From assembly GCF_000003815.2 (NCBI RefSeq), contig NC_049990.1, positions 673,395-737,394 on the forward strand: DNA of 64,000 nt, in the 5' to 3' direction. The stretch is from Branchiostoma floridae. Taxonomy: Eukaryota > Chordata > Leptocardii > Amphioxiformes > Branchiostomatidae. A program made the translations under genes and the position numbers. Under the pieces are notes generated by a model. It was not told the DNA's origin, did no database searches, and was given only the letters and a program-made list of their open reading frames with translations. Positions 1-64,000 of this stretch are shown here, piece by piece (the first letter of the stretch is position 1; each line of letters begins with the position of its first letter).

Positions 1-1
1 G

Positions 2-1750
2 GGAACACTATCAACATCTGCCAGTGGTCATGATCAGACAAGGCAGGGTCAGTCTAAGGCCATCACAGAATCCACCAAAAACACCACAGCTAGTGTAGTG
101 GCCAGTATTCATGATCACCAGTATGAAGATATAGACAAACAACACAATCAGACAAGGCAGGGCCAGTCTCAGGCCATCACAGAATCCACCACAAACACCA
201 CAGCTAGTGTAGTGGCCAGTGTTCATGATCACCAGTATGAAGATATAGACAAACAACACAATCAGAAAAGGCAGGGTCAGTCTAAGGCCATCACTGAATC
301 CAACACAAACACCACAGCTGCTGTAGTGGCCTGTGGTCATGATCACCAGTATGAAGATATAGACAAACAACACAATCAGACAAGGCACGGCCAGTCTCAG
401 GCCATCACTGAATCCAACACAAACACCACAGCTAGTGTTGTGGCCAGTGGTCATGATCACCAGTATGAAGATATTGACAGACAACACAATCAGAAAAGGC
501 AGGGTCAGTCTCAGGCCATCACTGAATCCAACACAAACACCACAGCTAGTGTAGTGGCCAGTGGTCATGATCACCAGAATGAAGATATAGACAAACAACA
601 CAATCATGCAACGCAGGGTCAGTCTAAGGCCATCACAGAATCCAACACAAACACCACAGCTAGTGTAGTGGCCAGTGTTCATGATCACCAGTATGAAGAT
701 ATAGACAAACAACACAATCAGACAAGGCAGGGTCAGTCTAAGGCCATCACAGAATCCAACACAAACACCACAGCTAGTGTAGTGGCCAGTGTTCATGATC
801 ACCAGTATGAAGATATAGACAAACAACACAATCAGACAAGGCAGGGTCAGTCTAAGGCCATCACAGAATCCAACACAAACACCACAGCTAGTCAAGTGGC
901 CAGTGGTCATGATCACCAGTATGAAGATATTGACAGACAACACAAACAGACAGAGCAGGGCCAGTCTCAGGCCATCACAGAATCCAACACAAACACCACA
1001 GCTGCTGTAATGACCAGTGGTCTTGATCAACAGTATGAAGATATGGCCCCTCAACACAATCAGACAGGGCGGGGCCAGTCTCAGGCCATCAATAAATCCA
1101 ACACAAACCCAAAAGCTACAGTAGTGACCAGTGGTCATGATCACCAGTATAAAAACATGGACAGCCAGACAGGGCAGGATAATCCTCAGGCCATCACTAA
1201 CTCCTTTGATGCTAGAAATCTATCATATGGCACAGGGCCGACTGCCTCGCAGCTTAATTCCTTGTACACAAACACCACAGCTGTTGTGGAAGCTAGTGGT
1301 TCTGATCAGGCAGGGCAGGGCCAGTCTCAGGCTGTCACTGAATCCTTGGATGCTGGTATTCTATCTTATGGCACAGGGCCGACTGCCTCACAGCTTAATT
1401 CCTTGTACAACGTTGAGCGCCAGTATCAGGCCATTATTAAATCCAACTCGGGCACAGCAGCTGCTGTAGGAACCGGTGGTCATGATCAGACTGGGCAGTG
1501 CCAGTCTCAGGCCGTCATTGAAACTAACACAAAGACCACAGCTATTGCAGTGACCAGTAGCAATGATAGACATCATCAATGTATGGCCCCCCATCCCCAA
1601 AACAATCAGGCAGATCTGGTTCAGTCTCAGGCCATCACTCAATCCAACCCAAACACTACAGCTGCTGTAGTGCCCAGTGGTCATGATCAGACAGAGTTGG
1701 GCCAGTCTCATGGCCAGCACTGAATCCAACCCAAACACCACAGTTGCTGT
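2..1750 (+). CDS. LRR1: cytoplasmic tail of an LRR transmembrane receptor, 5' and 3' partial, frameshifted
   Basis: The frame is open from base 2 to a TGA at 1721-1723. It matches the tail of LRR2 (from about 13,090) almost codon for codon, so the ectodomain lies upstream of the window. The tail is a 38-residue (114-bp) repeat with seven QYEDI units, one unit in which the tyrosine is Asn (QNEDI), then YEDM and YKNM units, then units containing LSYGTGPTASQ and NSLY. Composition is rich in Q, H, N, T and S with no enzymatic domain. Relative to sister repeats, one extra T at 1711 (ctcaTggcc) shifts the frame and gives the early stop. Bases 1724-1750 continue the repeat in another frame before the N gap. 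This could be a real frameshift or an assembly error beside the gap. The long antisense ORF here is a by-product of the repeat. Confidence 0.8.
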
Positions 1751-1850
1751 NNNNNNNNNNNNNNNNNNNNNNNNNNNNNNNNNNNNNNNNNNNNNNNNNN
1801 NNNNNNNNNNNNNNNNNNNNNNNNNNNNNNNNNNNNNNNNNNNNNNNNNN
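1751..1850. other. Assembly gap (100 N)
   Basis: One hundred N, probably a fixed-size placeholder. The sequence after it (agaccaaacatggattcaaa) matches DNA about 690 bases past the LRR2 stop (from 15676), so the gap hides the LRR1 C-terminus and the first part of its 3' flank. Confidence 0.97.
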
Positions 1851-3571
1851 AGACCAAACATGGATTCAAATAAGCCTGGCATAGTATCAAAACTCCAATG
1901 GAATGTAAAAAAAAAGCCTGTATATTTTTAGGCTCAAACAATCTGGATGGGCATCATTAACCACTATATGCCTATTACGAAGCTAACAGTTATTCAGGCA
2001 ACATGATTTTGGAAACGGTCAGACGGTTCAAACAGCATCCACTGCTGTCTTCTGACAGCGACTTCACGAAGATCTGGAGTCATTGGAGTAACTGTTACCT
2101 TGTCTATCTTATTCCCTGGATGTTTTACCTTCATCGGTGTATTAAAATGTAGTCTTGTAATGTGAGGGCTTACAATTATGGCACGATAACTGCGACTAAA
2201 AGTTTATCGTACGAACCTCTCTGTGTAGATGACGCTAATCATCACCAAGATAGTTTTGTCATTCTGTGTAAGGTATTCACAATTTAAGTTTGAAAATACT
2301 GCAGAAGCAGTAGGACTTGCAAGATACCGATCAGCTATATCTTAATGGTCGTTATCACCGCTGCACTTTTCTGATTAGATGTGAGCTTAACACCGGCTTA
2401 ACACCGGCAGTATTTTGTTCTTATTTTCGTTGTGATATTGTAAAGATAGTGGTCATACCGATTTCTTGTATTATTCACTTTAATTAAATGACTTGTTTGT
2501 GCAGTTGAATTTTGATTTCATATATGAGAAACCAGAAACAATTTATTGTAGTGGCCGGCTTTGGATGTGTTAACACCTAGGAAGTATTAATGGAATTGAC
2601 GTTACAAAATATGTTTGCAAGATCTCACTGAGACTTTCTTTTAAAAAAATTGGATTATTTTAAGCATATTATCGTTTTAATTACACGTTTATTGCATGCA
2701 AGTCTATAGAATGATCTAATAGTATGTGATCTAATAGTATGATAACAGCATTTTGTTACCACGATAGTTTTAGTCCAAGACAACTTCACCAACCTGTAAA
2801 TTTGTGTTCTTTGGGCCATGCTGACTGGATTGTTTGGATAGCACCGATCCTCCTTGAACCCCAAAACTGAGGCTGAAGAGAAAGCACAAAAATTACCTGA
2901 AGTCTTAAATCTAAGTAGTCAGGAAGGTTGAACTGAACAGAGCATGATATACCGTACAAAAAAATCTTCTTTTTTGTTCTTTCGCATCTTCTTTGACTTT
3001 GGAAATGACTTTGAAATTCTCTGACATTAGCATCCGTTTTCAAATATATTTTTGTTTGCAATTTACTGTTGGCATATATATATATATATATATGTGCCCA
3101 TCTTGCAGCTGTTTTGTGGAAATTAATCAAATCTGGTGGTGTTTATGCCATGAATATCCGTATAATCTGATCAACATGGTCTTACTTTTTTTGAAGAATG
3201 GTAATAAAAGCGATAAAGTGATAAGACAATTGAAGAGACATACACAAGACAACCCGAAGACAAATACAAGATGAAGTAAATGTCATTATAGTAAGGGTTA
3301 TACAAGAAAGGTGAAACTCCTTATTAGAGAGTGCTTAATCATAACTGACAGTAAAAGAACGTTTTTATTAGTTTTAGAAGAACTGCATGTTATTCAATGA
3401 CTTCTGTGTAATGATCTTAGAAAAATAAAATATAAGAATAAGTACAGCTTGTCTTTAAGTAATTTTATGAGGTTGCAACTGGAACAAAGTTAAATGTCCT
3501 AACAGCTTTTTACAACGCGTCCTCTCCACCCTTATTTTCACAAGCCAACTCAGTAGTATAGTAGGGACACG
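1851..3571. other. Cassette spacer downstream of LRR1
   Basis: Non-coding. It aligns by eye with 15676-17400, 29590-31800 and 49610-51330, the DNA after the other LRR genes. A short (TA)n run lies near 3075-3091. Short frames here contain stops in the sister copies, so I see no gene. Confidence 0.75.
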
Positions 3572-3820
3572 ATGAGCCCCATTATTCAGGCACAAACAGG
3601 CGCATGTCAAAGGTCATCGCCCGCTGATTTTATTTATTCAGGCGCAGGTCAGAGGTCAGATATTATCTATTCAGGCAAAGGTCAGAGGTCATCGTCTGCT
3701 GATATTATTTATTCAGGCGCAGGTCAGAGGTCATCGTCTGACGGCAAAATCTAGGGGAATAGGTATTTTCTTAGATCTGAGTAGGGGTGAAACAGGGGTC
3801 AAGTTGACCTTTTGACCCAC
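3572..3820. promoter_or_regulatory. Cluster of nuclear-receptor half-sites (three perfect DR1, one DR1-like, one ERE-type palindrome)
   Basis: AGGTCA-G-AGGTCA occurs at 3646-3658, 3679-3691 and 3721-3733, and ATGTCA-A-AGGTCA at 3604-3616. They lie in a short minisatellite with units like attcaggcgcaggtcagagg. A separate GGTCA-AGT-TGACC palindrome is at 3797-3809, followed by TGACCC at 3813-3818. DR1 is the known RXR/HNF4/COUP-type layout and GGTCAnnnTGACC is the core oestrogen response element. The cluster is not seen in the other cassettes. Binding is inferred. Confidence 0.5.
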
Positions 3821-4030
3821 CAAGGTAACTATGACAACAACCCAAAATCCCAATTGTGAAAGACACGCCCTTATTTGGCCTAGCTGTAAGTCTCTGAGTC
3901 AATCAACCGGTTAAATCTACTGAGATCAGTCTTTAATGGATGCACTGAAAGCACAGACAACAGACGTCTTTCTTTAGTTACTATATCACAAAGGCTTGTT
4001 TCTCAAACACCGGCGACGCCCCAGTTCTGT

Positions 4031-4281
4031 AGCTGGGGAAAGATCCGTGCTACGATGGCAGGATGCAGCTGAGCTTTCTTCAGCTGGTAGGGATTCTGAG
4101 GTAAGGAATACGGTTGGAGAGGCCGCCGGGATGTCCAGAGGACCTGTACCGACTGATGAGGTCGTGTTGGCGCGACGTTCCAGATACCAGACCGACTCCG
4201 GAAGGGATAGAAGAGAGGCTGCTGCAATTGAGACGTGCACTGCTTCCACATGACGTCATTGAAATGGAGACTGTGGTGTAG
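4031..4281 (+). pseudogene. RTK type-B fragment (kinase C-lobe end), broken
   Basis: The sequence from ctggggaaagatccgtgc to the tag at 4279-4281 matches the last ~80 codons of the intact RTKs (kinase C-lobe end, DLYRLMRSCW region, C-terminal ETVV). In the RTK frame a TAA follows VGILR (ctgaggTAAgga, where the intact copies read caa), so it cannot be translated through. There is no upstream kinase sequence; the 5' junction is with unrelated DNA. The 3' flank (gtttgtctcgctctagaaca) is the type-B flank shared with 37154 onward. It looks like the relic of an upstream RTK whose body was deleted. Confidence 0.85.
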
Positions 4282-5994
4282 TTTGTCTCGCTCTAGAACA
4301 CAATCAAGGAAATGATTTACAACTTGTGTTTAATTGATATGTTTGAAAGGAATGTAACGTTTTTGCAGAATCTTATTTTGTGTGCTTAGTACTAATTCTA
4401 AATGTAACCAGTGTTGTGTTGATGCGATGGTTTTCGTTTTAATTGAGCATCTTAATTTACTTGTACCAATGTCGACAGTAACAACTGTTGCATTGATGTT
4501 ATGATTTGAATGTTAAAACAGACAGAGCTGTACACAGATTGCAAGCTTATTAACTAAACAAGGTGAATAAAATATGTGGAGAGTACTAGCCATTCGTAAC
4601 ACGATATCCCAACAAACTATACGATATAACTTAACGCAGCGTTGCAGCTTATTTTCGTATTGCGTTCAATGTTAATTTTCTGCTTGGTCATTTCAATTCA
4701 TTACATGAACTTACAAAACAAAAAGCGTCAAATCGAAAGCTATTTATACACGTATATGATAACCAGATGACGGGATGTTTAGATTATCAAAGCCCACTTT
4801 TGACTGTACATGTGCCCATATCCATGTGTGAATAAAAGGCTATGAGATGAGAGGTTTTCTTTTCAATCCTTTCTCGTGCCAATCCTATCTTTTCTATCTA
4901 TTTGGCCACCAAGTTGCAACATATGAATCAAAATTGCTATGTAACAAATCAAAGATTTAATGAAAATGTACAGTGAAAAATTCTTAGATGAGGTTTTTAA
5001 GATGTAAATAGGTGCGGATTAGTTTCGTGCGTATTAGTCGGAGTATTTGAAAACATGTAATAGCAATCAAGTTCCAAAATGTAAACGGACCTTTCATGTT
5101 TTATATTGATGTAACGGGTCAAGCATACAGTGTTCTTCTTGGTTGCTAATTCCTATGAATATATGGTAATAACGAAGCCAAAACATTCCTGCATAGCAAA
5201 GATTTTCCTGACCGTTTTCAAGATTGCTATATCCAAACTACCCAGCATATCTGCTTTGGTGATGTTTCATGACCTACACAAAGCAGGAATCATTCTACAA
5301 AATCAAAGTTCTCCCCTAGTGTTTTTTTTGTTGCTTTCTCTTGTTCTAATGACGTTTTATACTGAAAGTTCATCTGTGTTGGTAGAAGTCATTCTTGAAA
5401 TAGTTGAACTGTAATTTCCAACACCAAAATTGGACTCACCCAACTTTTCGACTGAACAGCATCAGTCTTTGTCAAGGAATGAACAATCCACTGCTGTCGT
5501 GACGTCACGTTATGCAGATAGAACACGTGACTCAGTAAGCAGTGGATTATAGGTTGCAGGAAGTCTATGGCGCCCACTGTGTTGGAAATTACTGTTCAAC
5601 TATTTCAAGAACGTTATATATGGTGAACCTCTAATCTCCTAGCAGAGGTCAGAATCCGGCCCATTCTCAGCGCTGTAGATGCATTTTTGCAAAATATCTA
5701 GCACGCCTTTCCAGTATTGCACCTTTTTAACACCCAGTAGTATTACACTTTTAAAGAAAAGTGCAGCCCCAGATGAAATGCGAGGTCGACGTTGCTTTAG
5801 CTTAAAGACGCAAAGACCCAGATAATGAGCTATTTCTTTACATTTGTCAGAGATAAGTGACACCCGAGACGGTGCTGTGTACGCACTGACCCTGAACTTC
5901 CCGCGTCGAGAAGAACGAGGAAGCGGAGTGAGAACCCGCGTCGTTACCTCTGGGGTCTGTTTTCAACACCGAGGATACAAGTCAAGGTGAAATT
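4282..5994. other. RTK-to-RTK spacer, copy 1
   Basis: Non-coding. It aligns with 18254-19909, 32645-34342 and 37154-38875. It holds the type-B RTK 3' flank (AATAAA near 4567 and 4831), the 216-bp foldback element, and the 5' flank of RTK-A1. No gene seen. Confidence 0.75.
5394..5609. repeat. 216-bp foldback element carrying CRE, E-box and AP-1 sites (copy 1)
   Basis: The ends are inverted repeats of about 31 bp (start cttgaaatagttgaactg, end the reverse complement with one mismatch). A second inverted pair lies inside (aatccactgct / agcagtggatt). The centre carries TGACGTCA (5500-5507), CACGTG (5524-5529) and TGACTCA (5528-5534). Same-length copies lie at 19315-19530, 33748-33963 and 38276-38491, each about 0.4 kb before an RTK start. 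No clear target-site duplication. Confidence 0.8.
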
Positions 5995-8857
5995 ATGGCA
6001 ACTGATGTGAAGGGATTGTTTGTTGTGGGTTTCTGGGTTGCTTCTGTCAACCTTCTTTGTTCTGCTCGGGCCCAGGAGTTCAGCGTTTCCGTACCAGAAA
6101 ACGTCGCTGTTGGGGAGACCATTTTCAGCCTACCAGGGACCCGGGCTGGAGAAAAAGCGGAACTTCCGTGTGCCAAAATGGAGGGAGATCCGTACGGCCG
6201 CTTTAATGTGACGAAGAACTGCACTATTGTGGTCGCCAACCCGCTGGACTGGTCAGTGCAGTCGGCATATTTGCTGACAATCCGCAGTGGAGTCCACAAC
6301 ACGAGAGTTAAGATAGAGTTGAGTGACGTTGAGGGCTATCCTCCTGTGTATAACGAGACGTGTGAAACTCCGGTCAACCCTGACCGAAAGACGGGAGATT
6401 TACTATACAGTGTAACTACATCAGGGGAATTTGTGACGACGACCGGAGATGTTTTCTTTAGCAAAGGAATACGTATTACAAAAGTCCCCCACGATACTGA
6501 CTGGAAAAAGGATTCTTGGATGTTTTACACCGACAATAGTGACTGCAACATTCGCATAGCGGTTAAGACTGATCATATTTATGATTTAACAGTCTTACAA
6601 GACATATGGGACAACGACATTAAACAGGTGACATGCACTCACTCACTCACTCACTCACTCATCCTCTTGCACATGCACTGCGGGTTACAAATCATCAAAA
6701 ATAAATATGAACCTGTTTAGTCTTAAATGGGAAAACACTAGTATCGAGTATTTAAGGAAGTATGTTCCCGAACACGTCGTGAAAGCAAGATATCTTAACT
6801 TCATCGTTGTCATTTCTTTGACGGTTCCTACAACAGAAGCAGTGCTATACAACTGTGAAATCCCAAAATTTCGCACCCCGGTCGGATCAACAGTGCATGA
6901 CATCATAAGATCATTTGCGAGTATTGAATATCTGGACATGCGAATAACACCAGTCGGCTGCCCAGTTGGAAAATATGGCTTCAACTGCCACAAAACCTGC
7001 ATCTGTAAGAACGGCGCCCGCTGCCACGGGTTTAACGGTGCCTGCAAATGTCCGCCCGGCTGGAAAGGTGTGGCCTGTGACATTCCCAAACAAGACGTCT
7101 CCATCACGACGACACCTAGCGATCCTAGCCACATCTACATTTCCGCAAATATCACGTTTCATTGCAAGACACACCATGTCGATGCTGAATACATCTCGCT
7201 TACATTTCAAAATGCAACCAAGAAAGTCAGATTTGGTGAAAAGGAGATAGACTTTGTAGTTCCGAATATACAATCAACCAACAGCGGGCCCTACACCTGC
7301 CAGGTCCGAGACACCCGGGGAAACACACTCAACACCACGTTTGTGCTCAATGTTACCAACTGTGCTCCAGACACAAAAGGTGCCCGGTGTGATGAAGTGT
7401 GTGGTTGCCTACAAGGTGCCAGCTGTGACCGCTGGGCTGGTTGTGTCTGTCCGCCGGGATGGACAGGAACCAGGTGTCTGACCAAATGTCCCCATGGCAA
7501 GTACGGACAAGACTGTGCTAAGAACTGTAGCTGTCAAAATGGAGCGACTTGTGGCCCTAGTGACGGTAGGTGTGAATGTGAAGCCGGATGGTACGGAAGG
7601 AATTGTAGCAAACCATGTGTAAACGGTCGGTTCGGTTGGAGATGTCATGAAGTTTGTGCCTGTAAGAACAATGCTACATGTAGCAATGTGGACGGTAGCT
7701 GCACATGTATGACACCATGGACGGGACGGAACTGTGACCAGTTGCAGACAAGCGCAGATCAACCGATGCTCGAAATCCTGGTCTCACTGGGCTCCTTAGT
7801 CTTATTTGTTGCCATAGTGATGGCCATACTCTACATAACGGGTATTCTGGCTTGCTCCGCATCTGACACAGGCGAGGAGGACAAGATACTTTTCGAGCTG
7901 AGGAGAATGGAGCAGGATCTAGCACAGAGCCTACAGCCGGGCTGGCTGGGACGTTGGGAGAAGAAGATCAAACATCTTACTCCTGGTCCCCTGATAGGAG
8001 AAGGAATGTTTGGACTAGTCAGAAAAGGAAAGCTGCGCACACCTGAGGGAGAGCTCGCCGTTGCCGCGAAAACAGTTCGCGTCGAGGACTCACAGTCCTA
8101 TCGAGACTTCTACAGAGAAGCAGCCATTTTGGTAGCTGTGCACCAACAACGAGATGGCGATTGTCGTGAGTCCAACATTGTTCAACTTGTGGGGCTCATC
8201 ACCAAGTCTGCGGAGAAGTACATTCTTCTGGAATACGCCCCGAAAGGCGATCTCTTGGGCTTCCTTCGCCGATCTGGGAACATCAATGAGAAAGGCCTAC
8301 TTGGAAACCTTCTTGGATACGCAGTCCACATAGCACGAGCTCTACAAGAGCTGGAACGCTTGAGAATCGCCCATCGTGACGTGGCCGCTCGCAACGTCCT
8401 CATCACTGCCGATGACGTGGCCAAGCTGGCTGACTTTGGACTGGCCAGAGATGTCTACGCCACTACTCAGTATGTCCGATCCAACCGTCCAGGCGTTGAC
8501 GAACTCCTTCCGCTGAAGTGGATGGCGCTGGAGTCCATCGAGACCGGCGAGTACACTTGTCTGAGTGACGTCTGGTCCTTCGGCGTGCTGCTGTGGGAGA
8601 TCGCCACGCTGGGGAAAGATCCGTGCTACGATGGCAGGATACAGCTGAGCTTTCTTCAGATGGTGGGGATTCTGAGGCAAGGCATACGGTTGGAGAGGCC
8701 ACCGAAATGTCCAGAGGACCTGTACCGACTGATGAGGTCGTGTTGGCGCGACGTTCCAGATACCAGACCGACTCCAGAAGGGATAGAAGAGAGGCTGCTG
8801 CAACTGAGACGTGCATTGCTTCCACATGACGTCATTGAAATGGAGACTGTGGTGTAG
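5995..8857 (+). pseudogene. RTK-A1: single-exon receptor tyrosine kinase with a frameshifting 40-bp insertion
   Basis: The ATG at 5995 starts a signal peptide ending near SARAQ and the same N-terminal region as the intact RTKs. The frame is lost at 6640-6679, where 40 extra bases sit between two copies of acatgcact; it ends at 6720. A second open frame, usable from just after the insertion and with its first ATG at 6707, runs to TAG 8857. It covers EGF-like, Ig-like, three EGF-like, transmembrane and kinase regions, with GEGMFG, the VAAK lysine, HRDVAARN and DFG all present, and ends ETVV. A further in-frame 3-bp loss lies nearby (KWENT for KWGENT). No GT-AG intron restores the frame: splicing 6628-6720 puts a TAA in frame. 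Either a recent pseudogene, a polymorphic allele, or an assembly slip at the CACT run. Confidence 0.85.
6640..6679. repeat. 40-bp (CACT)n-containing insertion in RTK-A1
   Basis: Absent from B3, A3 and RTK4, where acatgcact is followed directly by gcgggtta. It consists of a CACT run plus atcctcttgcacatgcact, and is bounded by 9-bp direct repeats of acatgcact (6631-6639 and 6671-6679). Forty bases is one more than a multiple of three. Confidence 0.85.
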
Positions 8858-9540
8858 TTTTTCTCGCCCTGGAATGTTGTAAAAGAAAATATACAGCTTT
8901 TGTTTGCCATTCTTAAGAGGACATTTTTGTAGAATCTTCCTTGGTGTGTTCAGTGCTTGTTTTGATATTTCAATCACTGGGTGTTGTTTTGAGGCGATCA
9001 CTAAGTTTGAATTGAGAGCTGTACAGAATCTTTCTTGCTTTGCAGTGTACCAATTGCGACAGTAACAGTGTGTTGTGTTGATATGATGGCTTGAGTGTTA
9101 AGATGGAGCTATGTATATATTACAATCTTACTCAGTCAATGATAATATCATATAACTTACATCATCTCTCTTCCGTATTGTGTTTAAAGTTAATTTGCAG
9201 TGCTGTGTCTATATTTCACTGATTTTGTAATTCATCGGTGAAGGTATGAGACCGTTGAACTCTCGATCTTTATTCTATTAACATGTTTGAATACTTAGTA
9301 TAGCTTTGAATACTAGTACTGTATACATGCGTAAGATTGATCTTAGCAGCCTGTAGTCGTAATAAAAGTCTTTCTCTACATTAAACCCGCCACAATCGTT
9401 GTTCAATAAACTTTGACCTGACGTGTATTATAAAACCTGCATCATGATTTCATTTTACATCATGAACATTAATGTTAATATAAAAAGCCTGCTTCAGACA
9501 ATCAGCCCCGTGTTGGTAAGACTAATAACGGGTTGTACCA
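8858..9540. other. RTK type-A 3' flank
   Basis: Matches 41672-42324 and, less closely, 20991-21730 (tttttctcgccctgg start). AATAAA signals occur near 9361 and 9405. It ends in the leader of the 51-bp minisatellite. No gene seen. Confidence 0.7.
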
Positions 9541-9825
9541 CACGCCATTACGGACCAGCTACCGACGGCCGCACCCTACACAACAACAGCCTGAGCCATC
9601 ACGGACCAGCTACCGACGGTCGCACCCTACACAACAACAGCCTGAGCCATCACGGACCAGCTACCGACGGCCGCACCCTCCACAACAACAGCCTGAGCCA
9701 TTACGGACCAGCTACCGACGGCCGCACCCTACACAACAACAGCCTGAGCCATCACGGACCAGCTACCGACGGCCGCACCCTACACAACAACAGCCTGAGC
9801 CATCACGGACCAGCTACCCAGAACG
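9541..9825. repeat. 51-bp minisatellite, array 1
   Basis: About 5.5 units of 51 bp (unit begins tcacggaccagctaccgacg and ends caacaacagcctgagcca). 51 is a multiple of 3, so open frames translating to HHGPATDGRTL-type repeats arise automatically. Flanking sequence differs by indels between arrays, which argues against a conserved protein. Further units lie at 9981-10062. Confidence 0.9.
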
Positions 9826-10062
9826 TGCAGCTAAAGCTGCTCTTGTGGCTTGACAGGTATGTTGCTGCCGGTGGATAAACTTTAAGGGTAAATCTGTTAT
9901 GTCCAAATGTTGTTATAACTTAATCAGGATTGATATCAGTCCCGCCCTGTAGGTAAGACTAACCCCCGGTTGTTAACCACACGACATTACGGACCAGCTA
10001 CCGACGGCCGCATCCTACACAACAACAGCCTGAGCCATCACGGACCAGCTACCGACGGCCGC
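9826..10062. repeat. Linker and partial 51-bp units before the 37-bp array
   Basis: Holds cagctaaagctgctcttgtg followed by the donor-like caggtatgt, then a repeat of the leader (cagtcccgccctgtaggtaa) and about 1.6 units of the 51-bp repeat at 9981-10062. The same linker follows the array at 21731-22190. Confidence 0.7.
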
Positions 10063-11383
10063 ACCCTGCACACCAGCACCTGGTGCCTGGGGTATTCACA
10101 CCCTACACACCAGCACACCGGTGCCTGGGGTATTCACACCCTACACACCAGCACCCCGTGCCTGGGGTATTCACACCCTACACACCAGTACACCGGTGCC
10201 TGGGGTATTCACACCCTACACAACAGTACACCGGTGCCTGGGGTATTCACACCATACACACCAGCACCCGGTGCCTGGGGTATTCACACCCTACACACCA
10301 GCACCCCGTGCCTGGGGTATTCACACCCTACACACTAGCACCCGGTGCCTGGGGCATTCACACCCTACACACCAGCACCCGGTGCCTGGGGTATTCACAC
10401 CCTACACACCAGCACCCGGTGCCTGGGGTATTCACACCCTACACACCAGCACCCCGTGCCTGGGGTATTCACACCCTACACACCAGCACCCCGTGCCTGG
10501 GGTATTCACACCCTACACACCAGCACCCCGTGCCTGGGGTATTCACACCCTACACACCAGCACACCGTGCCTGGGGTATTCACACCCTACACACCAGCAC
10601 ACCGTGCCTGGGGCATACACACACCCTACACACCAGCACCCGGTGCCTGGGGCATACACACACCCTACACACCAGCACCCGGTGCCTGGGGCATACACAC
10701 ACCCTACTCACCAGCACCCGGTGCCTGGGGTATTCACACCCTACACACCAGCACCCCGTGCCTGGGGTATTCACACCCTACACACTAGCACCCGGTGCCT
10801 GGGGCATTCACACCCTACACACCAGCACCCGGTGCCTGGGGTATTCACACCCTACACACCAGCACCCGGTGCCTGGGGTATTCACACCCTACACACCAGC
10901 ACCCCGTGCCTGGGGTATTCACACCCTACACACCAGCACCCCGTGCCTGGGGTATTCACACCCTACACACCAGCACCCCGTGCCTGGGGTATTCACACCC
11001 TACACACCAGCACACCGTGCCTGGGGTATTCACACCCTACACACCAGCACACCGTGCCTGGGGCATTCACACCCTACAAGCACACCAGCACCCGGTGCCT
11101 GGGGCATACACACACCCTACACACCAGCACACCGGTGCCTGGGGTATTCACACCCTACAGCACACCAGCACACTGGTACCTGGGGTATTCACACCCTACA
11201 GCACACCAGCACACTGGTACCTGGGGTATACACACCCTACACACCAGCACCCGGTGCCTGGGGCATACACACACCCTACACACCAGCACCCGGTGCCTGG
11301 GGTATTCACACCCTACACACCAGCACACCGGTGCCTGGGGCATACACACACCCTACACACCAGCACACCGTGCCTGGGGCATT
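10063..11383. repeat. 37-bp satellite array (~36 units) with a 450-bp higher-order duplication
   Basis: Unit of about 37 bp (ccctacacaccagcacccgg plus tgcctggggtattcaca), with some 39-bp units. 37 is not a multiple of 3, so all three plus frames stay open and each cycles through PGVFTPYTP, CLGYSHPTH and AWGIHTLHT; these ORFs are not genes. The variant cacactagca recurs at 10331 and 10781, marking a 450-bp duplicated block. A single unit occurs at the end of the 51-bp arrays near 24,400 and 44,435, so this array is a local expansion of one unit. Confidence 0.92.
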
Positions 11384-11633
11384 ATTACACGAGTTCTTGC
11401 CCGGAAGGTACCAGCTGAAGCTGTTCTTATTGGCTTCAAATTCTGTTGTGAATATTCATTCAGCCAGCTTCAGACAATCAACACAACCATTTCGCAAAGA
11501 CCACAGTAATTTAACTGCTTGTTACACACTTTTCCAGTCGAGATTTACTTTAAAGTTGACATCAAATTCCGAGATATCGACGAGGTGAGGTTTTACAGAC
11601 GACCTTCCTGTTCTGTTTAGGTAACAGAACACC
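11384..11633 (+). promoter_or_regulatory. 5' flank of LRR2 with a probable 3' splice site before the ATG
   Basis: A pyrimidine-rich tract ending in AG (ccttcctgttctgtttag, AG at 11619-11620) lies 13 bp before the ATG. LRR3 and LRR4 have the same arrangement (AG at 26117-26118 and 46147-46148). This suggests a non-coding 5' exon further upstream with all coding sequence in one exon. Inferred. Confidence 0.4.
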
Positions 11634-14600
11634 ATGTGGAAAAAGCTGCGACACGTGCTGATCTTTCTTCTCGTCCTCCTCAATGAGTCCAACATGTCAG
11701 AAGCTTGGTGTGGTAGAGACTCTCTTACTTGCCGACCAGACCAACCGGGATGTTGGAACAAGCGTAATTTCACCAGCATCCCTCAGAATATTGAACATGG
11801 CGAGCTCAAATCTTTATCTTTGCAACATAACTTGATGACAAAGATTCAGCCCGATGCATTTGTTAAGCTGAGCAGCATAAGGAAGTTGGACCTGTTGTCC
11901 AACCATATAACAAATATACCGGCAGGTACATTTGCACCGCTATGCTATCTCCATTCTTTGTGCTTGTCCCGCAACAGGATAGCAATGATTCAGAATGGCA
12001 CATTTGCAGGTCTACGCCGGCTAAAAAAGTTAATCATGGCCCATAACAGGATAACAAGGATTGAATCTGGTGCGTTTGCAGAGTTACCCCAGCTCTCGGA
12101 GATCAACCTGTCATTCAATCAGATAACAACGATTGAGGCAGGTACATTTGCAGACCTACCACGTCTCTTAAAGTTATCGATGAAAAACAACAAGATAGCT
12201 AAGATCGATCCTGGTGTGTTTGCAGAGTTACCATGGCTACAAATGCTGATCCTATCCTCCAACCAGATAACAATGATTCGAACTGGCACATTTGCAGACC
12301 TACCCATCCTCATAAACTTGTATCTGGAGTCCAATCAGATAACAAAGATTCAGCCCTGTGCATTTGTAAATCTACCCCAGCTACAGGTTAAACTAGATAA
12401 CGAGCGCGAGCATATGCTGGAAGGATCGATTTGTGAAGAACGAACCATATCAACACTGTCTGTTGATATCCAAACCTCCTTCCAGTCATCTTTAGTTTCA
12501 ACGTCTTCTCTGTTTGGCAGCACAGAAATCAATGCTGGTCCAACAGCACGACCTAAAGGCTTCACATCTGCCACACAGTCCTCGTTTGGTCCTTCACAAA
12601 GTGCTAACAACAGTTACAATGGAACCGTCACCTCTCGCTATCACTGGTACTTCAAGCGCGATTTTGGTTCAACTGCAAGTTCTGCAGGCAATAAAAGCCA
12701 AGCTAGAGCAACACCACCTTCCCTCCTTGCAATTACACCAGACAAACCAGAAATCCGCAGTTCTCATGAATTATCTGCCAATTTACCCAACGCTGTTCTC
12801 ATTGCCTCAATCTGTGGTTCAATAGCTGGCATTGTCCTGATTGGCAGCATCATTCTCACTATCTGGTGCAAGAGGAGGACCAGCCATCCTCCTCTAGGAC
12901 TAAATCCCAATGTTGTTAGTACCAACACTAGCACAACGGTTTCTGTAATGACAAGTGGCCAGAATGAAAATGAAAACAAGGATCATGATCAGACAGGGCA
13001 GGGCCAGTCTCAGGCTAACGCCAGATCTTTGAAGGTTGAAAACCTGCCACAAAACGTGCTAGCTGCCTTAAAGCCAAACCCTCTGTACGCAGGTGTGGGA
13101 ACACTATCAACATCTGCCAGTGGTCATGATCACCAGTATGAAGATATAGACAACCAACACAATCAGAAAAGGCAGGGTCAGTCTAAGGCCATCACTGAAT
13201 CCAACACAAACACCACAGCTGCTGTAGTGGCCAGTGGTCATGATCACCAGTATGAAGATATAGACAAACAACACAATCATGCAACGCAGGGTCAGTCTAA
13301 GGCTATCAGTGAATCCAACAAAAACACCACAGCAGCTGTAATGACCAGTGGTCATGATCACCAGTATGAAGATATAGACAAACAACACAATCAGACAGGG
13401 AAGGCCCAGTCTCAGGCCATCACAGAATCCAACAAAAACACCACAGCTGCTGTAGTGGCCAGTGGTCATGATCACCAGTATGAAGATATAGACAAACAAC
13501 ACAATCAGACAAGGCAGGGCCAGTCTCAGGCCATCACAGAATCCAACACAAACACCACAGCTGCTGTAATGACCAGTGGTCTTGATCACCAGTATGAAGA
13601 TATAGACAAACAACACAATCAGACAAGGCAGGGCCAGTCTAAGGCCATCACAGAATCCACCAAAAACACCACAGCTAGTGTAGTGGCCAGTATTCATGAT
13701 CACCAGTATGAAGATATAGACAAACAACACAATGAGACAAGGCAGGGTCAATCTACGGCCATCACAGAATCCACCAAAAACACCACAGCTAGTGTAGTGG
13801 CCAGTGTTCATGATCACCAGTATGAAGATATAGACAAACAACACAATCAGACAAGGCAGGGCCAGTCTCAGGCCATCACTGAATCCAACACAAACACCAT
13901 AGCAACTATAGAGGCCAGCGGTCATGATCACCAGTATGAAGATATAGACAAACAACGCAATCAGACAGAGAAGAGCCAGTCTCAGGCCATCACAGAATCC
14001 AACACAAACACCACAGCTGCTGTAATGACCAGTGGTCTTGATCAACAGTATGAAGATATGGCCCCTCAACACAATCAGACAGGGCGGGGCCAGTCTCAGG
14101 CCATCAATAAAACCAACACAAACCCCAAAGCTACAGTAGTGACCAAGGGTCATAATCACCAGTATAAAAACATGGACAGCCAGACAGGGCAGGATAATCC
14201 CCAGGCCATCACTAACTCCTTTGATGCTAGAAATCTATCATATGGCTCAGGGCCGACTGCCTCACACCTTCACTCCTTGTACAACTTGAGGGCCAACTCG
14301 GGCACCACAGCTGCTATAGTAACTAGTGGTCATGACAAGACAGGGCAGGGCCAGTCTCAGGCCGTCACTAACTCCTTTGATGCTAGAAATCTATCTTATG
14401 GCACAGGGCCTACTGCCTCACAGCTTAATTCCTTGTACAACGTTGAGCGCCAGTATCAGGCCATCATTAAATCCAACTCGGGCACAGCAGCTGCTGTAGG
14501 AACCAGTGGTCATGATCAGACTGGGCAGTGCCAGTATCAGGCCGTCATTGAAACTAACACTAAGACCACAGCTACTACAGTGACCAGTAGCAATGATAGA

Positions 14601-14990
14601 CATCATCAATGTATGGCCCCCCATCCCCAAAACAATCAGGCAGATCTGGTTCAGTCTCAGGCCATCACTCAATCCAACCCAAACACCACAGCTGCTGTAG
14701 TGGCCAGTGGTCATGATCAGACAGGGCAGGGCCAGTCTCAGGCCATCCCTGAATCCAACCCAAACACCACAGCTGCTGTAGTGACCAGTGGTCATGATCA
14801 GACAGAGCAAGGCCAGTCTCAGGTCATCACTGACTCATCTGATGCGGGGTCGTGTGGCGTGACGGCAGGTTGTTTGGCCCAGAACCCAGAGGTCCCGGGT
14901 TCAAATCCACAAGGAAATTTGGACGACGTCTCTCCCTTCAATAATGTTGAAATAAGTACCTATCTACGTCTCAGGCAGTCCCTCGAATAG
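11634..14990 (+). CDS. LRR2: single-exon LRR transmembrane receptor with a tandem phosphotyrosine-motif tail
   Basis: 1118 residues. Signal peptide about 1-22 (MWKKLRHVLIFLLVLLNESN). A cysteine-containing LRR N-cap (about 26-45) is followed by eight 24-residue LRRs (LxLxxNxIxxIxxGTFAxL type, about 58-245), a short C-cap with SICEE, a Ser/Thr-rich stalk, and a transmembrane helix at about 386-411 ending at CKRR. The tail holds NPLY (an NPxY-type motif), then eight QYEDI units at 38-residue spacing, one YEDM, one YKNM, units with LSYGTGPTAS and NSLY, and SGHDQTGQGQ repeats. The C-terminus is partly coded by a tRNA-like sequence (14848-14908). No TIR, kinase or death domain, so any signalling must go through partners. 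The family is not one I can name; the architecture is seen, the scaffold role inferred. Confidence 0.9.
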   Translation: MWKKLRHVLIFLLVLLNESNMSEAWCGRDSLTCRPDQPGCWNKRNFTSIPQNIEHGELKSLSLQHNLMTKIQPDAFVKLSSIRKLDLLSNHITNIPAGTFAPLCYLHSLCLSRNRIAMIQNGTFAGLRRLKKLIMAHNRITRIESGAFAELPQLSEINLSFNQITTIEAGTFADLPRLLKLSMKNNKIAKIDPGVFAELPWLQMLILSSNQITMIRTGTFADLPILINLYLESNQITKIQPCAFVNLPQLQVKLDNEREHMLEGSICEERTISTLSVDIQTSFQSSLVSTSSLFGSTEINAGPTARPKGFTSATQSSFGPSQSANNSYNGTVTSRYHWYFKRDFGSTASSAGNKSQARATPPSLLAITPDKPEIRSSHELSANLPNAVLIASICGSIAGIVLIGSIILTIWCKRRTSHPPLGLNPNVVSTNTSTTVSVMTSGQNENENKDHDQTGQGQSQANARSLKVENLPQNVLAALKPNPLYAGVGTLSTSASGHDHQYEDIDNQHNQKRQGQSKAITESNTNTTAAVVASGHDHQYEDIDKQHNHATQGQSKAISESNKNTTAAVMTSGHDHQYEDIDKQHNQTGKAQSQAITESNKNTTAAVVASGHDHQYEDIDKQHNQTRQGQSQAITESNTNTTAAVMTSGLDHQYEDIDKQHNQTRQGQSKAITESTKNTTASVVASIHDHQYEDIDKQHNETRQGQSTAITESTKNTTASVVASVHDHQYEDIDKQHNQTRQGQSQAITESNTNTIATIEASGHDHQYEDIDKQRNQTEKSQSQAITESNTNTTAAVMTSGLDQQYEDMAPQHNQTGRGQSQAINKTNTNPKATVVTKGHNHQYKNMDSQTGQDNPQAITNSFDARNLSYGSGPTASHLHSLYNLRANSGTTAAIVTSGHDKTGQGQSQAVTNSFDARNLSYGTGPTASQLNSLYNVERQYQAIIKSNSGTAAAVGTSGHDQTGQCQYQAVIETNTKTTATTVTSSNDRHHQCMAPHPQNNQADLVQSQAITQSNPNTTAAVVASGHDQTGQGQSQAIPESNPNTTAAVVTSGHDQTEQGQSQVITDSSDAGSCGVTAGCLAQNPEVPGSNPQGNLDDVSPFNNVEISTYLRLRQSLE
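13110..14190 (+). repeat. 114-bp coding repeat array of tyrosine motifs in LRR2
   Basis: Ten units of about 114 bp (38 codons), first two starting at 13122 and 13236. Each has HDHQYEDID or a variant, then QHNQT, GQSQAI and NTNTTA. Tyrosine contexts in order: YEDI eight times, YEDM, YKNM. YEDI is close to the pYEEI ligand preferred by Src-family SH2 domains, YxxM fits PI3K p85 SH2, and YxN fits GRB2 SH2; these are known preferences, and binding here is inferred. Confidence 0.88.
14848..14908 (+). other. tRNA-like sequence (A box and B box) within the coding end of LRR2
   Basis: The tRNA-like stretch begins ggtcgtg. An A-box-like TGGCGTGACGG starts at 14855 and a perfect pol III B box GGTTCAAATCC lies at 14898-14908. 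The 43-bp A-to-B spacing is tRNA-like. It is translated as part of the LRR2 C-terminus (GCLAQNPEVPGSNP). Homologues lie at 28773-28833 and 48783-48843. It resembles the head of a tRNA-derived SINE recruited into an exon. Confidence 0.65.
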
Positions 14991-15196
14991 GACGAAAAGT
15001 CCCGTGTTTGAAGAGAGCCACACATAGAGCACGTCACAAAAACCTCCTCACTAATCGAACATAGAAGACAAGAATACCACTCCACGAAGGCACTGTATGT
15101 GGCCTCGTACACCAATGAATTTCCTGGCTCTATGATATATTTCCAAACTCTCAATTTGAAATTTAAGAGGAAAAAGACAGCTGGGAAGACAACCTG

Positions 15197-15401
15197 CAAG
15201 TTTTCTTTTACACATTGTCTACCAGTTAATCTCACCTTAGCTGACGTTTCGATGCCTGTTAGACATCTTCCTCAGAGCCAATACCTGGAGTTCTGCTTCT
15301 CGTCACCCCAAAAGAAGCAGAACTTCAGTTAGAAGCTCTGAGGAAGTTGTATGACATCAGCTTAGGTTAGATTAACTGGCTGTGTACAAGAAAACTCATA
15401 T
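15197..15401. repeat. ~205-bp foldback element (copy in cassette 2)
   Basis: The left arm (gcaagttttcttttacac ... ccagttaatctcaccttagc) is the imperfect reverse complement of the right arm (gcttaggttagattaactgg ... acaagaaaactcat), with an inner pair catcttcctcagagc / gctctgaggaag. Copies at about 29124-29322 and 49134-49331. MITE or foldback class unknown. Confidence 0.75.
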
Positions 15402-16042
15402 ATCTTGTTAGAAAGTAGTCGGTTTGTTGTTTGGTTGGTTGGTTGGATTCAAAGTGTTCTAATTCGTTGTTGTGGGACACCAGGAGGACGCTAGATGATA
15501 CTTTTAAGCTGCTTATGTGGTAGTAATGTTTTTGAGATACTATTTAGCTCCTAACGGGGCTGATATTCACAAAGTTTAGAAAGTATACGTACAAGGAATC
15601 CATTGGCTTTAGATCCTGCAATGTTAGTAATACATTGGATAGAGATTTACGAGTGGTTGGCAAACATCTATACAGAGACCAAACATGGATTCAAATAAGC
15701 CTGGCATAGTATCAAAACTCCAATGTGAAAAAAAAAACTGTACATTTTTAGTCTCAAACAATCTGGATGGGCAGCATTATCCATTATGTAGAATGATAGT
15801 CGGACAACAGGTACTGATACTTTGAAACTGCTTAAAGAAAAATAGATTACAGTCACACCCTACAAAGGTAAAATGTTAAGCTCGGAGAAATTTCCACAGT
15901 GCCTTGCCTACTTGGCGAGAATGTGTTGTTTGAGGGCTTACACTTATGGCAGGATAACTGCGACTAAAAGTTTAGCGTACGAACCTCTCTGTGTAGCTGT
16001 CGCTAATCAGCAACAAGAGAGTTTTGTCATTCTCGGTGCTGA

Positions 16043-16162
16043 TGGGCAATTTAAGTATGGACAATTTAAGTATGGGCAATTTAAGTATGGACAATTTAAG
16101 TATGGGCAATTTAAGTATGGACAATTTAAGTATGGACAATTTAAGTATGGACAATTTAAGTT
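16043..16162. repeat. 15-bp tandem repeat (8 units)
   Basis: Unit caatttaagtatggr repeated about eight times. The paralogous spacers near 2270, 30263 and 50078 have a single unit, so this is an expansion private to this copy. Confidence 0.88.
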
Positions 16163-17805
16163 TGAACATCTAAAAGTACTACAGAAGCCGTGGGAGTTGA
16201 AAGTTACCAATCAGCTATATCTTAATGGTCGTTATCACCGCTGGATCTTTCTGATTGGAAGTGAGCTTTACACCTGAGTAATGCCGGCAGTATTTTGTTC
16301 TTGTTTTCTTTGTGATATTGTAAAGATAGTGGTCATAACTATTTCTTGAATTATTCACTTTAATTGTATGACTTGTTTGTACAGATGAATTTTGATTTCA
16401 TATATGAGAAGACAAAAAACGATTTGTTGCAGTGGCCGGCTTTGAATGTGTTAATAGAATTGACGTTACAAAATATGTTTGCAAGATCCCACTATCGCGC
16501 GACTTTCTTTAATGACAAAAAATGGAATCTATTAAGCATATCATTTAATTGCATATTAATTGCATACTATTCTATAGAATGATCTAATAGTATGATAACA
16601 GCATTTTGTTACCACGATACTTTTACTCCAAGACAACTTCACCAACCTGTAAATTTGGTTTCTTTAGGCCATGCTGACTCGATTGTTTGGATAGCATCGA
16701 TCCTCCGTGAACCCCAAAACTGAGGCTGAAGTGAAAGCACAAAAATTACCTGAATTCTGAAATCTAAGTAATCAGGAAAGTTGAACGAATGACTGAACAG
16801 AGCATGATATACCGTACAAAAAATCTTCTTTTTCGTTCTTTCGCATCTTCTTTGACTTTGGAAATGACTTTGGAATTCTCTGACATTAGCATCCGTTTTC
16901 AAATATATTTTTGTTTGCAATTTACTGTTGGCACATATACATGTGCCCATCTTGCAGCTGTTTATGTGGAAATGGATCAAATCTGGTGGTGTTTATGTCA
17001 TGAATATCCATATAATTTGATCAACATGGTCTTACGTTTTTTGAAGAACGGTAATTAAAGCGATAATGTGATGAGACAATTGAAGAGACATACACAAGAC
17101 AAGCTGAAGACAAAGACAAAGATGAAGTATATGTCATTATAGTAAGGGTTATACCAGAAAGGTTAAACTCGTTATCGAGTGCTTAATCATAACTTACAGT
17201 AAAAGAACGTTTTTATTAGTTTTAGAAGAACTACATGTTCTTCAATGACTTCTGTGAAATGAGCGTAGAAAAATAAAATGCAAGAAAAAGTACAGATTCG
17301 ACAGCTTGTCTTTAAGTCATTTTATGCGGTTGCAAGTGGAACAAACTTAATGTCTTGACATTCTTTCACAACGCGTCCAGTCAACCCTTATTCTCACAAG
17401 CAATCTACCGAACACTAAAACTTGAAAGCAGAAAAACTGTAAAAAAAAGGATGACGGGGGATCCGGGAGGGGACATATAGGTTATCTGAGACGTTCCTGC
17501 AGTCACGTGTCCCTGATGCCATGTGGTGAAAATGCTGAACAATAGACAATTTGTATGCCCCTAGTTTTAAGTGTAAGTCGTGTAAAGTCTTATTCTTTAG
17601 TCATATAAGGTAGTAGTCATATAAAACACCTTTCCTTACATTGAAACTTATTCTTGTGCAATACGCTTTGACCTGACTTGTATTTTGAAACATTCCCCAT
17701 GTTAAAAATTATTCCCATCATCATTATTATTGTTGATATCATTTGAATGGCCAGCTTCAGACAATCAGCCCCGCCCTGTAGGTAAGACTAATCCCGGGTT
17801 GTTTA

Positions 17806-18031
17806 TACCCCAGTCACATTTGGCGAAAATCGATCGGACGACGATTCTGCGGCAATCGCCTCGCTTATAATTATAAGTTTATTGCACAACGATTGTACAA
17901 GGTACAAAGTATGGCTTATATGTGACAGGGACGGTTTTCAGGTGGAAAATACGCGCAACCCTCTGTCGATCTTAAATATGGCCGATCTTCCATCGATACG
18001 CCAGAAGATCGGGGATAATGTGACAGGGGTA
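17806..18031. mobile_element. PIF/Harbinger-like MITE, copy 1
   Basis: About 15-bp terminal inverted repeats (TACCCCAGTCACATT / TACCCCTGTCACATT) flanked by TTA on both sides (17803-17805 and 18032-18034). A TWA target duplication is typical of PIF/Harbinger elements. No transposase. An almost identical copy is at 32197-32422 at the same junction. Confidence 0.65.
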
Positions 18032-18035
18032 TTAC

Positions 18036-18253
18036 TGCAGCTGAGCTTTCTTCAGATGGTGGGGATTCTGAGGCAAGGAATACGGTTGGAGAGGCCACCG
18101 GGATGTCCAGAGGACCCGTACCGACTGATGAGGTCGTGTTGGCGCGACGTTCCAGATACCAGACCGACTCCGGAAGGGATAGAAGAGAGGCTGCTGCAAC
18201 TGAGACGTGCACTGCTTCCACATGACGTCATTGAAATGGAGACTGTGGTGTAG
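18036..18253 (+). pseudogene. RTK type-B fragment (kinase end) beside the MITE
   Basis: Matches the last ~72 codons of the RTKs from the QLSFLQMVGI region to the terminal ETVV and TAG 18251-18253, without internal stops. All upstream kinase sequence is missing. An open frame from 17882 exists only because the MITE happens to read through. One change is EDPYRL for EDLYRL. The 3' flank is type B. Not a functional kinase. Confidence 0.85.
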
Positions 18254-19909
18254 TTTGTCTCGCTCTAGAACACAAGCATGGAAATGATTTACAACTTGTG
18301 TTAGATTTTAATTGATATGTTTTAAAGGCATGTAACGTTTTTGCAGAATCTTATTTTGTGTGCCTAGTACTAATTCAAAGAGTAACCAGTGTTGTGTTGA
18401 TGCGATGGTTTTCGTTTTAACTGAAAACATCTTAATTTACTTGTACCAATGTCGACAGTAACAACTGTTGCCTTGATGTTATGATTTGAGTGTTAAAACA
18501 GAGCTGTACACATCTTATTAACTAAACAAGGTGAATAAAATATGTAAAGAGTACTAGTCATTCGTAACACGATATCCCAACAAACTATACGATATAACGT
18601 AACACACCTTTCTAGCTTACTTCTGTATTGCGTTCAATGTTAATTTGGTACTTGGTCATTTCAATTAATTACATGAACTTACAAAACAAAAAGCATCAAA
18701 TCGAAAGCTATTTATACACGCATATGATAACCAGATGACGAGATGTTTAGATTATCAAAGCCCACTTTTGACTGTACATGTGCCCATATCCATGTGTGAA
18801 TAAAAGGCTATGAGATGACAGGTGTTGTTTTTTTCAATCCTTTCTCGTGCCTTTATCTTCTCTATCCGTTTGGCCACCAAGTTGCAAGATATGAAGCAAA
18901 ATTTCTATGTAACAAATCCAAGATTCTTAGATGAGGTTTTTAAGATGTAAATAGGTGCGGATTAGTTTCTGGCGTATTAGTCGGAGTCTTTGAAAACATG
19001 TAATAGGAATCAAGTTCCAAAATGTAAACGGATTGATGTAACGGGTCAAGCATACAGTGTTCTTCTTGGTTGATAATTCCTGACAATGAATATATGATAA
19101 TAACGAAGCCAAAACATTCCTGCATAGCAAAGATTTTCCTGACCGTTTTCAAGATTGGTATATCCAAACTACCCAGCATATCTGCTTTGGTGACGTTTCA
19201 TGACCTACACAAAGGAGGAATCATTCTACAAAATTCTCCCCGAGTGTTTTTCTGCTTTCTATTGTTCTAATGACGTTTTATACTGAAAGTTCATCTGCGT
19301 TGTTAGAAGTCATTCTTGAAATAGTTGAACTGTAATTTCCAACACTAAAATTGGACTCACCCAACTTTTCGACTGAACAGCATCAGTCTTTGTCAAGGAA
19401 TGAACAATCCACTGCTGTAGTGACGTCACGTTATGCAGATAGAACACGTGACTCAGTAAGCAGTGGATTATAGGTTGCAGGAAGTCTATGGCACCCACCG
19501 TGTTGGAAATTACAGTTCAACTATTTCAAGAACGTTATATACTGGTGAACCTCTAATTTCCAAGCAGAGGTCAGAATCCGGCCCATTCTAAGCTCTGTAG
19601 ATGCATTTTTGCAAAATATCTAGCACGCCTTTCCAGTATTGCACCTTTTTAACACCCAGTAGGATTGCGCTTTTAAAGAAAAGTGCAGCCCCAGATGAAA
19701 TGCGAGGTAGACGTTGCTTTAGCTTAAAGACGCAGATAATGAGCTATTTCTTTACATTTGCCAGAGATAAGTGACACCCGATACGGTGCTGTTGTACGCA
19801 ATGACCCTGAACTTCCCGCGTCGAGAAGAACGAGGAAGCGGAGTGAGAACCCGTGTCGTTACCTCTGGGGTCTGTTTTCGACACCAAAGGTACAAGTGGA
19901 GGCAAAATT
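18254..19909. other. RTK-to-RTK spacer, copy 2
   Basis: Non-coding, homologous to 4282-5994. It holds the type-B 3' flank, the 216-bp foldback element and the 5' flank of RTK-A2. Confidence 0.75.
19315..19530. repeat. 216-bp foldback element (copy 2)
   Basis: The outer inverted arms match without the mismatch seen in copy 1. TGACGTCA at 19421-19428, followed by the conserved CACGTGACTCA motif. Confidence 0.8.
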
Positions 19910-20990
19910 ATGGCAGGAACTGTTCAGGTGTTGCTTGTTGTGGGTTTCTGGGTTGTTTCTGTCAACCTCCTTTGTTCTGCTTGGGCCCAGGAGTTCAGCT
20001 TTTCCGTACCAGAAAACGTCACTGTTGGGGAGACCATTTTCAGCCTGCTAGGGACCCGGGCTGGAGAAAAAGCGGAACTTCCGTGTGCCAAAATGGAGGG
20101 AGATCCGTACGGCCGCTTTAATGTGACGAAGAACTGCACTATTGTGGTCGCCAATCCCCTGGACTGGTCAGTACAGTCGGCATATCTACTGACCATCCGC
20201 AGTGGAGTCCACAACACGAGAGTTAAAGGTGGGTTTACACCTGCGTATATTTTCATGCCGCATGAGTTCCGTTTTGACATTTTTCGACATTTTGACTAAT
20301 TTCTTCAATACGCGGCCGCACGCACAAGTCGCACCTCTATCGCATCTGAATCGTCTTTAGAAAGTTTCACGTACGCAGGCAAACGAAAATATACGCACAG
20401 TTCGTCTGATAGTTTTGGACATGCACAAAACTATCATTCGTACGCAGTTTGGTGCCCAAAACGTTATGGATGCGCAATACAGTGGTCCCACGTCGGTCGA
20501 TTGCGCTATGAAGACGCTACATGTTTGCGCTTTACACGCAGTAATACGCGGAAATCGCGGTAATGCGAGTACATAGCGTTCTTACAGCGCAGACACAACG
20601 CACCATGAGCGACCGTATAACGAATGCACACATAGATCACGATTTAGTACCGTGCGTTCTGCGATCGCTTTGCGCATACTACGCGTACTAATAGCGTGAT
20701 CGACGCACACTCCAGATTTGGAATAAATACGAAGGTGCATCTGACTCCAGACAAAAAAAATCATCTCAAGATGTATATAACTTTATTGCAGGATTCAGGG
20801 GATTCTGAGGCAAGGAATACGGTTGGAGAAGCCACCGGGATATCCAGAGGACCTGTACCGACTGATGAGGTCGTGTTGGCTCGACGTTCCAGATACCAGA
20901 CCGACTCCGGAAGGGATAGAAGAGAGGCTGCTGCAAATGAGACGTGCACTGCTTCCACATGACGTCATTGAAATGGAGACTGTGGTGTAG
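19910..20990 (+). pseudogene. RTK-A2: gutted receptor tyrosine kinase pseudogene
   Basis: The start at 19910 and the first ~106 codons (signal peptide, cadherin-like region) are open and close to A1. After gagttaa at about 20227 the homology stops and about 570 bp of unrelated DNA follows. RTK homology returns near 20798 with the last ~65 codons up to TAG 20988-20990. The EGF, Ig, transmembrane and catalytic regions are all missing. The type-A 3' flank identifies it as the cassette-2 counterpart of A1 and A3. The N-terminal frame ends in the inserted DNA at 20299, so at most a short secreted fragment could be made. Confidence 0.9.
20228..20797. mobile_element. Insertion replacing the body of RTK-A2, possibly transposon-derived
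   Basis: Unrelated to RTK sequence. It begins aggtgggtttacacctgcgt, which looks like a transposon terminus, and is full of tacgc/gcgta words. I could not find a matching inverted end, so the element may be truncated. RTK sequence flanking the two sides is not contiguous in intact copies, so deletion accompanied the insertion. Confidence 0.4.
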
Positions 20991-21730
20991 TTTTTCTCGC
21001 TCTTGAGTGTTGTAAAAGAAAATATGAAGCTTTTGTTTGCTATTCTTAGTATTTTTGTAGAATCTTTCTCCGTGTGTTTAGTGCTTGTGTTGATATTTCA
21101 ATCACTGAGTGTTGTTTTGAGGCCATTACTAAGTTTGAATAGAGAGCTAGCTGTACAAAATCTTGCTTGCTTTGCTGTGTACCATTACCTAAAGTAACAG
21201 TTGATGGGTTGCTGTGATGGCTTGAGTATTAAGATGTAGTTATGTGCATGTTAGAATCTTACTTAGTCAATGATAAGCATATGCAAATGTGGAGGGTACT
21301 ATAGATGCTTTGCAAATTGATTTCCCAATTTAAAGAAATATATATAACTTAACACATCATTCCTTCTTCCGTATTACGTTTAAAGTCAATTTGCAGTTTG
21401 AATCCAGTGCTGTGTCTATATTTCACTGATGTTGTAATTAATCGGTGAAGGTATAAGACCGTTCAGTTCTCGTTCTTTATTCTATTAACATGCTTTGAAT
21501 ACTTAGTATAGCTTTGAATACTAGTACTGAACAATAGCCAGTAGTCGACCGTACAAAACGCCTTTCCTTACAGTAAACCCGTGACGGGTGCAATAAACTT
21601 TGATCTGACGTGTATTATAAAACCTGCATCATGATTTTATTTTACATCATGAACATTTATGTTAATATAAAAAGCCTGCTTCAGACAATCAGCCCCGCCC
21701 TGTAGGTAAGACTAATCACGAGTTGTTTAC
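20991..21730. other. RTK type-A 3' flank, cassette 2
   Basis: Homologous to 8858-9540 and 41672-42324. Non-coding. AATAAA near 21595 (gtgcaataaactttgatc). Confidence 0.7.
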
Positions 21731-22190
21731 CACACGCCATTACGGACCAGCTACCGACGGCCGCATCCTGCACAACAACAGCCTGAGCCATTACGGACCA
21801 GCTACCGACGGCCGCACCCTACACAACAACAGCCTGAGCCATCACGGACCAGCTACCGACGGCCGCACCCTACACAACAACAGCCTGAGCCATCACGGAC
21901 CAGCTACCGACGGCCGCACCCTACACAACAACAGCCTGAGCCATCACGGACCAGCTACCGACGGCCGCAACCTACACAACAACAGCCTGAGCCATCACGG
22001 ACCAGCTACCGACGGCCGCACCCTACACAACAACAGCCTGAGCCATCACGGACCAGCTACCGACGGCCGCACCCTACACAACAACAGCCTGAGCTATTAC
22101 GGACCAGCTACCGACGGCCGCACCCTACACAACAACAGCCTGAGCCATCACGGACCAGCTACCGAAGGCCGTACTCAACACAACAACAGC
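21731..22190. repeat. 51-bp minisatellite, array 2 (~9 units)
   Basis: Nine units of the 51-bp repeat, followed by the linker with cagctaaagctgctcttgtg. A further single unit lies at 22378-22412. The reading frame is open only because the unit is 17 codons long. Confidence 0.9.
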
Positions 22191-22499
22191 CTGGGGGATT
22201 CTACACGAGCACCTGACCAGAACGTGCAGCTAAAGCTGCTCTTGTGGCTTGACAGGTATGCTGCTGCCGGTGGATAAACTTTAAGGGTAAATCTGTTATG
22301 TCCACATGTTGTTATAACTTAATTAGGATTGATTTCAGCCCCGCCCTGTAGGTAAGACTAATCCCAGGTTGTTTACCACACGCCATTACGGACCAGCTAC
22401 CGACGGCCGCACTCTACAAGCGCACCATCAGCGGTGCCTGGGGCATTCTACACGAGTTCCTGCCAGCTGAGTGCCAGCTGAAGCTGTTCTCAGTGGCTT
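22191..22499. other. Linker after 51-bp array 2
   Basis: A second leader (cagccccgccctgtaggtaa), one 51-bp unit, one 37-bp-like unit (ggtgcctggggcattctaca) and gctgttctcagtggcttcaa, which precedes a donor-like aaaggtatgt. No gene. Confidence 0.6.
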
Positions 22500-22960
22500 C
22501 AAAGGTATGTTTCTGCGAGTGCATGAACATTTAAGGTATTCTGTATCGCCCGAGCCGAGGTACGGCCCGACCGCGGAAGGATTGGCCGAAGCCCGGAGAG
22601 CGATCCGACCCGCGGGAGGGCCGGGGCCGGGGGCGATACGGAATACACCGCGTTGTATTTCATCTATATCATTCCAACCCGAGGAAACTCAAGTTTATCG
22701 CAAAAAAGACCCAAAAATGTGACATTGATGCACATGGCATCAACTTTAGTCGCCAATTCAAACGAAAAATCGGGCCAAGCCAGTGAGCAGCTGTTCGAAT
22801 TTTCAACAGCGTGGCACACACAAGCAAGTACTAATCGTTCGAATCGAATTATAGAACCCTGGGCCGGGTCGTACCGTAAAATACGGACCGGTCGGAACGC
22901 CGACATCAAACGTAACTCTGGACCGGGTATGATACAAAACTCGTTATGTGCTTTAATCTG
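22500..22960. repeat. GC-rich interspersed element, copy 1
   Basis: Contains ggtattctgtatcgccc facing gggcgatacggaataca as an inverted pair around a GC-rich core (22532-22650), then an A-rich part and gtaccgtaaaatacggaccg. A second copy is at about 42643-43080. Class not recognised. Confidence 0.5.
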
Positions 22961-23070
22961 AGTTGAAATCTCCAAGCAGATGTTGGTTGGTAGAATGCGG
23001 TGTTTTGTTACTGTCGACAAGCCGTCACAAAACGTGTATCTTTCACACCAACATTTGCTTGTTGATCAAG

Positions 23071-23240
23071 CTACTGTAAATGCATTTAATTTCGCGGGGA
23101 TTTAATGTAGCGGTAGCAGGAAAAGGACTGTTCGCGTTGTTTTCAAGTTCGCGGTAGCACCATACACTGTAGTCTCTTACTGCCATGGAAAAATTTCCGC
23201 GGTGGTTTTAAGTTCGCGGCAAATTTGCAACGCGAAAACC
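23071..23240. mobile_element. MITE-like insertion present in only one of two duplicated copies
   Basis: About 170 bp with inverted, cgcgg-rich ends (atttaatttcgcgggg ... ttgcaacgcgaaaacc). The otherwise matching DNA at about 43,220 lacks it and has a short different sequence, so it arrived after, or was lost since, the duplication. Confidence 0.55.
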
Positions 23241-24167
23241 TGTCTGCCTGCGCCTGTTTACGCCAATGGCGCAATCTATTCTTTAAAAAGTAAAATGGCG
23301 GCCGACAATAACAACTCCCAACACCATATCTATCTGCAGCCGGGACTATTTGTATAAGTTATACATTATATCTACAACACATAGAAAAGAGTAAGCAACC
23401 ACAGTATTGTGTATATATATATATATATAATTTTTTGTAAACGTTAGATTTAGTGATAACATTTATACAATAGATTTAGCAGAGATTTTTATGCTTAACT
23501 ACTTCGTCTCAACCCCGGTTAGGCAGATATACCTTTCTGGGAGACTTGCTACATTTGTTGACTTCACATTATCTAAAAACACGTCAGCAAAAAGAATATT
23601 AATATCCATGCAGCCAGTTGTAGACAATCAACACAACCATATCATATAATCACAGTGAGTTACACGCTGTAAAGAACAACGTGTACGTTGAATGGCAAAG
23701 TTTGCAGTGGAGCGAATGATAAGGAAGACTTTCGCTTCGGCGCCCGCAGCTACAAGAAGGACTTGTAACTAGATTACGGATGAACAGCCTTGGCCTTAAG
23801 CTGCAGGTGTCGAAGTGAAGACGTGTCTCGTGACTTATTTGCATAAATGATAAGAAAATACGAATATAGCCTTCTTTCTTAAGATGTCATATTTTGGACA
23901 ACGTCCGTTATTAGCGTGGGATGATCAACCATCAATGACAAAGATAAATGTGATAATAATTTGGTGATGGTATTAAACGGTTTTCCTTACATTGAACCTG
24001 TTACAATTATTGTTACAAATATAGACTTTGAGCTGAGTTGTATTACAAAACCTGCATCATGATTATACTTTACATCATGAACATTAATGTTAATATCATT
24101 CAAATATCCAGCCACAGACAATCATCTCCTGCCTGTACGTCAGACTAATCCTGGGTTGTTTGTCACA
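23241..24167. other. Duplicated spacer upstream of 51-bp array 3
   Basis: Almost identical to 43250-44194 (offset about 20,030). A short (TA)n run lies near 23413. No gene seen. Confidence 0.7.
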
Positions 24168-24440
24168 CGTCATTACGGACCAGCTACCGACGGCCGCACC
24201 CTACACAACAACAGCCTGAGCCATCACGGACCAGCTACCGACGGCCGCACCCTACACAACAACAGCCTGAGCCATCACGGACCAGCTACCGACGGCCGCA
24301 CCCTACACAACAACAGCCTGAGCCATTACGGACCAGCTACCGACGGCCGCACCATACACAACAACAGCCTGGGGCATTACGGACCAGCTACCGACGGCCG
24401 CACCCTACACACCAGCACCCGGTGCCGAGTGCATTCTACA
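24168..24440. repeat. 51-bp minisatellite, array 3, ending in one 37-bp unit
   Basis: About 4.8 units of the 51-bp repeat, then a single unit (accctacacaccagcacccg gtgccgag) that is the probable seed of the 37-bp satellite at 10063-11383. Confidence 0.88.
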
Positions 24441-26131
24441 CGAGTTCCTGTTCAGAAGGTACCAGCGGAAGCTGTTCTCAGTGGCTTCAAATTCTGTTGT
24501 GCATATATTTGTTATATGCCTTAGCTTACCTGGTGCTGAATTCTCCAAGCAGAGGTTGTGCAGAAGATTGTGACGTCCTCCAACTGTTGGTTGCCACGGT
24601 GAAAAAAGCTTACTAACAGTTTTTTTTTAATCCCAACGTCTGCTTGAAGGTTATGTTACTCTTGCAGTGGGGAACGGGTGCTGCGCCGTGATTGTTTGTT
24701 TGTTTGTTTGTTTGTTGTTTTTTCTGACTGGTCTGCCATTACCGGAATTTCTGCAGATTGATCATGCCATCTCTCGAGGCCACAGTCCGGTTCAAATATT
24801 TTCCGGCCTGTTGTGAAAAACATTCCCTCCCTCTAGGCTTCAAAAATAGATACTCTCAACTTAAATCGTCTTTGTCTACATCTATATTTTTGTATGAGTA
24901 CATCATTATTTAGTGATAACATGTATGCTATAGATTTAGTGGTAGTCTAGATTATTGATCGTTTTATTTTCTTCTGTTTACTATTAAAGGGTTTTGTCTC
25001 TTATTTTACATTTAGTTATCAAAACAATAGTAAAAGTAATGCATTGAGCCTACGTTAGAATATAAATGGAGATCATCAATTAGTTGAGATAAGAGTTACT
25101 AAGTGATTCATTTCTATACAAATGACAGTTTGTAAGAAAATGTCAGTTACAAAATTTATTGGAGATATAAAACATATTTATGAGACGTATTACACAAAAA
25201 GAGTAAAAAACACAAAATGAACATTCAAACAGCCAGCATCAGACAATCAACAGAAGTCAACCATATCACATGATCACAGTAATCTAAATCTGTTTGTTTC
25301 GCACTGCTGAAAGCAGAGGTTCGACTCCGGCGTTTTTGTCTGGCTTTACGTCTGCCGGTCTGTATCCTTATCTATATAGCTGGTATAACCACCCTTCGGC
25401 GTAACACACCAGCTTCTGTATCTGTATGGCCGGTACAACCACCCTTCGGCGTAACACACCAGCTTCTGTACTGTATCTATATAGCCGGTACAACCACCCT
25501 TCGGCGTAACACACAAGTTTCGCAGGCACGCGGCGCGGTAGCAGCTGGTTATATTACACTGAACGACCCGTCACACCTAGCTTTTGCACATCTATCTGCA
25601 AGCGTTCTTTAAAACTAGCCAGAGAAGATGCCTCCGAAGAAGATGCCGGTCTCCTATAACTGCTTTGTCTCCCCGTTTATTACTAACACTACATATATTG
25701 ATAGTTTGCCTTTAGCCCGTCATGTTATAGTAGACCGACTGCATGTAGGAACATGCAAAGAAATATCATCAAATTATTTCGACGGGAGTGACTATAGGGT
25801 ATAAACGAACCGTGTAGTTCAGAAATAGGCAGATGAACGTTTCTGGAAGAGGTTTTTGCAATGTCCATTCATCTGTTGATTTCATCATCTAGAATGTGCA
25901 ACAAAGTCAGAAATACGTCAGCAAAAAAGAGTAAACAACCTAAATATTAATATTCATTCAGTCAGCTTCAGACAATCAACACAACCATTTCGCAAAGACC
26001 ACAGTAATTTAACTGCTTGTTAAACACTTTTCCAGTCGAGATTTACTTAAAAATTGACATCAAATTGCAATATATTGACTAGGTTAGGTTTTACAGACGA
26101 CCTTCCTGTTCTGTTCAGTTGACAGAACACC
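24441..26131. other. 5' flank of LRR3
   Basis: Non-coding and nearly identical to 44463-46161. It holds a (TTTG)n run near 24,695 and a three-unit repeat at about 25,370-25,515. The last 18 bases before AG 26118 are a pyrimidine-rich acceptor-like tract, 13 bp before the LRR3 ATG. Confidence 0.7.
25300..25560. repeat. Short interspersed repeat: B-box-like head plus three ~55-bp units
   Basis: A perfect B-box GGTTCGACTCC at 25318-25328, then three units of the type ggtataaccacccttcggcg taacacaccagcttctgta. I found no A box at tRNA spacing, so SINE origin is uncertain. A second copy is at 45326-45586. Confidence 0.5.
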
Positions 26132-28915
26132 ATGTGGAAAAAGCTGCGACACGTGCTGATCTTTCTTCTCATCCTCCTGAATGAGTCCAACGCGTCAGAA
26201 ACTTTCTGTGAAACCTTCTATACTTGCCAACGCTCCGAATTGGGATGTTGGAACAAGCGTGGTTTCACCAGCATCCCTCAGAATATCACGTACGGCGACT
26301 TCTTATCTTTGCAACAAAACTTCATAACAAAGATTCAGCCCGAGACATTTGTTAAGCCATTGGGACTAAGTAAGTTGGACCTGGTGTCCAACCATATAAC
26401 AGATATACCGGCAGGTACATTTGCACCGTTGTGCAATCTCCAACAGTTGTGCTTGTCCCTCAACAGGATAACAATGATTCAGAATGGCACATTTGCAGGT
26501 CTACGCCGGCTAGAAAAATTAATCATGGCCCATAACAATATAACAAGGATTGCGCGTGGTGCGTTTACAGAGTTACCCCACCTCGGCTTGATCGACCTGT
26601 CATTCAATAAGATGACAACGATTCAGGCAGGTACATTTGCAGACCCACCCCGTCTAGGCAAGTTATATTTGGGCAACAACAGGATAACTAAGATCTATCC
26701 TGGTGTGTTTGCAGAGTTACCCCGGCTTCAAATACTGATCCTATTCGCAAACCAGATAACAATGATTCAAACTAGCGCATTTGCAGAGTTGCCGGAGCTC
26801 TTTACGTTGAACCTAATCTTCAACGGGATAACAATGATTCGAACTGGCACATTTGCAGACCTTCCCAGCCTCAAAAACTTGTATCTGGAATTCAATCCGA
26901 TAACAGAGATTCAGCCCTGTGCATTTGTAAATCTGCCCGAGCTATGGAATGTTGAAGTAGACGACAGGCAGATGCTGGAAGGATCGATATGTGAAGAACG
27001 AACCATATCAACACTGTCTGTTGATATCCAAACCTCCTTCCAGTCATCTGCAGGGTCAACATCTTCTCCGTTTGGCAGCACAGAAATCAATGCTGGCCCA
27101 ACAGCACGCCCTGAAGGCCCCACATCTGCCACACAGTCCCTAACTGGTCCAATGCAAAGTGCTAACAACAGTTACAGTGGCACCGTCACCTCTCGCTATC
27201 ACTGGTACTTCAAGCACGATTCTGGTTCAACTGCAAGTTCTGCAGGCAATACAAGCCAAGATAGAGCAACACCACCTTCCCTCCTTGCAATTACCTCAGA
27301 CAAACCAGAAACCCACAGTTCTCATGAATTGTCTCCCAATTTACCCAATGCTGTTCTCATTGCCACTATATGTGGTTCAATAGCTGGCATTGTCCTGATT
27401 GGCAGCATCATTCTCATTATCTGGTGCAAGAGGAGGACCAGCCATCCTCCTCTAGGACTAAATCCCAATGTTGTTAGTACCAACACTAGCACAACGGTTT
27501 CTGTAATGACAAGTGACCAGAATGAACATGAAAACAAGGATCATGATCAGACAGGGCAGGGCCAGTCTCAGGCTAACACCAGATCTTTGAAGGTTGAAAA
27601 CCTGCCACAAAACGTGCAAGCTGCCATAAAGCCAAATCCTATGTACGCAGATGTGGGAACACCATCAACATCTGCCAGTGGTCATGATCAGACAAGGCAG
27701 GGCCAGTCTCAGTCCATCACTAAATCCAACCCAAACACCACAGCTAGTGTAGTGGCCAGTGGTCATGATCACCAGTATGAAGATATTGACAGACAACACA
27801 AACAAACAGGGCAGGCCCAGTCTCAGGCCATCACTAAATCCAACACAAACACCACAGCTGCTTTAATGATCAGGGATGATTATCACCAGTATGAAGATAT
27901 CGACAAACAACATACACAGACAAGGCAAGGCCAGTCTCAGTCCATCACTAACTTAAACACAAACACCACAGCTGCTTTGGTAACCAGCAGCCATGATCAA
28001 CAGTACGAAAATATTGCCCCCAAACACAATCAGACAGGTCAGGGTCAGTTACAGGCCATCACAGAACCCCACGCAAACAGNNNNNNNNNNNNNNNNNNNN
28101 NNNNNNNNNNNNNNNNNNNNNNNNNNNNNNNNNNNNNNNNNNNNNNNNNNNNNNNNNNNNNNNNNNNNNNNNNNNNNNNNGCCAGGGGTCATAAGCAGCA
28201 ATATGAAAATATTGGCAGCCAACACAATCAGACAGGGCAGGACAAGTCCCAGGCTATCACTTATTCCTTAGATGCTACAAATATATCTTATGGCACAGGA
28301 CCGACTGCCTCACAGCCAAATTCCTTGTACACAAACACCACAGCTGTTGTGGAAGCTAGTGGTCATGATCAGACAGGTCAGGGTCAGGGCATCACTGATT
28401 CAGTAGACGCTACAAATATATCTTATGGCACAGGACCGACTGCCTCACAGCCAAATTCCTTGTACACAAACACCACAGCTGTTGTGGAAGCTAGTGGTCA
28501 TGATCAGACAGGTCAGGGTCAGGCCATCACTGATTCAGTAGACGCTACAAATATATCTTATGGCACAGTCTCAGGCCAGTCTCAGGCCATCACTGAATCC
28601 AACCCAAACACTACAGCTGCTGTAGTGGCCAGTGGTCATGATCAGACAGGGCAGGGCCAGTCTCAGGCCATCACTGAATCCAACCCAAACACTACAGCTG
28701 CTGTAGTGGCCAGTGGTCATGATCAGACAGGGCAGGTTCAGTGTCAGGTCATCACTGACTCATCTGATGCGGGGTCGTGTGGCGTGACGGCAGGTTGTTT
28801 GGCCCAGAACCCAGAGGTCCCGGGTTCAAATCCGAAAGGCACTCTGGACGACGTCTCTCCCTGCAGTAATGTTAAAATAAGTACCTATCTACGTATCAGG
28901 CCGTCCCTCGAATAG
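26132..28915 (+). CDS. LRR3: single-exon LRR transmembrane receptor, tail switched to YENI motifs (internal gap)
   Basis: Signal peptide 1-22, N-cap, nine LRRs (one more than LRR2; the extra unit is ANQITMIQTSAF), short C-cap with SICEE, Ser/Thr stalk, transmembrane helix at about 406-431 ending CKRR, then NPMY (NPxY type). The tail has only two QYEDI units, then two YENI units (YENIAPK and YENIGSQ) on either side of the N gap, then DATNISYGTGP / NSLY units and SGHDQTGQGQ repeats. The frame is kept across the 100 N by chance, since the true gap length is unknown. The C-terminus is again partly tRNA-like (28773-28833). The ectodomain is nearly identical to LRR4. No enzymatic domain. Confidence 0.88.
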   Translation: MWKKLRHVLIFLLILLNESNASETFCETFYTCQRSELGCWNKRGFTSIPQNITYGDFLSLQQNFITKIQPETFVKPLGLSKLDLVSNHITDIPAGTFAPLCNLQQLCLSLNRITMIQNGTFAGLRRLEKLIMAHNNITRIARGAFTELPHLGLIDLSFNKMTTIQAGTFADPPRLGKLYLGNNRITKIYPGVFAELPRLQILILFANQITMIQTSAFAELPELFTLNLIFNGITMIRTGTFADLPSLKNLYLEFNPITEIQPCAFVNLPELWNVEVDDRQMLEGSICEERTISTLSVDIQTSFQSSAGSTSSPFGSTEINAGPTARPEGPTSATQSLTGPMQSANNSYSGTVTSRYHWYFKHDSGSTASSAGNTSQDRATPPSLLAITSDKPETHSSHELSPNLPNAVLIATICGSIAGIVLIGSIILIIWCKRRTSHPPLGLNPNVVSTNTSTTVSVMTSDQNEHENKDHDQTGQGQSQANTRSLKVENLPQNVQAAIKPNPMYADVGTPSTSASGHDQTRQGQSQSITKSNPNTTASVVASGHDHQYEDIDRQHKQTGQAQSQAITKSNTNTTAALMIRDDYHQYEDIDKQHTQTRQGQSQSITNLNTNTTAALVTSSHDQQYENIAPKHNQTGQGQLQAITEPHANXXXXXXXXXXXXXXXXXXXXXXXXXXXXXXXXXXARGHKQQYENIGSQHNQTGQDKSQAITYSLDATNISYGTGPTASQPNSLYTNTTAVVEASGHDQTGQGQGITDSVDATNISYGTGPTASQPNSLYTNTTAVVEASGHDQTGQGQAITDSVDATNISYGTVSGQSQAITESNPNTTAAVVASGHDQTGQGQSQAITESNPNTTAAVVASGHDQTGQVQCQVITDSSDAGSCGVTAGCLAQNPEVPGSNPKGTLDDVSPCSNVKISTYLRIRPSLE
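28081..28180. other. Assembly gap (100 N) in the LRR3 tail
   Basis: LRR4 shows what probably belongs here: it reads straight from the ITEPNAN codons into RATAVARGHKQQ (47815-47850), only about nine codons. Confidence 0.95.
28773..28833 (+). other. tRNA-like sequence within the coding end of LRR3
   Basis: A-box-like TGGCGTGACGG from 28780 and B box GGTTCAAATCC at 28823-28833, at the same 43-bp spacing as in LRR2. Confidence 0.65.
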
Positions 28916-29123
28916 GACGAGAAGTCCCGTGTTTAAAGAGAGCCAGACATAGAGCACGTAAAAAAAACCTCCTCACTAATCGAAAATAGAAGACAAGAAT
29001 ACCACTCCACGAAAGCACTGTATGTGGCCACGTACAGCAATGTATTTTCATGGCTCTATGATATATTTCTAAAAACTTTTAATTGAAAATCTAAGAGGAA
29101 AGAGACAGCTGGGAAGACAACCT

Positions 29124-29322
29124 GTAAGTTTTCTTTTACACATTGTCTACCAGTTAATGTCACCTTAGCTGACGTTTCGATGCCTGTTAGACATCTTCCT
29201 CAGAGCCGGAGTTTTGCTTCTCGTCACCCCAAAAGAAGCAGAACTTCAGTTAGAAGCTCTGAGGAAGATGTATAACATCAGCTTAGGTTAGATTAACTGG
29301 CTGTGTACAAGAAAACTCATAT
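29124..29322. repeat. ~200-bp foldback element (copy in cassette 3)
   Basis: Same inverted arms as 15197-15401, including catcttcctcagagc and gctctgaggaagatg; the loop is shorter. Confidence 0.72.
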
Positions 29323-30386
29323 ATCCTGTTAGAAAGTAGTCGGTTTGTTGTTTGGTTGGTTGGTTGGATTCAAAGAGTTCTAATTCGTTGTTGTGGGACA
29401 CCAGGAGAACGCTAGATGACACTATGTGCTGCTTATGTGGTAGTAATGTTTTTGAGATACTATTTAGCTCCTAACGGAGCTGATATTCACAAAGTTTAGA
29501 AAGTAAAAGGAATCCATTGACTTGATTTAGATCCTGCAATGTTAGTAATACATTGGATAGAGATTTACGAGTGGTTGGCAAACACCTATACAGAGACCAA
29601 ACAGGCATACAAATAAGCCTGGCATAATGCAAAAATTCCAATGGAATGTAAGAAAAAAAGCCTGTACATTTTTAGGCTCAAACAATCTGGATGGGCATCA
29701 TTAACCACTATATGCCTATTACGAAGCTAACAGTTATTCAAGCAATATGATTTGAAAACGGTCAGACGGTTCAGACAGCATTCACTGCTGTCTTTCGACA
29801 GCGACTTCACGAAAATCTGGAGTCATTAAAGTAACTGTTACCTTTTCTATCTTATTATCTGGATGTTTTACCTTCATCGGTGTATTAAAATGTAGCCCGT
29901 GGTTTGTGGAGACTTCAGTTTAGAACTACTGGTTGTCGGCATGTAGGATGCTAGTCGGACTCTATGTAATACTTTTAAACTACATGATACTAAAGAGCTA
30001 CGAAGGGCCATGGAGGACCAAGTGCATTGGAGGAAGAATTCAGGAACACTAACTAACATTAAAAAAAAAGATTTGAATTCACACCCTACAAAGGTAAGAT
30101 GTTAAGCTCGCAGAAATGTCAACAGTGCCTTGCCTACTTGGCGAATTTGTTGTTTGAGGGATTACAATTATGGCAGGATAACTGCGACTAAAAGTTTAGC
30201 GTACGAACCTCTCTGTGTAGCTGTCGCTAATCATCACCAAGATAGTTTTGTCATTCTGTGTAAGGTATGGACAATTCAAGTTTGAAAATCTAACAGTACT
30301 GTAGAAGTTGTAGGAGTTGAAAGTTACCAATCAGCTATATCTTAATGGTCGTTATCACCGCTGGATGTTGCTGATTGGATGTGAGC

Positions 30387-30648
30387 GTACCCTGGGGGGC
30401 AGCCTGGGATCGGGCAGCTAGGACAGTTTGTTCGGTGGCCCAAGACAGTCAGGCCCGCCAATCTCCTATTAGCACTCGAGGGAGTTTGAGCCCGATGATG
30501 CCCACCTGCCCTTTTCCCTCAGAAAGGGTAGCGATAACTCCTTCGGGCTTAAACTCCCCAGAGCGCTAATGTGAGATCGGCGGGCTGACTGCCTTCCGTC
30601 CCCGAACAAAACTCGCTAGCTACCCGATCCTGTCTGGTACCCAGGGTA
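30387..30648. mobile_element. hAT-like MITE with an 8-bp target duplication
   Basis: 262 bp with imperfect terminal inverted repeats (TACCCTGGG... against CCCAGGGTA) and a palindromic interior. It is flanked by ATGTGAGC on both sides (30379-30386 and 30649-30656). Paralogous spacers (e.g. 16256, 50181) have one uninterrupted gtgagc, showing the empty site. An 8-bp duplication fits hAT elements. Confidence 0.75.
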
Positions 30649-32196
30649 ATGTGAGCTATACACCTGAGTATTGCCGGCAGTATTTTGTTCTTATTTTCTT
30701 TTGTGGTATTGTAAAGATTGTGTATTGCATTAGTATTGTTTGTGCAGTTGAATTTTGATGTCATATATGAGAAACCAAAAGCAATTTTGTTGTAGTGGCT
30801 TTGGATGTTTTAACAGAAGTATTAATAGAATTGACGTTACAAAATATGTTTGCAAGATCCCACTATCGAGACTTTCTTTTAATGACAAAAAATATAGATT
30901 CTATTAAGCATATCATCGTTTTAATTACATTTAATTACACGTTAATTGCATGCAATTCTATAGAATGATCTAATAGTATGTGATCTAATAGTATGATAAC
31001 AGCATTTTGTTACCACGATAGTTTTAGTCCAAGACAACTTCACCAACCTGTAAATTTGGTTTCTTTAGGCCATGCTGACTCGATTGTTTGGATAGCATCG
31101 ATCCTCCGTGAACCCCAAAACTGAGGCTGAAGAGAAACGCAAGATATTACCTGAATTCTGTAATCTAAGTAATCAGGAAAGTTGAACGAATGACTGAACA
31201 GAGCATGATATACCGTACAAAAAAAATCTTCTTTTTTGTTCCTTTACATCTTCTGACTTTGGAAATGACTTTGGAATGCTCTGACATTATCATCCATTTT
31301 CAAATATATTTTTGTTTGCAATTTACTGTTGGCACATATATATGTGCCCATCTTGCAGCTGTTTCTGTGGAAATGGATCAAATCGTGTGGTGTTTATGTC
31401 ATGAATATCCATATAATCTTATCAACATGGTCTTACTTTTTTGAAGAACAGTAATTAAAGCGATAATGTGATAAGACAATTGAAGAGACACACACAACCC
31501 GAAGACAAATACAAAGATGAAGTAAATGTCATTATAGTAAGGGTTATACCAGAAAGGTTAAACTCGTTATCAAGTGCTTAATCATAACTTACAGTATAAG
31601 AACGTTTTTATTAGTTCTAGAAGTACTACATGTTCTTCTATGACTTCTGTGAAATGAGGGTAGAAAAATAAACTACAAGAAAAAGTACAGATTCGACAGC
31701 TTGTCTTTAAGTCATTTTATGCGGTTGAAAGTGGAACAAACTTAATGTCTTGGCATCCTTTCACAAGGCGTCCTGTCCACCCTTATTTTCACAAGCCAAC
31801 TACCGAACACTAAAACTTGAAAGCAGAAAAACAAAGAATAAAAAAATATGACGGGGGAGGGGGGCATATAGGCTATCTGGCGCGTTCCTGCAGTCACGTG
31901 TCCCTGACGCCATGTGGCCGAAATGCTGAATAATTGACAATTTGTATGCCCCTAGTTTTAAGTGTAAGTCGTGTAAAGTCTTATTGTTTAGTCATATAAG
32001 GTAGAAGTCATATAAAACACCTTTCCTTACATTGAAACTTATTCTTGTGCAATATGCTTTGACCTGACTTGTATTTTGAAACATTCACCAGGTTAAAATT
32101 AATTTGCATCATCATTATTATTGTTAATATCATTTGAATGGCCAGCTTCAGACAATCAGCCCAGCCCTGTGGGTAAGACTAATCCCGGGTTGTTTA

Positions 32197-32422
32197 TACC
32201 CCAGTCACATTTGGCGAAAATCGATCGGACGACGATTCTGCGGCAATCGCCTCGCTTATAATTATAAGTTTATTGCACAACGATTGTACAAGGTACAAAG
32301 TAAGGCTTATATGTGACAGGGACGGTTTTCAGGTGGAAAATACGCGCAACCCTCTGTCGATCTTGAATATGGCCGATCTTCCATCGATACGCCAGAAGAT
32401 CGGGGATAATGTGACAGGGGTA
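32197..32422. mobile_element. PIF/Harbinger-like MITE, copy 2
   Basis: Same inverted ends as 17806-18031 and TTA flanks (32194-32196 and 32423-32425). It sits at the same junction with an RTK fragment, so it was copied with the cassette and did not insert independently. Confidence 0.65.
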
Positions 32423-32426
32423 TTAC

Positions 32427-32644
32427 TGCAGCTGAGCTTTCTTCAGATGGTGGGGATTCTGAGGCAAGGAATACGGTTGGAGAAGCCGCCGGGATGTCCA
32501 GAAAAGCTGTACCGACTGATGAGGTCGTGTTGGCGCGACGTTCCAGATACCAGACCGACTCCAGAAGGGATAGAAGAGAGGCTGCTGCAACTGAGACGTG
32601 CACTGCTTCCACATGACGTCATTGAAAAGGAGACTGTGGTGTAG
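32427..32644 (+). pseudogene. RTK type-B fragment beside MITE copy 2
   Basis: Last ~72 codons of the RTK, ending EKETVV and TAG 32642-32644. Differences from B3 include PEKLYRL for PEDLYRL. It lies 1.7 kb before the intact B3, with the standard RTK spacer between, so it is the 5' member of what was a three-RTK row. Confidence 0.85.
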
Positions 32645-34342
32645 TTTGTCTCGCTCTAGGACACAATCAAGGAAATGATTTACAGCTTGTGTTTAATTGA
32701 TATGTTTTAAAGGAATGTAACGTTTTTGCAGAATCTTATTTTGTGTTCCTAGTACTAATTCTAAATGTAACCAGTGTTATGCTGATGCGATGGTTTTCGT
32801 TTTAATTGAGCATCTTAATTTACTGTACCAATGTCGACAGCAACAACTGTTGCTTTTATGTTATGATTTGAGTATTAAAACAGACAGAGCTGTACACAGT
32901 TTGCAAGCTTATTAACTAAACAAGGTGAATAAAATATGTGGAGAGTACTAGCCATTCGTAACACGATATCCCAAACAAACTTTACGATATAACTTAACAC
33001 ACCTTTCTAGCTCATTTTCGTATTGCATTCAATGTTAATTTGCTGCTTGGTCATCTCAATTTATTACATCAGGACGACAAGCGTTAAAGCCAATGCTATT
33101 TATACACGTATATGATAACCAGATGACGGGATGTTTAGATTATCAAAGCCCACTTTTGACTGTACATGTGCCCATATCCATGTGTGAATAAAAGGCTATG
33201 AGATGAGAGGTTTTCTTTTCAATCCTTTCTCGTGCCAATCCTATCTTTTCTATCTATTTGGCCACCAAGTTGCAAGATATGAATCAAAATTGCTATGTAA
33301 CAAATCCCAGATTTAATGAAAATGTACAGTGAAAGATTCTTAGATGAGGTTTTTAAGATGTAAATAGGTGCGGATTAGTTTCTGGCGTATTAGTAGGAGT
33401 CTTTGAAAACATGTAATAGCAATCAAGTTCCAAAATGTAAACGGACCTTTCATGTTTTGTATTGATGTAACGGGTCAAGCATACCGTGTTCTTCTTGGTT
33501 GATAATTCTGACAATGAATATATGATAATAACGAAGCAAAAAATTCCTGCATAGCAAAAATTTTCCTGACCGTTTTCAAGATTGGTATATCCAAACTACC
33601 CAGCATATCTGCTTTGGTGATGTTTCATGACCTACACAAAGCAGGAATCATTCTACAAAATCAAAGTTCTCCCCTAGTGTTTTTCTGCTTTCTCTTGTTC
33701 TAATGACGTTTTATACTGAAAGTTCATCTGTGTTAGTAGAAGTCATTCTTGAAATAGTTGAACTGTAATTTCCAACACCAAAATTGTACTCACCCAAATT
33801 TTCGACTGCACAGCATCAGTCTTTGTCAAGGAATGAACAATCCACTGCTGTCGTGACGTCACGTTATGCAGATAGAACACGTGACTCAGTAAGCAGTGGA
33901 TTATAGGTTGCAGGAACTCTATGGCGCCCACCGTGTTGGAAATTACACTTCAACTATTTCAAGAACGTTATATACTGGTGAACCTCTAATCTCCAAGCAG
34001 AGGTCAGAATCCGGCCCATTCTCAGCGCTGTAGATGCAGTTTTGCAAAATATCTAGCACACCTTTCCAGTATTTTAAAAACCAGTAGTATTACACTTTTA
34101 AAGAAAAGTTCAGCCCCAGATGAAATGCGAGGTAGACGTTGCTTTAGCTTAAACACGCGAAAGACCCAGATAATGAGCTAACTCTTTACATTTGCCAGAG
34201 ACAAGTGACACCCGAGATGGTTTTGTTGAATGCACTGACCCTGAACTTCCAGCACCGAGAGGAACGAGGAAGCAAGGTGAAAACCCGTGTCTTCATTTCT
34301 GGGGACTGCTTTCAACGCCAAAGATACAGTCAAGTTGAAATT
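32645..34342. other. RTK-to-RTK spacer, copy 3
   Basis: Non-coding. Type-B 3' flank, 216-bp foldback element at 33748-33963, then the 5' flank of B3. Confidence 0.75.
33748..33963. repeat. 216-bp foldback element (copy 3)
   Basis: Same inverted arms; TGACGTCA at 33854-33861 and the CACGTGACTCA motif are conserved. About 380 bp before the ATG of RTK-B3. Confidence 0.8.
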
Positions 34343-37153
34343 ATGGCAGGGAATGTGCAAGAGTTACTTGTTGTGGGTTTCTGGGTAGTTTCTGTCAACC
34401 TTCTTTGTTCTGCTGGGGCCCAGGAGTTCAGCGTTTCCGTACCAGAAAACGTCGATGTTGGGGAGACCATTTTCAGCCTACCAGAAAAAGCGGAACTTCC
34501 GTGTGCCAAAATGGAGGGAGATCCGTACGGCCGATTTAATGTGACGAAGAACTGCACTATTGTGGTCGCCAACCCGCTGGACTGGTCAGTACAGTCGGCA
34601 TATCTCCTGACAATCCGCAGTGGAGTCCACAACACGAGAGTTAAGGTAGAGTTGAGTGACGTTGAGGGCTATCCTCCTGTGTATAACGAGACGTGTGAAA
34701 CTCCGGTCAACCCTGACGGACAGACAGGAGATTTGCTATACAGTTTAACTACATCAGGGGAATTTGTGACGACAACCGGTGATGTTTTCTTTAGCAAAGG
34801 AATACATATTACAAAAGTCCCCCACGATACTGACTATAAACGGGACTCTTGGATGTTTTACACAGACAACAGTGATTGCAACATTCGCATAGCGGTGAAG
34901 ACTGATCATATTTATGATTTAACGGTCTTACAAGATGTATGGGAAAACGACATTCAACAAGTTACATGCACTGCGGGTTACAAATCATCAAAAATAGTGA
35001 TGGACCTGTTTAGTCTTAAATGGGGTGAAAACACTAGTATTGAGCATTTAAGGAGGTATGTTCCTGAACACGTCATAAAAGCAAGATATCTTAACTTCAT
35101 CGTTGTCATTTTTTTGACGGTTCCTACAACAGAAGCAATGCTATACAACTGTGAAATCCCACAATTTCGCACCCCGGTCGGATCAACAGTGCATGACATC
35201 ATCAGATCATTTGCAAATATTGAATATCTGGACATGCGAATAACACCAGTGGGCTGCCCAGTTGGAAAATACGGCTTCCTCTGCCACAAAACCTGCATCT
35301 GTAAGAATGGCGCCCGCTGCCACGGGTTTAACGGTGCCTGCAAATGTCCGCCCGGCTGGAAAGGTGTGGCCTGTGACATTCCCAAACAGGACGTCTCCAT
35401 CACGACGACACCTGGCGACCTTCGCGACATCTACATTTCCGCAAATATCATGTTTCATTGCAAGGCACACCATGTCGACGTTAGGTCCATGTCGGTTACA
35501 TTTCCAAATGCGACAAAGAACGTTCACTTCCATGTGAACGAGATTTACTTTGTAGTTCCGAACATACAACCAACCAACAGCGGACCCTACACCTGCCAGG
35601 TCCGAGACACCCGGGGAAACACACTCAACACCACGTTTGTGCTCAATGTTACCAACTGTGCTCCAGACACAAAAGGTGCCCGGTGTGATGAAGTGTGTGG
35701 TTGCCTACAAGGTGCCAGCTGTGACCGCTGGGCTGGTTGTGTCTGTCCGCCGGGATGGACAGGAACCAGGTGCCAGACAAAATGTTCCCTCGGCACGTAC
35801 GGTAAAAACTGTGCAAGGAACTGTAGCTGCCTAAATGGGGCGAGCTGTAGCCCTAGCGACGGTAAGTGTGACTGCACCGACGGGTGGTATGGAAAGGATT
35901 GTAGCAAACCGTGTCCAAACGGTCGGTTCGGTTTGCTTTGTCAGCAGGTTTGTGCCTGTAAGAACAATGCCACATGTAACAACGTGGACGGCAGCTGCGC
36001 ATGTGTGACGCCATGGACGGGACGGAACTGTGACCAATTGCCAAGCACAGATCAACCGCTGCTCGAAAGTCTGGTCTCACTGGGATCCTTAATCGTACTT
36101 GTTGCCATAGTGATGACAATACTCTACAAAAAGGGCATTCTGGCTTGCTCCGCACCTGACACAGGCGAGGAGGACAAGATACTTTTCGAGCTGAGGAGAA
36201 TGGAGCAGGATCTAGCACAGAGCCTACAGCCGGGCTGGCTGGGACGTTGGGAGAAGAAGATCAAACATCTTACTCCTGGTCCTCTGATAGGAGAAGGAAT
36301 GTTTGGACTAGTCAGAAAAGGAAAACTGCACACAACTGAGGGAGAGCTCGCCGTTGCTGCCAAGACAGTTCGCGTCGAGGACTCACAGTCCTACCGAGAC
36401 TTCTACAGAGAAGCAGCCATTTTGGTAGCTGTGCACCAACAACGGGATGGCGATTGCCGTGAGTCCAACATTGTTCGACTTGTGGGGCTCATCACCAAGT
36501 CTGCGGAGAAGTACATTCTTCTGGAATATGCCTCCAAAGGAGATCTCTTGGGTTTGCTACGACGATTTGTGAACATCAACGAGAAAGACCTACTTGGAAA
36601 CATTCTTGGCTACGCAGTCCACATAGCACGAGCCCTACAAGAGCTGGGTCGCTTGAGAATCGCCCATCGTGACGTGGCCGCTCGCAACGTCCTCATCACT
36701 GCCGATGACGTGGCCAAGTTGGCTGACTTTGGACTGGCCAGAGATGTCTACGCCACTACTCAGTATGTCCGATGCAACCGTCCAGGCGTTGATGACGAAC
36801 TCCTTCCGCTGAAGTGGATGGCGCTAGAGTCCATCGAGACCGACGAGTACACCTGTCAGAGTGACGTCTGGTCCTTCGGCGTGCTGCTGTGGGAGATCGC
36901 CACGCTGGGGAAAGATCCGTGCTACGATGGCAGGATGCAGCTGAGCTTTCTTCAGATGGTGGGGATTCTGAGGCAAGGAATACGCTTGGAGAGGCCACCG
37001 GGATGTCCAGAGGACCTGTACCGACTGATGAGGTCGTGTTGGCTCGACGTTCCAGATACCAGACCGACTCCAGAAGGGATAGAAGAGAGGCTGCTGCAAC
37101 TGAGACGTGCACTGCTCCCACATGACGTCATTGCAATGGAGACTGTGGTGTAG
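34343..37153 (+). CDS. RTK-B3: intact single-exon receptor tyrosine kinase (cadherin-like/EGF/Ig/EGF3/kinase)
   Basis: 936 residues. I chose ATG 34343 because the signal peptide (MAGNVQELLVVGFWVVSVNL) starts there and A3 has no usable start further upstream. Residues 28-110 look like a divergent cadherin repeat (VPEN, VANPLDW, YLLTI, DVEGYPPVY). Residues 111-304 are not recognised. Then EGF-like (about 305-347), Ig-like (349-436, SGPYTCQV), three EGF-like of CxCxNGAxC type (437-565), and transmembrane (574-596). The kinase has GEGMFG 650-655, Lys674, HRDVAARN from 775, DFG from 795, and activation-loop Tyr803 and Tyr808. All catalytic residues are present. The juxtamembrane region and the ~15-residue C-tail contain no tyrosine; the end is ETVV, a class I PDZ ligand. 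EGF-Ig-EGF order recalls Tie receptors, but no FN3 is seen. AATAAA at 37444. Confidence 0.92.
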   Translation: MAGNVQELLVVGFWVVSVNLLCSAGAQEFSVSVPENVDVGETIFSLPEKAELPCAKMEGDPYGRFNVTKNCTIVVANPLDWSVQSAYLLTIRSGVHNTRVKVELSDVEGYPPVYNETCETPVNPDGQTGDLLYSLTTSGEFVTTTGDVFFSKGIHITKVPHDTDYKRDSWMFYTDNSDCNIRIAVKTDHIYDLTVLQDVWENDIQQVTCTAGYKSSKIVMDLFSLKWGENTSIEHLRRYVPEHVIKARYLNFIVVIFLTVPTTEAMLYNCEIPQFRTPVGSTVHDIIRSFANIEYLDMRITPVGCPVGKYGFLCHKTCICKNGARCHGFNGACKCPPGWKGVACDIPKQDVSITTTPGDLRDIYISANIMFHCKAHHVDVRSMSVTFPNATKNVHFHVNEIYFVVPNIQPTNSGPYTCQVRDTRGNTLNTTFVLNVTNCAPDTKGARCDEVCGCLQGASCDRWAGCVCPPGWTGTRCQTKCSLGTYGKNCARNCSCLNGASCSPSDGKCDCTDGWYGKDCSKPCPNGRFGLLCQQVCACKNNATCNNVDGSCACVTPWTGRNCDQLPSTDQPLLESLVSLGSLIVLVAIVMTILYKKGILACSAPDTGEEDKILFELRRMEQDLAQSLQPGWLGRWEKKIKHLTPGPLIGEGMFGLVRKGKLHTTEGELAVAAKTVRVEDSQSYRDFYREAAILVAVHQQRDGDCRESNIVRLVGLITKSAEKYILLEYASKGDLLGLLRRFVNINEKDLLGNILGYAVHIARALQELGRLRIAHRDVAARNVLITADDVAKLADFGLARDVYATTQYVRCNRPGVDDELLPLKWMALESIETDEYTCQSDVWSFGVLLWEIATLGKDPCYDGRMQLSFLQMVGILRQGIRLERPPGCPEDLYRLMRSCWLDVPDTRPTPEGIEERLLQLRRALLPHDVIAMETVV

Positions 37154-38875
37154 TTTGTCTCGCTCTAGAACACAAGCATGGAAATGATTTACAACTTGTG
37201 TTAAATTTTAATTGATATGTCTTAAAGGCATATAACGTTTTTGCAGAATCTTATTTTGTGTGCCTAGTACTAATTCTAAATGTAACCAGTGTTGTGTTGA
37301 TGCGATGGTTTTCGTTTTAATTGAGCATCTTAATGTACTTGTACCAATGTCGACAGTAACAACTGTTGCCTTGATGTTATGATCTGAGTGTTAAAACAGA
37401 CAGAGCTGTACACAGTTTGCAAGCTTATTAACTAAACAAGGTGAATAAAATATGTGAAGAGTACTAGCCATTCGTAACACGATATCCCAACAAACTATAC
37501 GATATAACGTAACGCAGCGTTCCAGCTTATTTTCGTGTTGCGTTCAATGTTAATTTTCTGCTTGGTCATTTCAATTCATTACATGAACTTACAAAACAAA
37601 AAGCGTCAAATCGAAAGCTATTTATACACGTATATGATAACCAGATGACGGGATGTTTAGATTATCAAAGCCCACTTTTGACTGTACATGTGCCCATATC
37701 CATGTGTGAATAAAAGGCTATGAGATGAGAGGTTTTCTTTTCAATCCTTTCTCGTGCCAATCCTATCTTTTCTATCTATTTGGCCACCAAGTTGCAACAT
37801 ATGAATCAAAATTGCTATGTAACAAATCAAAGATTTAATGAAAATGTACAGTGAAAAATTCTTAGATGAGGTTTTTAAGATGTAAATAGGTGCGGATTAG
37901 TGTCTGGCGTATTAGTCGGAGTCTTTGAAAACATGTAATAGCAATCAAGTTCCAAAATGTAAGCGGACCTTTCATGTTTTGTATTGATGTAATAACGGGT
38001 CAAGCATACAGTGTCCTTCTTGGTTGATAATTCCTGACAATGAATATATGATAATAACGAAGCCAAAACATTCCTGCATAACAAAGATTTTCCTGACCGT
38101 TTTCAAGATTGGTATATCCAAACTACCCAGCATATCTGCTTTGGTGATGTTTCATGACCTACACAAAGCAGGAATCATTCTACAAAATCAAAGTTCTCCC
38201 CTAGTGTTTTTTTTTCTTTCTCTTGTTCTAATGACGTTTTATACTGAAAGTTCATCTGTGTTGGTAGAAGTCATTCTTGAAATAGTTGAACTGTAATTTC
38301 CAACACCAAAATTGTACTCACCCAACTTTTCGACTGAACAGCATCAGTCTTTGTCAAGGAATGAACAATCCACTGCTGTAGTGACGTCACGTTATGCAGA
38401 TAGAACACGTGACTCAGTAAGCAGTGGATTATAGGTTGCAGGAAGTCTATGGCGCCCACTGTGTTGGAAATTACAGTTCAACTATTTCAAGAACGTTATA
38501 TACTGGTGAACCTCTAATTTCCAAGCAGAGGTCAGGGTCCGGCCCATTCTCAGCGCTGTAGATGCAGTTTTGCAAAATATCTAGCACACCTTTCCAGTAT
38601 TGCACCTTTTTAACACCCAGTAGTATTACACTTTTAAAGAAAAGTGCAGCCCCGGATAAAATGCGAGGCAGACGTTGCTTTAGCTTAAAGACGCGAAAGA
38701 CCCAGATAATGAGCTAACTCTTTACCTTTGTCAGAGGCAAGTGACACCCGAGAGGGTTTTGTTGAACACACTGACCCTGAACTTCCAGCGCCGAGAACGA
38801 GGAAGCGGAGTGAGAACCCCTGTCTTTATTTCTGGGGACTGCTTTCAACGCTAAAGATACAGTCAAGTTGAAATT
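37154..38875. other. RTK-to-RTK spacer, copy 4
   Basis: Non-coding, between B3 and A3. It holds the B3 3' flank with AATAAA signals, the foldback element at 38276-38491 and the A3 5' flank. Confidence 0.75.
38276..38491. repeat. 216-bp foldback element (copy 4)
   Basis: Same arms and length; TGACGTCA at 38392-38399 and the conserved CACGTGACTCA. Confidence 0.8.
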
Positions 38876-41671
38876 ATGGCAGGGAATGTGCAAGAGTTAC
38901 TTGTTGTGGGTTTCTGGGTAGTTTCTGTCAACCTTCTTTGTTCTGCTCGGGCCCAGGAGTTCAGCGTTTCCGTACCAGAAAACGTCGATGTTGGGGAGAC
39001 CATTTTCAGCCTACCAGAAAAAGCGGAACTTCCGTGTGCCAAAATGGAGGGAGATCCGTACGGCCGCTTTAATGTGACGAAGAACTGCACTATTGTGGTC
39101 GCCAACCCGCTGGACTGGTCAGTACAGTCGGCATATCTGCTGACAATCCGCAGTGGAGTCCACAACACGAGAGTTAAGATAGAGTTGAGTGACGTTGAGG
39201 GCTATCCTCCTGTGTATAACGAGACGTGTGAAACTCCGGTCAACCCTAACGGACAGACGGGATATTTGCTATACAGTTTAACTACATCAGGGGAATTTGT
39301 GACGACAGCCGGAGATGTTTTCTTTAGCAAAGGAATACATATTACAAAAGTCCCCCACGATACTGACTATAAACGGGACTCTTGGATGTTTTACACCGAC
39401 AACAGTGATTGCAACATTCGCATAGCGGTGAAGACTGATCATATTTATGATTTAACGGTCTTACAAGATGTATGGGAAAACGACATTCAACAAGTTACAT
39501 GCACTGCGGGTTACAAATCATCAAAAATAGTGATGGACCTGTTTAGTCTTAAATGGGGTGAAAACACTAGTATTGAGCATTTAAGGAGGTATGTTCCTGA
39601 ACACGTCATAAAAGCAAGATATCTTAACTTCATCGTTGTCATTTTTTTGACGGTTCCTACAACAGAAGGAATGCTATACAACTGTGAAATCCCACAATTT
39701 CGCACCCCGGTCGGATCAACAGTGCATGACATCATCAGATCATTTGCAAATATTGAATATCTGGACATGCGAATAACACCAGTGGGCTGCCCAGTTGGAA
39801 AATACGGCTTCCTCTGCCACAAAACCTGCATCTGTAAGAACGGCGCCCGCTGCCACGGGTTTAACGGTGCCTGCAAATGTCCGCCCGGCTGGAAAGGTGT
39901 GGCCTGTGACATTCCCAAACAGGACGTCTCCATCACGACGACACCTAGCGACCTTCGCGATATCTACATTTCCGCAAATATCATATTTCATTGCAAGGCA
40001 CACCATGTCGACATTAGGTCCATGTCGGTTACATTTCCAAATGCGACAAAGAACGTTCACTTCGATGTGAACGAGATTTACTTTGTGGTTCCGAACATAC
40101 AACCAACCAACAGCGGACCGTACACCTGCCAGGTCCGAGACACCCGGGGAAACACACTCAACACCACGTTTGTGCTCAATGTTACCAACTGTGCTCCAGA
40201 CACAAAAGGTGCCCGGTGTGATGAAGTGTGTGGTTGCCTACAAGGTGCCAGCTGTGACCGCTGGGCTGGTTGTGTCTGTCCGCCGGGATGGACAGGAACC
40301 AGGTGTCAGACAAAATGTCCCCATGGCATGTACGGTAAAAACTGTGCAAGGAACTGTAGCTGCCTAAATGGGGCGAGCTGTAGCCCTAGCGACGGTAAGT
40401 GTGACTGCACCGACGGGTGGTATGGAAAGGATTGTAGCAAACCGTGTCCAAACGGTCGGTTCGGTTTGCTTTGTCAGCAGGTTTGTGCCTGTAAGAACAA
40501 TGCTACATGTAACAACGTGGACGGCAGCTGCGCATGTGTGACGCCATGGACGGGACGGAACTGTGACCAATTGCCAAGCACAGATCAACCGCTGCTCGAA
40601 AGTCTGGTCTCACTGGGATGCTTAATCGTACTTGTTGCCATAGTGATGGGCACACTCTACAAAAAGGGCATTCTGGCTTGCTCCGCACCTGACACAGGTG
40701 AGGAGGACAAGATACTTTTCGAACTGAGGAGAATGGAGCAGGATCTAGCACAGAGCCTACAGCCGGGCTGGCTGGGACGTTGGGAGAAGAAGATCAAACA
40801 TCTTACTCCTGGTCCTCTGATAGGAGAAGGAATGTTTGGACTGCACACAACTGAGGGAGAGCTCGCCGTTGCCGCCAAGACAGTTCGCGTCGAGGACTCA
40901 CAGTCCTACCGAGACTTCTACAGAGAAGCAGCCATTTTGGTAGCTGTGCACCAACAACGGGATGGCGATTGCCGTGAGTCCAGCATTGTTCGACTTGTGG
41001 GGCTCATCACCAAGTCTGCGGATAAGTACATTCTTCTGGAATATGCCTCCAAAGGAGATCTGTTGGGTTTGCTACGACGATTTGGGAACATCAACGAGAA
41101 AGACCAACTTGGAAACATTCTTGGCTACGCAGTCCACATAGCACGAGCCCTACAAGAGCTGGATCGCTTGAGAATCGCCCATCGTGACGTGGCCGCTCGC
41201 AACGTCCTCATCACTGCCGATGACGTGGCCAAGCTGGCTGACTTTGGACTGGCCAGAGATGTCTACGCCGCTAATCAGTATATCCGAGCCAACCGTCCAG
41301 GCGTTGACGAACTCCTTCCGCTGAAGTGGATGGCGCTGGAGTCCATCGAAACCGGCGAGTACACGTGTCAGAGTGACGTCTGGTCCTTCGGCGTGCTGCT
41401 GTGGGAGATCGCCACGCTTGGGAAAGATCCGTGCTACGATGGCAGGATGCAGCTGAGCTTTCTTCAGATGGTAGGGATTCTGAGGCAAGGCATACGGTTG
41501 GAGAGGCCGCCGGGATGTCCAGAGGACCTGTACCGACTGATGAGGTCGTGTTGGCTCGACGTTCCAGATACCAGACCGACTCCGGAAGGGATATCGATAG
41601 AAGAGAGGCTGCTGCAACTGAGACGTGGACTGCTTCCACATGACGTCATTGAAATGGAGACTGCGGTGTAA
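38876..41671 (+). CDS. RTK-A3: open receptor tyrosine kinase with a deletion in the glycine-rich loop
   Basis: 931 residues, same domain order as B3 and nearly identical through the ectodomain. After GEGMFGL it lacks six residues (VRKGKL in B3): 18 bp are missing after 40842, including the conserved valine after the glycine loop and most of strand beta-2. The VAAK lysine, HRDVAARN and DFG remain. ATP binding is therefore doubtful and it may be a pseudokinase. Two extra codons (atatcgata region) give EGISIEER near the C-terminus. The protein ends ETAV, still a class I PDZ-ligand type. The 3' flank is type A with AATAAA near 42176. The start is the ATG of the signal peptide. Confidence 0.9.
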   Translation: MAGNVQELLVVGFWVVSVNLLCSARAQEFSVSVPENVDVGETIFSLPEKAELPCAKMEGDPYGRFNVTKNCTIVVANPLDWSVQSAYLLTIRSGVHNTRVKIELSDVEGYPPVYNETCETPVNPNGQTGYLLYSLTTSGEFVTTAGDVFFSKGIHITKVPHDTDYKRDSWMFYTDNSDCNIRIAVKTDHIYDLTVLQDVWENDIQQVTCTAGYKSSKIVMDLFSLKWGENTSIEHLRRYVPEHVIKARYLNFIVVIFLTVPTTEGMLYNCEIPQFRTPVGSTVHDIIRSFANIEYLDMRITPVGCPVGKYGFLCHKTCICKNGARCHGFNGACKCPPGWKGVACDIPKQDVSITTTPSDLRDIYISANIIFHCKAHHVDIRSMSVTFPNATKNVHFDVNEIYFVVPNIQPTNSGPYTCQVRDTRGNTLNTTFVLNVTNCAPDTKGARCDEVCGCLQGASCDRWAGCVCPPGWTGTRCQTKCPHGMYGKNCARNCSCLNGASCSPSDGKCDCTDGWYGKDCSKPCPNGRFGLLCQQVCACKNNATCNNVDGSCACVTPWTGRNCDQLPSTDQPLLESLVSLGCLIVLVAIVMGTLYKKGILACSAPDTGEEDKILFELRRMEQDLAQSLQPGWLGRWEKKIKHLTPGPLIGEGMFGLHTTEGELAVAAKTVRVEDSQSYRDFYREAAILVAVHQQRDGDCRESSIVRLVGLITKSADKYILLEYASKGDLLGLLRRFGNINEKDQLGNILGYAVHIARALQELDRLRIAHRDVAARNVLITADDVAKLADFGLARDVYAANQYIRANRPGVDELLPLKWMALESIETGEYTCQSDVWSFGVLLWEIATLGKDPCYDGRMQLSFLQMVGILRQGIRLERPPGCPEDLYRLMRSCWLDVPDTRPTPEGISIEERLLQLRRGLLPHDVIEMETAV

Positions 41672-42324
41672 TTTTTCTCGCTCTGGAATCTTGTAAATTA
41701 AAATATACAGCTTTTGTTTGCCATTCTTAAGAGGACATTTTTGTAGAGTCTTCCTTGGTGTGTTCAGTGCTTGTTTTGATATTTCAATCACTGAGTGTTG
41801 TTTTGAGGCGATTACTAAGTTTGAATTGAGAGCTGTACAGAATCTTTCTTGCTTTGCAGTGTACCAATTGCGACAGTAACAGTGTGTTGTGTTGATATGA
41901 TGGCTTGAGTGTGAAGATGGAGCTATGTATATGTTACAATCTTACTCAGTCAATGATAATATTATATAACTTACATCATCTCTCTTCCGTATTGTGTTTA
42001 AAGTTAATTTGCAGTGCTGTGTCTATATTTCACTGATTTTGTAATTTATCGGTGAAGGTATGAGACCGTTGAACTCTCGATCTTTATTCTATTAACATGT
42101 TTGAATACTTAGTATAGCTTTGAATACTAGTACCGTATAAAACGCCTTTCCTTACATTAAACCCGTGACGGGTGCAATAAACTTTGAGCTGAGTTGTATT
42201 ACAAAACCTGCATCATGATTATACTTTACATCATGAACATTAATGTTAATATCATTCAAATATCCAGCCTCAGACAATCATCTGCTGCCTGTACGTCAGA
42301 CTAATCCCGGGTTGTTTACCACAC
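41672..42324. other. RTK type-A 3' flank, cassette 3
   Basis: Matches 8858-9540. AATAAA near 42176, then the leader of the 51-bp array. No gene. Confidence 0.7.
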
Positions 42325-42580
42325 GCCATCACGGACCAGCTACCGACGACCGCACCCTACACAACAACAGCCTGAGCCATCACGGACCAGCTACCGACGG
42401 CCGCACCCCACACAACAGCCTGAGCCATCACGGACCAGCTACCGACGGCCGCACCCTACACAACAACAGCCTGAGCCATCACGGACCAGCTACCGACGGC
42501 CGCACCCTACACAACAACAGCCTGAGCCATTACGGACCAGCTACCGACGGCCGCACCCTGCACAACAACACCCGGTGCCT
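42325..42580. repeat. 51-bp minisatellite, array 4 (~5 units)
   Basis: One unit has lost three bases (cacaacagcc for cacaacaacagcc). Ends in a partial 37-bp-like unit (cccggtgcctggggcattct). Confidence 0.88.
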
Positions 42581-42642
42581 GGGGCATTCTGCACGAGTTC
42601 CTGCCTGGAAAGTGACAGCTGAAGTTGTTCTCAGTGGCTTCA

Positions 42643-43080
42643 AAGGTATGTTTCTGCGAGTGCATGAACATTTAAGGTATTCTGTATCGCCCGAGCCGAG
42701 GTACGGCCCGACCGCGGAAGGATTGGGCGAAGCCCGGAGAGCGATCCGACCCGCGGGAGGGCCGGGACCGGGGGCGATACGGAATACACCGCGTTGTATT
42801 TCATCTATATCATTCCAACCCGAGGAAACTCAAGTTTATCGCAAAAAAAAGAGCCAAAAATGTGACATTGATGCACATCGCATCAACTTTAGTCGCCAAT
42901 TCAAACGAAAAAATCAGGCCAACCCAGAGAACAGTTGTTCGAATTTTCGACAGCGTGGCACACGCAAGCGAGTACTAATCATTCGAATCGAATTATATAT
43001 AGAGCCCCGGGCTGGGCCGTACCGTAAATACGGACCGGTCGGAACGCCGACATCAAACGTAACTCTGGACCGGGTATGAT
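42643..43080. repeat. GC-rich interspersed element, copy 2
   Basis: Second copy of 22500-22960 with the same inverted pair. Small indels break any shared reading frame, so the open frames over it are not conserved. Confidence 0.5.
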
Positions 43081-44194
43081 ACAAAACTCGTTATGTGCTT
43101 TAATCTGAGTTGAAATCTCCAAGCAGATGTTGGTTGGTAGAATGCGACAAACCGACAGTGAAACATAGCCGTCACAACGCGTGTATCTTTCCCCCCAACA
43201 TCTGCTTGTTGATCAGGTTAGCTCACCGTCCGCGTCTGCCTGCGCCTGTTAACGCCAATGGCGCAATTTATTCTTTAGAAATAAAAATGGCGGCCGACAA
43301 TAACAACTCCCAACACCATATCTATCTGCAGCCAGGACTATTTGTATAAGTTATACATTATATCTACAACACATAGAAAAGAGTAAGCAACCACAGTATT
43401 GTGTATATATATATATATAATTTTTTGTAAACGTTAGATTTAGTGATAACATTTATACAATAGATTTAGCAGAGATTTTTATGCTTAACTACTTCGTCTC
43501 AACCCCGGTTAGGCAGATATACCTTTCTGGGAGACTTGCTACATTTGTTGACTTCACATTATCTAAAAACACGTCAGCAAAAAGAATATTAATATCCATG
43601 CAGCCAGTTGTAGACAATCAACACAACCATATCATATAATCACAGTGAGTTACACGCTGCAAAGAACAACGTGTACGTTGAATGGCAAAGTTTGCAGTGG
43701 AGCGAATGATAAGGAAGACTTTCGCTTCGGCGCCCGCAGCTACAAGAAGGACTTGTAACTAGGTTACGGATGAACAGCCTTGGCCTTAAGCTGCAGGTGT
43801 CCAAGTGAAGACGTGTCTCGTGACTTANNNNNNNNNNNNNNNNNNNNNNNNNNNNNNNNNNNNNNNNNNNNNNNNNNNNNNNNNNNNNNNNNNNNNNNNN
43901 NNNNNNNNNNNNNNNNNNNNNNNNNNNCGTCCGTTATTAGCGTGGGATGATCAACCATCAATGACAAAGATAAATGTGATAATAATTTGGTGATGGTATT
44001 AAACGGTTTTCCTTACATTGAACCTGTTACAATTATTGTTACAAATATAAACTTTGAGCTGAGTTGTATTACAAAACCTGCATCATGATTATACTTTACA
44101 TCATGAACATTAATGTTAATATCATTCAAATATCCAGCCACAGACGATCATCTCCTGCCTGTACGTGAGTCCAATCCTGGGTTGTTTGTCACAC
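43081..44194. other. Duplicated spacer with gap 43828-43927
   Basis: Nearly identical to 22970-24167 except that the MITE at 23071-23240 is absent. The 100-N gap corresponds to about 60 bases of 23848-23907. No gene. Confidence 0.7.
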
Positions 44195-44470
44195 GTCATT
44201 ACGGACCAGCTACCGACGGCCGCACCCTACACAACAACAGCCTGGGTCATTACGGACCAGCTACCGACGGCCGCACCCTGCACAACAACAGCCTGAGCCA
44301 TCACGGACCAGCTACCGACGGTCGCACCCTGCACAACAACAGCCTGAGCCATTACGGACCAGCTACCGACGGCCGCACCCTACACAACAACAGCCTGAGC
44401 CATCACGGACCAGCTACCGACGGCCGCACCCTGCACACCAGCACCCGGTGCCGAGTGCATTCTACACGAG
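44195..44470. repeat. 51-bp minisatellite, array 5, ending in one 37-bp unit
   Basis: About 4.7 units and the same terminal single 37-bp-like unit as array 3. Confidence 0.88.
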
Positions 44471-46161
44471 TTCCTGTTCAGAAGGTACCAGCGGAAGCTG
44501 TTCTCAGTGGCTTCAAATTCTGTTGTGCATACATTTGTTATATGCCTTAGCTTACCTGGTGCTGAATTCTCCAAGCAGAGGTTGTGCAGAAGATTGTGAC
44601 GTCCTCCAACTGTTGGTTGCCACGGTGAAAAAAGCTTACTAACAGTTTTTTTTTAATCCCAACGTCTGCTTGAAGGTTATGTTTCTCTTGCAGTGGGGAA
44701 CGGGTGCTGCGCCGTGATTGTTTGTTTGTTTGTTTGTTTGTTTGTTGTTTTTTCTGACTGGTCTGCCATTACCGGAATTTCTGCAGATTGATCATGCCAT
44801 CTCTCGAGGCCACAGTCCGGTTCAAATGTTTTCCGGCCTGTTGTGAAAAACATTCCCTCCCTCTAGGCTTCAAAAATAGATACTCTCAACTTAAATCGTC
44901 TTTGTCTACATCTATATTTTTGTATGAGTACATCATGATTTAGTGATAACATGTATGCTATAGATTTAGTGGTAGTCTAGATTATTGATCGTTTTATTTT
45001 CTTCTGTTTACTATTAAAGGGTTTTGTCTCTTATTTTACATTTAGTTATCAAAACAATAGTAAAAGTAATGCATTGAGCCTACGTTAGAATATAAATGGA
45101 GATCATCAATTAGTTGAGATAAGAGTTACTAAGTGATTCATTTCTATACAAATGACAGTTTGTAAGAAAATGTCAGTTACAAAATTCATTGGAGATATAA
45201 AACATATTTATGAGACGTATTACACAAAAAGAGTAAAAAACACAAAATGAACATTCAAACAGCCAGCATCAGACAATCAACAGAAGTCAACCATATCACA
45301 TGATCACAGTAATCTAAATCTGTTTGTTTCGCACTGCTGAAAGCAGAGGTTCGACTCCGGCGTTTTTGTCTGGCTTTACGTCTGCCGGTCTGTATCCTTA
45401 TCTATATAGCTGGTATAACCACCCTTCGGCGTAACACACCAGCTTCTGTATCTGTATGGCCGGTACAACCACCCTTCGGCGTAACACACCAGCTTCTGTA
45501 CTGTATCTATATAGCCGGTACAACCACCCTTCGGCGTAACACACAAGTTTCGCAGGCACGCGGCGCGGTAGCAGCTGGTTATATTACACTGAACGACCCG
45601 TCACACCTAGCTTTTGCACATCTATCTGCAAGCGTTCTTTAAAACTAGCCAGAGAAGATGCCTCCGAAGAAGATGCCGGTCTCCTATAACTGCTTTGTCT
45701 CCCCGTTTATTACTAACACTACATATATTGATAGTTTGCCTTTAGCCCGTCATGTTATAGTAGACCGACTGCATGTAGGAACATGCAAAGAAATATCATC
45801 AAATTATTTCGACGGGAGTGACTATAGGGTATAAACGAACCGTGTAGTTCAGAAATAGGCAGATGAACGTTTCTGGAAGAGGTTTTTGCAATGTCCATTC
45901 ATCTGTTGATTTCATCATCTAGAATGTGCAACAAAGTCAGAAATACGTCAGCAAAAAAGAGTAAACAACCTAAATATTAATATTCATTCAGTCAGCTTCA
46001 GACAATCAACACAACCATTTCGCAAAGACCACAGTAATTTAACTGCTTGTTAAACACTTTTCCAGTCGAGATTTACTTAAAAATTGACATCAAATTGCAA
46101 TATATTGACTAGGTTAGGTTTTACAGACGACCTTCCTGATCTGTTCAGTTGACAGAACACC
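44471..46161. other. 5' flank of LRR4
   Basis: Differs from 24441-26131 at only a handful of bases by eye, plus one extra TTTG unit. It contains the three-unit interspersed repeat (45393-45543) and the acceptor-like tract ending AG 46148. Confidence 0.72.
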
Positions 46162-48925
46162 ATGTGGAAAAAGCTGCGACACGTGCTGATCTTTCTTCTC
46201 ATCCTCCTGAATGAGTCCAACGCGTCAGAAACTTTCTGTGAAACCTTCTATACTTGCCAACGCTCCGAATTGGGATGTTGGAACAAGCGTGGTTTCACCA
46301 GCATCCCTCAGAATATCACGTACGGCGACTTCTTATCTTTGCAACAAAACTTCATAACAAAGATTCAGCCCGAGACATTTGTTAAGCCATTGGGACTAAG
46401 TAAGTTGGACCTGGTGTCCAACCATATAACAGATATACCGGCAGGTACATTTGCACCGTTGTGCAATCTCCAACAGTTGTGCTTGTCCCTCAACAGGATA
46501 ACAATGATTCAGAATGGCACATTTGCAGGTCTACGCCGGCTAGAAAAATTAATCATGGCCCATAACAATATAACAAGGATTGCGCGTGGTGCGTTTACAG
46601 AGTTACCCCACCTCGGCTTGATCGACCTGTCATTCAATAAGATAACAACGATTCAGGCAGGTACATTTGCAGACCCACCCCGTCTAGGCAAGTTATATTT
46701 GGGCAACAACAGGATAACTAAGATCTATCCTGGTGTGTTTGCAGAGTTACCCCGGCTTCAAATACTGATCCTATTCGCAAACCAGATAACAATGATTCAA
46801 ACTAGCGCATTTGCAGAGTTGCCGGAGCTCTTTACGTTGAACCTAATCTTCAACGGGATAACAATGATTCGAACTGGCACATTTGCAGACCTTCCCAGCC
46901 TCAAAAACTTGTATCTGGAATACAATCCGATAACAGAGATTCAGCCCTGTGCATTTGTAAATCTGCCCGAGCTATGGAATGTTGAAGTAGACGACAGGCA
47001 GATGCTGGAAGGATCGATATGTGAAGAACGAACCATATCAACACTGTCTGTTGATATCCAAACCTCCTTCCAGTCATCTCCAGTGTCAACATCTTCTCCG
47101 TTTGGTAGCACAGAAATCAATGCTGGTCCAACAGCGCGCCCTGAAGCCTCCACATCTGCCACACAGCCCATAATTGGTCCAATGCAAAGTGCTAACAACA
47201 GTTACAATGGCACCGTCACCTCTCGCTATAACTGGTACTTCAAGCGCGATTCTGGGTCAACTGCAAGTTCTGCAGGCAATACAAGCCAAGATAGAGCAAT
47301 AACACCTTCCCTCCTTGCAATTACCTCAGACAAACCAGAAATCCACAGTTCTCATGAATTGTCTCCCAATTTACCCAATGCTGTTCTCATTGCCACTATA
47401 TGTGGTTCAATAGCTGGCATTGTCCTGATTGGCAGCATCATTCTCATTATCTGGTGCAAGAGGAGGACCAGCCATCCTCCTCTAGGACTAAATCCCAATG
47501 TTGTTAGTACCAACACTAGCACAACGGTTTCTGTAATGACAAGTGACCAGAATGAACATGAAAACAAGGATCATGATCAGACAGGGCAGGGCCAGTCTCA
47601 GGCTAACACCAGATCTTTGAAGGTTGAAAACCTGCCACAAAACGTGCTAGCTGCCATAAAGCCAAATCCTATGCACGCAGATGTGGGAACACCATCAACA
47701 TCTGCCAGTGGTCATGATCAGACAAGGCAGGGCCAGTCTCAACAGTACGAAAATATTGCCCCCAAACACAATCAGACAGGTCAGGGCCAGTTACAGGCCA
47801 TCACAGAACCCAACGCAAACAGTAGAGCTACTGCAGTGGCCAGGGGTCATAAGCAGCAATATGAAAATATTGGCAGCCAACACAATCAGACAGGGCAGGA
47901 CAAGTCCCAGGCTATCACTTATTCCTTAGATGCTACAAATATGTCTTATGGCACAGGACCGACAGCCTCCCAGCCAAATTCCTTGTACACAAACACCACA
48001 GCTGTCGTGGAAGCTAGTGGTCATGATCAGACAGGTCAGGGTCAGGCCATCACTAATTCAGCAGACGCTACAAATCTATCTTATGGCACAGGACCGACTG
48101 CCTCACAGCCAAATTCCTTGTACACAAACACCACAGCTGTTGTGGAAGCTAGTGGTCATGATCAGACAGGTCAGGCTCAGGCCATCACTAATTCAGCAGA
48201 CGCTACAAATCTATCTTATGGCACAGGACCGACTGTCTCANNNNNNNNNNNNNNNNNNNNNNNNNNNNNNNNNNNNNNNNNNNNNNNNNNNNNNNNNNNN
48301 NNNNNNNNNNNNNNNNNNNNNNNNNNNNNNNNNNNNNNNNAGTGGTCATGATCAGACAGGTCAGGGTCAGGCCATCACTAATTCAGTAGACGCTACAAAT
48401 CTATCTTATGGCACAGTCTCAGGCCAGTCTCAGGCCATCACTGAATCCAACCCAAACACTACAGCTGCTGTAGTGACCAGCGGTTATGATCAGACAGGGC
48501 AGGGCCAGTCTCAGGTCATCGCTGAATCCAAACCAAACACCACAGCTGCTGTAGTGACCAGTGGTCATGATCAGACAGGGCAGGGCCAGTCTCAGGCCAT
48601 CACTGAATCCAAACCAAACACCACAGCTGATGTAGTGACCAGTGGTCATGATCAGACAGGGCAGGGCCAGTCTCAGGCCATCACTGAATCCAACCCAAAC
48701 ACTAAAGCTGCTGTAGTGACCAGCGGTCATGATCAGACAGGGCAGGGCCAGTCTCAGGCCATCACTGACTCATCTGATGCGGGGTCGTGTGGCGTAGCGT
48801 CAGGTTGTTTGGCCCAGAACCCAGAGGTCCCGGGTTCAAATCCACAAGGCACTCTGGACGACGTCTCTCCATGCAATAATGTTAAAATAAGTACCTATCT
48901 ACGTATCAGGCCGTCCCTCGAATAG
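46162..48925 (+). CDS. LRR4: single-exon LRR transmembrane receptor, shortest docking region (internal gap)
   Basis: The signal peptide, N-cap and nine LRRs are almost identical to LRR3 (two substitutions noted: ITTI for MTTI and EYNP for EFNP). The stalk differs more. The transmembrane helix matches LRR3. The NPxY of the sisters reads NPMH here (atgcac), so its tyrosine is lost. There are no YEDI units; the tail goes directly to YENIAPK and YENIGSQ, then DATNLSYGTGP / NSLY units. The frame before the N gap (48241-48340) and after it differ, but the gap length is arbitrary, so this is not evidence of a frameshift. After the gap the frame continues through GHDQTGQGQSQ repeats and the tRNA-like C-terminus to TAG 48923-48925. 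Confidence 0.87.
48241..48340. other. Assembly gap (100 N) in the LRR4 tail
   Basis: Lies in near-identical DATNLSYGTGP repeats, where assemblers typically collapse. Confidence 0.95.
48783..48843 (+). other. tRNA-like sequence within the coding end of LRR4
   Basis: A-box-like TGGCGTAGCGT from 48790 (closer to the tRNA consensus than in the sisters) and B box GGTTCAAATCC at 48833-48843. Confidence 0.65.
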
Positions 48926-51900
48926 GACGAGAAGTCCCGTGTTTAAAGAGAGCCAGACATAGAGCACGTCACAAAAACCTCCTCACTAATCGAAAATAGA
49001 AGACAAGAATACCACTGCACGAAAGCACTGTATGTGGCCACGTACACCAATGTATTTTCATCGCTCTATGATATATTTCTAAAAACTTTTAATTGGAAAT
49101 CTAAGAGGAAAGAGACAGCTTGGAAGACAACCTGTAAGTTTTCTTTTACACATTGTGTACCAGTTAATCTCACCTTAGCTGACGTTTCTATGCCTGTTAG
49201 ACATCTTCCTCTGAGCCAATACCTGGAGGTCTGCTTCTCGCTACCCCAAAAGAAGCAGAACTTCAGTCATAAGCTCTGAGGAAGTTGTATAACATAGGCT
49301 TTGGTTAGATTAACTGGCTGTGTACACTCCTATATCCTATTAGAAAGTAGTCTGTTAGTTGGTTGGTTGGTTGTTGGTTGGTTGGATTCAAAGAGTTCTA
49401 ATTCGTTGTTGTGGGACACCAGGAGAATGCTGGATGACACTATGTGCTTCTTATGTGGTAGTATGTTTTTGAGATACCCTTTAGCCTCTAAAGGAGCTGA
49501 TATTCTAGGGTTCAGAAAGTAAAAGGAACCCATTGGCTTAATTCAGATCCTGCAATGTTAGTAATACACTGCCTAGAGATTAACGACGTATGGTTGTCAA
49601 ACATCTATACAGAGACCAAACAGGGATTCAAATAAGCCTGGCATAGTATTAAAACTCCAATGGAATGTAAAAAAAAAGCCTGTACATTTTTTAGGCTGGA
49701 GTCATTGGAGTAACTGTTACCTTGTCTATCTTATTACCTGGATGTTTTACCTTCATCGGTGTATTAGAAAGTAGTCCGTGGTTTGTGGAGACTTCAGTTT
49801 AGAACTACTGGTTGTAGGCATGTTGGATGCTTGTCGGACTCTATGTGATACTTTGAAACTGCTTAAAGAAAAATAGATTTGCATTCACACCCTACAAAGG
49901 TAATATGTTAAGCTCGGCGAAATTTCAACATTGCCTTGCCTACTTGGTGAATTTGTTTGAGGGCTTACAATTATGGGACGATAACTACGGCTAAAAGTTT
50001 AGCGTACGACCCTCTCTGTGTAGCTGTCGCTAATCATCACCAAGGGAGTTTTGTCATTCTGTGTAAGGTACGGACAATTTAAGTATGAAGATCTAAAAGT
50101 ACTACAGAAGCTGTAGGAGTTGTAAGTTACCGATCAGCTTTATCTTAATGGTCGCTATCACCGCTGGATCTTTCTGATTGGATGTGAGCTTTACACCTGA
50201 GTAATGCCGACAGAATTTTGTTCTTATTTTCTTTGTGATATTGTAAAGATAGTGGTCATAACTATTTCTTGTATTGTTCATTTTAATTGTATGACTTTTT
50301 TGTACAGTTGAATTTTGATTTCATATATGAGAAACCAAAAGCAATTTTGTTGTAGTGGCCGGCTTTGAATGTGTTAATAGAATTGACGTTACAAAATATG
50401 TTTGCAAGATCCCACTATCGCGCGACTTTCTTTAATGACAAAAAATGTAATCTATTAAGCATATTATTTAATTGCATGTTAATTGCATGCAATTCTATAG
50501 AATGATGTAATGGTATGTGATCTAATAGTATGATGACAGCATTTTGTTACCACGATAGTTTTAGTCCAAGACAACTTCACCAACCTGTAAATTTGTTTTC
50601 TTTGGGCCATGCTGACTCGATTGTTTGGATAGCATCGATCCTCTGGGAAACCCAAAACTGAGGCTGAAGAGAAAGCACAAAAATTACCTGAATTCTGAAA
50701 TCTAAGTAATCAGGAAGGTTAAACGAATGACTGAACAGAGCATGGTATACCGTACAAAAAAACTTCTTTTTTGGTCTTTCGCATCTTCTTTGACTTTGGA
50801 AATGACTTTGAAATTCTCTGACATTAGCATCCGTTTTCAAATATATTTTTGTTTGCAATTTACTGTTGGTATATATACATGTGCCCATCTTGCAGCTGTT
50901 TCTGTTGAAATGGATCAAATCTTGTGGTGTTTATGTCATGAATATCCATATAATCCGATCAACATGGTTTTTTGAAGAACGGTAATTAAAGCGATAATGT
51001 CATAAGACAATTGAAGAGACACACACAACCCGAAGACAAATACAAAGATGAAGTAAATGTCATTATAGTAAGGGTTATACCAGAAAGGTGAAACTCGTTA
51101 TCAAGTGCTTAATCATAACTGACAGTAAAAGGACGTTTTTATTAGTTTTAGAAAAACTACATGTTCTAAAATAACCTCTGTGTAATGAGCTTAGAAAAAT
51201 AAAATGCAAGAAAAAGTACAGATTCGACAGTTTGTCTTTAAGTCATTTTATGAGGTTGCAAGTGGAAAAAACATAATTGTCCTGACATCCTTCACAACGC
51301 ATCCTGTCAACCCTTATTCTCACAAGCAAACTACCGAACACTAAAATTTGAAAGCATAAAAACTGTAAAAACAAGTGTGACGGGGAAGGGGGGCATATAT
51401 GCTATCTGAGACGTCCCTGCAGTCACGTGTCGCTGACACCATGTGGTGAAAATGCTGAACAATAGACAATTTGTATGCCCCTAGTTTTAAGTGTAAGTCG
51501 TGTAAAGTCTTATTGTTTAGTCATATAAGGTAGTAGTCATATAAAACACCTTTCCTTACATTGAAACTTATTCTTGTGCAATACGCTTTGACCTGACTTG
51601 TATTTTGAAACATTCACCATGTTAAAATTAATTCCCATCATCATTATTCTTGTTAATATAATTTGAATAGCCAGCTTCAGACAATCAGCCCCGCCCTGTA
51701 GGTAAGACTAACCCGGGTCGTTTACCACACGCCATTACGAAACAAGCTACTGAAAGATGCAGCCTGCATGTACACTACAACAGCCTAAACAAGTGCTTTT
51801 AAAAAAGCTGACATTTTGCCAAGGTTTGCGTGCGTGAAAGTTTTTTTCTAGTTATTAGAATGTGCTGAAGGTAGTCGCTAACACGTCGAAACTGCTTAAC

Positions 51901-52618
51901 CTCTTGCCATCATACAAAGCTCCCTTGGGACAAAATGCAACACTCCCTTGAGATATGGCGGTGCCCAAGGACGCTAACGAAACCAGTACAGGTTTTTCTA
52001 TTGCAAACCTGTAACAATATAATCAGCTAGCTACCATCCTACATGTACACAACAAAAGCCTGAGCCATTCTACACGAGTTCCAGACCAGAATGTGTCTGA
52101 GTGGTTTGAAAGGTATGCTTCTGCCGGTGGATAAACTTTGAAGGTAAATTTGTCACTTTGATATAACTTAACCAGGATTGAGATCTTAAAGCAGGTGTTG
52201 GTGGAATAAAACTCCTCTGCCGGCTAAACTCTTTCCCCAGGTTATGATACTATCTTATGCCACCGCAAGATCTGCTTGGAGATTAGTCTGCTGCCTTAAT
52301 TAATCTTCTTTGTTGCCTGTTTGGTCCCTTTTTCAAATTCCAACGTTAGAATTAAAATTTTCATGATGAAGTTTCAAAGTTCAAATGAAAAAGTATCATT
52401 TCTTGAGCATAAGATAATATATACAGGTTCAGAATATCTCCTGCAAACTAGTTGGTGTCTTTGAAAGTACTGATAGAAACTAAGCTACAAACGTAGAGTG
52501 GGTGCTATTGTGCGCACTGACCCTGAACTTCCAGCAGAACGAGGAAGCGGATTGAGAACCCTTGTCGTTACCTCTGGGGTCTGTTTTCAACGCCGAAGAT
52601 ACAAGTGGAGGTACAATT
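48926..52618. other. Spacer between LRR4 and RTK4
   Basis: 48926-51700 is standard cassette spacer with a foldback copy at 49134-49331. From about 51,720 a decayed leader of the 51-bp array appears, then about 800 bp of unshared DNA. The 216-bp foldback element and type-B RTK fragment found in other cassettes are absent. No gene seen. Confidence 0.72.
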
Positions 52619-55444
52619 ATGGCAGGAAATGTGCAGGGATTACTTGTTGCATGTTTCTGGGTTGTTTCTGTCAACCTTCTTTCTTCTGCTCGGGCCCAGG
52701 AGTTCAGCGTTTCCGTACCAGAAAACGTCGCTGTTAGGGAGACCATTTTCAGCCTACCAGGGACCCGTGCTGGAGAAAAAGCGGAACTTCCGTGTACCAA
52801 ACTGGAGGGAGATCCGTACGGCCGCTTTAATGTGACGAAGAACTGCACTATTGTGGTCGCCAATCCCCTGGACTGGTCAGTACAGTCGGCATATCTGCTG
52901 ACAATCCGCAGTGGAGTCCACAACACAAGCGTTAAGGTAGAGTTGAGTTACGTTGAGGGCTATCCTCCTGTTTATAACGAGACGTGTGAAACTCCGGTCA
53001 ACCCTAACGGACAGACGGGAGATTTACTATACAGTTTAACTACATCAGGAGAATTTGTGACGACGACCGGAGATGTTTTCTTTAGCAAAGGAATACGTAT
53101 TACAAAAGTCCCCCACGATACTGACTGGAAAAAGGATTCTTGGATGTTTTACACCGACAATAGTGACTGCAACATTCGCATAGCGGTTAAGACTGATCAT
53201 ATTTATGATTTAACAGTCTTACAAGACATATGGGACAACGACATTAAACAGGTGACATGCACTGCGGGTTACAAATCATCAAAAATAGTGATGGACCTGT
53301 TTAGTCTTAAATGGGGTGAAAACACTAGTATTGAGCATTTAAGAAAGTATGTTCCTGAACACGTCATAAAAGCAAGATATCTCAACTTCATTGTTGTCAT
53401 TTCCTGGACGGTTCCTACAACAGAAGCAATGCTATACAACTGTGAAATCCCACAATTTCGCACCCCGGTCGGATCAACAGTGCATGACATCATAAGATCA
53501 TTTGCGAGTATTGAATATCTGGACATGCGAATAAACCCAGTGGGCTGCCCAGTTGGAAAATACGGCTTCCTCTGCCACAAAACCTGCATCTGTAAGAACG
53601 GCGCCCGCTGCCACGGGTTTAACGGTGCCTGCAAATGTCCGCCCGGCTGGAAAGGTGTGGCCTGTGACATTCCCAAACAGGACGTCTCCATCACGACGAC
53701 ACCTAGCGACCTTCGCGATATCTACATTTCCGCAAATATCATATTTCATTGCAAGGCACACCATGTCGACGTTAGGTCCATGTCGGTTACATTTCCAAAT
53801 GCGACAAAGAACGTTCACTTCGATGTGAACGAGATTTACTTTGTGGTTCCGAACATACAACCAACCAACAGCGGACGCTACACCTGCCAGGTCCGAGACA
53901 CCCGGGGAAACACACTCAACACCACGTTTGTGCTCAATGTTACCAGCTGTGCTCCAGACACAAAAGGTGCCCGGTGTGATGAAGTGTGTGGTTGCCTACA
54001 AGGTGCCAGCTGTGACCGCTGGGCTGGTTGTGTCTGTCCGCCGGGATGGACAGGAACCAGGTGTCAGAGAAAATGTCCCCATGGCACGTACGGTCAAGAC
54101 TGTGCGAGGAAATGTACCTGTCAAAATTGGGCGACCTGTGACCCTAGCGACGGTAAGTGTGACTGCATCGACGGGTGGTATGGAAAGGATTGTAGCAAAC
54201 CGTGTCCAAACGGTCGGTTCGGTTTGCTTTGTCAGCAGTTTTGTGCCTGTAAGAACAGTGCTGTGTGTAGTAACGTGGACGGCAGCTGCGCATGTGTGAC
54301 GCCATGGACAGGACCGGACTGTGACCAATTGCAGACAAGCACAAATGAACCGCTGCTCGGAAGTTTAGTTCCACTGTGGTCCTTAGTCTTACTTGTTGCC
54401 ATAGTGATGGCCATACTCTACAGAGCAGGCATTCTGGCTTGCTCCGCACCTGACACAAGTGAGGAAGACAAGATACTTTTCGAGCTGAGGAGAATGGAGC
54501 AGGATCTAGCACAGAGCCTACAGCCGGGCTGGCTGGGACGTTGGGAAAAGAATATCAAACATCTTACTCCTGGTCCACTGATAGGTTTAGGAATGTTTGG
54601 ACTAGTCAGAAAAGGAAAACTGCGCACACCTGAGGGAGAGCTCGCCGTTGCCGCCAAGACAGCTCGCGTCGAGGACTCACAGTCCTACCGAGACTTCTAC
54701 AGAGAAGCAGCCATTTTGGTGGCTGTGCACCAAGAACGAGATGGCGATTGTCGTGAGTCCAACATTGTTCGCCTTGTGGGGCTCATCACCAAGTCTGCGG
54801 AGAAGTACATTCTTCTGGAATATGCCTCCAAAGGAGATCTCTTGAATGTTCTATACGGAATAAGAATCACTAATGAGGAAGGCCTACTTGGAAACCCTCT
54901 TCGTTACGCAATCCACATAGCTCGAGCTCTACAAGAGCTGGAACGCTTGAGAATCGCCCATCGTGACGTGGCCGCTCGCAACGTCCTCATCACTGCCGAT
55001 GACGTGGCCAAGTTGGCTGACTTTGGACTGGCCAGAGATGTCTACGCCGCTACTCAGTATGTCCGATGCAACCGTCCTGGCGTTGACGAACTCCTTCCGC
55101 TGAAGTGGATGGCGCTGGAGTCCATCGAGACCGGCGAGTACACCTGTCAGAGTGACGTCTGGTCCTTCGGCGTGCTGCTGTGGGAGATCGCCACGCTGGG
55201 GAAAGATCCGTGCTACGATGGCAGGATGCAGCTGAGCTTTCTTCAGATGGTGGGGATTCTGAGGCAAGGAATACGGTTGGAGAGGCCGCCGGGATGTCCA
55301 GAGGACCTGTACCGACTGATGAGGTCGTGTTGGCGCGACGTTCCAGATACCAGACCGACTCCGGAAGAGATAGAAGAGAGGCTGCTGCAACTGAGACGTG
55401 CACTGCTTCCACATGACGTCATAGAAATGGAGACTGTGGTGTAG
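52619..55444 (+). CDS. RTK4: intact single-exon receptor tyrosine kinase, most diverged copy
   Basis: 941 residues. ATG 52619 begins the signal peptide (MAGNVQGLLVACFWVVSVNL). Same order: cadherin-like, unknown region, EGF-like, Ig-like (SGRYTCQV), three EGF-like, transmembrane, kinase. The glycine loop is GLGMFG, keeping the three glycines; VAAK, HRDVAARN and DFG are intact. The region after SKGDLL differs from the sisters (NVLYGIRITNEEG). The C-terminus is ETVV with no tail tyrosine. It is the last member of the array, and its 3' flank is interrupted at 55482 by a mariner-like element. Likely an active kinase. Confidence 0.92.
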   Translation: MAGNVQGLLVACFWVVSVNLLSSARAQEFSVSVPENVAVRETIFSLPGTRAGEKAELPCTKLEGDPYGRFNVTKNCTIVVANPLDWSVQSAYLLTIRSGVHNTSVKVELSYVEGYPPVYNETCETPVNPNGQTGDLLYSLTTSGEFVTTTGDVFFSKGIRITKVPHDTDWKKDSWMFYTDNSDCNIRIAVKTDHIYDLTVLQDIWDNDIKQVTCTAGYKSSKIVMDLFSLKWGENTSIEHLRKYVPEHVIKARYLNFIVVISWTVPTTEAMLYNCEIPQFRTPVGSTVHDIIRSFASIEYLDMRINPVGCPVGKYGFLCHKTCICKNGARCHGFNGACKCPPGWKGVACDIPKQDVSITTTPSDLRDIYISANIIFHCKAHHVDVRSMSVTFPNATKNVHFDVNEIYFVVPNIQPTNSGRYTCQVRDTRGNTLNTTFVLNVTSCAPDTKGARCDEVCGCLQGASCDRWAGCVCPPGWTGTRCQRKCPHGTYGQDCARKCTCQNWATCDPSDGKCDCIDGWYGKDCSKPCPNGRFGLLCQQFCACKNSAVCSNVDGSCACVTPWTGPDCDQLQTSTNEPLLGSLVPLWSLVLLVAIVMAILYRAGILACSAPDTSEEDKILFELRRMEQDLAQSLQPGWLGRWEKNIKHLTPGPLIGLGMFGLVRKGKLRTPEGELAVAAKTARVEDSQSYRDFYREAAILVAVHQERDGDCRESNIVRLVGLITKSAEKYILLEYASKGDLLNVLYGIRITNEEGLLGNPLRYAIHIARALQELERLRIAHRDVAARNVLITADDVAKLADFGLARDVYAATQYVRCNRPGVDELLPLKWMALESIETGEYTCQSDVWSFGVLLWEIATLGKDPCYDGRMQLSFLQMVGILRQGIRLERPPGCPEDLYRLMRSCWRDVPDTRPTPEEIEERLLQLRRALLPHDVIEMETVV

Positions 55445-55481
55445 TTATTCTCGCTCCGAGAGCTTGCAGCTTTATGAGATA

Positions 55482-56053
55482 CGAGGGGCGTTCAAGAAGT
55501 AATCCACCTGACCCATTTCCAGTTGTGTGATCTAGATGAAATTTTGCATATGTAATGATTCATATCTCTATGGGTTATGTTGCAAAAAACAGCTCTGAAC
55601 TAATTTTGGTTTTTGATTTAAAGGTGTTTGAACTGAGTCAGGTGTGAAATGGACCAGGTGTGAAATGGAACCAGTTGAGTGTCGCGCAGTGATCCGGTTT
55701 TTGTATTTGAAAGGACGCATACCAAATGAGACTTTTGATGANNNNNNNNNNNNNNNNNNNNNNNNNNNNNNNNNNNNNNNNNNNNNNNNNNNNNNNNNNN
55801 NNNNNNNNNNNNNNNNNNNNNNNNNNNNNNNNNNNNNNNNNNNNNNNNNNNNNNNNNNNNNNNNNNNNNNNNNNNNNNNNNNNNNNNNNNNNNNNNNNNN
55901 NNNNNNNNNNNNNNNNNNNNNNNNNNNNNNNNNNNNNNNNNNNNNNNNNNNNNNNNNNNNNNNNNNNNNNNNNNNNNNNNNNNNNNNNNNNNNNNNNNNN
56001 NNNNNNNNNNNNNNNNNNNNNNNNNNNNNNNNNNNNNNNNNNNNNNNNNNNNN
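55482..56053 (+). mobile_element. mariner-like transposon fragment running into an N gap
   Basis: Starts after TA with a terminal-repeat-like cgaggggcgttcaagaagta. At about 55664-55741 it encodes EPVECRAVIRFLYLKGRIPN, which resembles the N-terminal helix-turn-helix of mariner transposases. Everything after 55741 is N (312 bases) until RTK-flank-like DNA at 56054. The catalytic part is not visible and the 3' end is unknown. Confidence 0.65.
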
Positions 56054-56940
56054 CTCGTAAAATAGATTACAGCATTGACGTTTGGGACAATCTTTGGGAG
56101 GACTGTAACATTTTGCACTGTCTTACTTACTAATAGTGAGCATAGCTCTTAAAAAAGTAACCAGTGTTGTGTAACTTGTGTTGATGCGCTGACTTATAAC
56201 TGAGAGCTGTACAGAATCTTGCTGAGTATGCATTTTAGCAATTACAACATTAACAGTTTTATTGTGGTAATGCGCCATAAAGTAAAGCTTTGTACATTTT
56301 ACAAACTCACTTAGTCAATACTTACCACATGGCGGATCGAATGTGGTGGGTACTAGTCATGCATTCGAAACACGATTTCCATGACAAACAATTTATATAA
56401 CTTAACGCCCCAATCTCATTTACTTCCGTATTGTATTGTGACGGTATATGAAGCTGGTTTGATATTCAGCCATCAACCTTAATTACATCAACTTACAAGA
56501 AAAAAAACACTGTAAAACCAAAAATTACCGAAACTCGTATACGATAACCTAATGATGGTATAATAGAATTATAAACTCTTGATTGTATATGCGTCCATAT
56601 CCGGATCCGGCTCTGAATAAAATGCTAGGAAAGTATTTTTTAATGTGGTATAGTGTCGGGATTATTTTTGTTGCCTTTTCAAAACTTGGAATCAAAATTA
56701 TTATGTCTTATTGGAGTCTTTGAACGGACTAATAGAAATAAAGTTACAAAAGTTAAAAGGTACCAACGGACCTTTTGTTATTTTATCTATACAAGGGGGA
56801 TAGAAATTCAAGAGTTTTTTCAGCGTTTGATAATTCTGGAGAATTCGAATACAATACTTAATAAAGCCATTTTATTCCAGTAGATGCAGAATTCCCGTTT
56901 TCAGTTAAGTATTACCAGTAACCTCCTGTGAGCACCACTC
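56054..56940. other. Decayed RTK 3' flank after the mariner element
   Basis: Words such as accagtgttgtgt, gagctgtacagaatcttgct and gtatacgataacc match the flanks of the other RTKs, so the mariner landed in the RTK4 3' flank. AATAAA near 56615. No gene. Confidence 0.6.
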
Positions 56941-56951
56941 AAAGTCGCCGA

Positions 56952-57170
56952 TGACGTCATGGGGTTAAAGTTTAGCGGCCTTCATTGTAAGTTTTATCTC
57001 CTTGGTTTTATCTACTAAAAGGAGATTTAGTGTTTCTTTCGTTCTATAATTCGAATATGATGGTTGATAAAGCCGATCCTCTCAAAAATTTCAATTACCG
57101 TTTTCCCATTGTTACATTCTGTTGTGAGCATGATTCTTATTCGACACTGACGTCACGAGTTCAAAGTTCA
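56952..57170 (+). promoter_or_regulatory. Putative promoter of the dehydrogenase gene: two CRE plus DR1 modules
   Basis: TGACGTCA occurs at 56952-56959 and 57148-57155, each followed by a related block ending cggccttca. In the second block AGTTCA-A-AGTTCA (57158-57170) is a DR1 arrangement with RGKTCA half-sites, 96 bp before the ATG. The first block has a decayed version (GGGTTA-A-AGTTTA). DR1 sites can bind RXR-containing dimers. Function inferred. Confidence 0.45.
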
Positions 57171-57265
57171 ACGGCCTTCACGGTAATGCGAAACCGGTTC
57201 TTCACCGTCACGCCCTGCTGTCTGCCGCAGAGCAGCCACCCGATCTTTTTAAGACGTCTTAAGAC

Positions 57266-60200
57266 ATGGCTCCGACAGAGTTCCTTTCAGTCCTGCCCTA
57301 CGTAGCCGCCGCAGGTGAGTCACTTGAATCCTTAATCTGTCTTAAGGTCTGTTTCCTACCTGAAGTTGTGGTCAAAGGATCACCTAAGGTCGTGCTAACA
57401 AACCATGCATCTTGTGTGTGTGTTTATGTGGCATATTTAGCAGTCTAAGCGGTAAAGTGGACTGTAGGTATTGCAAACGTTCCAAGTTGTCAGTTCTAAT
57501 CTGTTGGATGTTTGTTACCTCGGGCATTTCCTTCGTCTCGTGCAACCAATCATCCGCTAATTATGTAGTTAATTACGCAAGACACTGACTACTACCGGCT
57601 AAGGTGATTCAAGGTCGCGGTGTCAACAAACTCAAGGTGACCTTGTAACGTCTGGTTCCTTGAACAGGGTGAGGCGTTGTTACACACACCTGTGTATTGT
57701 TGGTAATCTGATTTACTGGCAGGTGTCACCAACATTGTTGTGTTACTTAAAACGCCATGCTCACAGTAGTAGGGAACATTCGCATTTCTTTTTCAGTCAG
57801 ACGGTAACAAATACAAGCTTCTATGTCACACCAAGAGGCCATGTTTACGTGATTAGGTTGCTGTGCCCCCCTCCCCCTTACGGCTTCGTTTTCAGCTGCC
57901 TTGTAGTTAGCGATACTTCTGCTTGGTCACTTTGTCGGGTGTTAGATCTCAGCCAGGCCTGAAGCATGATGTTTACTTTGCTGGTTTGTGTTGGCGTCTT
58001 TCATAGAGAACTTTCAATATGTCGGAGCCTTGTTCGCACTTGCAGGTGGCAATACATGTGAAACCTGCCACAGTAATCGACATATGGGATGTGTGTTGGT
58101 ATGCAGACCGCCTAAAACACCGCCCAATAAACAACGTTGTTCTACTCTATTCAAGTTGAGCTTGGTTCTGTCCTACATGACAGGGATCGTTGTAGACGAA
58201 TCTATGTCACTCCCTAGATGATGAACCGAAACTGAACTGCTCCATGGCACATTTCCAGGTGTGGTTGTAATGAAGAGTATGTCCTGTTGTACAGGTGTGT
58301 TTGCCGGCCTGTACCTGCTGAGGAGGCACGTGAGAGGACAGGACTGCCGCAGCGACGCCCGGCTGGACGGCAAAACCGCCATCGTCACCGGCGCCAACTC
58401 CGGTATTGGCAGGGCTGCGGCGCAGGAGCTGGCCGCGAGAGGTGGGTATCAGTTTTACTTAACCCTGACCCTGTCCCTACCTCTGTCCCTGTCCCTAACT
58501 CTGACCCTGTGTGGTCCTGACACTAACCCAATCGGCATCGTCACCGGCGCCAACTCGTCATCGGCAGGGCTGCGGCACTGGAGACGGCGGCGAGAGGTGG
58601 GTATCAGCTAACCCTGGCCACTACCCTAACCCTAACCCTAACCCTAACCCTAATCATACCCCTATAGCTAACCCTAACCCTAACCCTATAGCTAACCCTA
58701 ACCCTAATCCTAACCGTAACCCTAACCCTAACCCTAACCCTAACCCTAACCCTATAGCTAACCCTAACCCTAACCCTAACCCTAACTCTAACACAAGCCC
58801 CAACCGTGGCACTAACACTGACCCTTACACTACCTCTGACGGGTTTACGGAAAACCCTGGGCCCACCTCTGACACCGAGCCAGACGTGGAAGACCGCGAC
58901 ACAGGACCTTTATGTGTGGGTTTCTATAAATTAGTGTTCGGCAAGTGCTAAATATGACTATGGACAGACGTTCTGGGGGCAAGCAGCACCAGCTATAGCT
59001 ACGGTACAACCTTGTCGGAGCACAGTTGCCAAGGATCTATGACAACTCCAGTCTGATCCACTTTCTCCTCTCCAGGTGCGCGAGTGATCCTGGCCTGCAG
59101 AGACATGACGAAAGCGGAAACAGCTGCGTCTGACATCCGTCAGGCCACCGGAAACGGAAATGTCGTAGCCGGAAAGCTGGACCTTTCGTCGCTCGCGTCC
59201 GTCAGAGAGTTCGCAGATCACGTGAACAGGGAGGAGGAGAGACTGGACATACTCATTAACAATGCAGGTGAGGGGTTTGTCCTATCCCAGATGCACTCTA
59301 TCCCAAAAGCAACTAAATCAGAGCATATCCTGCATATATGATGTTGTGAGTGATTAGTGGTATTCTCCAAGCGGAGGTTTCAGCTGAGGATTTCTTATGT
59401 CTTCCTGCCTTCCTGCTCTGTGGTGTCTCTGAAAACGTCTGGAGAACTGCAGTTTGTCGTGAACTATTTTGATTTATTGATTAATTGGTTAGTTAACCAA
59501 TTTATCCGTTCCAGGAGTGATGTGGTGCCCTAAGCAGTACACAGCTGACGGATTTGAGCTGCAGTTCGGAGTGAACCACCTCGGCCACTTCCTCCTCACA
59601 CACCTGCTGCTGGACCTGCTGACGTGCTCCGCGCCCAGCCGGGTCGTCACCGTGTCGGCCGTGGGGCACGCGCACGCAAACATCGACTTCGACAACCTGA
59701 ACGGGGAGAAGTCGTACAGCCCGTTCCAGGCCAACTTTCAGAGCAAGCTGGCAAACGCGCTGTTCTCCAGGGAGCTGGCCAGGAGGACAAGAGGTCAGTG
59801 GCAATGAAGGAACACATGAAAGAACAACTCAGCCAATTGTTGGTCTACTCTCCCTTTCTCTATCTGTCATCTCTCAATCTCTCTGTCTCTCTGTCTCTCT
59901 GTCTCTCTGTCTCTCTGTCTCTCTGTCTCTCTGTCACTGTCTCTGTCCGCAGTGCCTCTCTCTGTCTTTCTCTCTGTCTTTCTCTCTCTCTCTCTGTCTG
60001 TCTCTCTCTCTCTGCCTCTTTCCCGCTCTAGGCCAACTTCCAGAGCAAGCTTGACAACGCGTTGTTCACCTGCGAGCTGACCAGAAGGACAACAGGTCAG
60101 TGGCAATGAAGGAACACATAAAAGAATAACTCAGGCAATTGTCGGTCCACTCTGACTCTCCCTTTTTCTATCTGTCCTCTCATTGTCTCTGTGTATCTCT

Positions 60201-60280
60201 GTCTGCCTCTCTGACTGTCTCTCTGTCACTGTCTCCGTCACTGTCTCTGTCTCTGCCTGTCCGTAGTGTCTCTCTGTCTT

Positions 60281-60315
<35 letters not shown>

Positions 60316-60321
60316 GATGTT

Positions 60322-60352
<31 letters not shown>

Positions 60353-60642
60353 CTACCTCTCTCTCTGCCTCTTTGTCTCTCTCTGCCTCTCTCTCCTTCT
60401 AGACTAACTTCCAGAGCAAGCTGGCCAACGCGCTGTTCTCCCGGGAGCTAGCCAGGAGGACAACAGGTCAGTGGCAATCCAACATCTGAAAAGATGACAA
60501 CTCAGCCAATTGTCGGTCCAATCCCTGTCTCTCCCTTTCTCTGTCTGTCTATCTGCCCTCTCAATTCCTCTGCGTGTCTCTATCTGTCTGTCTGTCTGTC
60601 TCTCTCTCTGTCTCTCTCTCTCTCTGCGCGCGTGTGTGTGTG

Positions 60643-60689
<47 letters not shown>

Positions 60690-62058
60690 GTCTCTCTCTC
60701 TCTGTCTCTCTGTCATACCGGCTGTGTGTGTGAGTTTACAGTAGGTGTGACGCAGTGTTATGTTTTCCGTAGGTACGGGAGTGACGGCGCTCTCCCTGGA
60801 CCCCGGCCCTGTAAGGACCGACATTGCCCGCCACATGCCGGACACGCTGGGCCCGGTCCTGTATTATAACAGTGTTATATGTTTCCCGTAGGTACGGGTG
60901 TGGCGGCGTTCTCCCTGGACCCCGGCCCTGTACGGACGGTCTCGCCCTCTCTTTCCGTGTCTGTCTCTGCCCCTCTGTCTGCCTCTCTTTTTCTCCCTCT
61001 CTCCCAGTGAATGTCTTTTTCTCTATCTCCCTCTCTCTCTATAACAGTGTTATGTTTCCCGTAGGTACGGGCGTGACGGCGCTCTCCCTAGACCCCGGCC
61101 CTGTAAGAACCGACATTGCCCGGCACATGCCCCAGACGCTTGGCCCGGTCCTGTATTATAACAGTGTTATGTTAACCGTAGATACAGGTGTGACGCTGTG
61201 TTATATGTTTCCCGTAGGTACGGGCGTGACGGCGCTCTCCTTAGACCCCGGCCCTGTGCGGACCGACATTGCCCGACACATGCCCCAGACGCTCGACCCG
61301 GTCCTGTATTATAACAGTGTTATGTTAACCGTAGATACCGGTGTGACTCTGTGTTATATGTTTCCCGTAGGTACAGGTGTGACAGCGCTCTCCCTAGACC
61401 CCGGCCCTGTACGGACCGACATTGCCCGGCACATGCCCACCACACTAGGCCCGGTCCTGTACGCGCCCTTCTGGCTCGTGATGCAGCTCATCCAGCCCAT
61501 CGTGAAGACCCCCCGCCAAGGCGCACAGACCGTCGTGCACTGCGCGGTGGCCGAGGGGTTGGAGGAGTGCTCGGGCATGTACTTCAGGTGCGGACATGTT
61601 TTTGTATCACCATGGCAACTTATTATGTTTTCCGAATGCAAAACATAATGTTTTTGCTGGTGTGTTCTTCTTTCTTCTTCTGCCTTTCATGTTTTGCAAT
61701 GACATACGTTGAATACATGCTATATACTTATGTCATAGAACATTTGAAATTCGGTTAGCTTGTCTGTTTTAAGATTTGCATTTCAGTGTACAAATATCGT
61801 CGAGATTGTTTGGTACAAATCGTAAGCTGTAACCTGCCATAGAAGTCATCAGTAGGTTCATGTATTTATCTGTAGAAAGTCTACAATTCGGCCAATGGCT
61901 GCGATATGCTTTATCTGCCTGATCATAATGATGTAATAAATCCTTCGTTCCTCCGCAGTAACTGTGCCCCTGCGGAGCCTGCCCCCCAGGCTAAGGACGA
62001 CGCCGTGGCGAAGCGGCTATGGGAGGTTAGCGAGGCTATGGTGGGAATTAGGAGCTGA
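57266..62058 (+). CDS. Retinol dehydrogenase 11-14-like short-chain dehydrogenase, six exons, catalytic Ser and Tyr replaced
   Basis: Exons by GT-AG and phase: 57266-57314, 58295-58441, 59076-59267, 59515-59793, 61371-61587, 61959-62058 (327 residues). An N-terminal membrane anchor (about 8-25) precedes TGANSGIG (48-55) and NNAG (127-130), the NADP-binding signatures. [17 protein letters not shown] and the C-terminal AKRLWEVSE region are typical of RDH11/12/13/14. Where these enzymes have the catalytic Ser (VSS) this reads VSA (Ala178), and where they have YxxxK it reads NFQSK (Asn203, Lys207). The 25-residue Ser-to-Tyr spacing is kept without gaps. It is therefore likely inactive as a classical oxidoreductase, though binding or regulatory roles remain possible. 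Exon 5 has alternative upstream copies. Membrane topology and retinoid substrates are inferred from the family. Confidence 0.85.
58538..58604 (+). repeat. Degenerate copy of the end of exon 2
   Basis: gcatcgtcaccggcgccaac ... gcggcgagag followed by gtgggtatcag repeats the last ~65 bases of exon 2 and its donor site, with indels. It lies 97 bp after exon 2, in intron 2. It has no acceptor and is not a usable exon. Confidence 0.8.
58617..58795. repeat. Interstitial telomeric-type repeat (CCCTAA)n in intron 2
   Basis: Runs of ccctaaccctaaccctaacc interrupted by ccctatagctaa variants. TTAGGG is the telomere repeat of chordates. Low-complexity ccctgacc/ccctgtcc repeats lie just before it (58463-58510). 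Confidence 0.85.
59868..60028. repeat. Pyrimidine microsatellite (TCTC/TGTC)n in intron 4
   Basis: Long tctctgtctctctgtctctc tracts. Similar tracts at 60168-60400, 60520-60720 and 60945-61050. They make intron 4 pyrimidine-rich and place polypyrimidine tracts before the exon-4 fragments. Confidence 0.92.
60032..60095 (+). repeat. Partial copy of exon 4 end (copy 4b)
   Basis: gccaacttccagagcaagct ... aggacaacag then gtcagt repeats the last 64 bases of exon 4 with its donor, preceded by an acceptor-like cccgctctag. Joined to exon 4 in phase it reads into TGA, so it is not used as a simple added exon. Confidence 0.85.
60403..60466 (+). repeat. Partial copy of exon 4 end (copy 4c)
   Basis: Same 64-base block (actaacttccagagcaagct...) with acceptor-like ctccttctag and donor gtcagt. 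In the phase left by exon 4 it begins GAC TAA, so it would stop at once. It also keeps Asn at the catalytic Tyr position. Confidence 0.85.
60773..61370 (+). repeat. Four upstream partial copies of exon 5 (5a-5d)
   Basis: Exon-5-like starts after ccgtag at 60773 (5a), 60892 (5b, truncated near 60938), 61065 (5c) and 61218 (5d), followed by the full exon at 61371 (5e). Each encodes a version of [20 protein letters not shown]. 5c, 5d and 5e are spaced exactly 153 bp. From 5c the frame stays open through 5d into 5e in the correct phase, so skipping the internal acceptors would add two 51-residue repeats. 5a and 5b run into stops. Only 5e has the rest of the exon and a donor. Confidence 0.85.
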
Positions 62059-62198
62059 ACACCACAAGCAAGATTTCTTTCACTTTTAGTTATCTTCTGT
62101 CATTTTTACACACTTGAATGGTTGGAATCAGGGGCTGAACACAACATGCAATATTTCTTTCGTTTTTATTTATTTTCTGTCATTTTTATCCAGGGTTG
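62040..62198 (+). repeat. Tandem duplication of the end of the last exon and 3' UTR
   Basis: ggaattaggagctgaacacc ... ttctgtcatttttacac (from 62044) is repeated as ggaatcaggggctgaacaca ... ttctgtcatttttatcc (from 62124). The stop codon lies in the first copy. Confidence 0.8.
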
Positions 62199-63152
62199 TC
62201 CGGATCAGTAAATACAGTCACTGCTTTAAAAGTTGTGCAGCCCTACCACTGCCAACAGGTCAGCTTATGAACTGAGGATGGTAGTCGGGATTTTATGGCA
62301 AACTTTAGCGCGGAGGAGACATGTAAACAATGACCTGCGAGTCATGTGTGTGTCTCCAAACGGTGGCCTTGTGGTGTTAATGTAGTCATTGTAACTTTTG
62401 TGACAGGTTGTGACAATGACACAGAACTTCCCAAGGGACCAAAATACGTGTACAGGTAAAGTGAATAAGGTGAGAAGCTGTATAGGTATGCATTCGTTCG
62501 TTCATATCATTTGTTTATAAAGACTATTGATATTCCTCTATATGTTTATTCAGTTTGTTCAGTGTGTATTAAAAGGTCTAGGTGTGATATGGCGACGGGT
62601 AGGTTTTATCGTTTCATTATTATGATTATTAAAGAGTTATGACAAATTCAATGAAACAATACGTTTTAGGATACATCTGCTAACATTTGTGGTCTTTGCA
62701 TTTCGCTGTGAGTTTAACAATAGCGCAGCTATAAAGTGTGCCCGTGTGTATGTTGAGGTCTGTTACATAGTATCATCTTTGCTCAACACTAAACATTATT
62801 TTATGTTGAACAGATAGAAAACGAATGTATTAATTGCTTGAGAGCACACACCAAAATCTCTCCCTTAGAACAAGCCTAGGACCGAGCCTCTGTCCGTTCC
62901 TTCGACATTTCGGTTTTGTTTATGCCCTTTAGCTCATCTCCGATTCTGTAACCCTGTAATCTTTAATTTGTAAAATCATTACAGCAGAGGACTAGTTCAC
63001 TGGTAGTCGTCTGTATATCCAACTACCATACTCTTTTCCCCAATGCTGAGTTCTAAGCAGAAAAAAAAGTTTAAAGTCTTAGTGATCGAACTCACGACCT
63101 TACCGAATGCAAGGCGAACATTCTACAGTCTACCCAATCGACGTTTGCACCG
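62199..63152. other. Intergenic, nothing recognised
   Basis: AT-rich, between two convergent genes. No open frame, tRNA or clear repeat seen; AATAAA does not stand out. Confidence 0.6.
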
Positions 63153-63971
63153 TCAGTAAGTAGGATAGATGTATATGAGTCCATAGAAGTCCATGGTGAC
63201 CACGAGCTGACCGGAGGGCCCCACGGCCACGGCGAGCGGGAACCCGGCTGTCCGGACGGTCCGGGCGTGCTGCCCACTAGGGGAGAACACCTGCACGGGA
63301 TGGAGATGTTATATCCTTAACTTCCTGGAATCTATCCTTAATTTCCTGGAATCAATCTTTAACTTCCTTGAATCTATCCTTAATTTCCTGGAATCTACCC
63401 TTAACTTAGTGGAATCTATCCTTACCTTCCTGAATTCTACCCTTACCTTCCTGAATTCTACCCTTACCTTCCTGGAATCTATCCTTAACTTCCTGGAATC
63501 TACCCTTGCCCTCCGTCACAGAATAATTAACATTTACATCCAACCTTACTTACCTGCGCCCTCCTGTTATCCCTGTCCGCCACGATGAGCCTCCCCGCGC
63601 GGTCCAGGCACAGCCCTTGTGGGCGGCTCAGGAACCCGTCGGACAACAACAATACTCTGTCGTTACCCTCCGTCACAGAGTAATAAACATTTATCTTCAT
63701 TCACCTGCACTCTCTTGTTATCCCTGTCCGCCACGATGACTCGCCCCGCGCGGTCCACGCACAGTCCCTGGGGGCGGCTCAGGAAGCCGTCCGCCGAGCC
63801 CTGCCCGCCGATCCTCTTGATCTGGAACCCGTGCCGCGTGAAGACGGAGATGATGTGGTTGTTGCCGTCGGACACAAACACCCTTCCCCGGGCGTTCACG
63901 GCCACCCGCAGCGGAGCGCCGATACCGCGGCCCCCGAACTTCCGCACCAGCGAGCCGTCGGGTCGGTACAC
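63153..63971 (-). CDS. NHL-repeat protein, 3' end (TRIM2/3/71-like), last two exons
   Basis: On the minus strand, exon 63971-63705 (89 codons, phase 0, acceptor ccag and donor gtgaat) encodes two NHL-type blades (VFVSDGNNHIISVF and VIVADRDNKRVQ). The terminal exon 63290-63153 (45 codons plus TGA) follows an acceptor ccgtgcag and encodes the closing strand (GFPLAVAVGPSGQLVVTM). NHL propellers at the C-terminus are typical of TRIM2/3/32/71 proteins, but the RING, B-box and coiled-coil parts would lie beyond the window, so the subfamily is not settled. The gene converges on the dehydrogenase. The start is not in the window. Confidence 0.8.
63313..63512. repeat. 21-bp minisatellite in the NHL gene intron
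   Basis: About nine units of the type ttaacttcctggaatctatcc. Confidence 0.88.
63554..63645 (-). repeat. Partial duplicate of the NHL exon 3' half, frame intact
   Basis: On the minus strand it reads GFLSRPQGLCLDRAGRLIVA and on to RDNRRAQ, then a strong donor GTAAGT. It matches the 3' ~90 bases of the exon at 63705-63971. I see no acceptor in the right place, so it is probably an intronic relic, but the frame and donor are kept. Confidence 0.75.
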
Positions 63972-64000
63972 CTGGAACGGACAGGCTGATGTCTTGTAGT

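Follow-up and report, generated by a model that had tools for sequence, protein, structure and literature searches.

The interleaving of leucine-rich repeat (LRR) receptors and receptor tyrosine kinases (RTKs) at one locus of the Branchiostoma floridae genome is best explained by the meeting of two lancelet receptor families, each separately expanded across the genome and interleaved here by tandem duplication. In this interpretation, to which we assign a probability of roughly 0.6, the tails of the LRR receptors would probably be trans-phosphorylated, with Src-family kinases as the likeliest enzymes; the neighbouring RTK could take part but would not be their dedicated kinase. The analysis covered a stretch of 64,000 nucleotides (C12:673395-737394, the whole of which is here called the window), and searches were extended to the genome of 513 Mb in 431 contigs. 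The first family consists of RTKs that have no introns, an EGF/Ig ectodomain resembling that of Tie2, a conserved kinase, almost no docking tyrosines in the juxtamembrane segment or tail, and usually a PDZ-ligand C-terminus. Their signalling would probably run via activation-loop phosphotyrosines, scaffolds organised by PDZ interactions and the phosphorylation of other proteins. The second family consists of type I LRR receptors in which a 114-bp minisatellite multiplies the putative tail docking motifs YEDI, YENI and YEDM, accompanied by an NPxY. The anatomy, the genomic distribution, the PDZ pattern and the selection estimates are observations, and the signalling steps are inferred throughout. 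The loci of the window are the following, in window coordinates.

2..1723, forward strand: LRR0 tail, the C-terminal portion of an LRR gene that extends across the window start
4033..4278, forward strand: isolated RTK C-terminal fragment (tblastn)
5995..8857, forward strand: RTK1, a pseudogene or allele in which a CACT-repeat insertion at about 6636-6675 shifts the frame
11634..14990, forward strand: LRR1, intact single-exon LRR receptor of 1118 aa
13137..14174, forward strand: LRR1 tail tyrosine-motif array with a 114-bp period
18035..18253, forward strand: isolated RTK C-terminal fragment, the end of a 153-aa open reading frame
19910..20987, forward strand: RTK2 pseudogene, with an N-terminal piece at 19910-20299 and a C-terminal piece at 20784-20987
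26132..28915, forward strand: LRR2, single-exon LRR receptor with a tyrosine-motif tail and a 100-N gap at 28081-28180
32426..32644, forward strand: isolated RTK C-terminal fragment, the end of a 153-aa open reading frame
34343..37153, forward strand: RTK3, intact single-exon RTK with a Tie2-like EGF/Ig ectodomain and tyrosine-free juxtamembrane segment and C-tail
37139..37150, forward strand: C-terminal ETVV of RTK3, a class-I PDZ-ligand pattern
38876..41671, forward strand: RTK4, tandem copy of RTK3 with an open frame but no VRKGKL after its glycine loop, ending in ETAV
46162..48925, forward strand: LRR3, LRR receptor with two YENI read, a 100-N gap at 48241-48340 in the tail and a frame change across the gap
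52619..55444, forward strand: RTK5, intact single-exon RTK with tyrosine-free juxtamembrane segment and C-tail and an ETVV end at 55430-55441

The order on the forward strand is thus LRR0 tail, RTK1, LRR1, RTK2, LRR2, RTK3, RTK4, LRR3 and RTK5, together with the three isolated RTK C-terminal fragments on the same strand. The LRR0 gene begins outside the window, at C12:671923, and its extracellular part is interrupted by an in-frame TGA. The isolated fragments sit upstream of RTK loci, and the two 153-aa open reading frames that end in them are closely similar. The spacers are themselves repetitive: positions 10062-11383 hold a 37-bp minisatellite of about 35 copies, and 51-bp arrays are found at 9544-9818, 21736-22193, 24171-24411, 42325-42570 and 44197-44437. 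These spacer repeats may be promoters of unequal exchange. At 58225-61648 the window also contains gene pieces resembling a short-chain dehydrogenase, with 153-bp and 302-bp tandem duplications; TGANSGIG and DPGPVRTD, read there by eye, are presumably short-chain dehydrogenase motifs.

The window is part of a larger array, arranged in two blocks, of 10 LRR loci and 18 RTK loci, or 19 if the RTK2 pseudogene is counted. The first block (C12:602-729 kb) lies nearly entirely on the forward strand, with one RTK on the reverse; the second (C12:898-976 kb) lies nearly entirely on the reverse strand, with one RTK on the forward. This array was read in 20 stretches, 200 kb around the window; the inter-block region at 755-885 kb lay outside this reading, and none of the matches listed falls within it. 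The alternation of LRR and RTK genes reported in a preliminary description of this DNA is therefore real and larger than the window. All 10 array LRRs lie less than 9 kb from a kinase match. No two LRRs are neighbours, an outcome with a probability of about 0.016 under random order (6 LRRs among 17 genes; 4 among 11 same-strand genes). The array is thus somewhat more ordered than random, which counts against our main interpretation.

RTK1, RTK3 and RTK5, the three genes scanned, match the Pfam kinase profile PF07714 (E 3e-65, 4e-62 and 2e-62, respectively). HRDVA[A/T]RN is present in all 17 readable array RTKs, each with one hydrophobic transmembrane segment, and these genes thus encode receptor tyrosine kinases. 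The complete kinase attributed to them by the preliminary description stands for RTK3 and RTK5, the only intact-looking loci, but not for the remainder: two of the five RTK loci of the window are broken (RTK1 by its frameshift, RTK2 as a truncated pseudogene), and RTK4 is without the six residues VRKGKL. The CACT insertion in RTK1 was considered as a short intron and rejected, as by eye no suitable AG precedes the point where the frame resumes.

RTKs normally carry docking tyrosines of their own. In RTK1, RTK3, RTK4 and RTK5 the cytoplasmic tyrosines (10-11 each) all lie within the kinase domain; the C-tail of 16-18 residues is tyrosine-free, as is the juxtamembrane segment save for a membrane-edge tyrosine (LYKTG-type), in agreement with what had been described earlier for both segments. 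Among the 17 readable array copies, 16 have a tyrosine-free C-tail and 16 a tyrosine-free juxtamembrane segment. A feature missed earlier is a class-I PDZ-ligand end, mostly ETVV, in all 17 of these copies and in 16 of 26 RTKs sampled elsewhere in the genome. These genes resemble Tie2/TEK in part. RTK3 has one membrane helix, as Tie2 does, and its ectodomain region matches the Tie2 ectodomain (E 5e-22), but the N-terminal region differs, the C-terminus is a PDZ-ligand end, and the kinase scores mostly with FGFR and RET among the 60 solved chains shown, with one EGFR-labelled entry at the top and one ABL1. Tie2 carries tail tyrosines, which RTK3 lacks. The RTK N-terminal region gives sub-threshold cadherin-like matches in two relatives and none in RTK3.

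LRR1, LRR2 and LRR3 are LRR proteins without introns, with LRR_8 found by Pfam in LRR1 and LRR2 and LRR3 recognised by tblastn to LRR1. Each has one strong hydrophobic segment at about residues 389-411, followed by a long tail. LRR1 shows a hydrophobic start (by eye), LRR repeats, CKRR after the membrane segment and a tail of 703 residues. LRR1, LRR2, RTK3, RTK4 and RTK5 each form one open frame without introns, that of LRR2 running through its 100-N gap. The LRR domain, single membrane helix and long enzyme-free tail of the preliminary description are borne out by these searches and by hydrophobicity. The LRR1 tail holds eight YEDI, one YEDM and one YKNM within a repeat of 114 bp (38 residues), as well as the NPxY that had been described, in the form NPLY. 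The count of up to ten tyrosine motifs applies to LRR1 but not to the readable tails of LRR2 (two YEDI and two YENI) and LRR3 (two YENI), both interrupted by a 100-N assembly gap. With an LRR ectodomain, one transmembrane segment and SH2-type tail tyrosines, these proteins have the general form of a BbLcLRR-type immunoreceptor. Neither LRR1 (YLRLRQSLE) nor LRR2 (YLRIRPSLE) ends in a PDZ-ligand pattern. Open frames of 402 aa (window 11-1219) and 375 aa (13107-14234) run antisense to the 114-bp repeats on the reverse strand; they most likely arise because the repeat period is a multiple of three.

Because the LRR tail has no enzyme, its phosphorylation would occur in trans, and Src-family kinases are the most likely agents. 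Src-family SH2 domains favour pYEEI-like sites, and pYEDI resembles this optimum; pYxN suggests Grb2 and YxxM suggests PI3K.

The distribution of the two families across the genome speaks against gene pairing as the source of the alternation. A genome-wide PF07714 profile search gave 141 matches (the best 134 of 1265 candidates were scored), of which 80 lie in open frames of at least 850 residues, two of them with an internal stop (by-eye count). Outside the array, among the best candidates of both families, a listed LRR lies no more than 20 kb away from 1 of 109 kinase loci and no more than 50 kb away from 3. At C10:15.158-15.171 Mb four RTKs follow one another at 4.4-kb spacing, with no room for an LRR gene. 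Twenty-six RTKs outside the array were read, comprising six of eight loci from the profile search (L001 and L004 were excluded for too little frame around the kinase motif) and 20 picked by hand. The C-tail is tyrosine-free in 22 of the 26, including two members of a tandem cluster whose close spacing leaves no place for an LRR gene, and the juxtamembrane segment in 20. The C-tail exceptions are L002 and L003 (C16:16.6 Mb), which have tyrosines in both parts, and L038 and L039. A tyrosine-free kinase tail is thus not specific to RTKs beside LRRs, and therefore is not an adaptation to an LRR neighbour. Eight of the same 26 (L040-L047, on C7, C8, C15 and C18) read HGDVAARN (seven) or HCDVAARN (one) in place of HRDVAARN and are thus non-RD; elsewhere, the non-RD state is associated with immune receptor kinases of both plants and animals.

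LRR relatives were sought with the ectodomain and transmembrane segment of LRR2, yielding 190 matches (the best 86 of 1968 candidates were scored). The matches listed define 84 LRR loci at 34-100% identity, 10 in the array and 74 outside it. Again among the best candidates of both families, a listed kinase lies within 20 kb of one of the 74 outside loci (on C15, at 4.6 kb), within 50 kb of two and within 100 kb of three. The DNA pattern for QYE[D/N][I/M] has 275 matches genome-wide (59 for a reversed-pattern control); the first 100 of these (C1-C9) form 16 groups of at least two motifs, 10 of them with at least one interval of 102-117 bp, and none of the 16 groups has a kinase from the best-candidate list within 100 kb. 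The preliminary description had named LRR genes routinely lacking RTK neighbours as an observation that would speak against its proposal, and among these best candidates that is largely what the genome holds: the partners are not restricted to each other. Lists of best candidates may have missed some neighbours, which also counts against our main interpretation.

Tails or tail regions were read at 10 of the 74 outside loci. The C15 LRR beside an RTK showed no tail in frame. The other nine come from loci where the list places no kinase closer than 20 kb; five carry Y[E/Q][D/N][I/M], two YMSL, one an NPxY-type motif only, and one H or N in place of tyrosine. Such tail motifs are also present in relatives that share 39-74% identity with LRR2 over the LRR part. 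Both families are intronless where read and complementary in anatomy genome-wide. One of the 16 motif groups, at C5:4094307-4096908, has 17 QYE[D/N][I/M] motifs mostly 114 bp apart, exceeding any LRR tail of the window, and no kinase of the best-candidate list lies within 3.3 Mb of it. At L054 (C8:25.56 Mb), the relative with H or N just mentioned, the motifs appear as HENI, HEDI and NENI and the open frame stops early, possibly a decay of the docking array. Another relative, from C8:1690100 onward, lies within a nominal open frame of 18,396 aa. The idea that this frame forms one giant tail was rejected: the final match to the YMSL pattern lies at C8:1692630, and the sequence was read to 1692500; an assembly gap behind it is our guess.

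The duplication history of the array is mixed. RTK3 and RTK4 are a direct duplication of the RTK only (4.78 kb, 95.5%), and LRR2 and LRR3 have in common a 3.8-kb block (98.8%). Mantel comparisons of LRR divergence with that of the adjacent RTK cytoplasmic part gave no tracking (r -0.15 downstream, 0.10 upstream; nine pairs each). With the RTK ectodomain the values were r 0.27 (p 0.06) downstream and -0.08 upstream (nine pairs each), the upstream set carrying added noise because the sequence preceding the kinase at 601742 looked non-homologous. A mixture of single-gene and block duplication fits better than strict cassettes, and gene conversion probably contributed. The claim that LRR and RTK had been duplicated jointly as a functional cassette is weakened by the RTK-only copy and by the lack of a clear Mantel signal, but a displaced LRR-RTK pair at C15:4.106 and 4.111 Mb suggests that two such genes once moved or duplicated together.

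Selection differs among the parts of these receptors. Mean dN/dS is 0.29 for the RTK cytoplasmic part (12 genes), 0.55 for the RTK ectodomain (11), 0.95 for the LRR ectodomain with its transmembrane segment (9) and 0.56 for the LRR tail (9), the last with an alignment uncertain because of the repeats. An LRR ectodomain near 1 against so constrained an RTK cytoplasmic part fits a fast-changing recognition layer coupled to a conserved core for signalling, in the manner of immune receptors. Within the tail repeat, 55 of 56 units retain the motif tyrosine when motif columns help to select the units, and 55 of 61 do when the other columns alone select them; pN/pS is 0.05 for QY and 0.37 for YEDI under the first selection, 0.50 for YEDI under the second, and 0.88 for the rest of the repeat. 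The tyrosine is among the most conserved columns of the repeat but not uniquely so, the Q-rich columns being its equal. This conservation is consistent with use of the motif, with repeat homogenisation as a confounder. That the motifs are nothing other than a passive minisatellite with no docking role is very improbable: the near-neutral remainder of the repeat, the equally conserved Q-rich columns and the one relative with H or N at motif positions would agree with it, but the retained tyrosine, the low pN/pS of QY and YEDI and the recurrence of the motifs in relatives do not.

The preliminary description had proposed that the RTK phosphorylates the tail of the neighbouring LRR in trans, the pair being maintained as a two-part receptor. 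Trans-phosphorylation itself remains plausible given the enzyme-free tail, but a dedicated partnership with the adjacent gene, kept as a functional cassette, is unlikely. Such a partnership would account for the same-strand alternation in two blocks, the proximity of every array LRR to a kinase match, the placing of kinases without docking tyrosines beside kinase-less docking tails, the displaced pair on C15 and the weak downstream tracking of LRR by RTK ectodomain divergence. Against it, LRRs with the same tails and tyrosine-free RTKs each occur without the other in the best-candidate lists, the RTK was duplicated by itself in RTK3/RTK4, the kinase-side and upstream divergence comparisons lack tracking, and the five RTK loci of the window include two that are broken and a third with a damaged N-lobe. 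A cytosolic kinase, BbLck, also offers a precedent that weakens the case for a dedicated neighbour. A looser arrangement, in which any tyrosine-free RTK can phosphorylate any LRR tail once the two are brought together, possibly by PDZ scaffolds and with no gene-by-gene pairing, is rather doubtful. Under it, dozens of docking-site-free, PDZ-tethered RTKs would supply catalysis and dozens of LRRs with fast-diverging ectodomains and expandable phosphotyrosine arrays would supply recognition and docking, the array being a place where the two pools are still interleaved. The size, intronless structure and complementarity of both families and the conserved PDZ-ligand pattern of the RTKs would agree with such pooling, as would the complex of the mammalian LRR membrane protein Slitrk5, which has C-terminal tyrosines, with the RTK TrkB (PMC4977320). 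The C-termini of LRR1 and LRR2 argue against it, as they are not PDZ ligands and a shared PDZ scaffold is thus not indicated on the LRR side. Returning to our main interpretation, LRR tails may be among the substrates of the RTK family, with the neighbour favoured by adjacency alone.

Known systems are similar in part. The ErbB2-ErbB3 heterodimer also divides catalysis and a docking tail between two partners, both drawn from one RTK family; in the lancelet case the docking tail would belong to an LRR protein. TrkB has docking tyrosines of its own and, to our knowledge, the Slitrk5 and TrkB genes are not interleaved and there is no motif minisatellite. The alternation of LRR and RTK genes was not found in the titles and abstract openings of the literature searched, which covers few subscription papers. 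D'Aniello et al. in 2008 reportedly treated the lancelet tyrosine kinase expansion and may already describe that of the RTKs.

The closest precedent is BbLcLRR of Branchiostoma belcheri, like the window LRRs a lancelet single-pass LRR receptor with cytoplasmic tyrosines, the trans-phosphorylation of which has been demonstrated: in the available part of that report, the cytosolic Src-family kinase BbLck phosphorylates its tail tyrosines in transfected cells, and the phosphorylated protein binds SHIP1 and, to a lesser extent, SHP1/2 (PMC8211107). Compared by description only, BbLcLRR differs from the window LRRs in having 699 aa, a WSC domain and three isolated ITIM-like sites (DDYATV, HDYSEV and HDYDDP), and no 38-residue repeat array is described in that part of the report (PMC8211107). 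The Src-family step would extend to the present LRR subfamily by analogy, and BbLcLRR, with its WSC domain and other motifs, may lie outside that subfamily; this too counts against our main interpretation. In the pangenome of two lancelet species, the section available reports protein tyrosine kinase activity as enriched among dispensable genes in both (PMC12373286), which is consistent with turnover in copy number, although the array genes are not named in that section.

The negative outcome of the genome-wide comparison matters, as the proximity and complementarity of the genes, taken by themselves, would have pointed to a cassette for which the remainder of the genome offers no support. How RTKs with scarcely any docking tyrosines and a frequent PDZ-ligand end signal is a question raised by this large intronless set in a chordate. 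In the LRR family, SH2-type docking sites are multiplied by a minisatellite, and docking valency may therefore change through repeat expansion.
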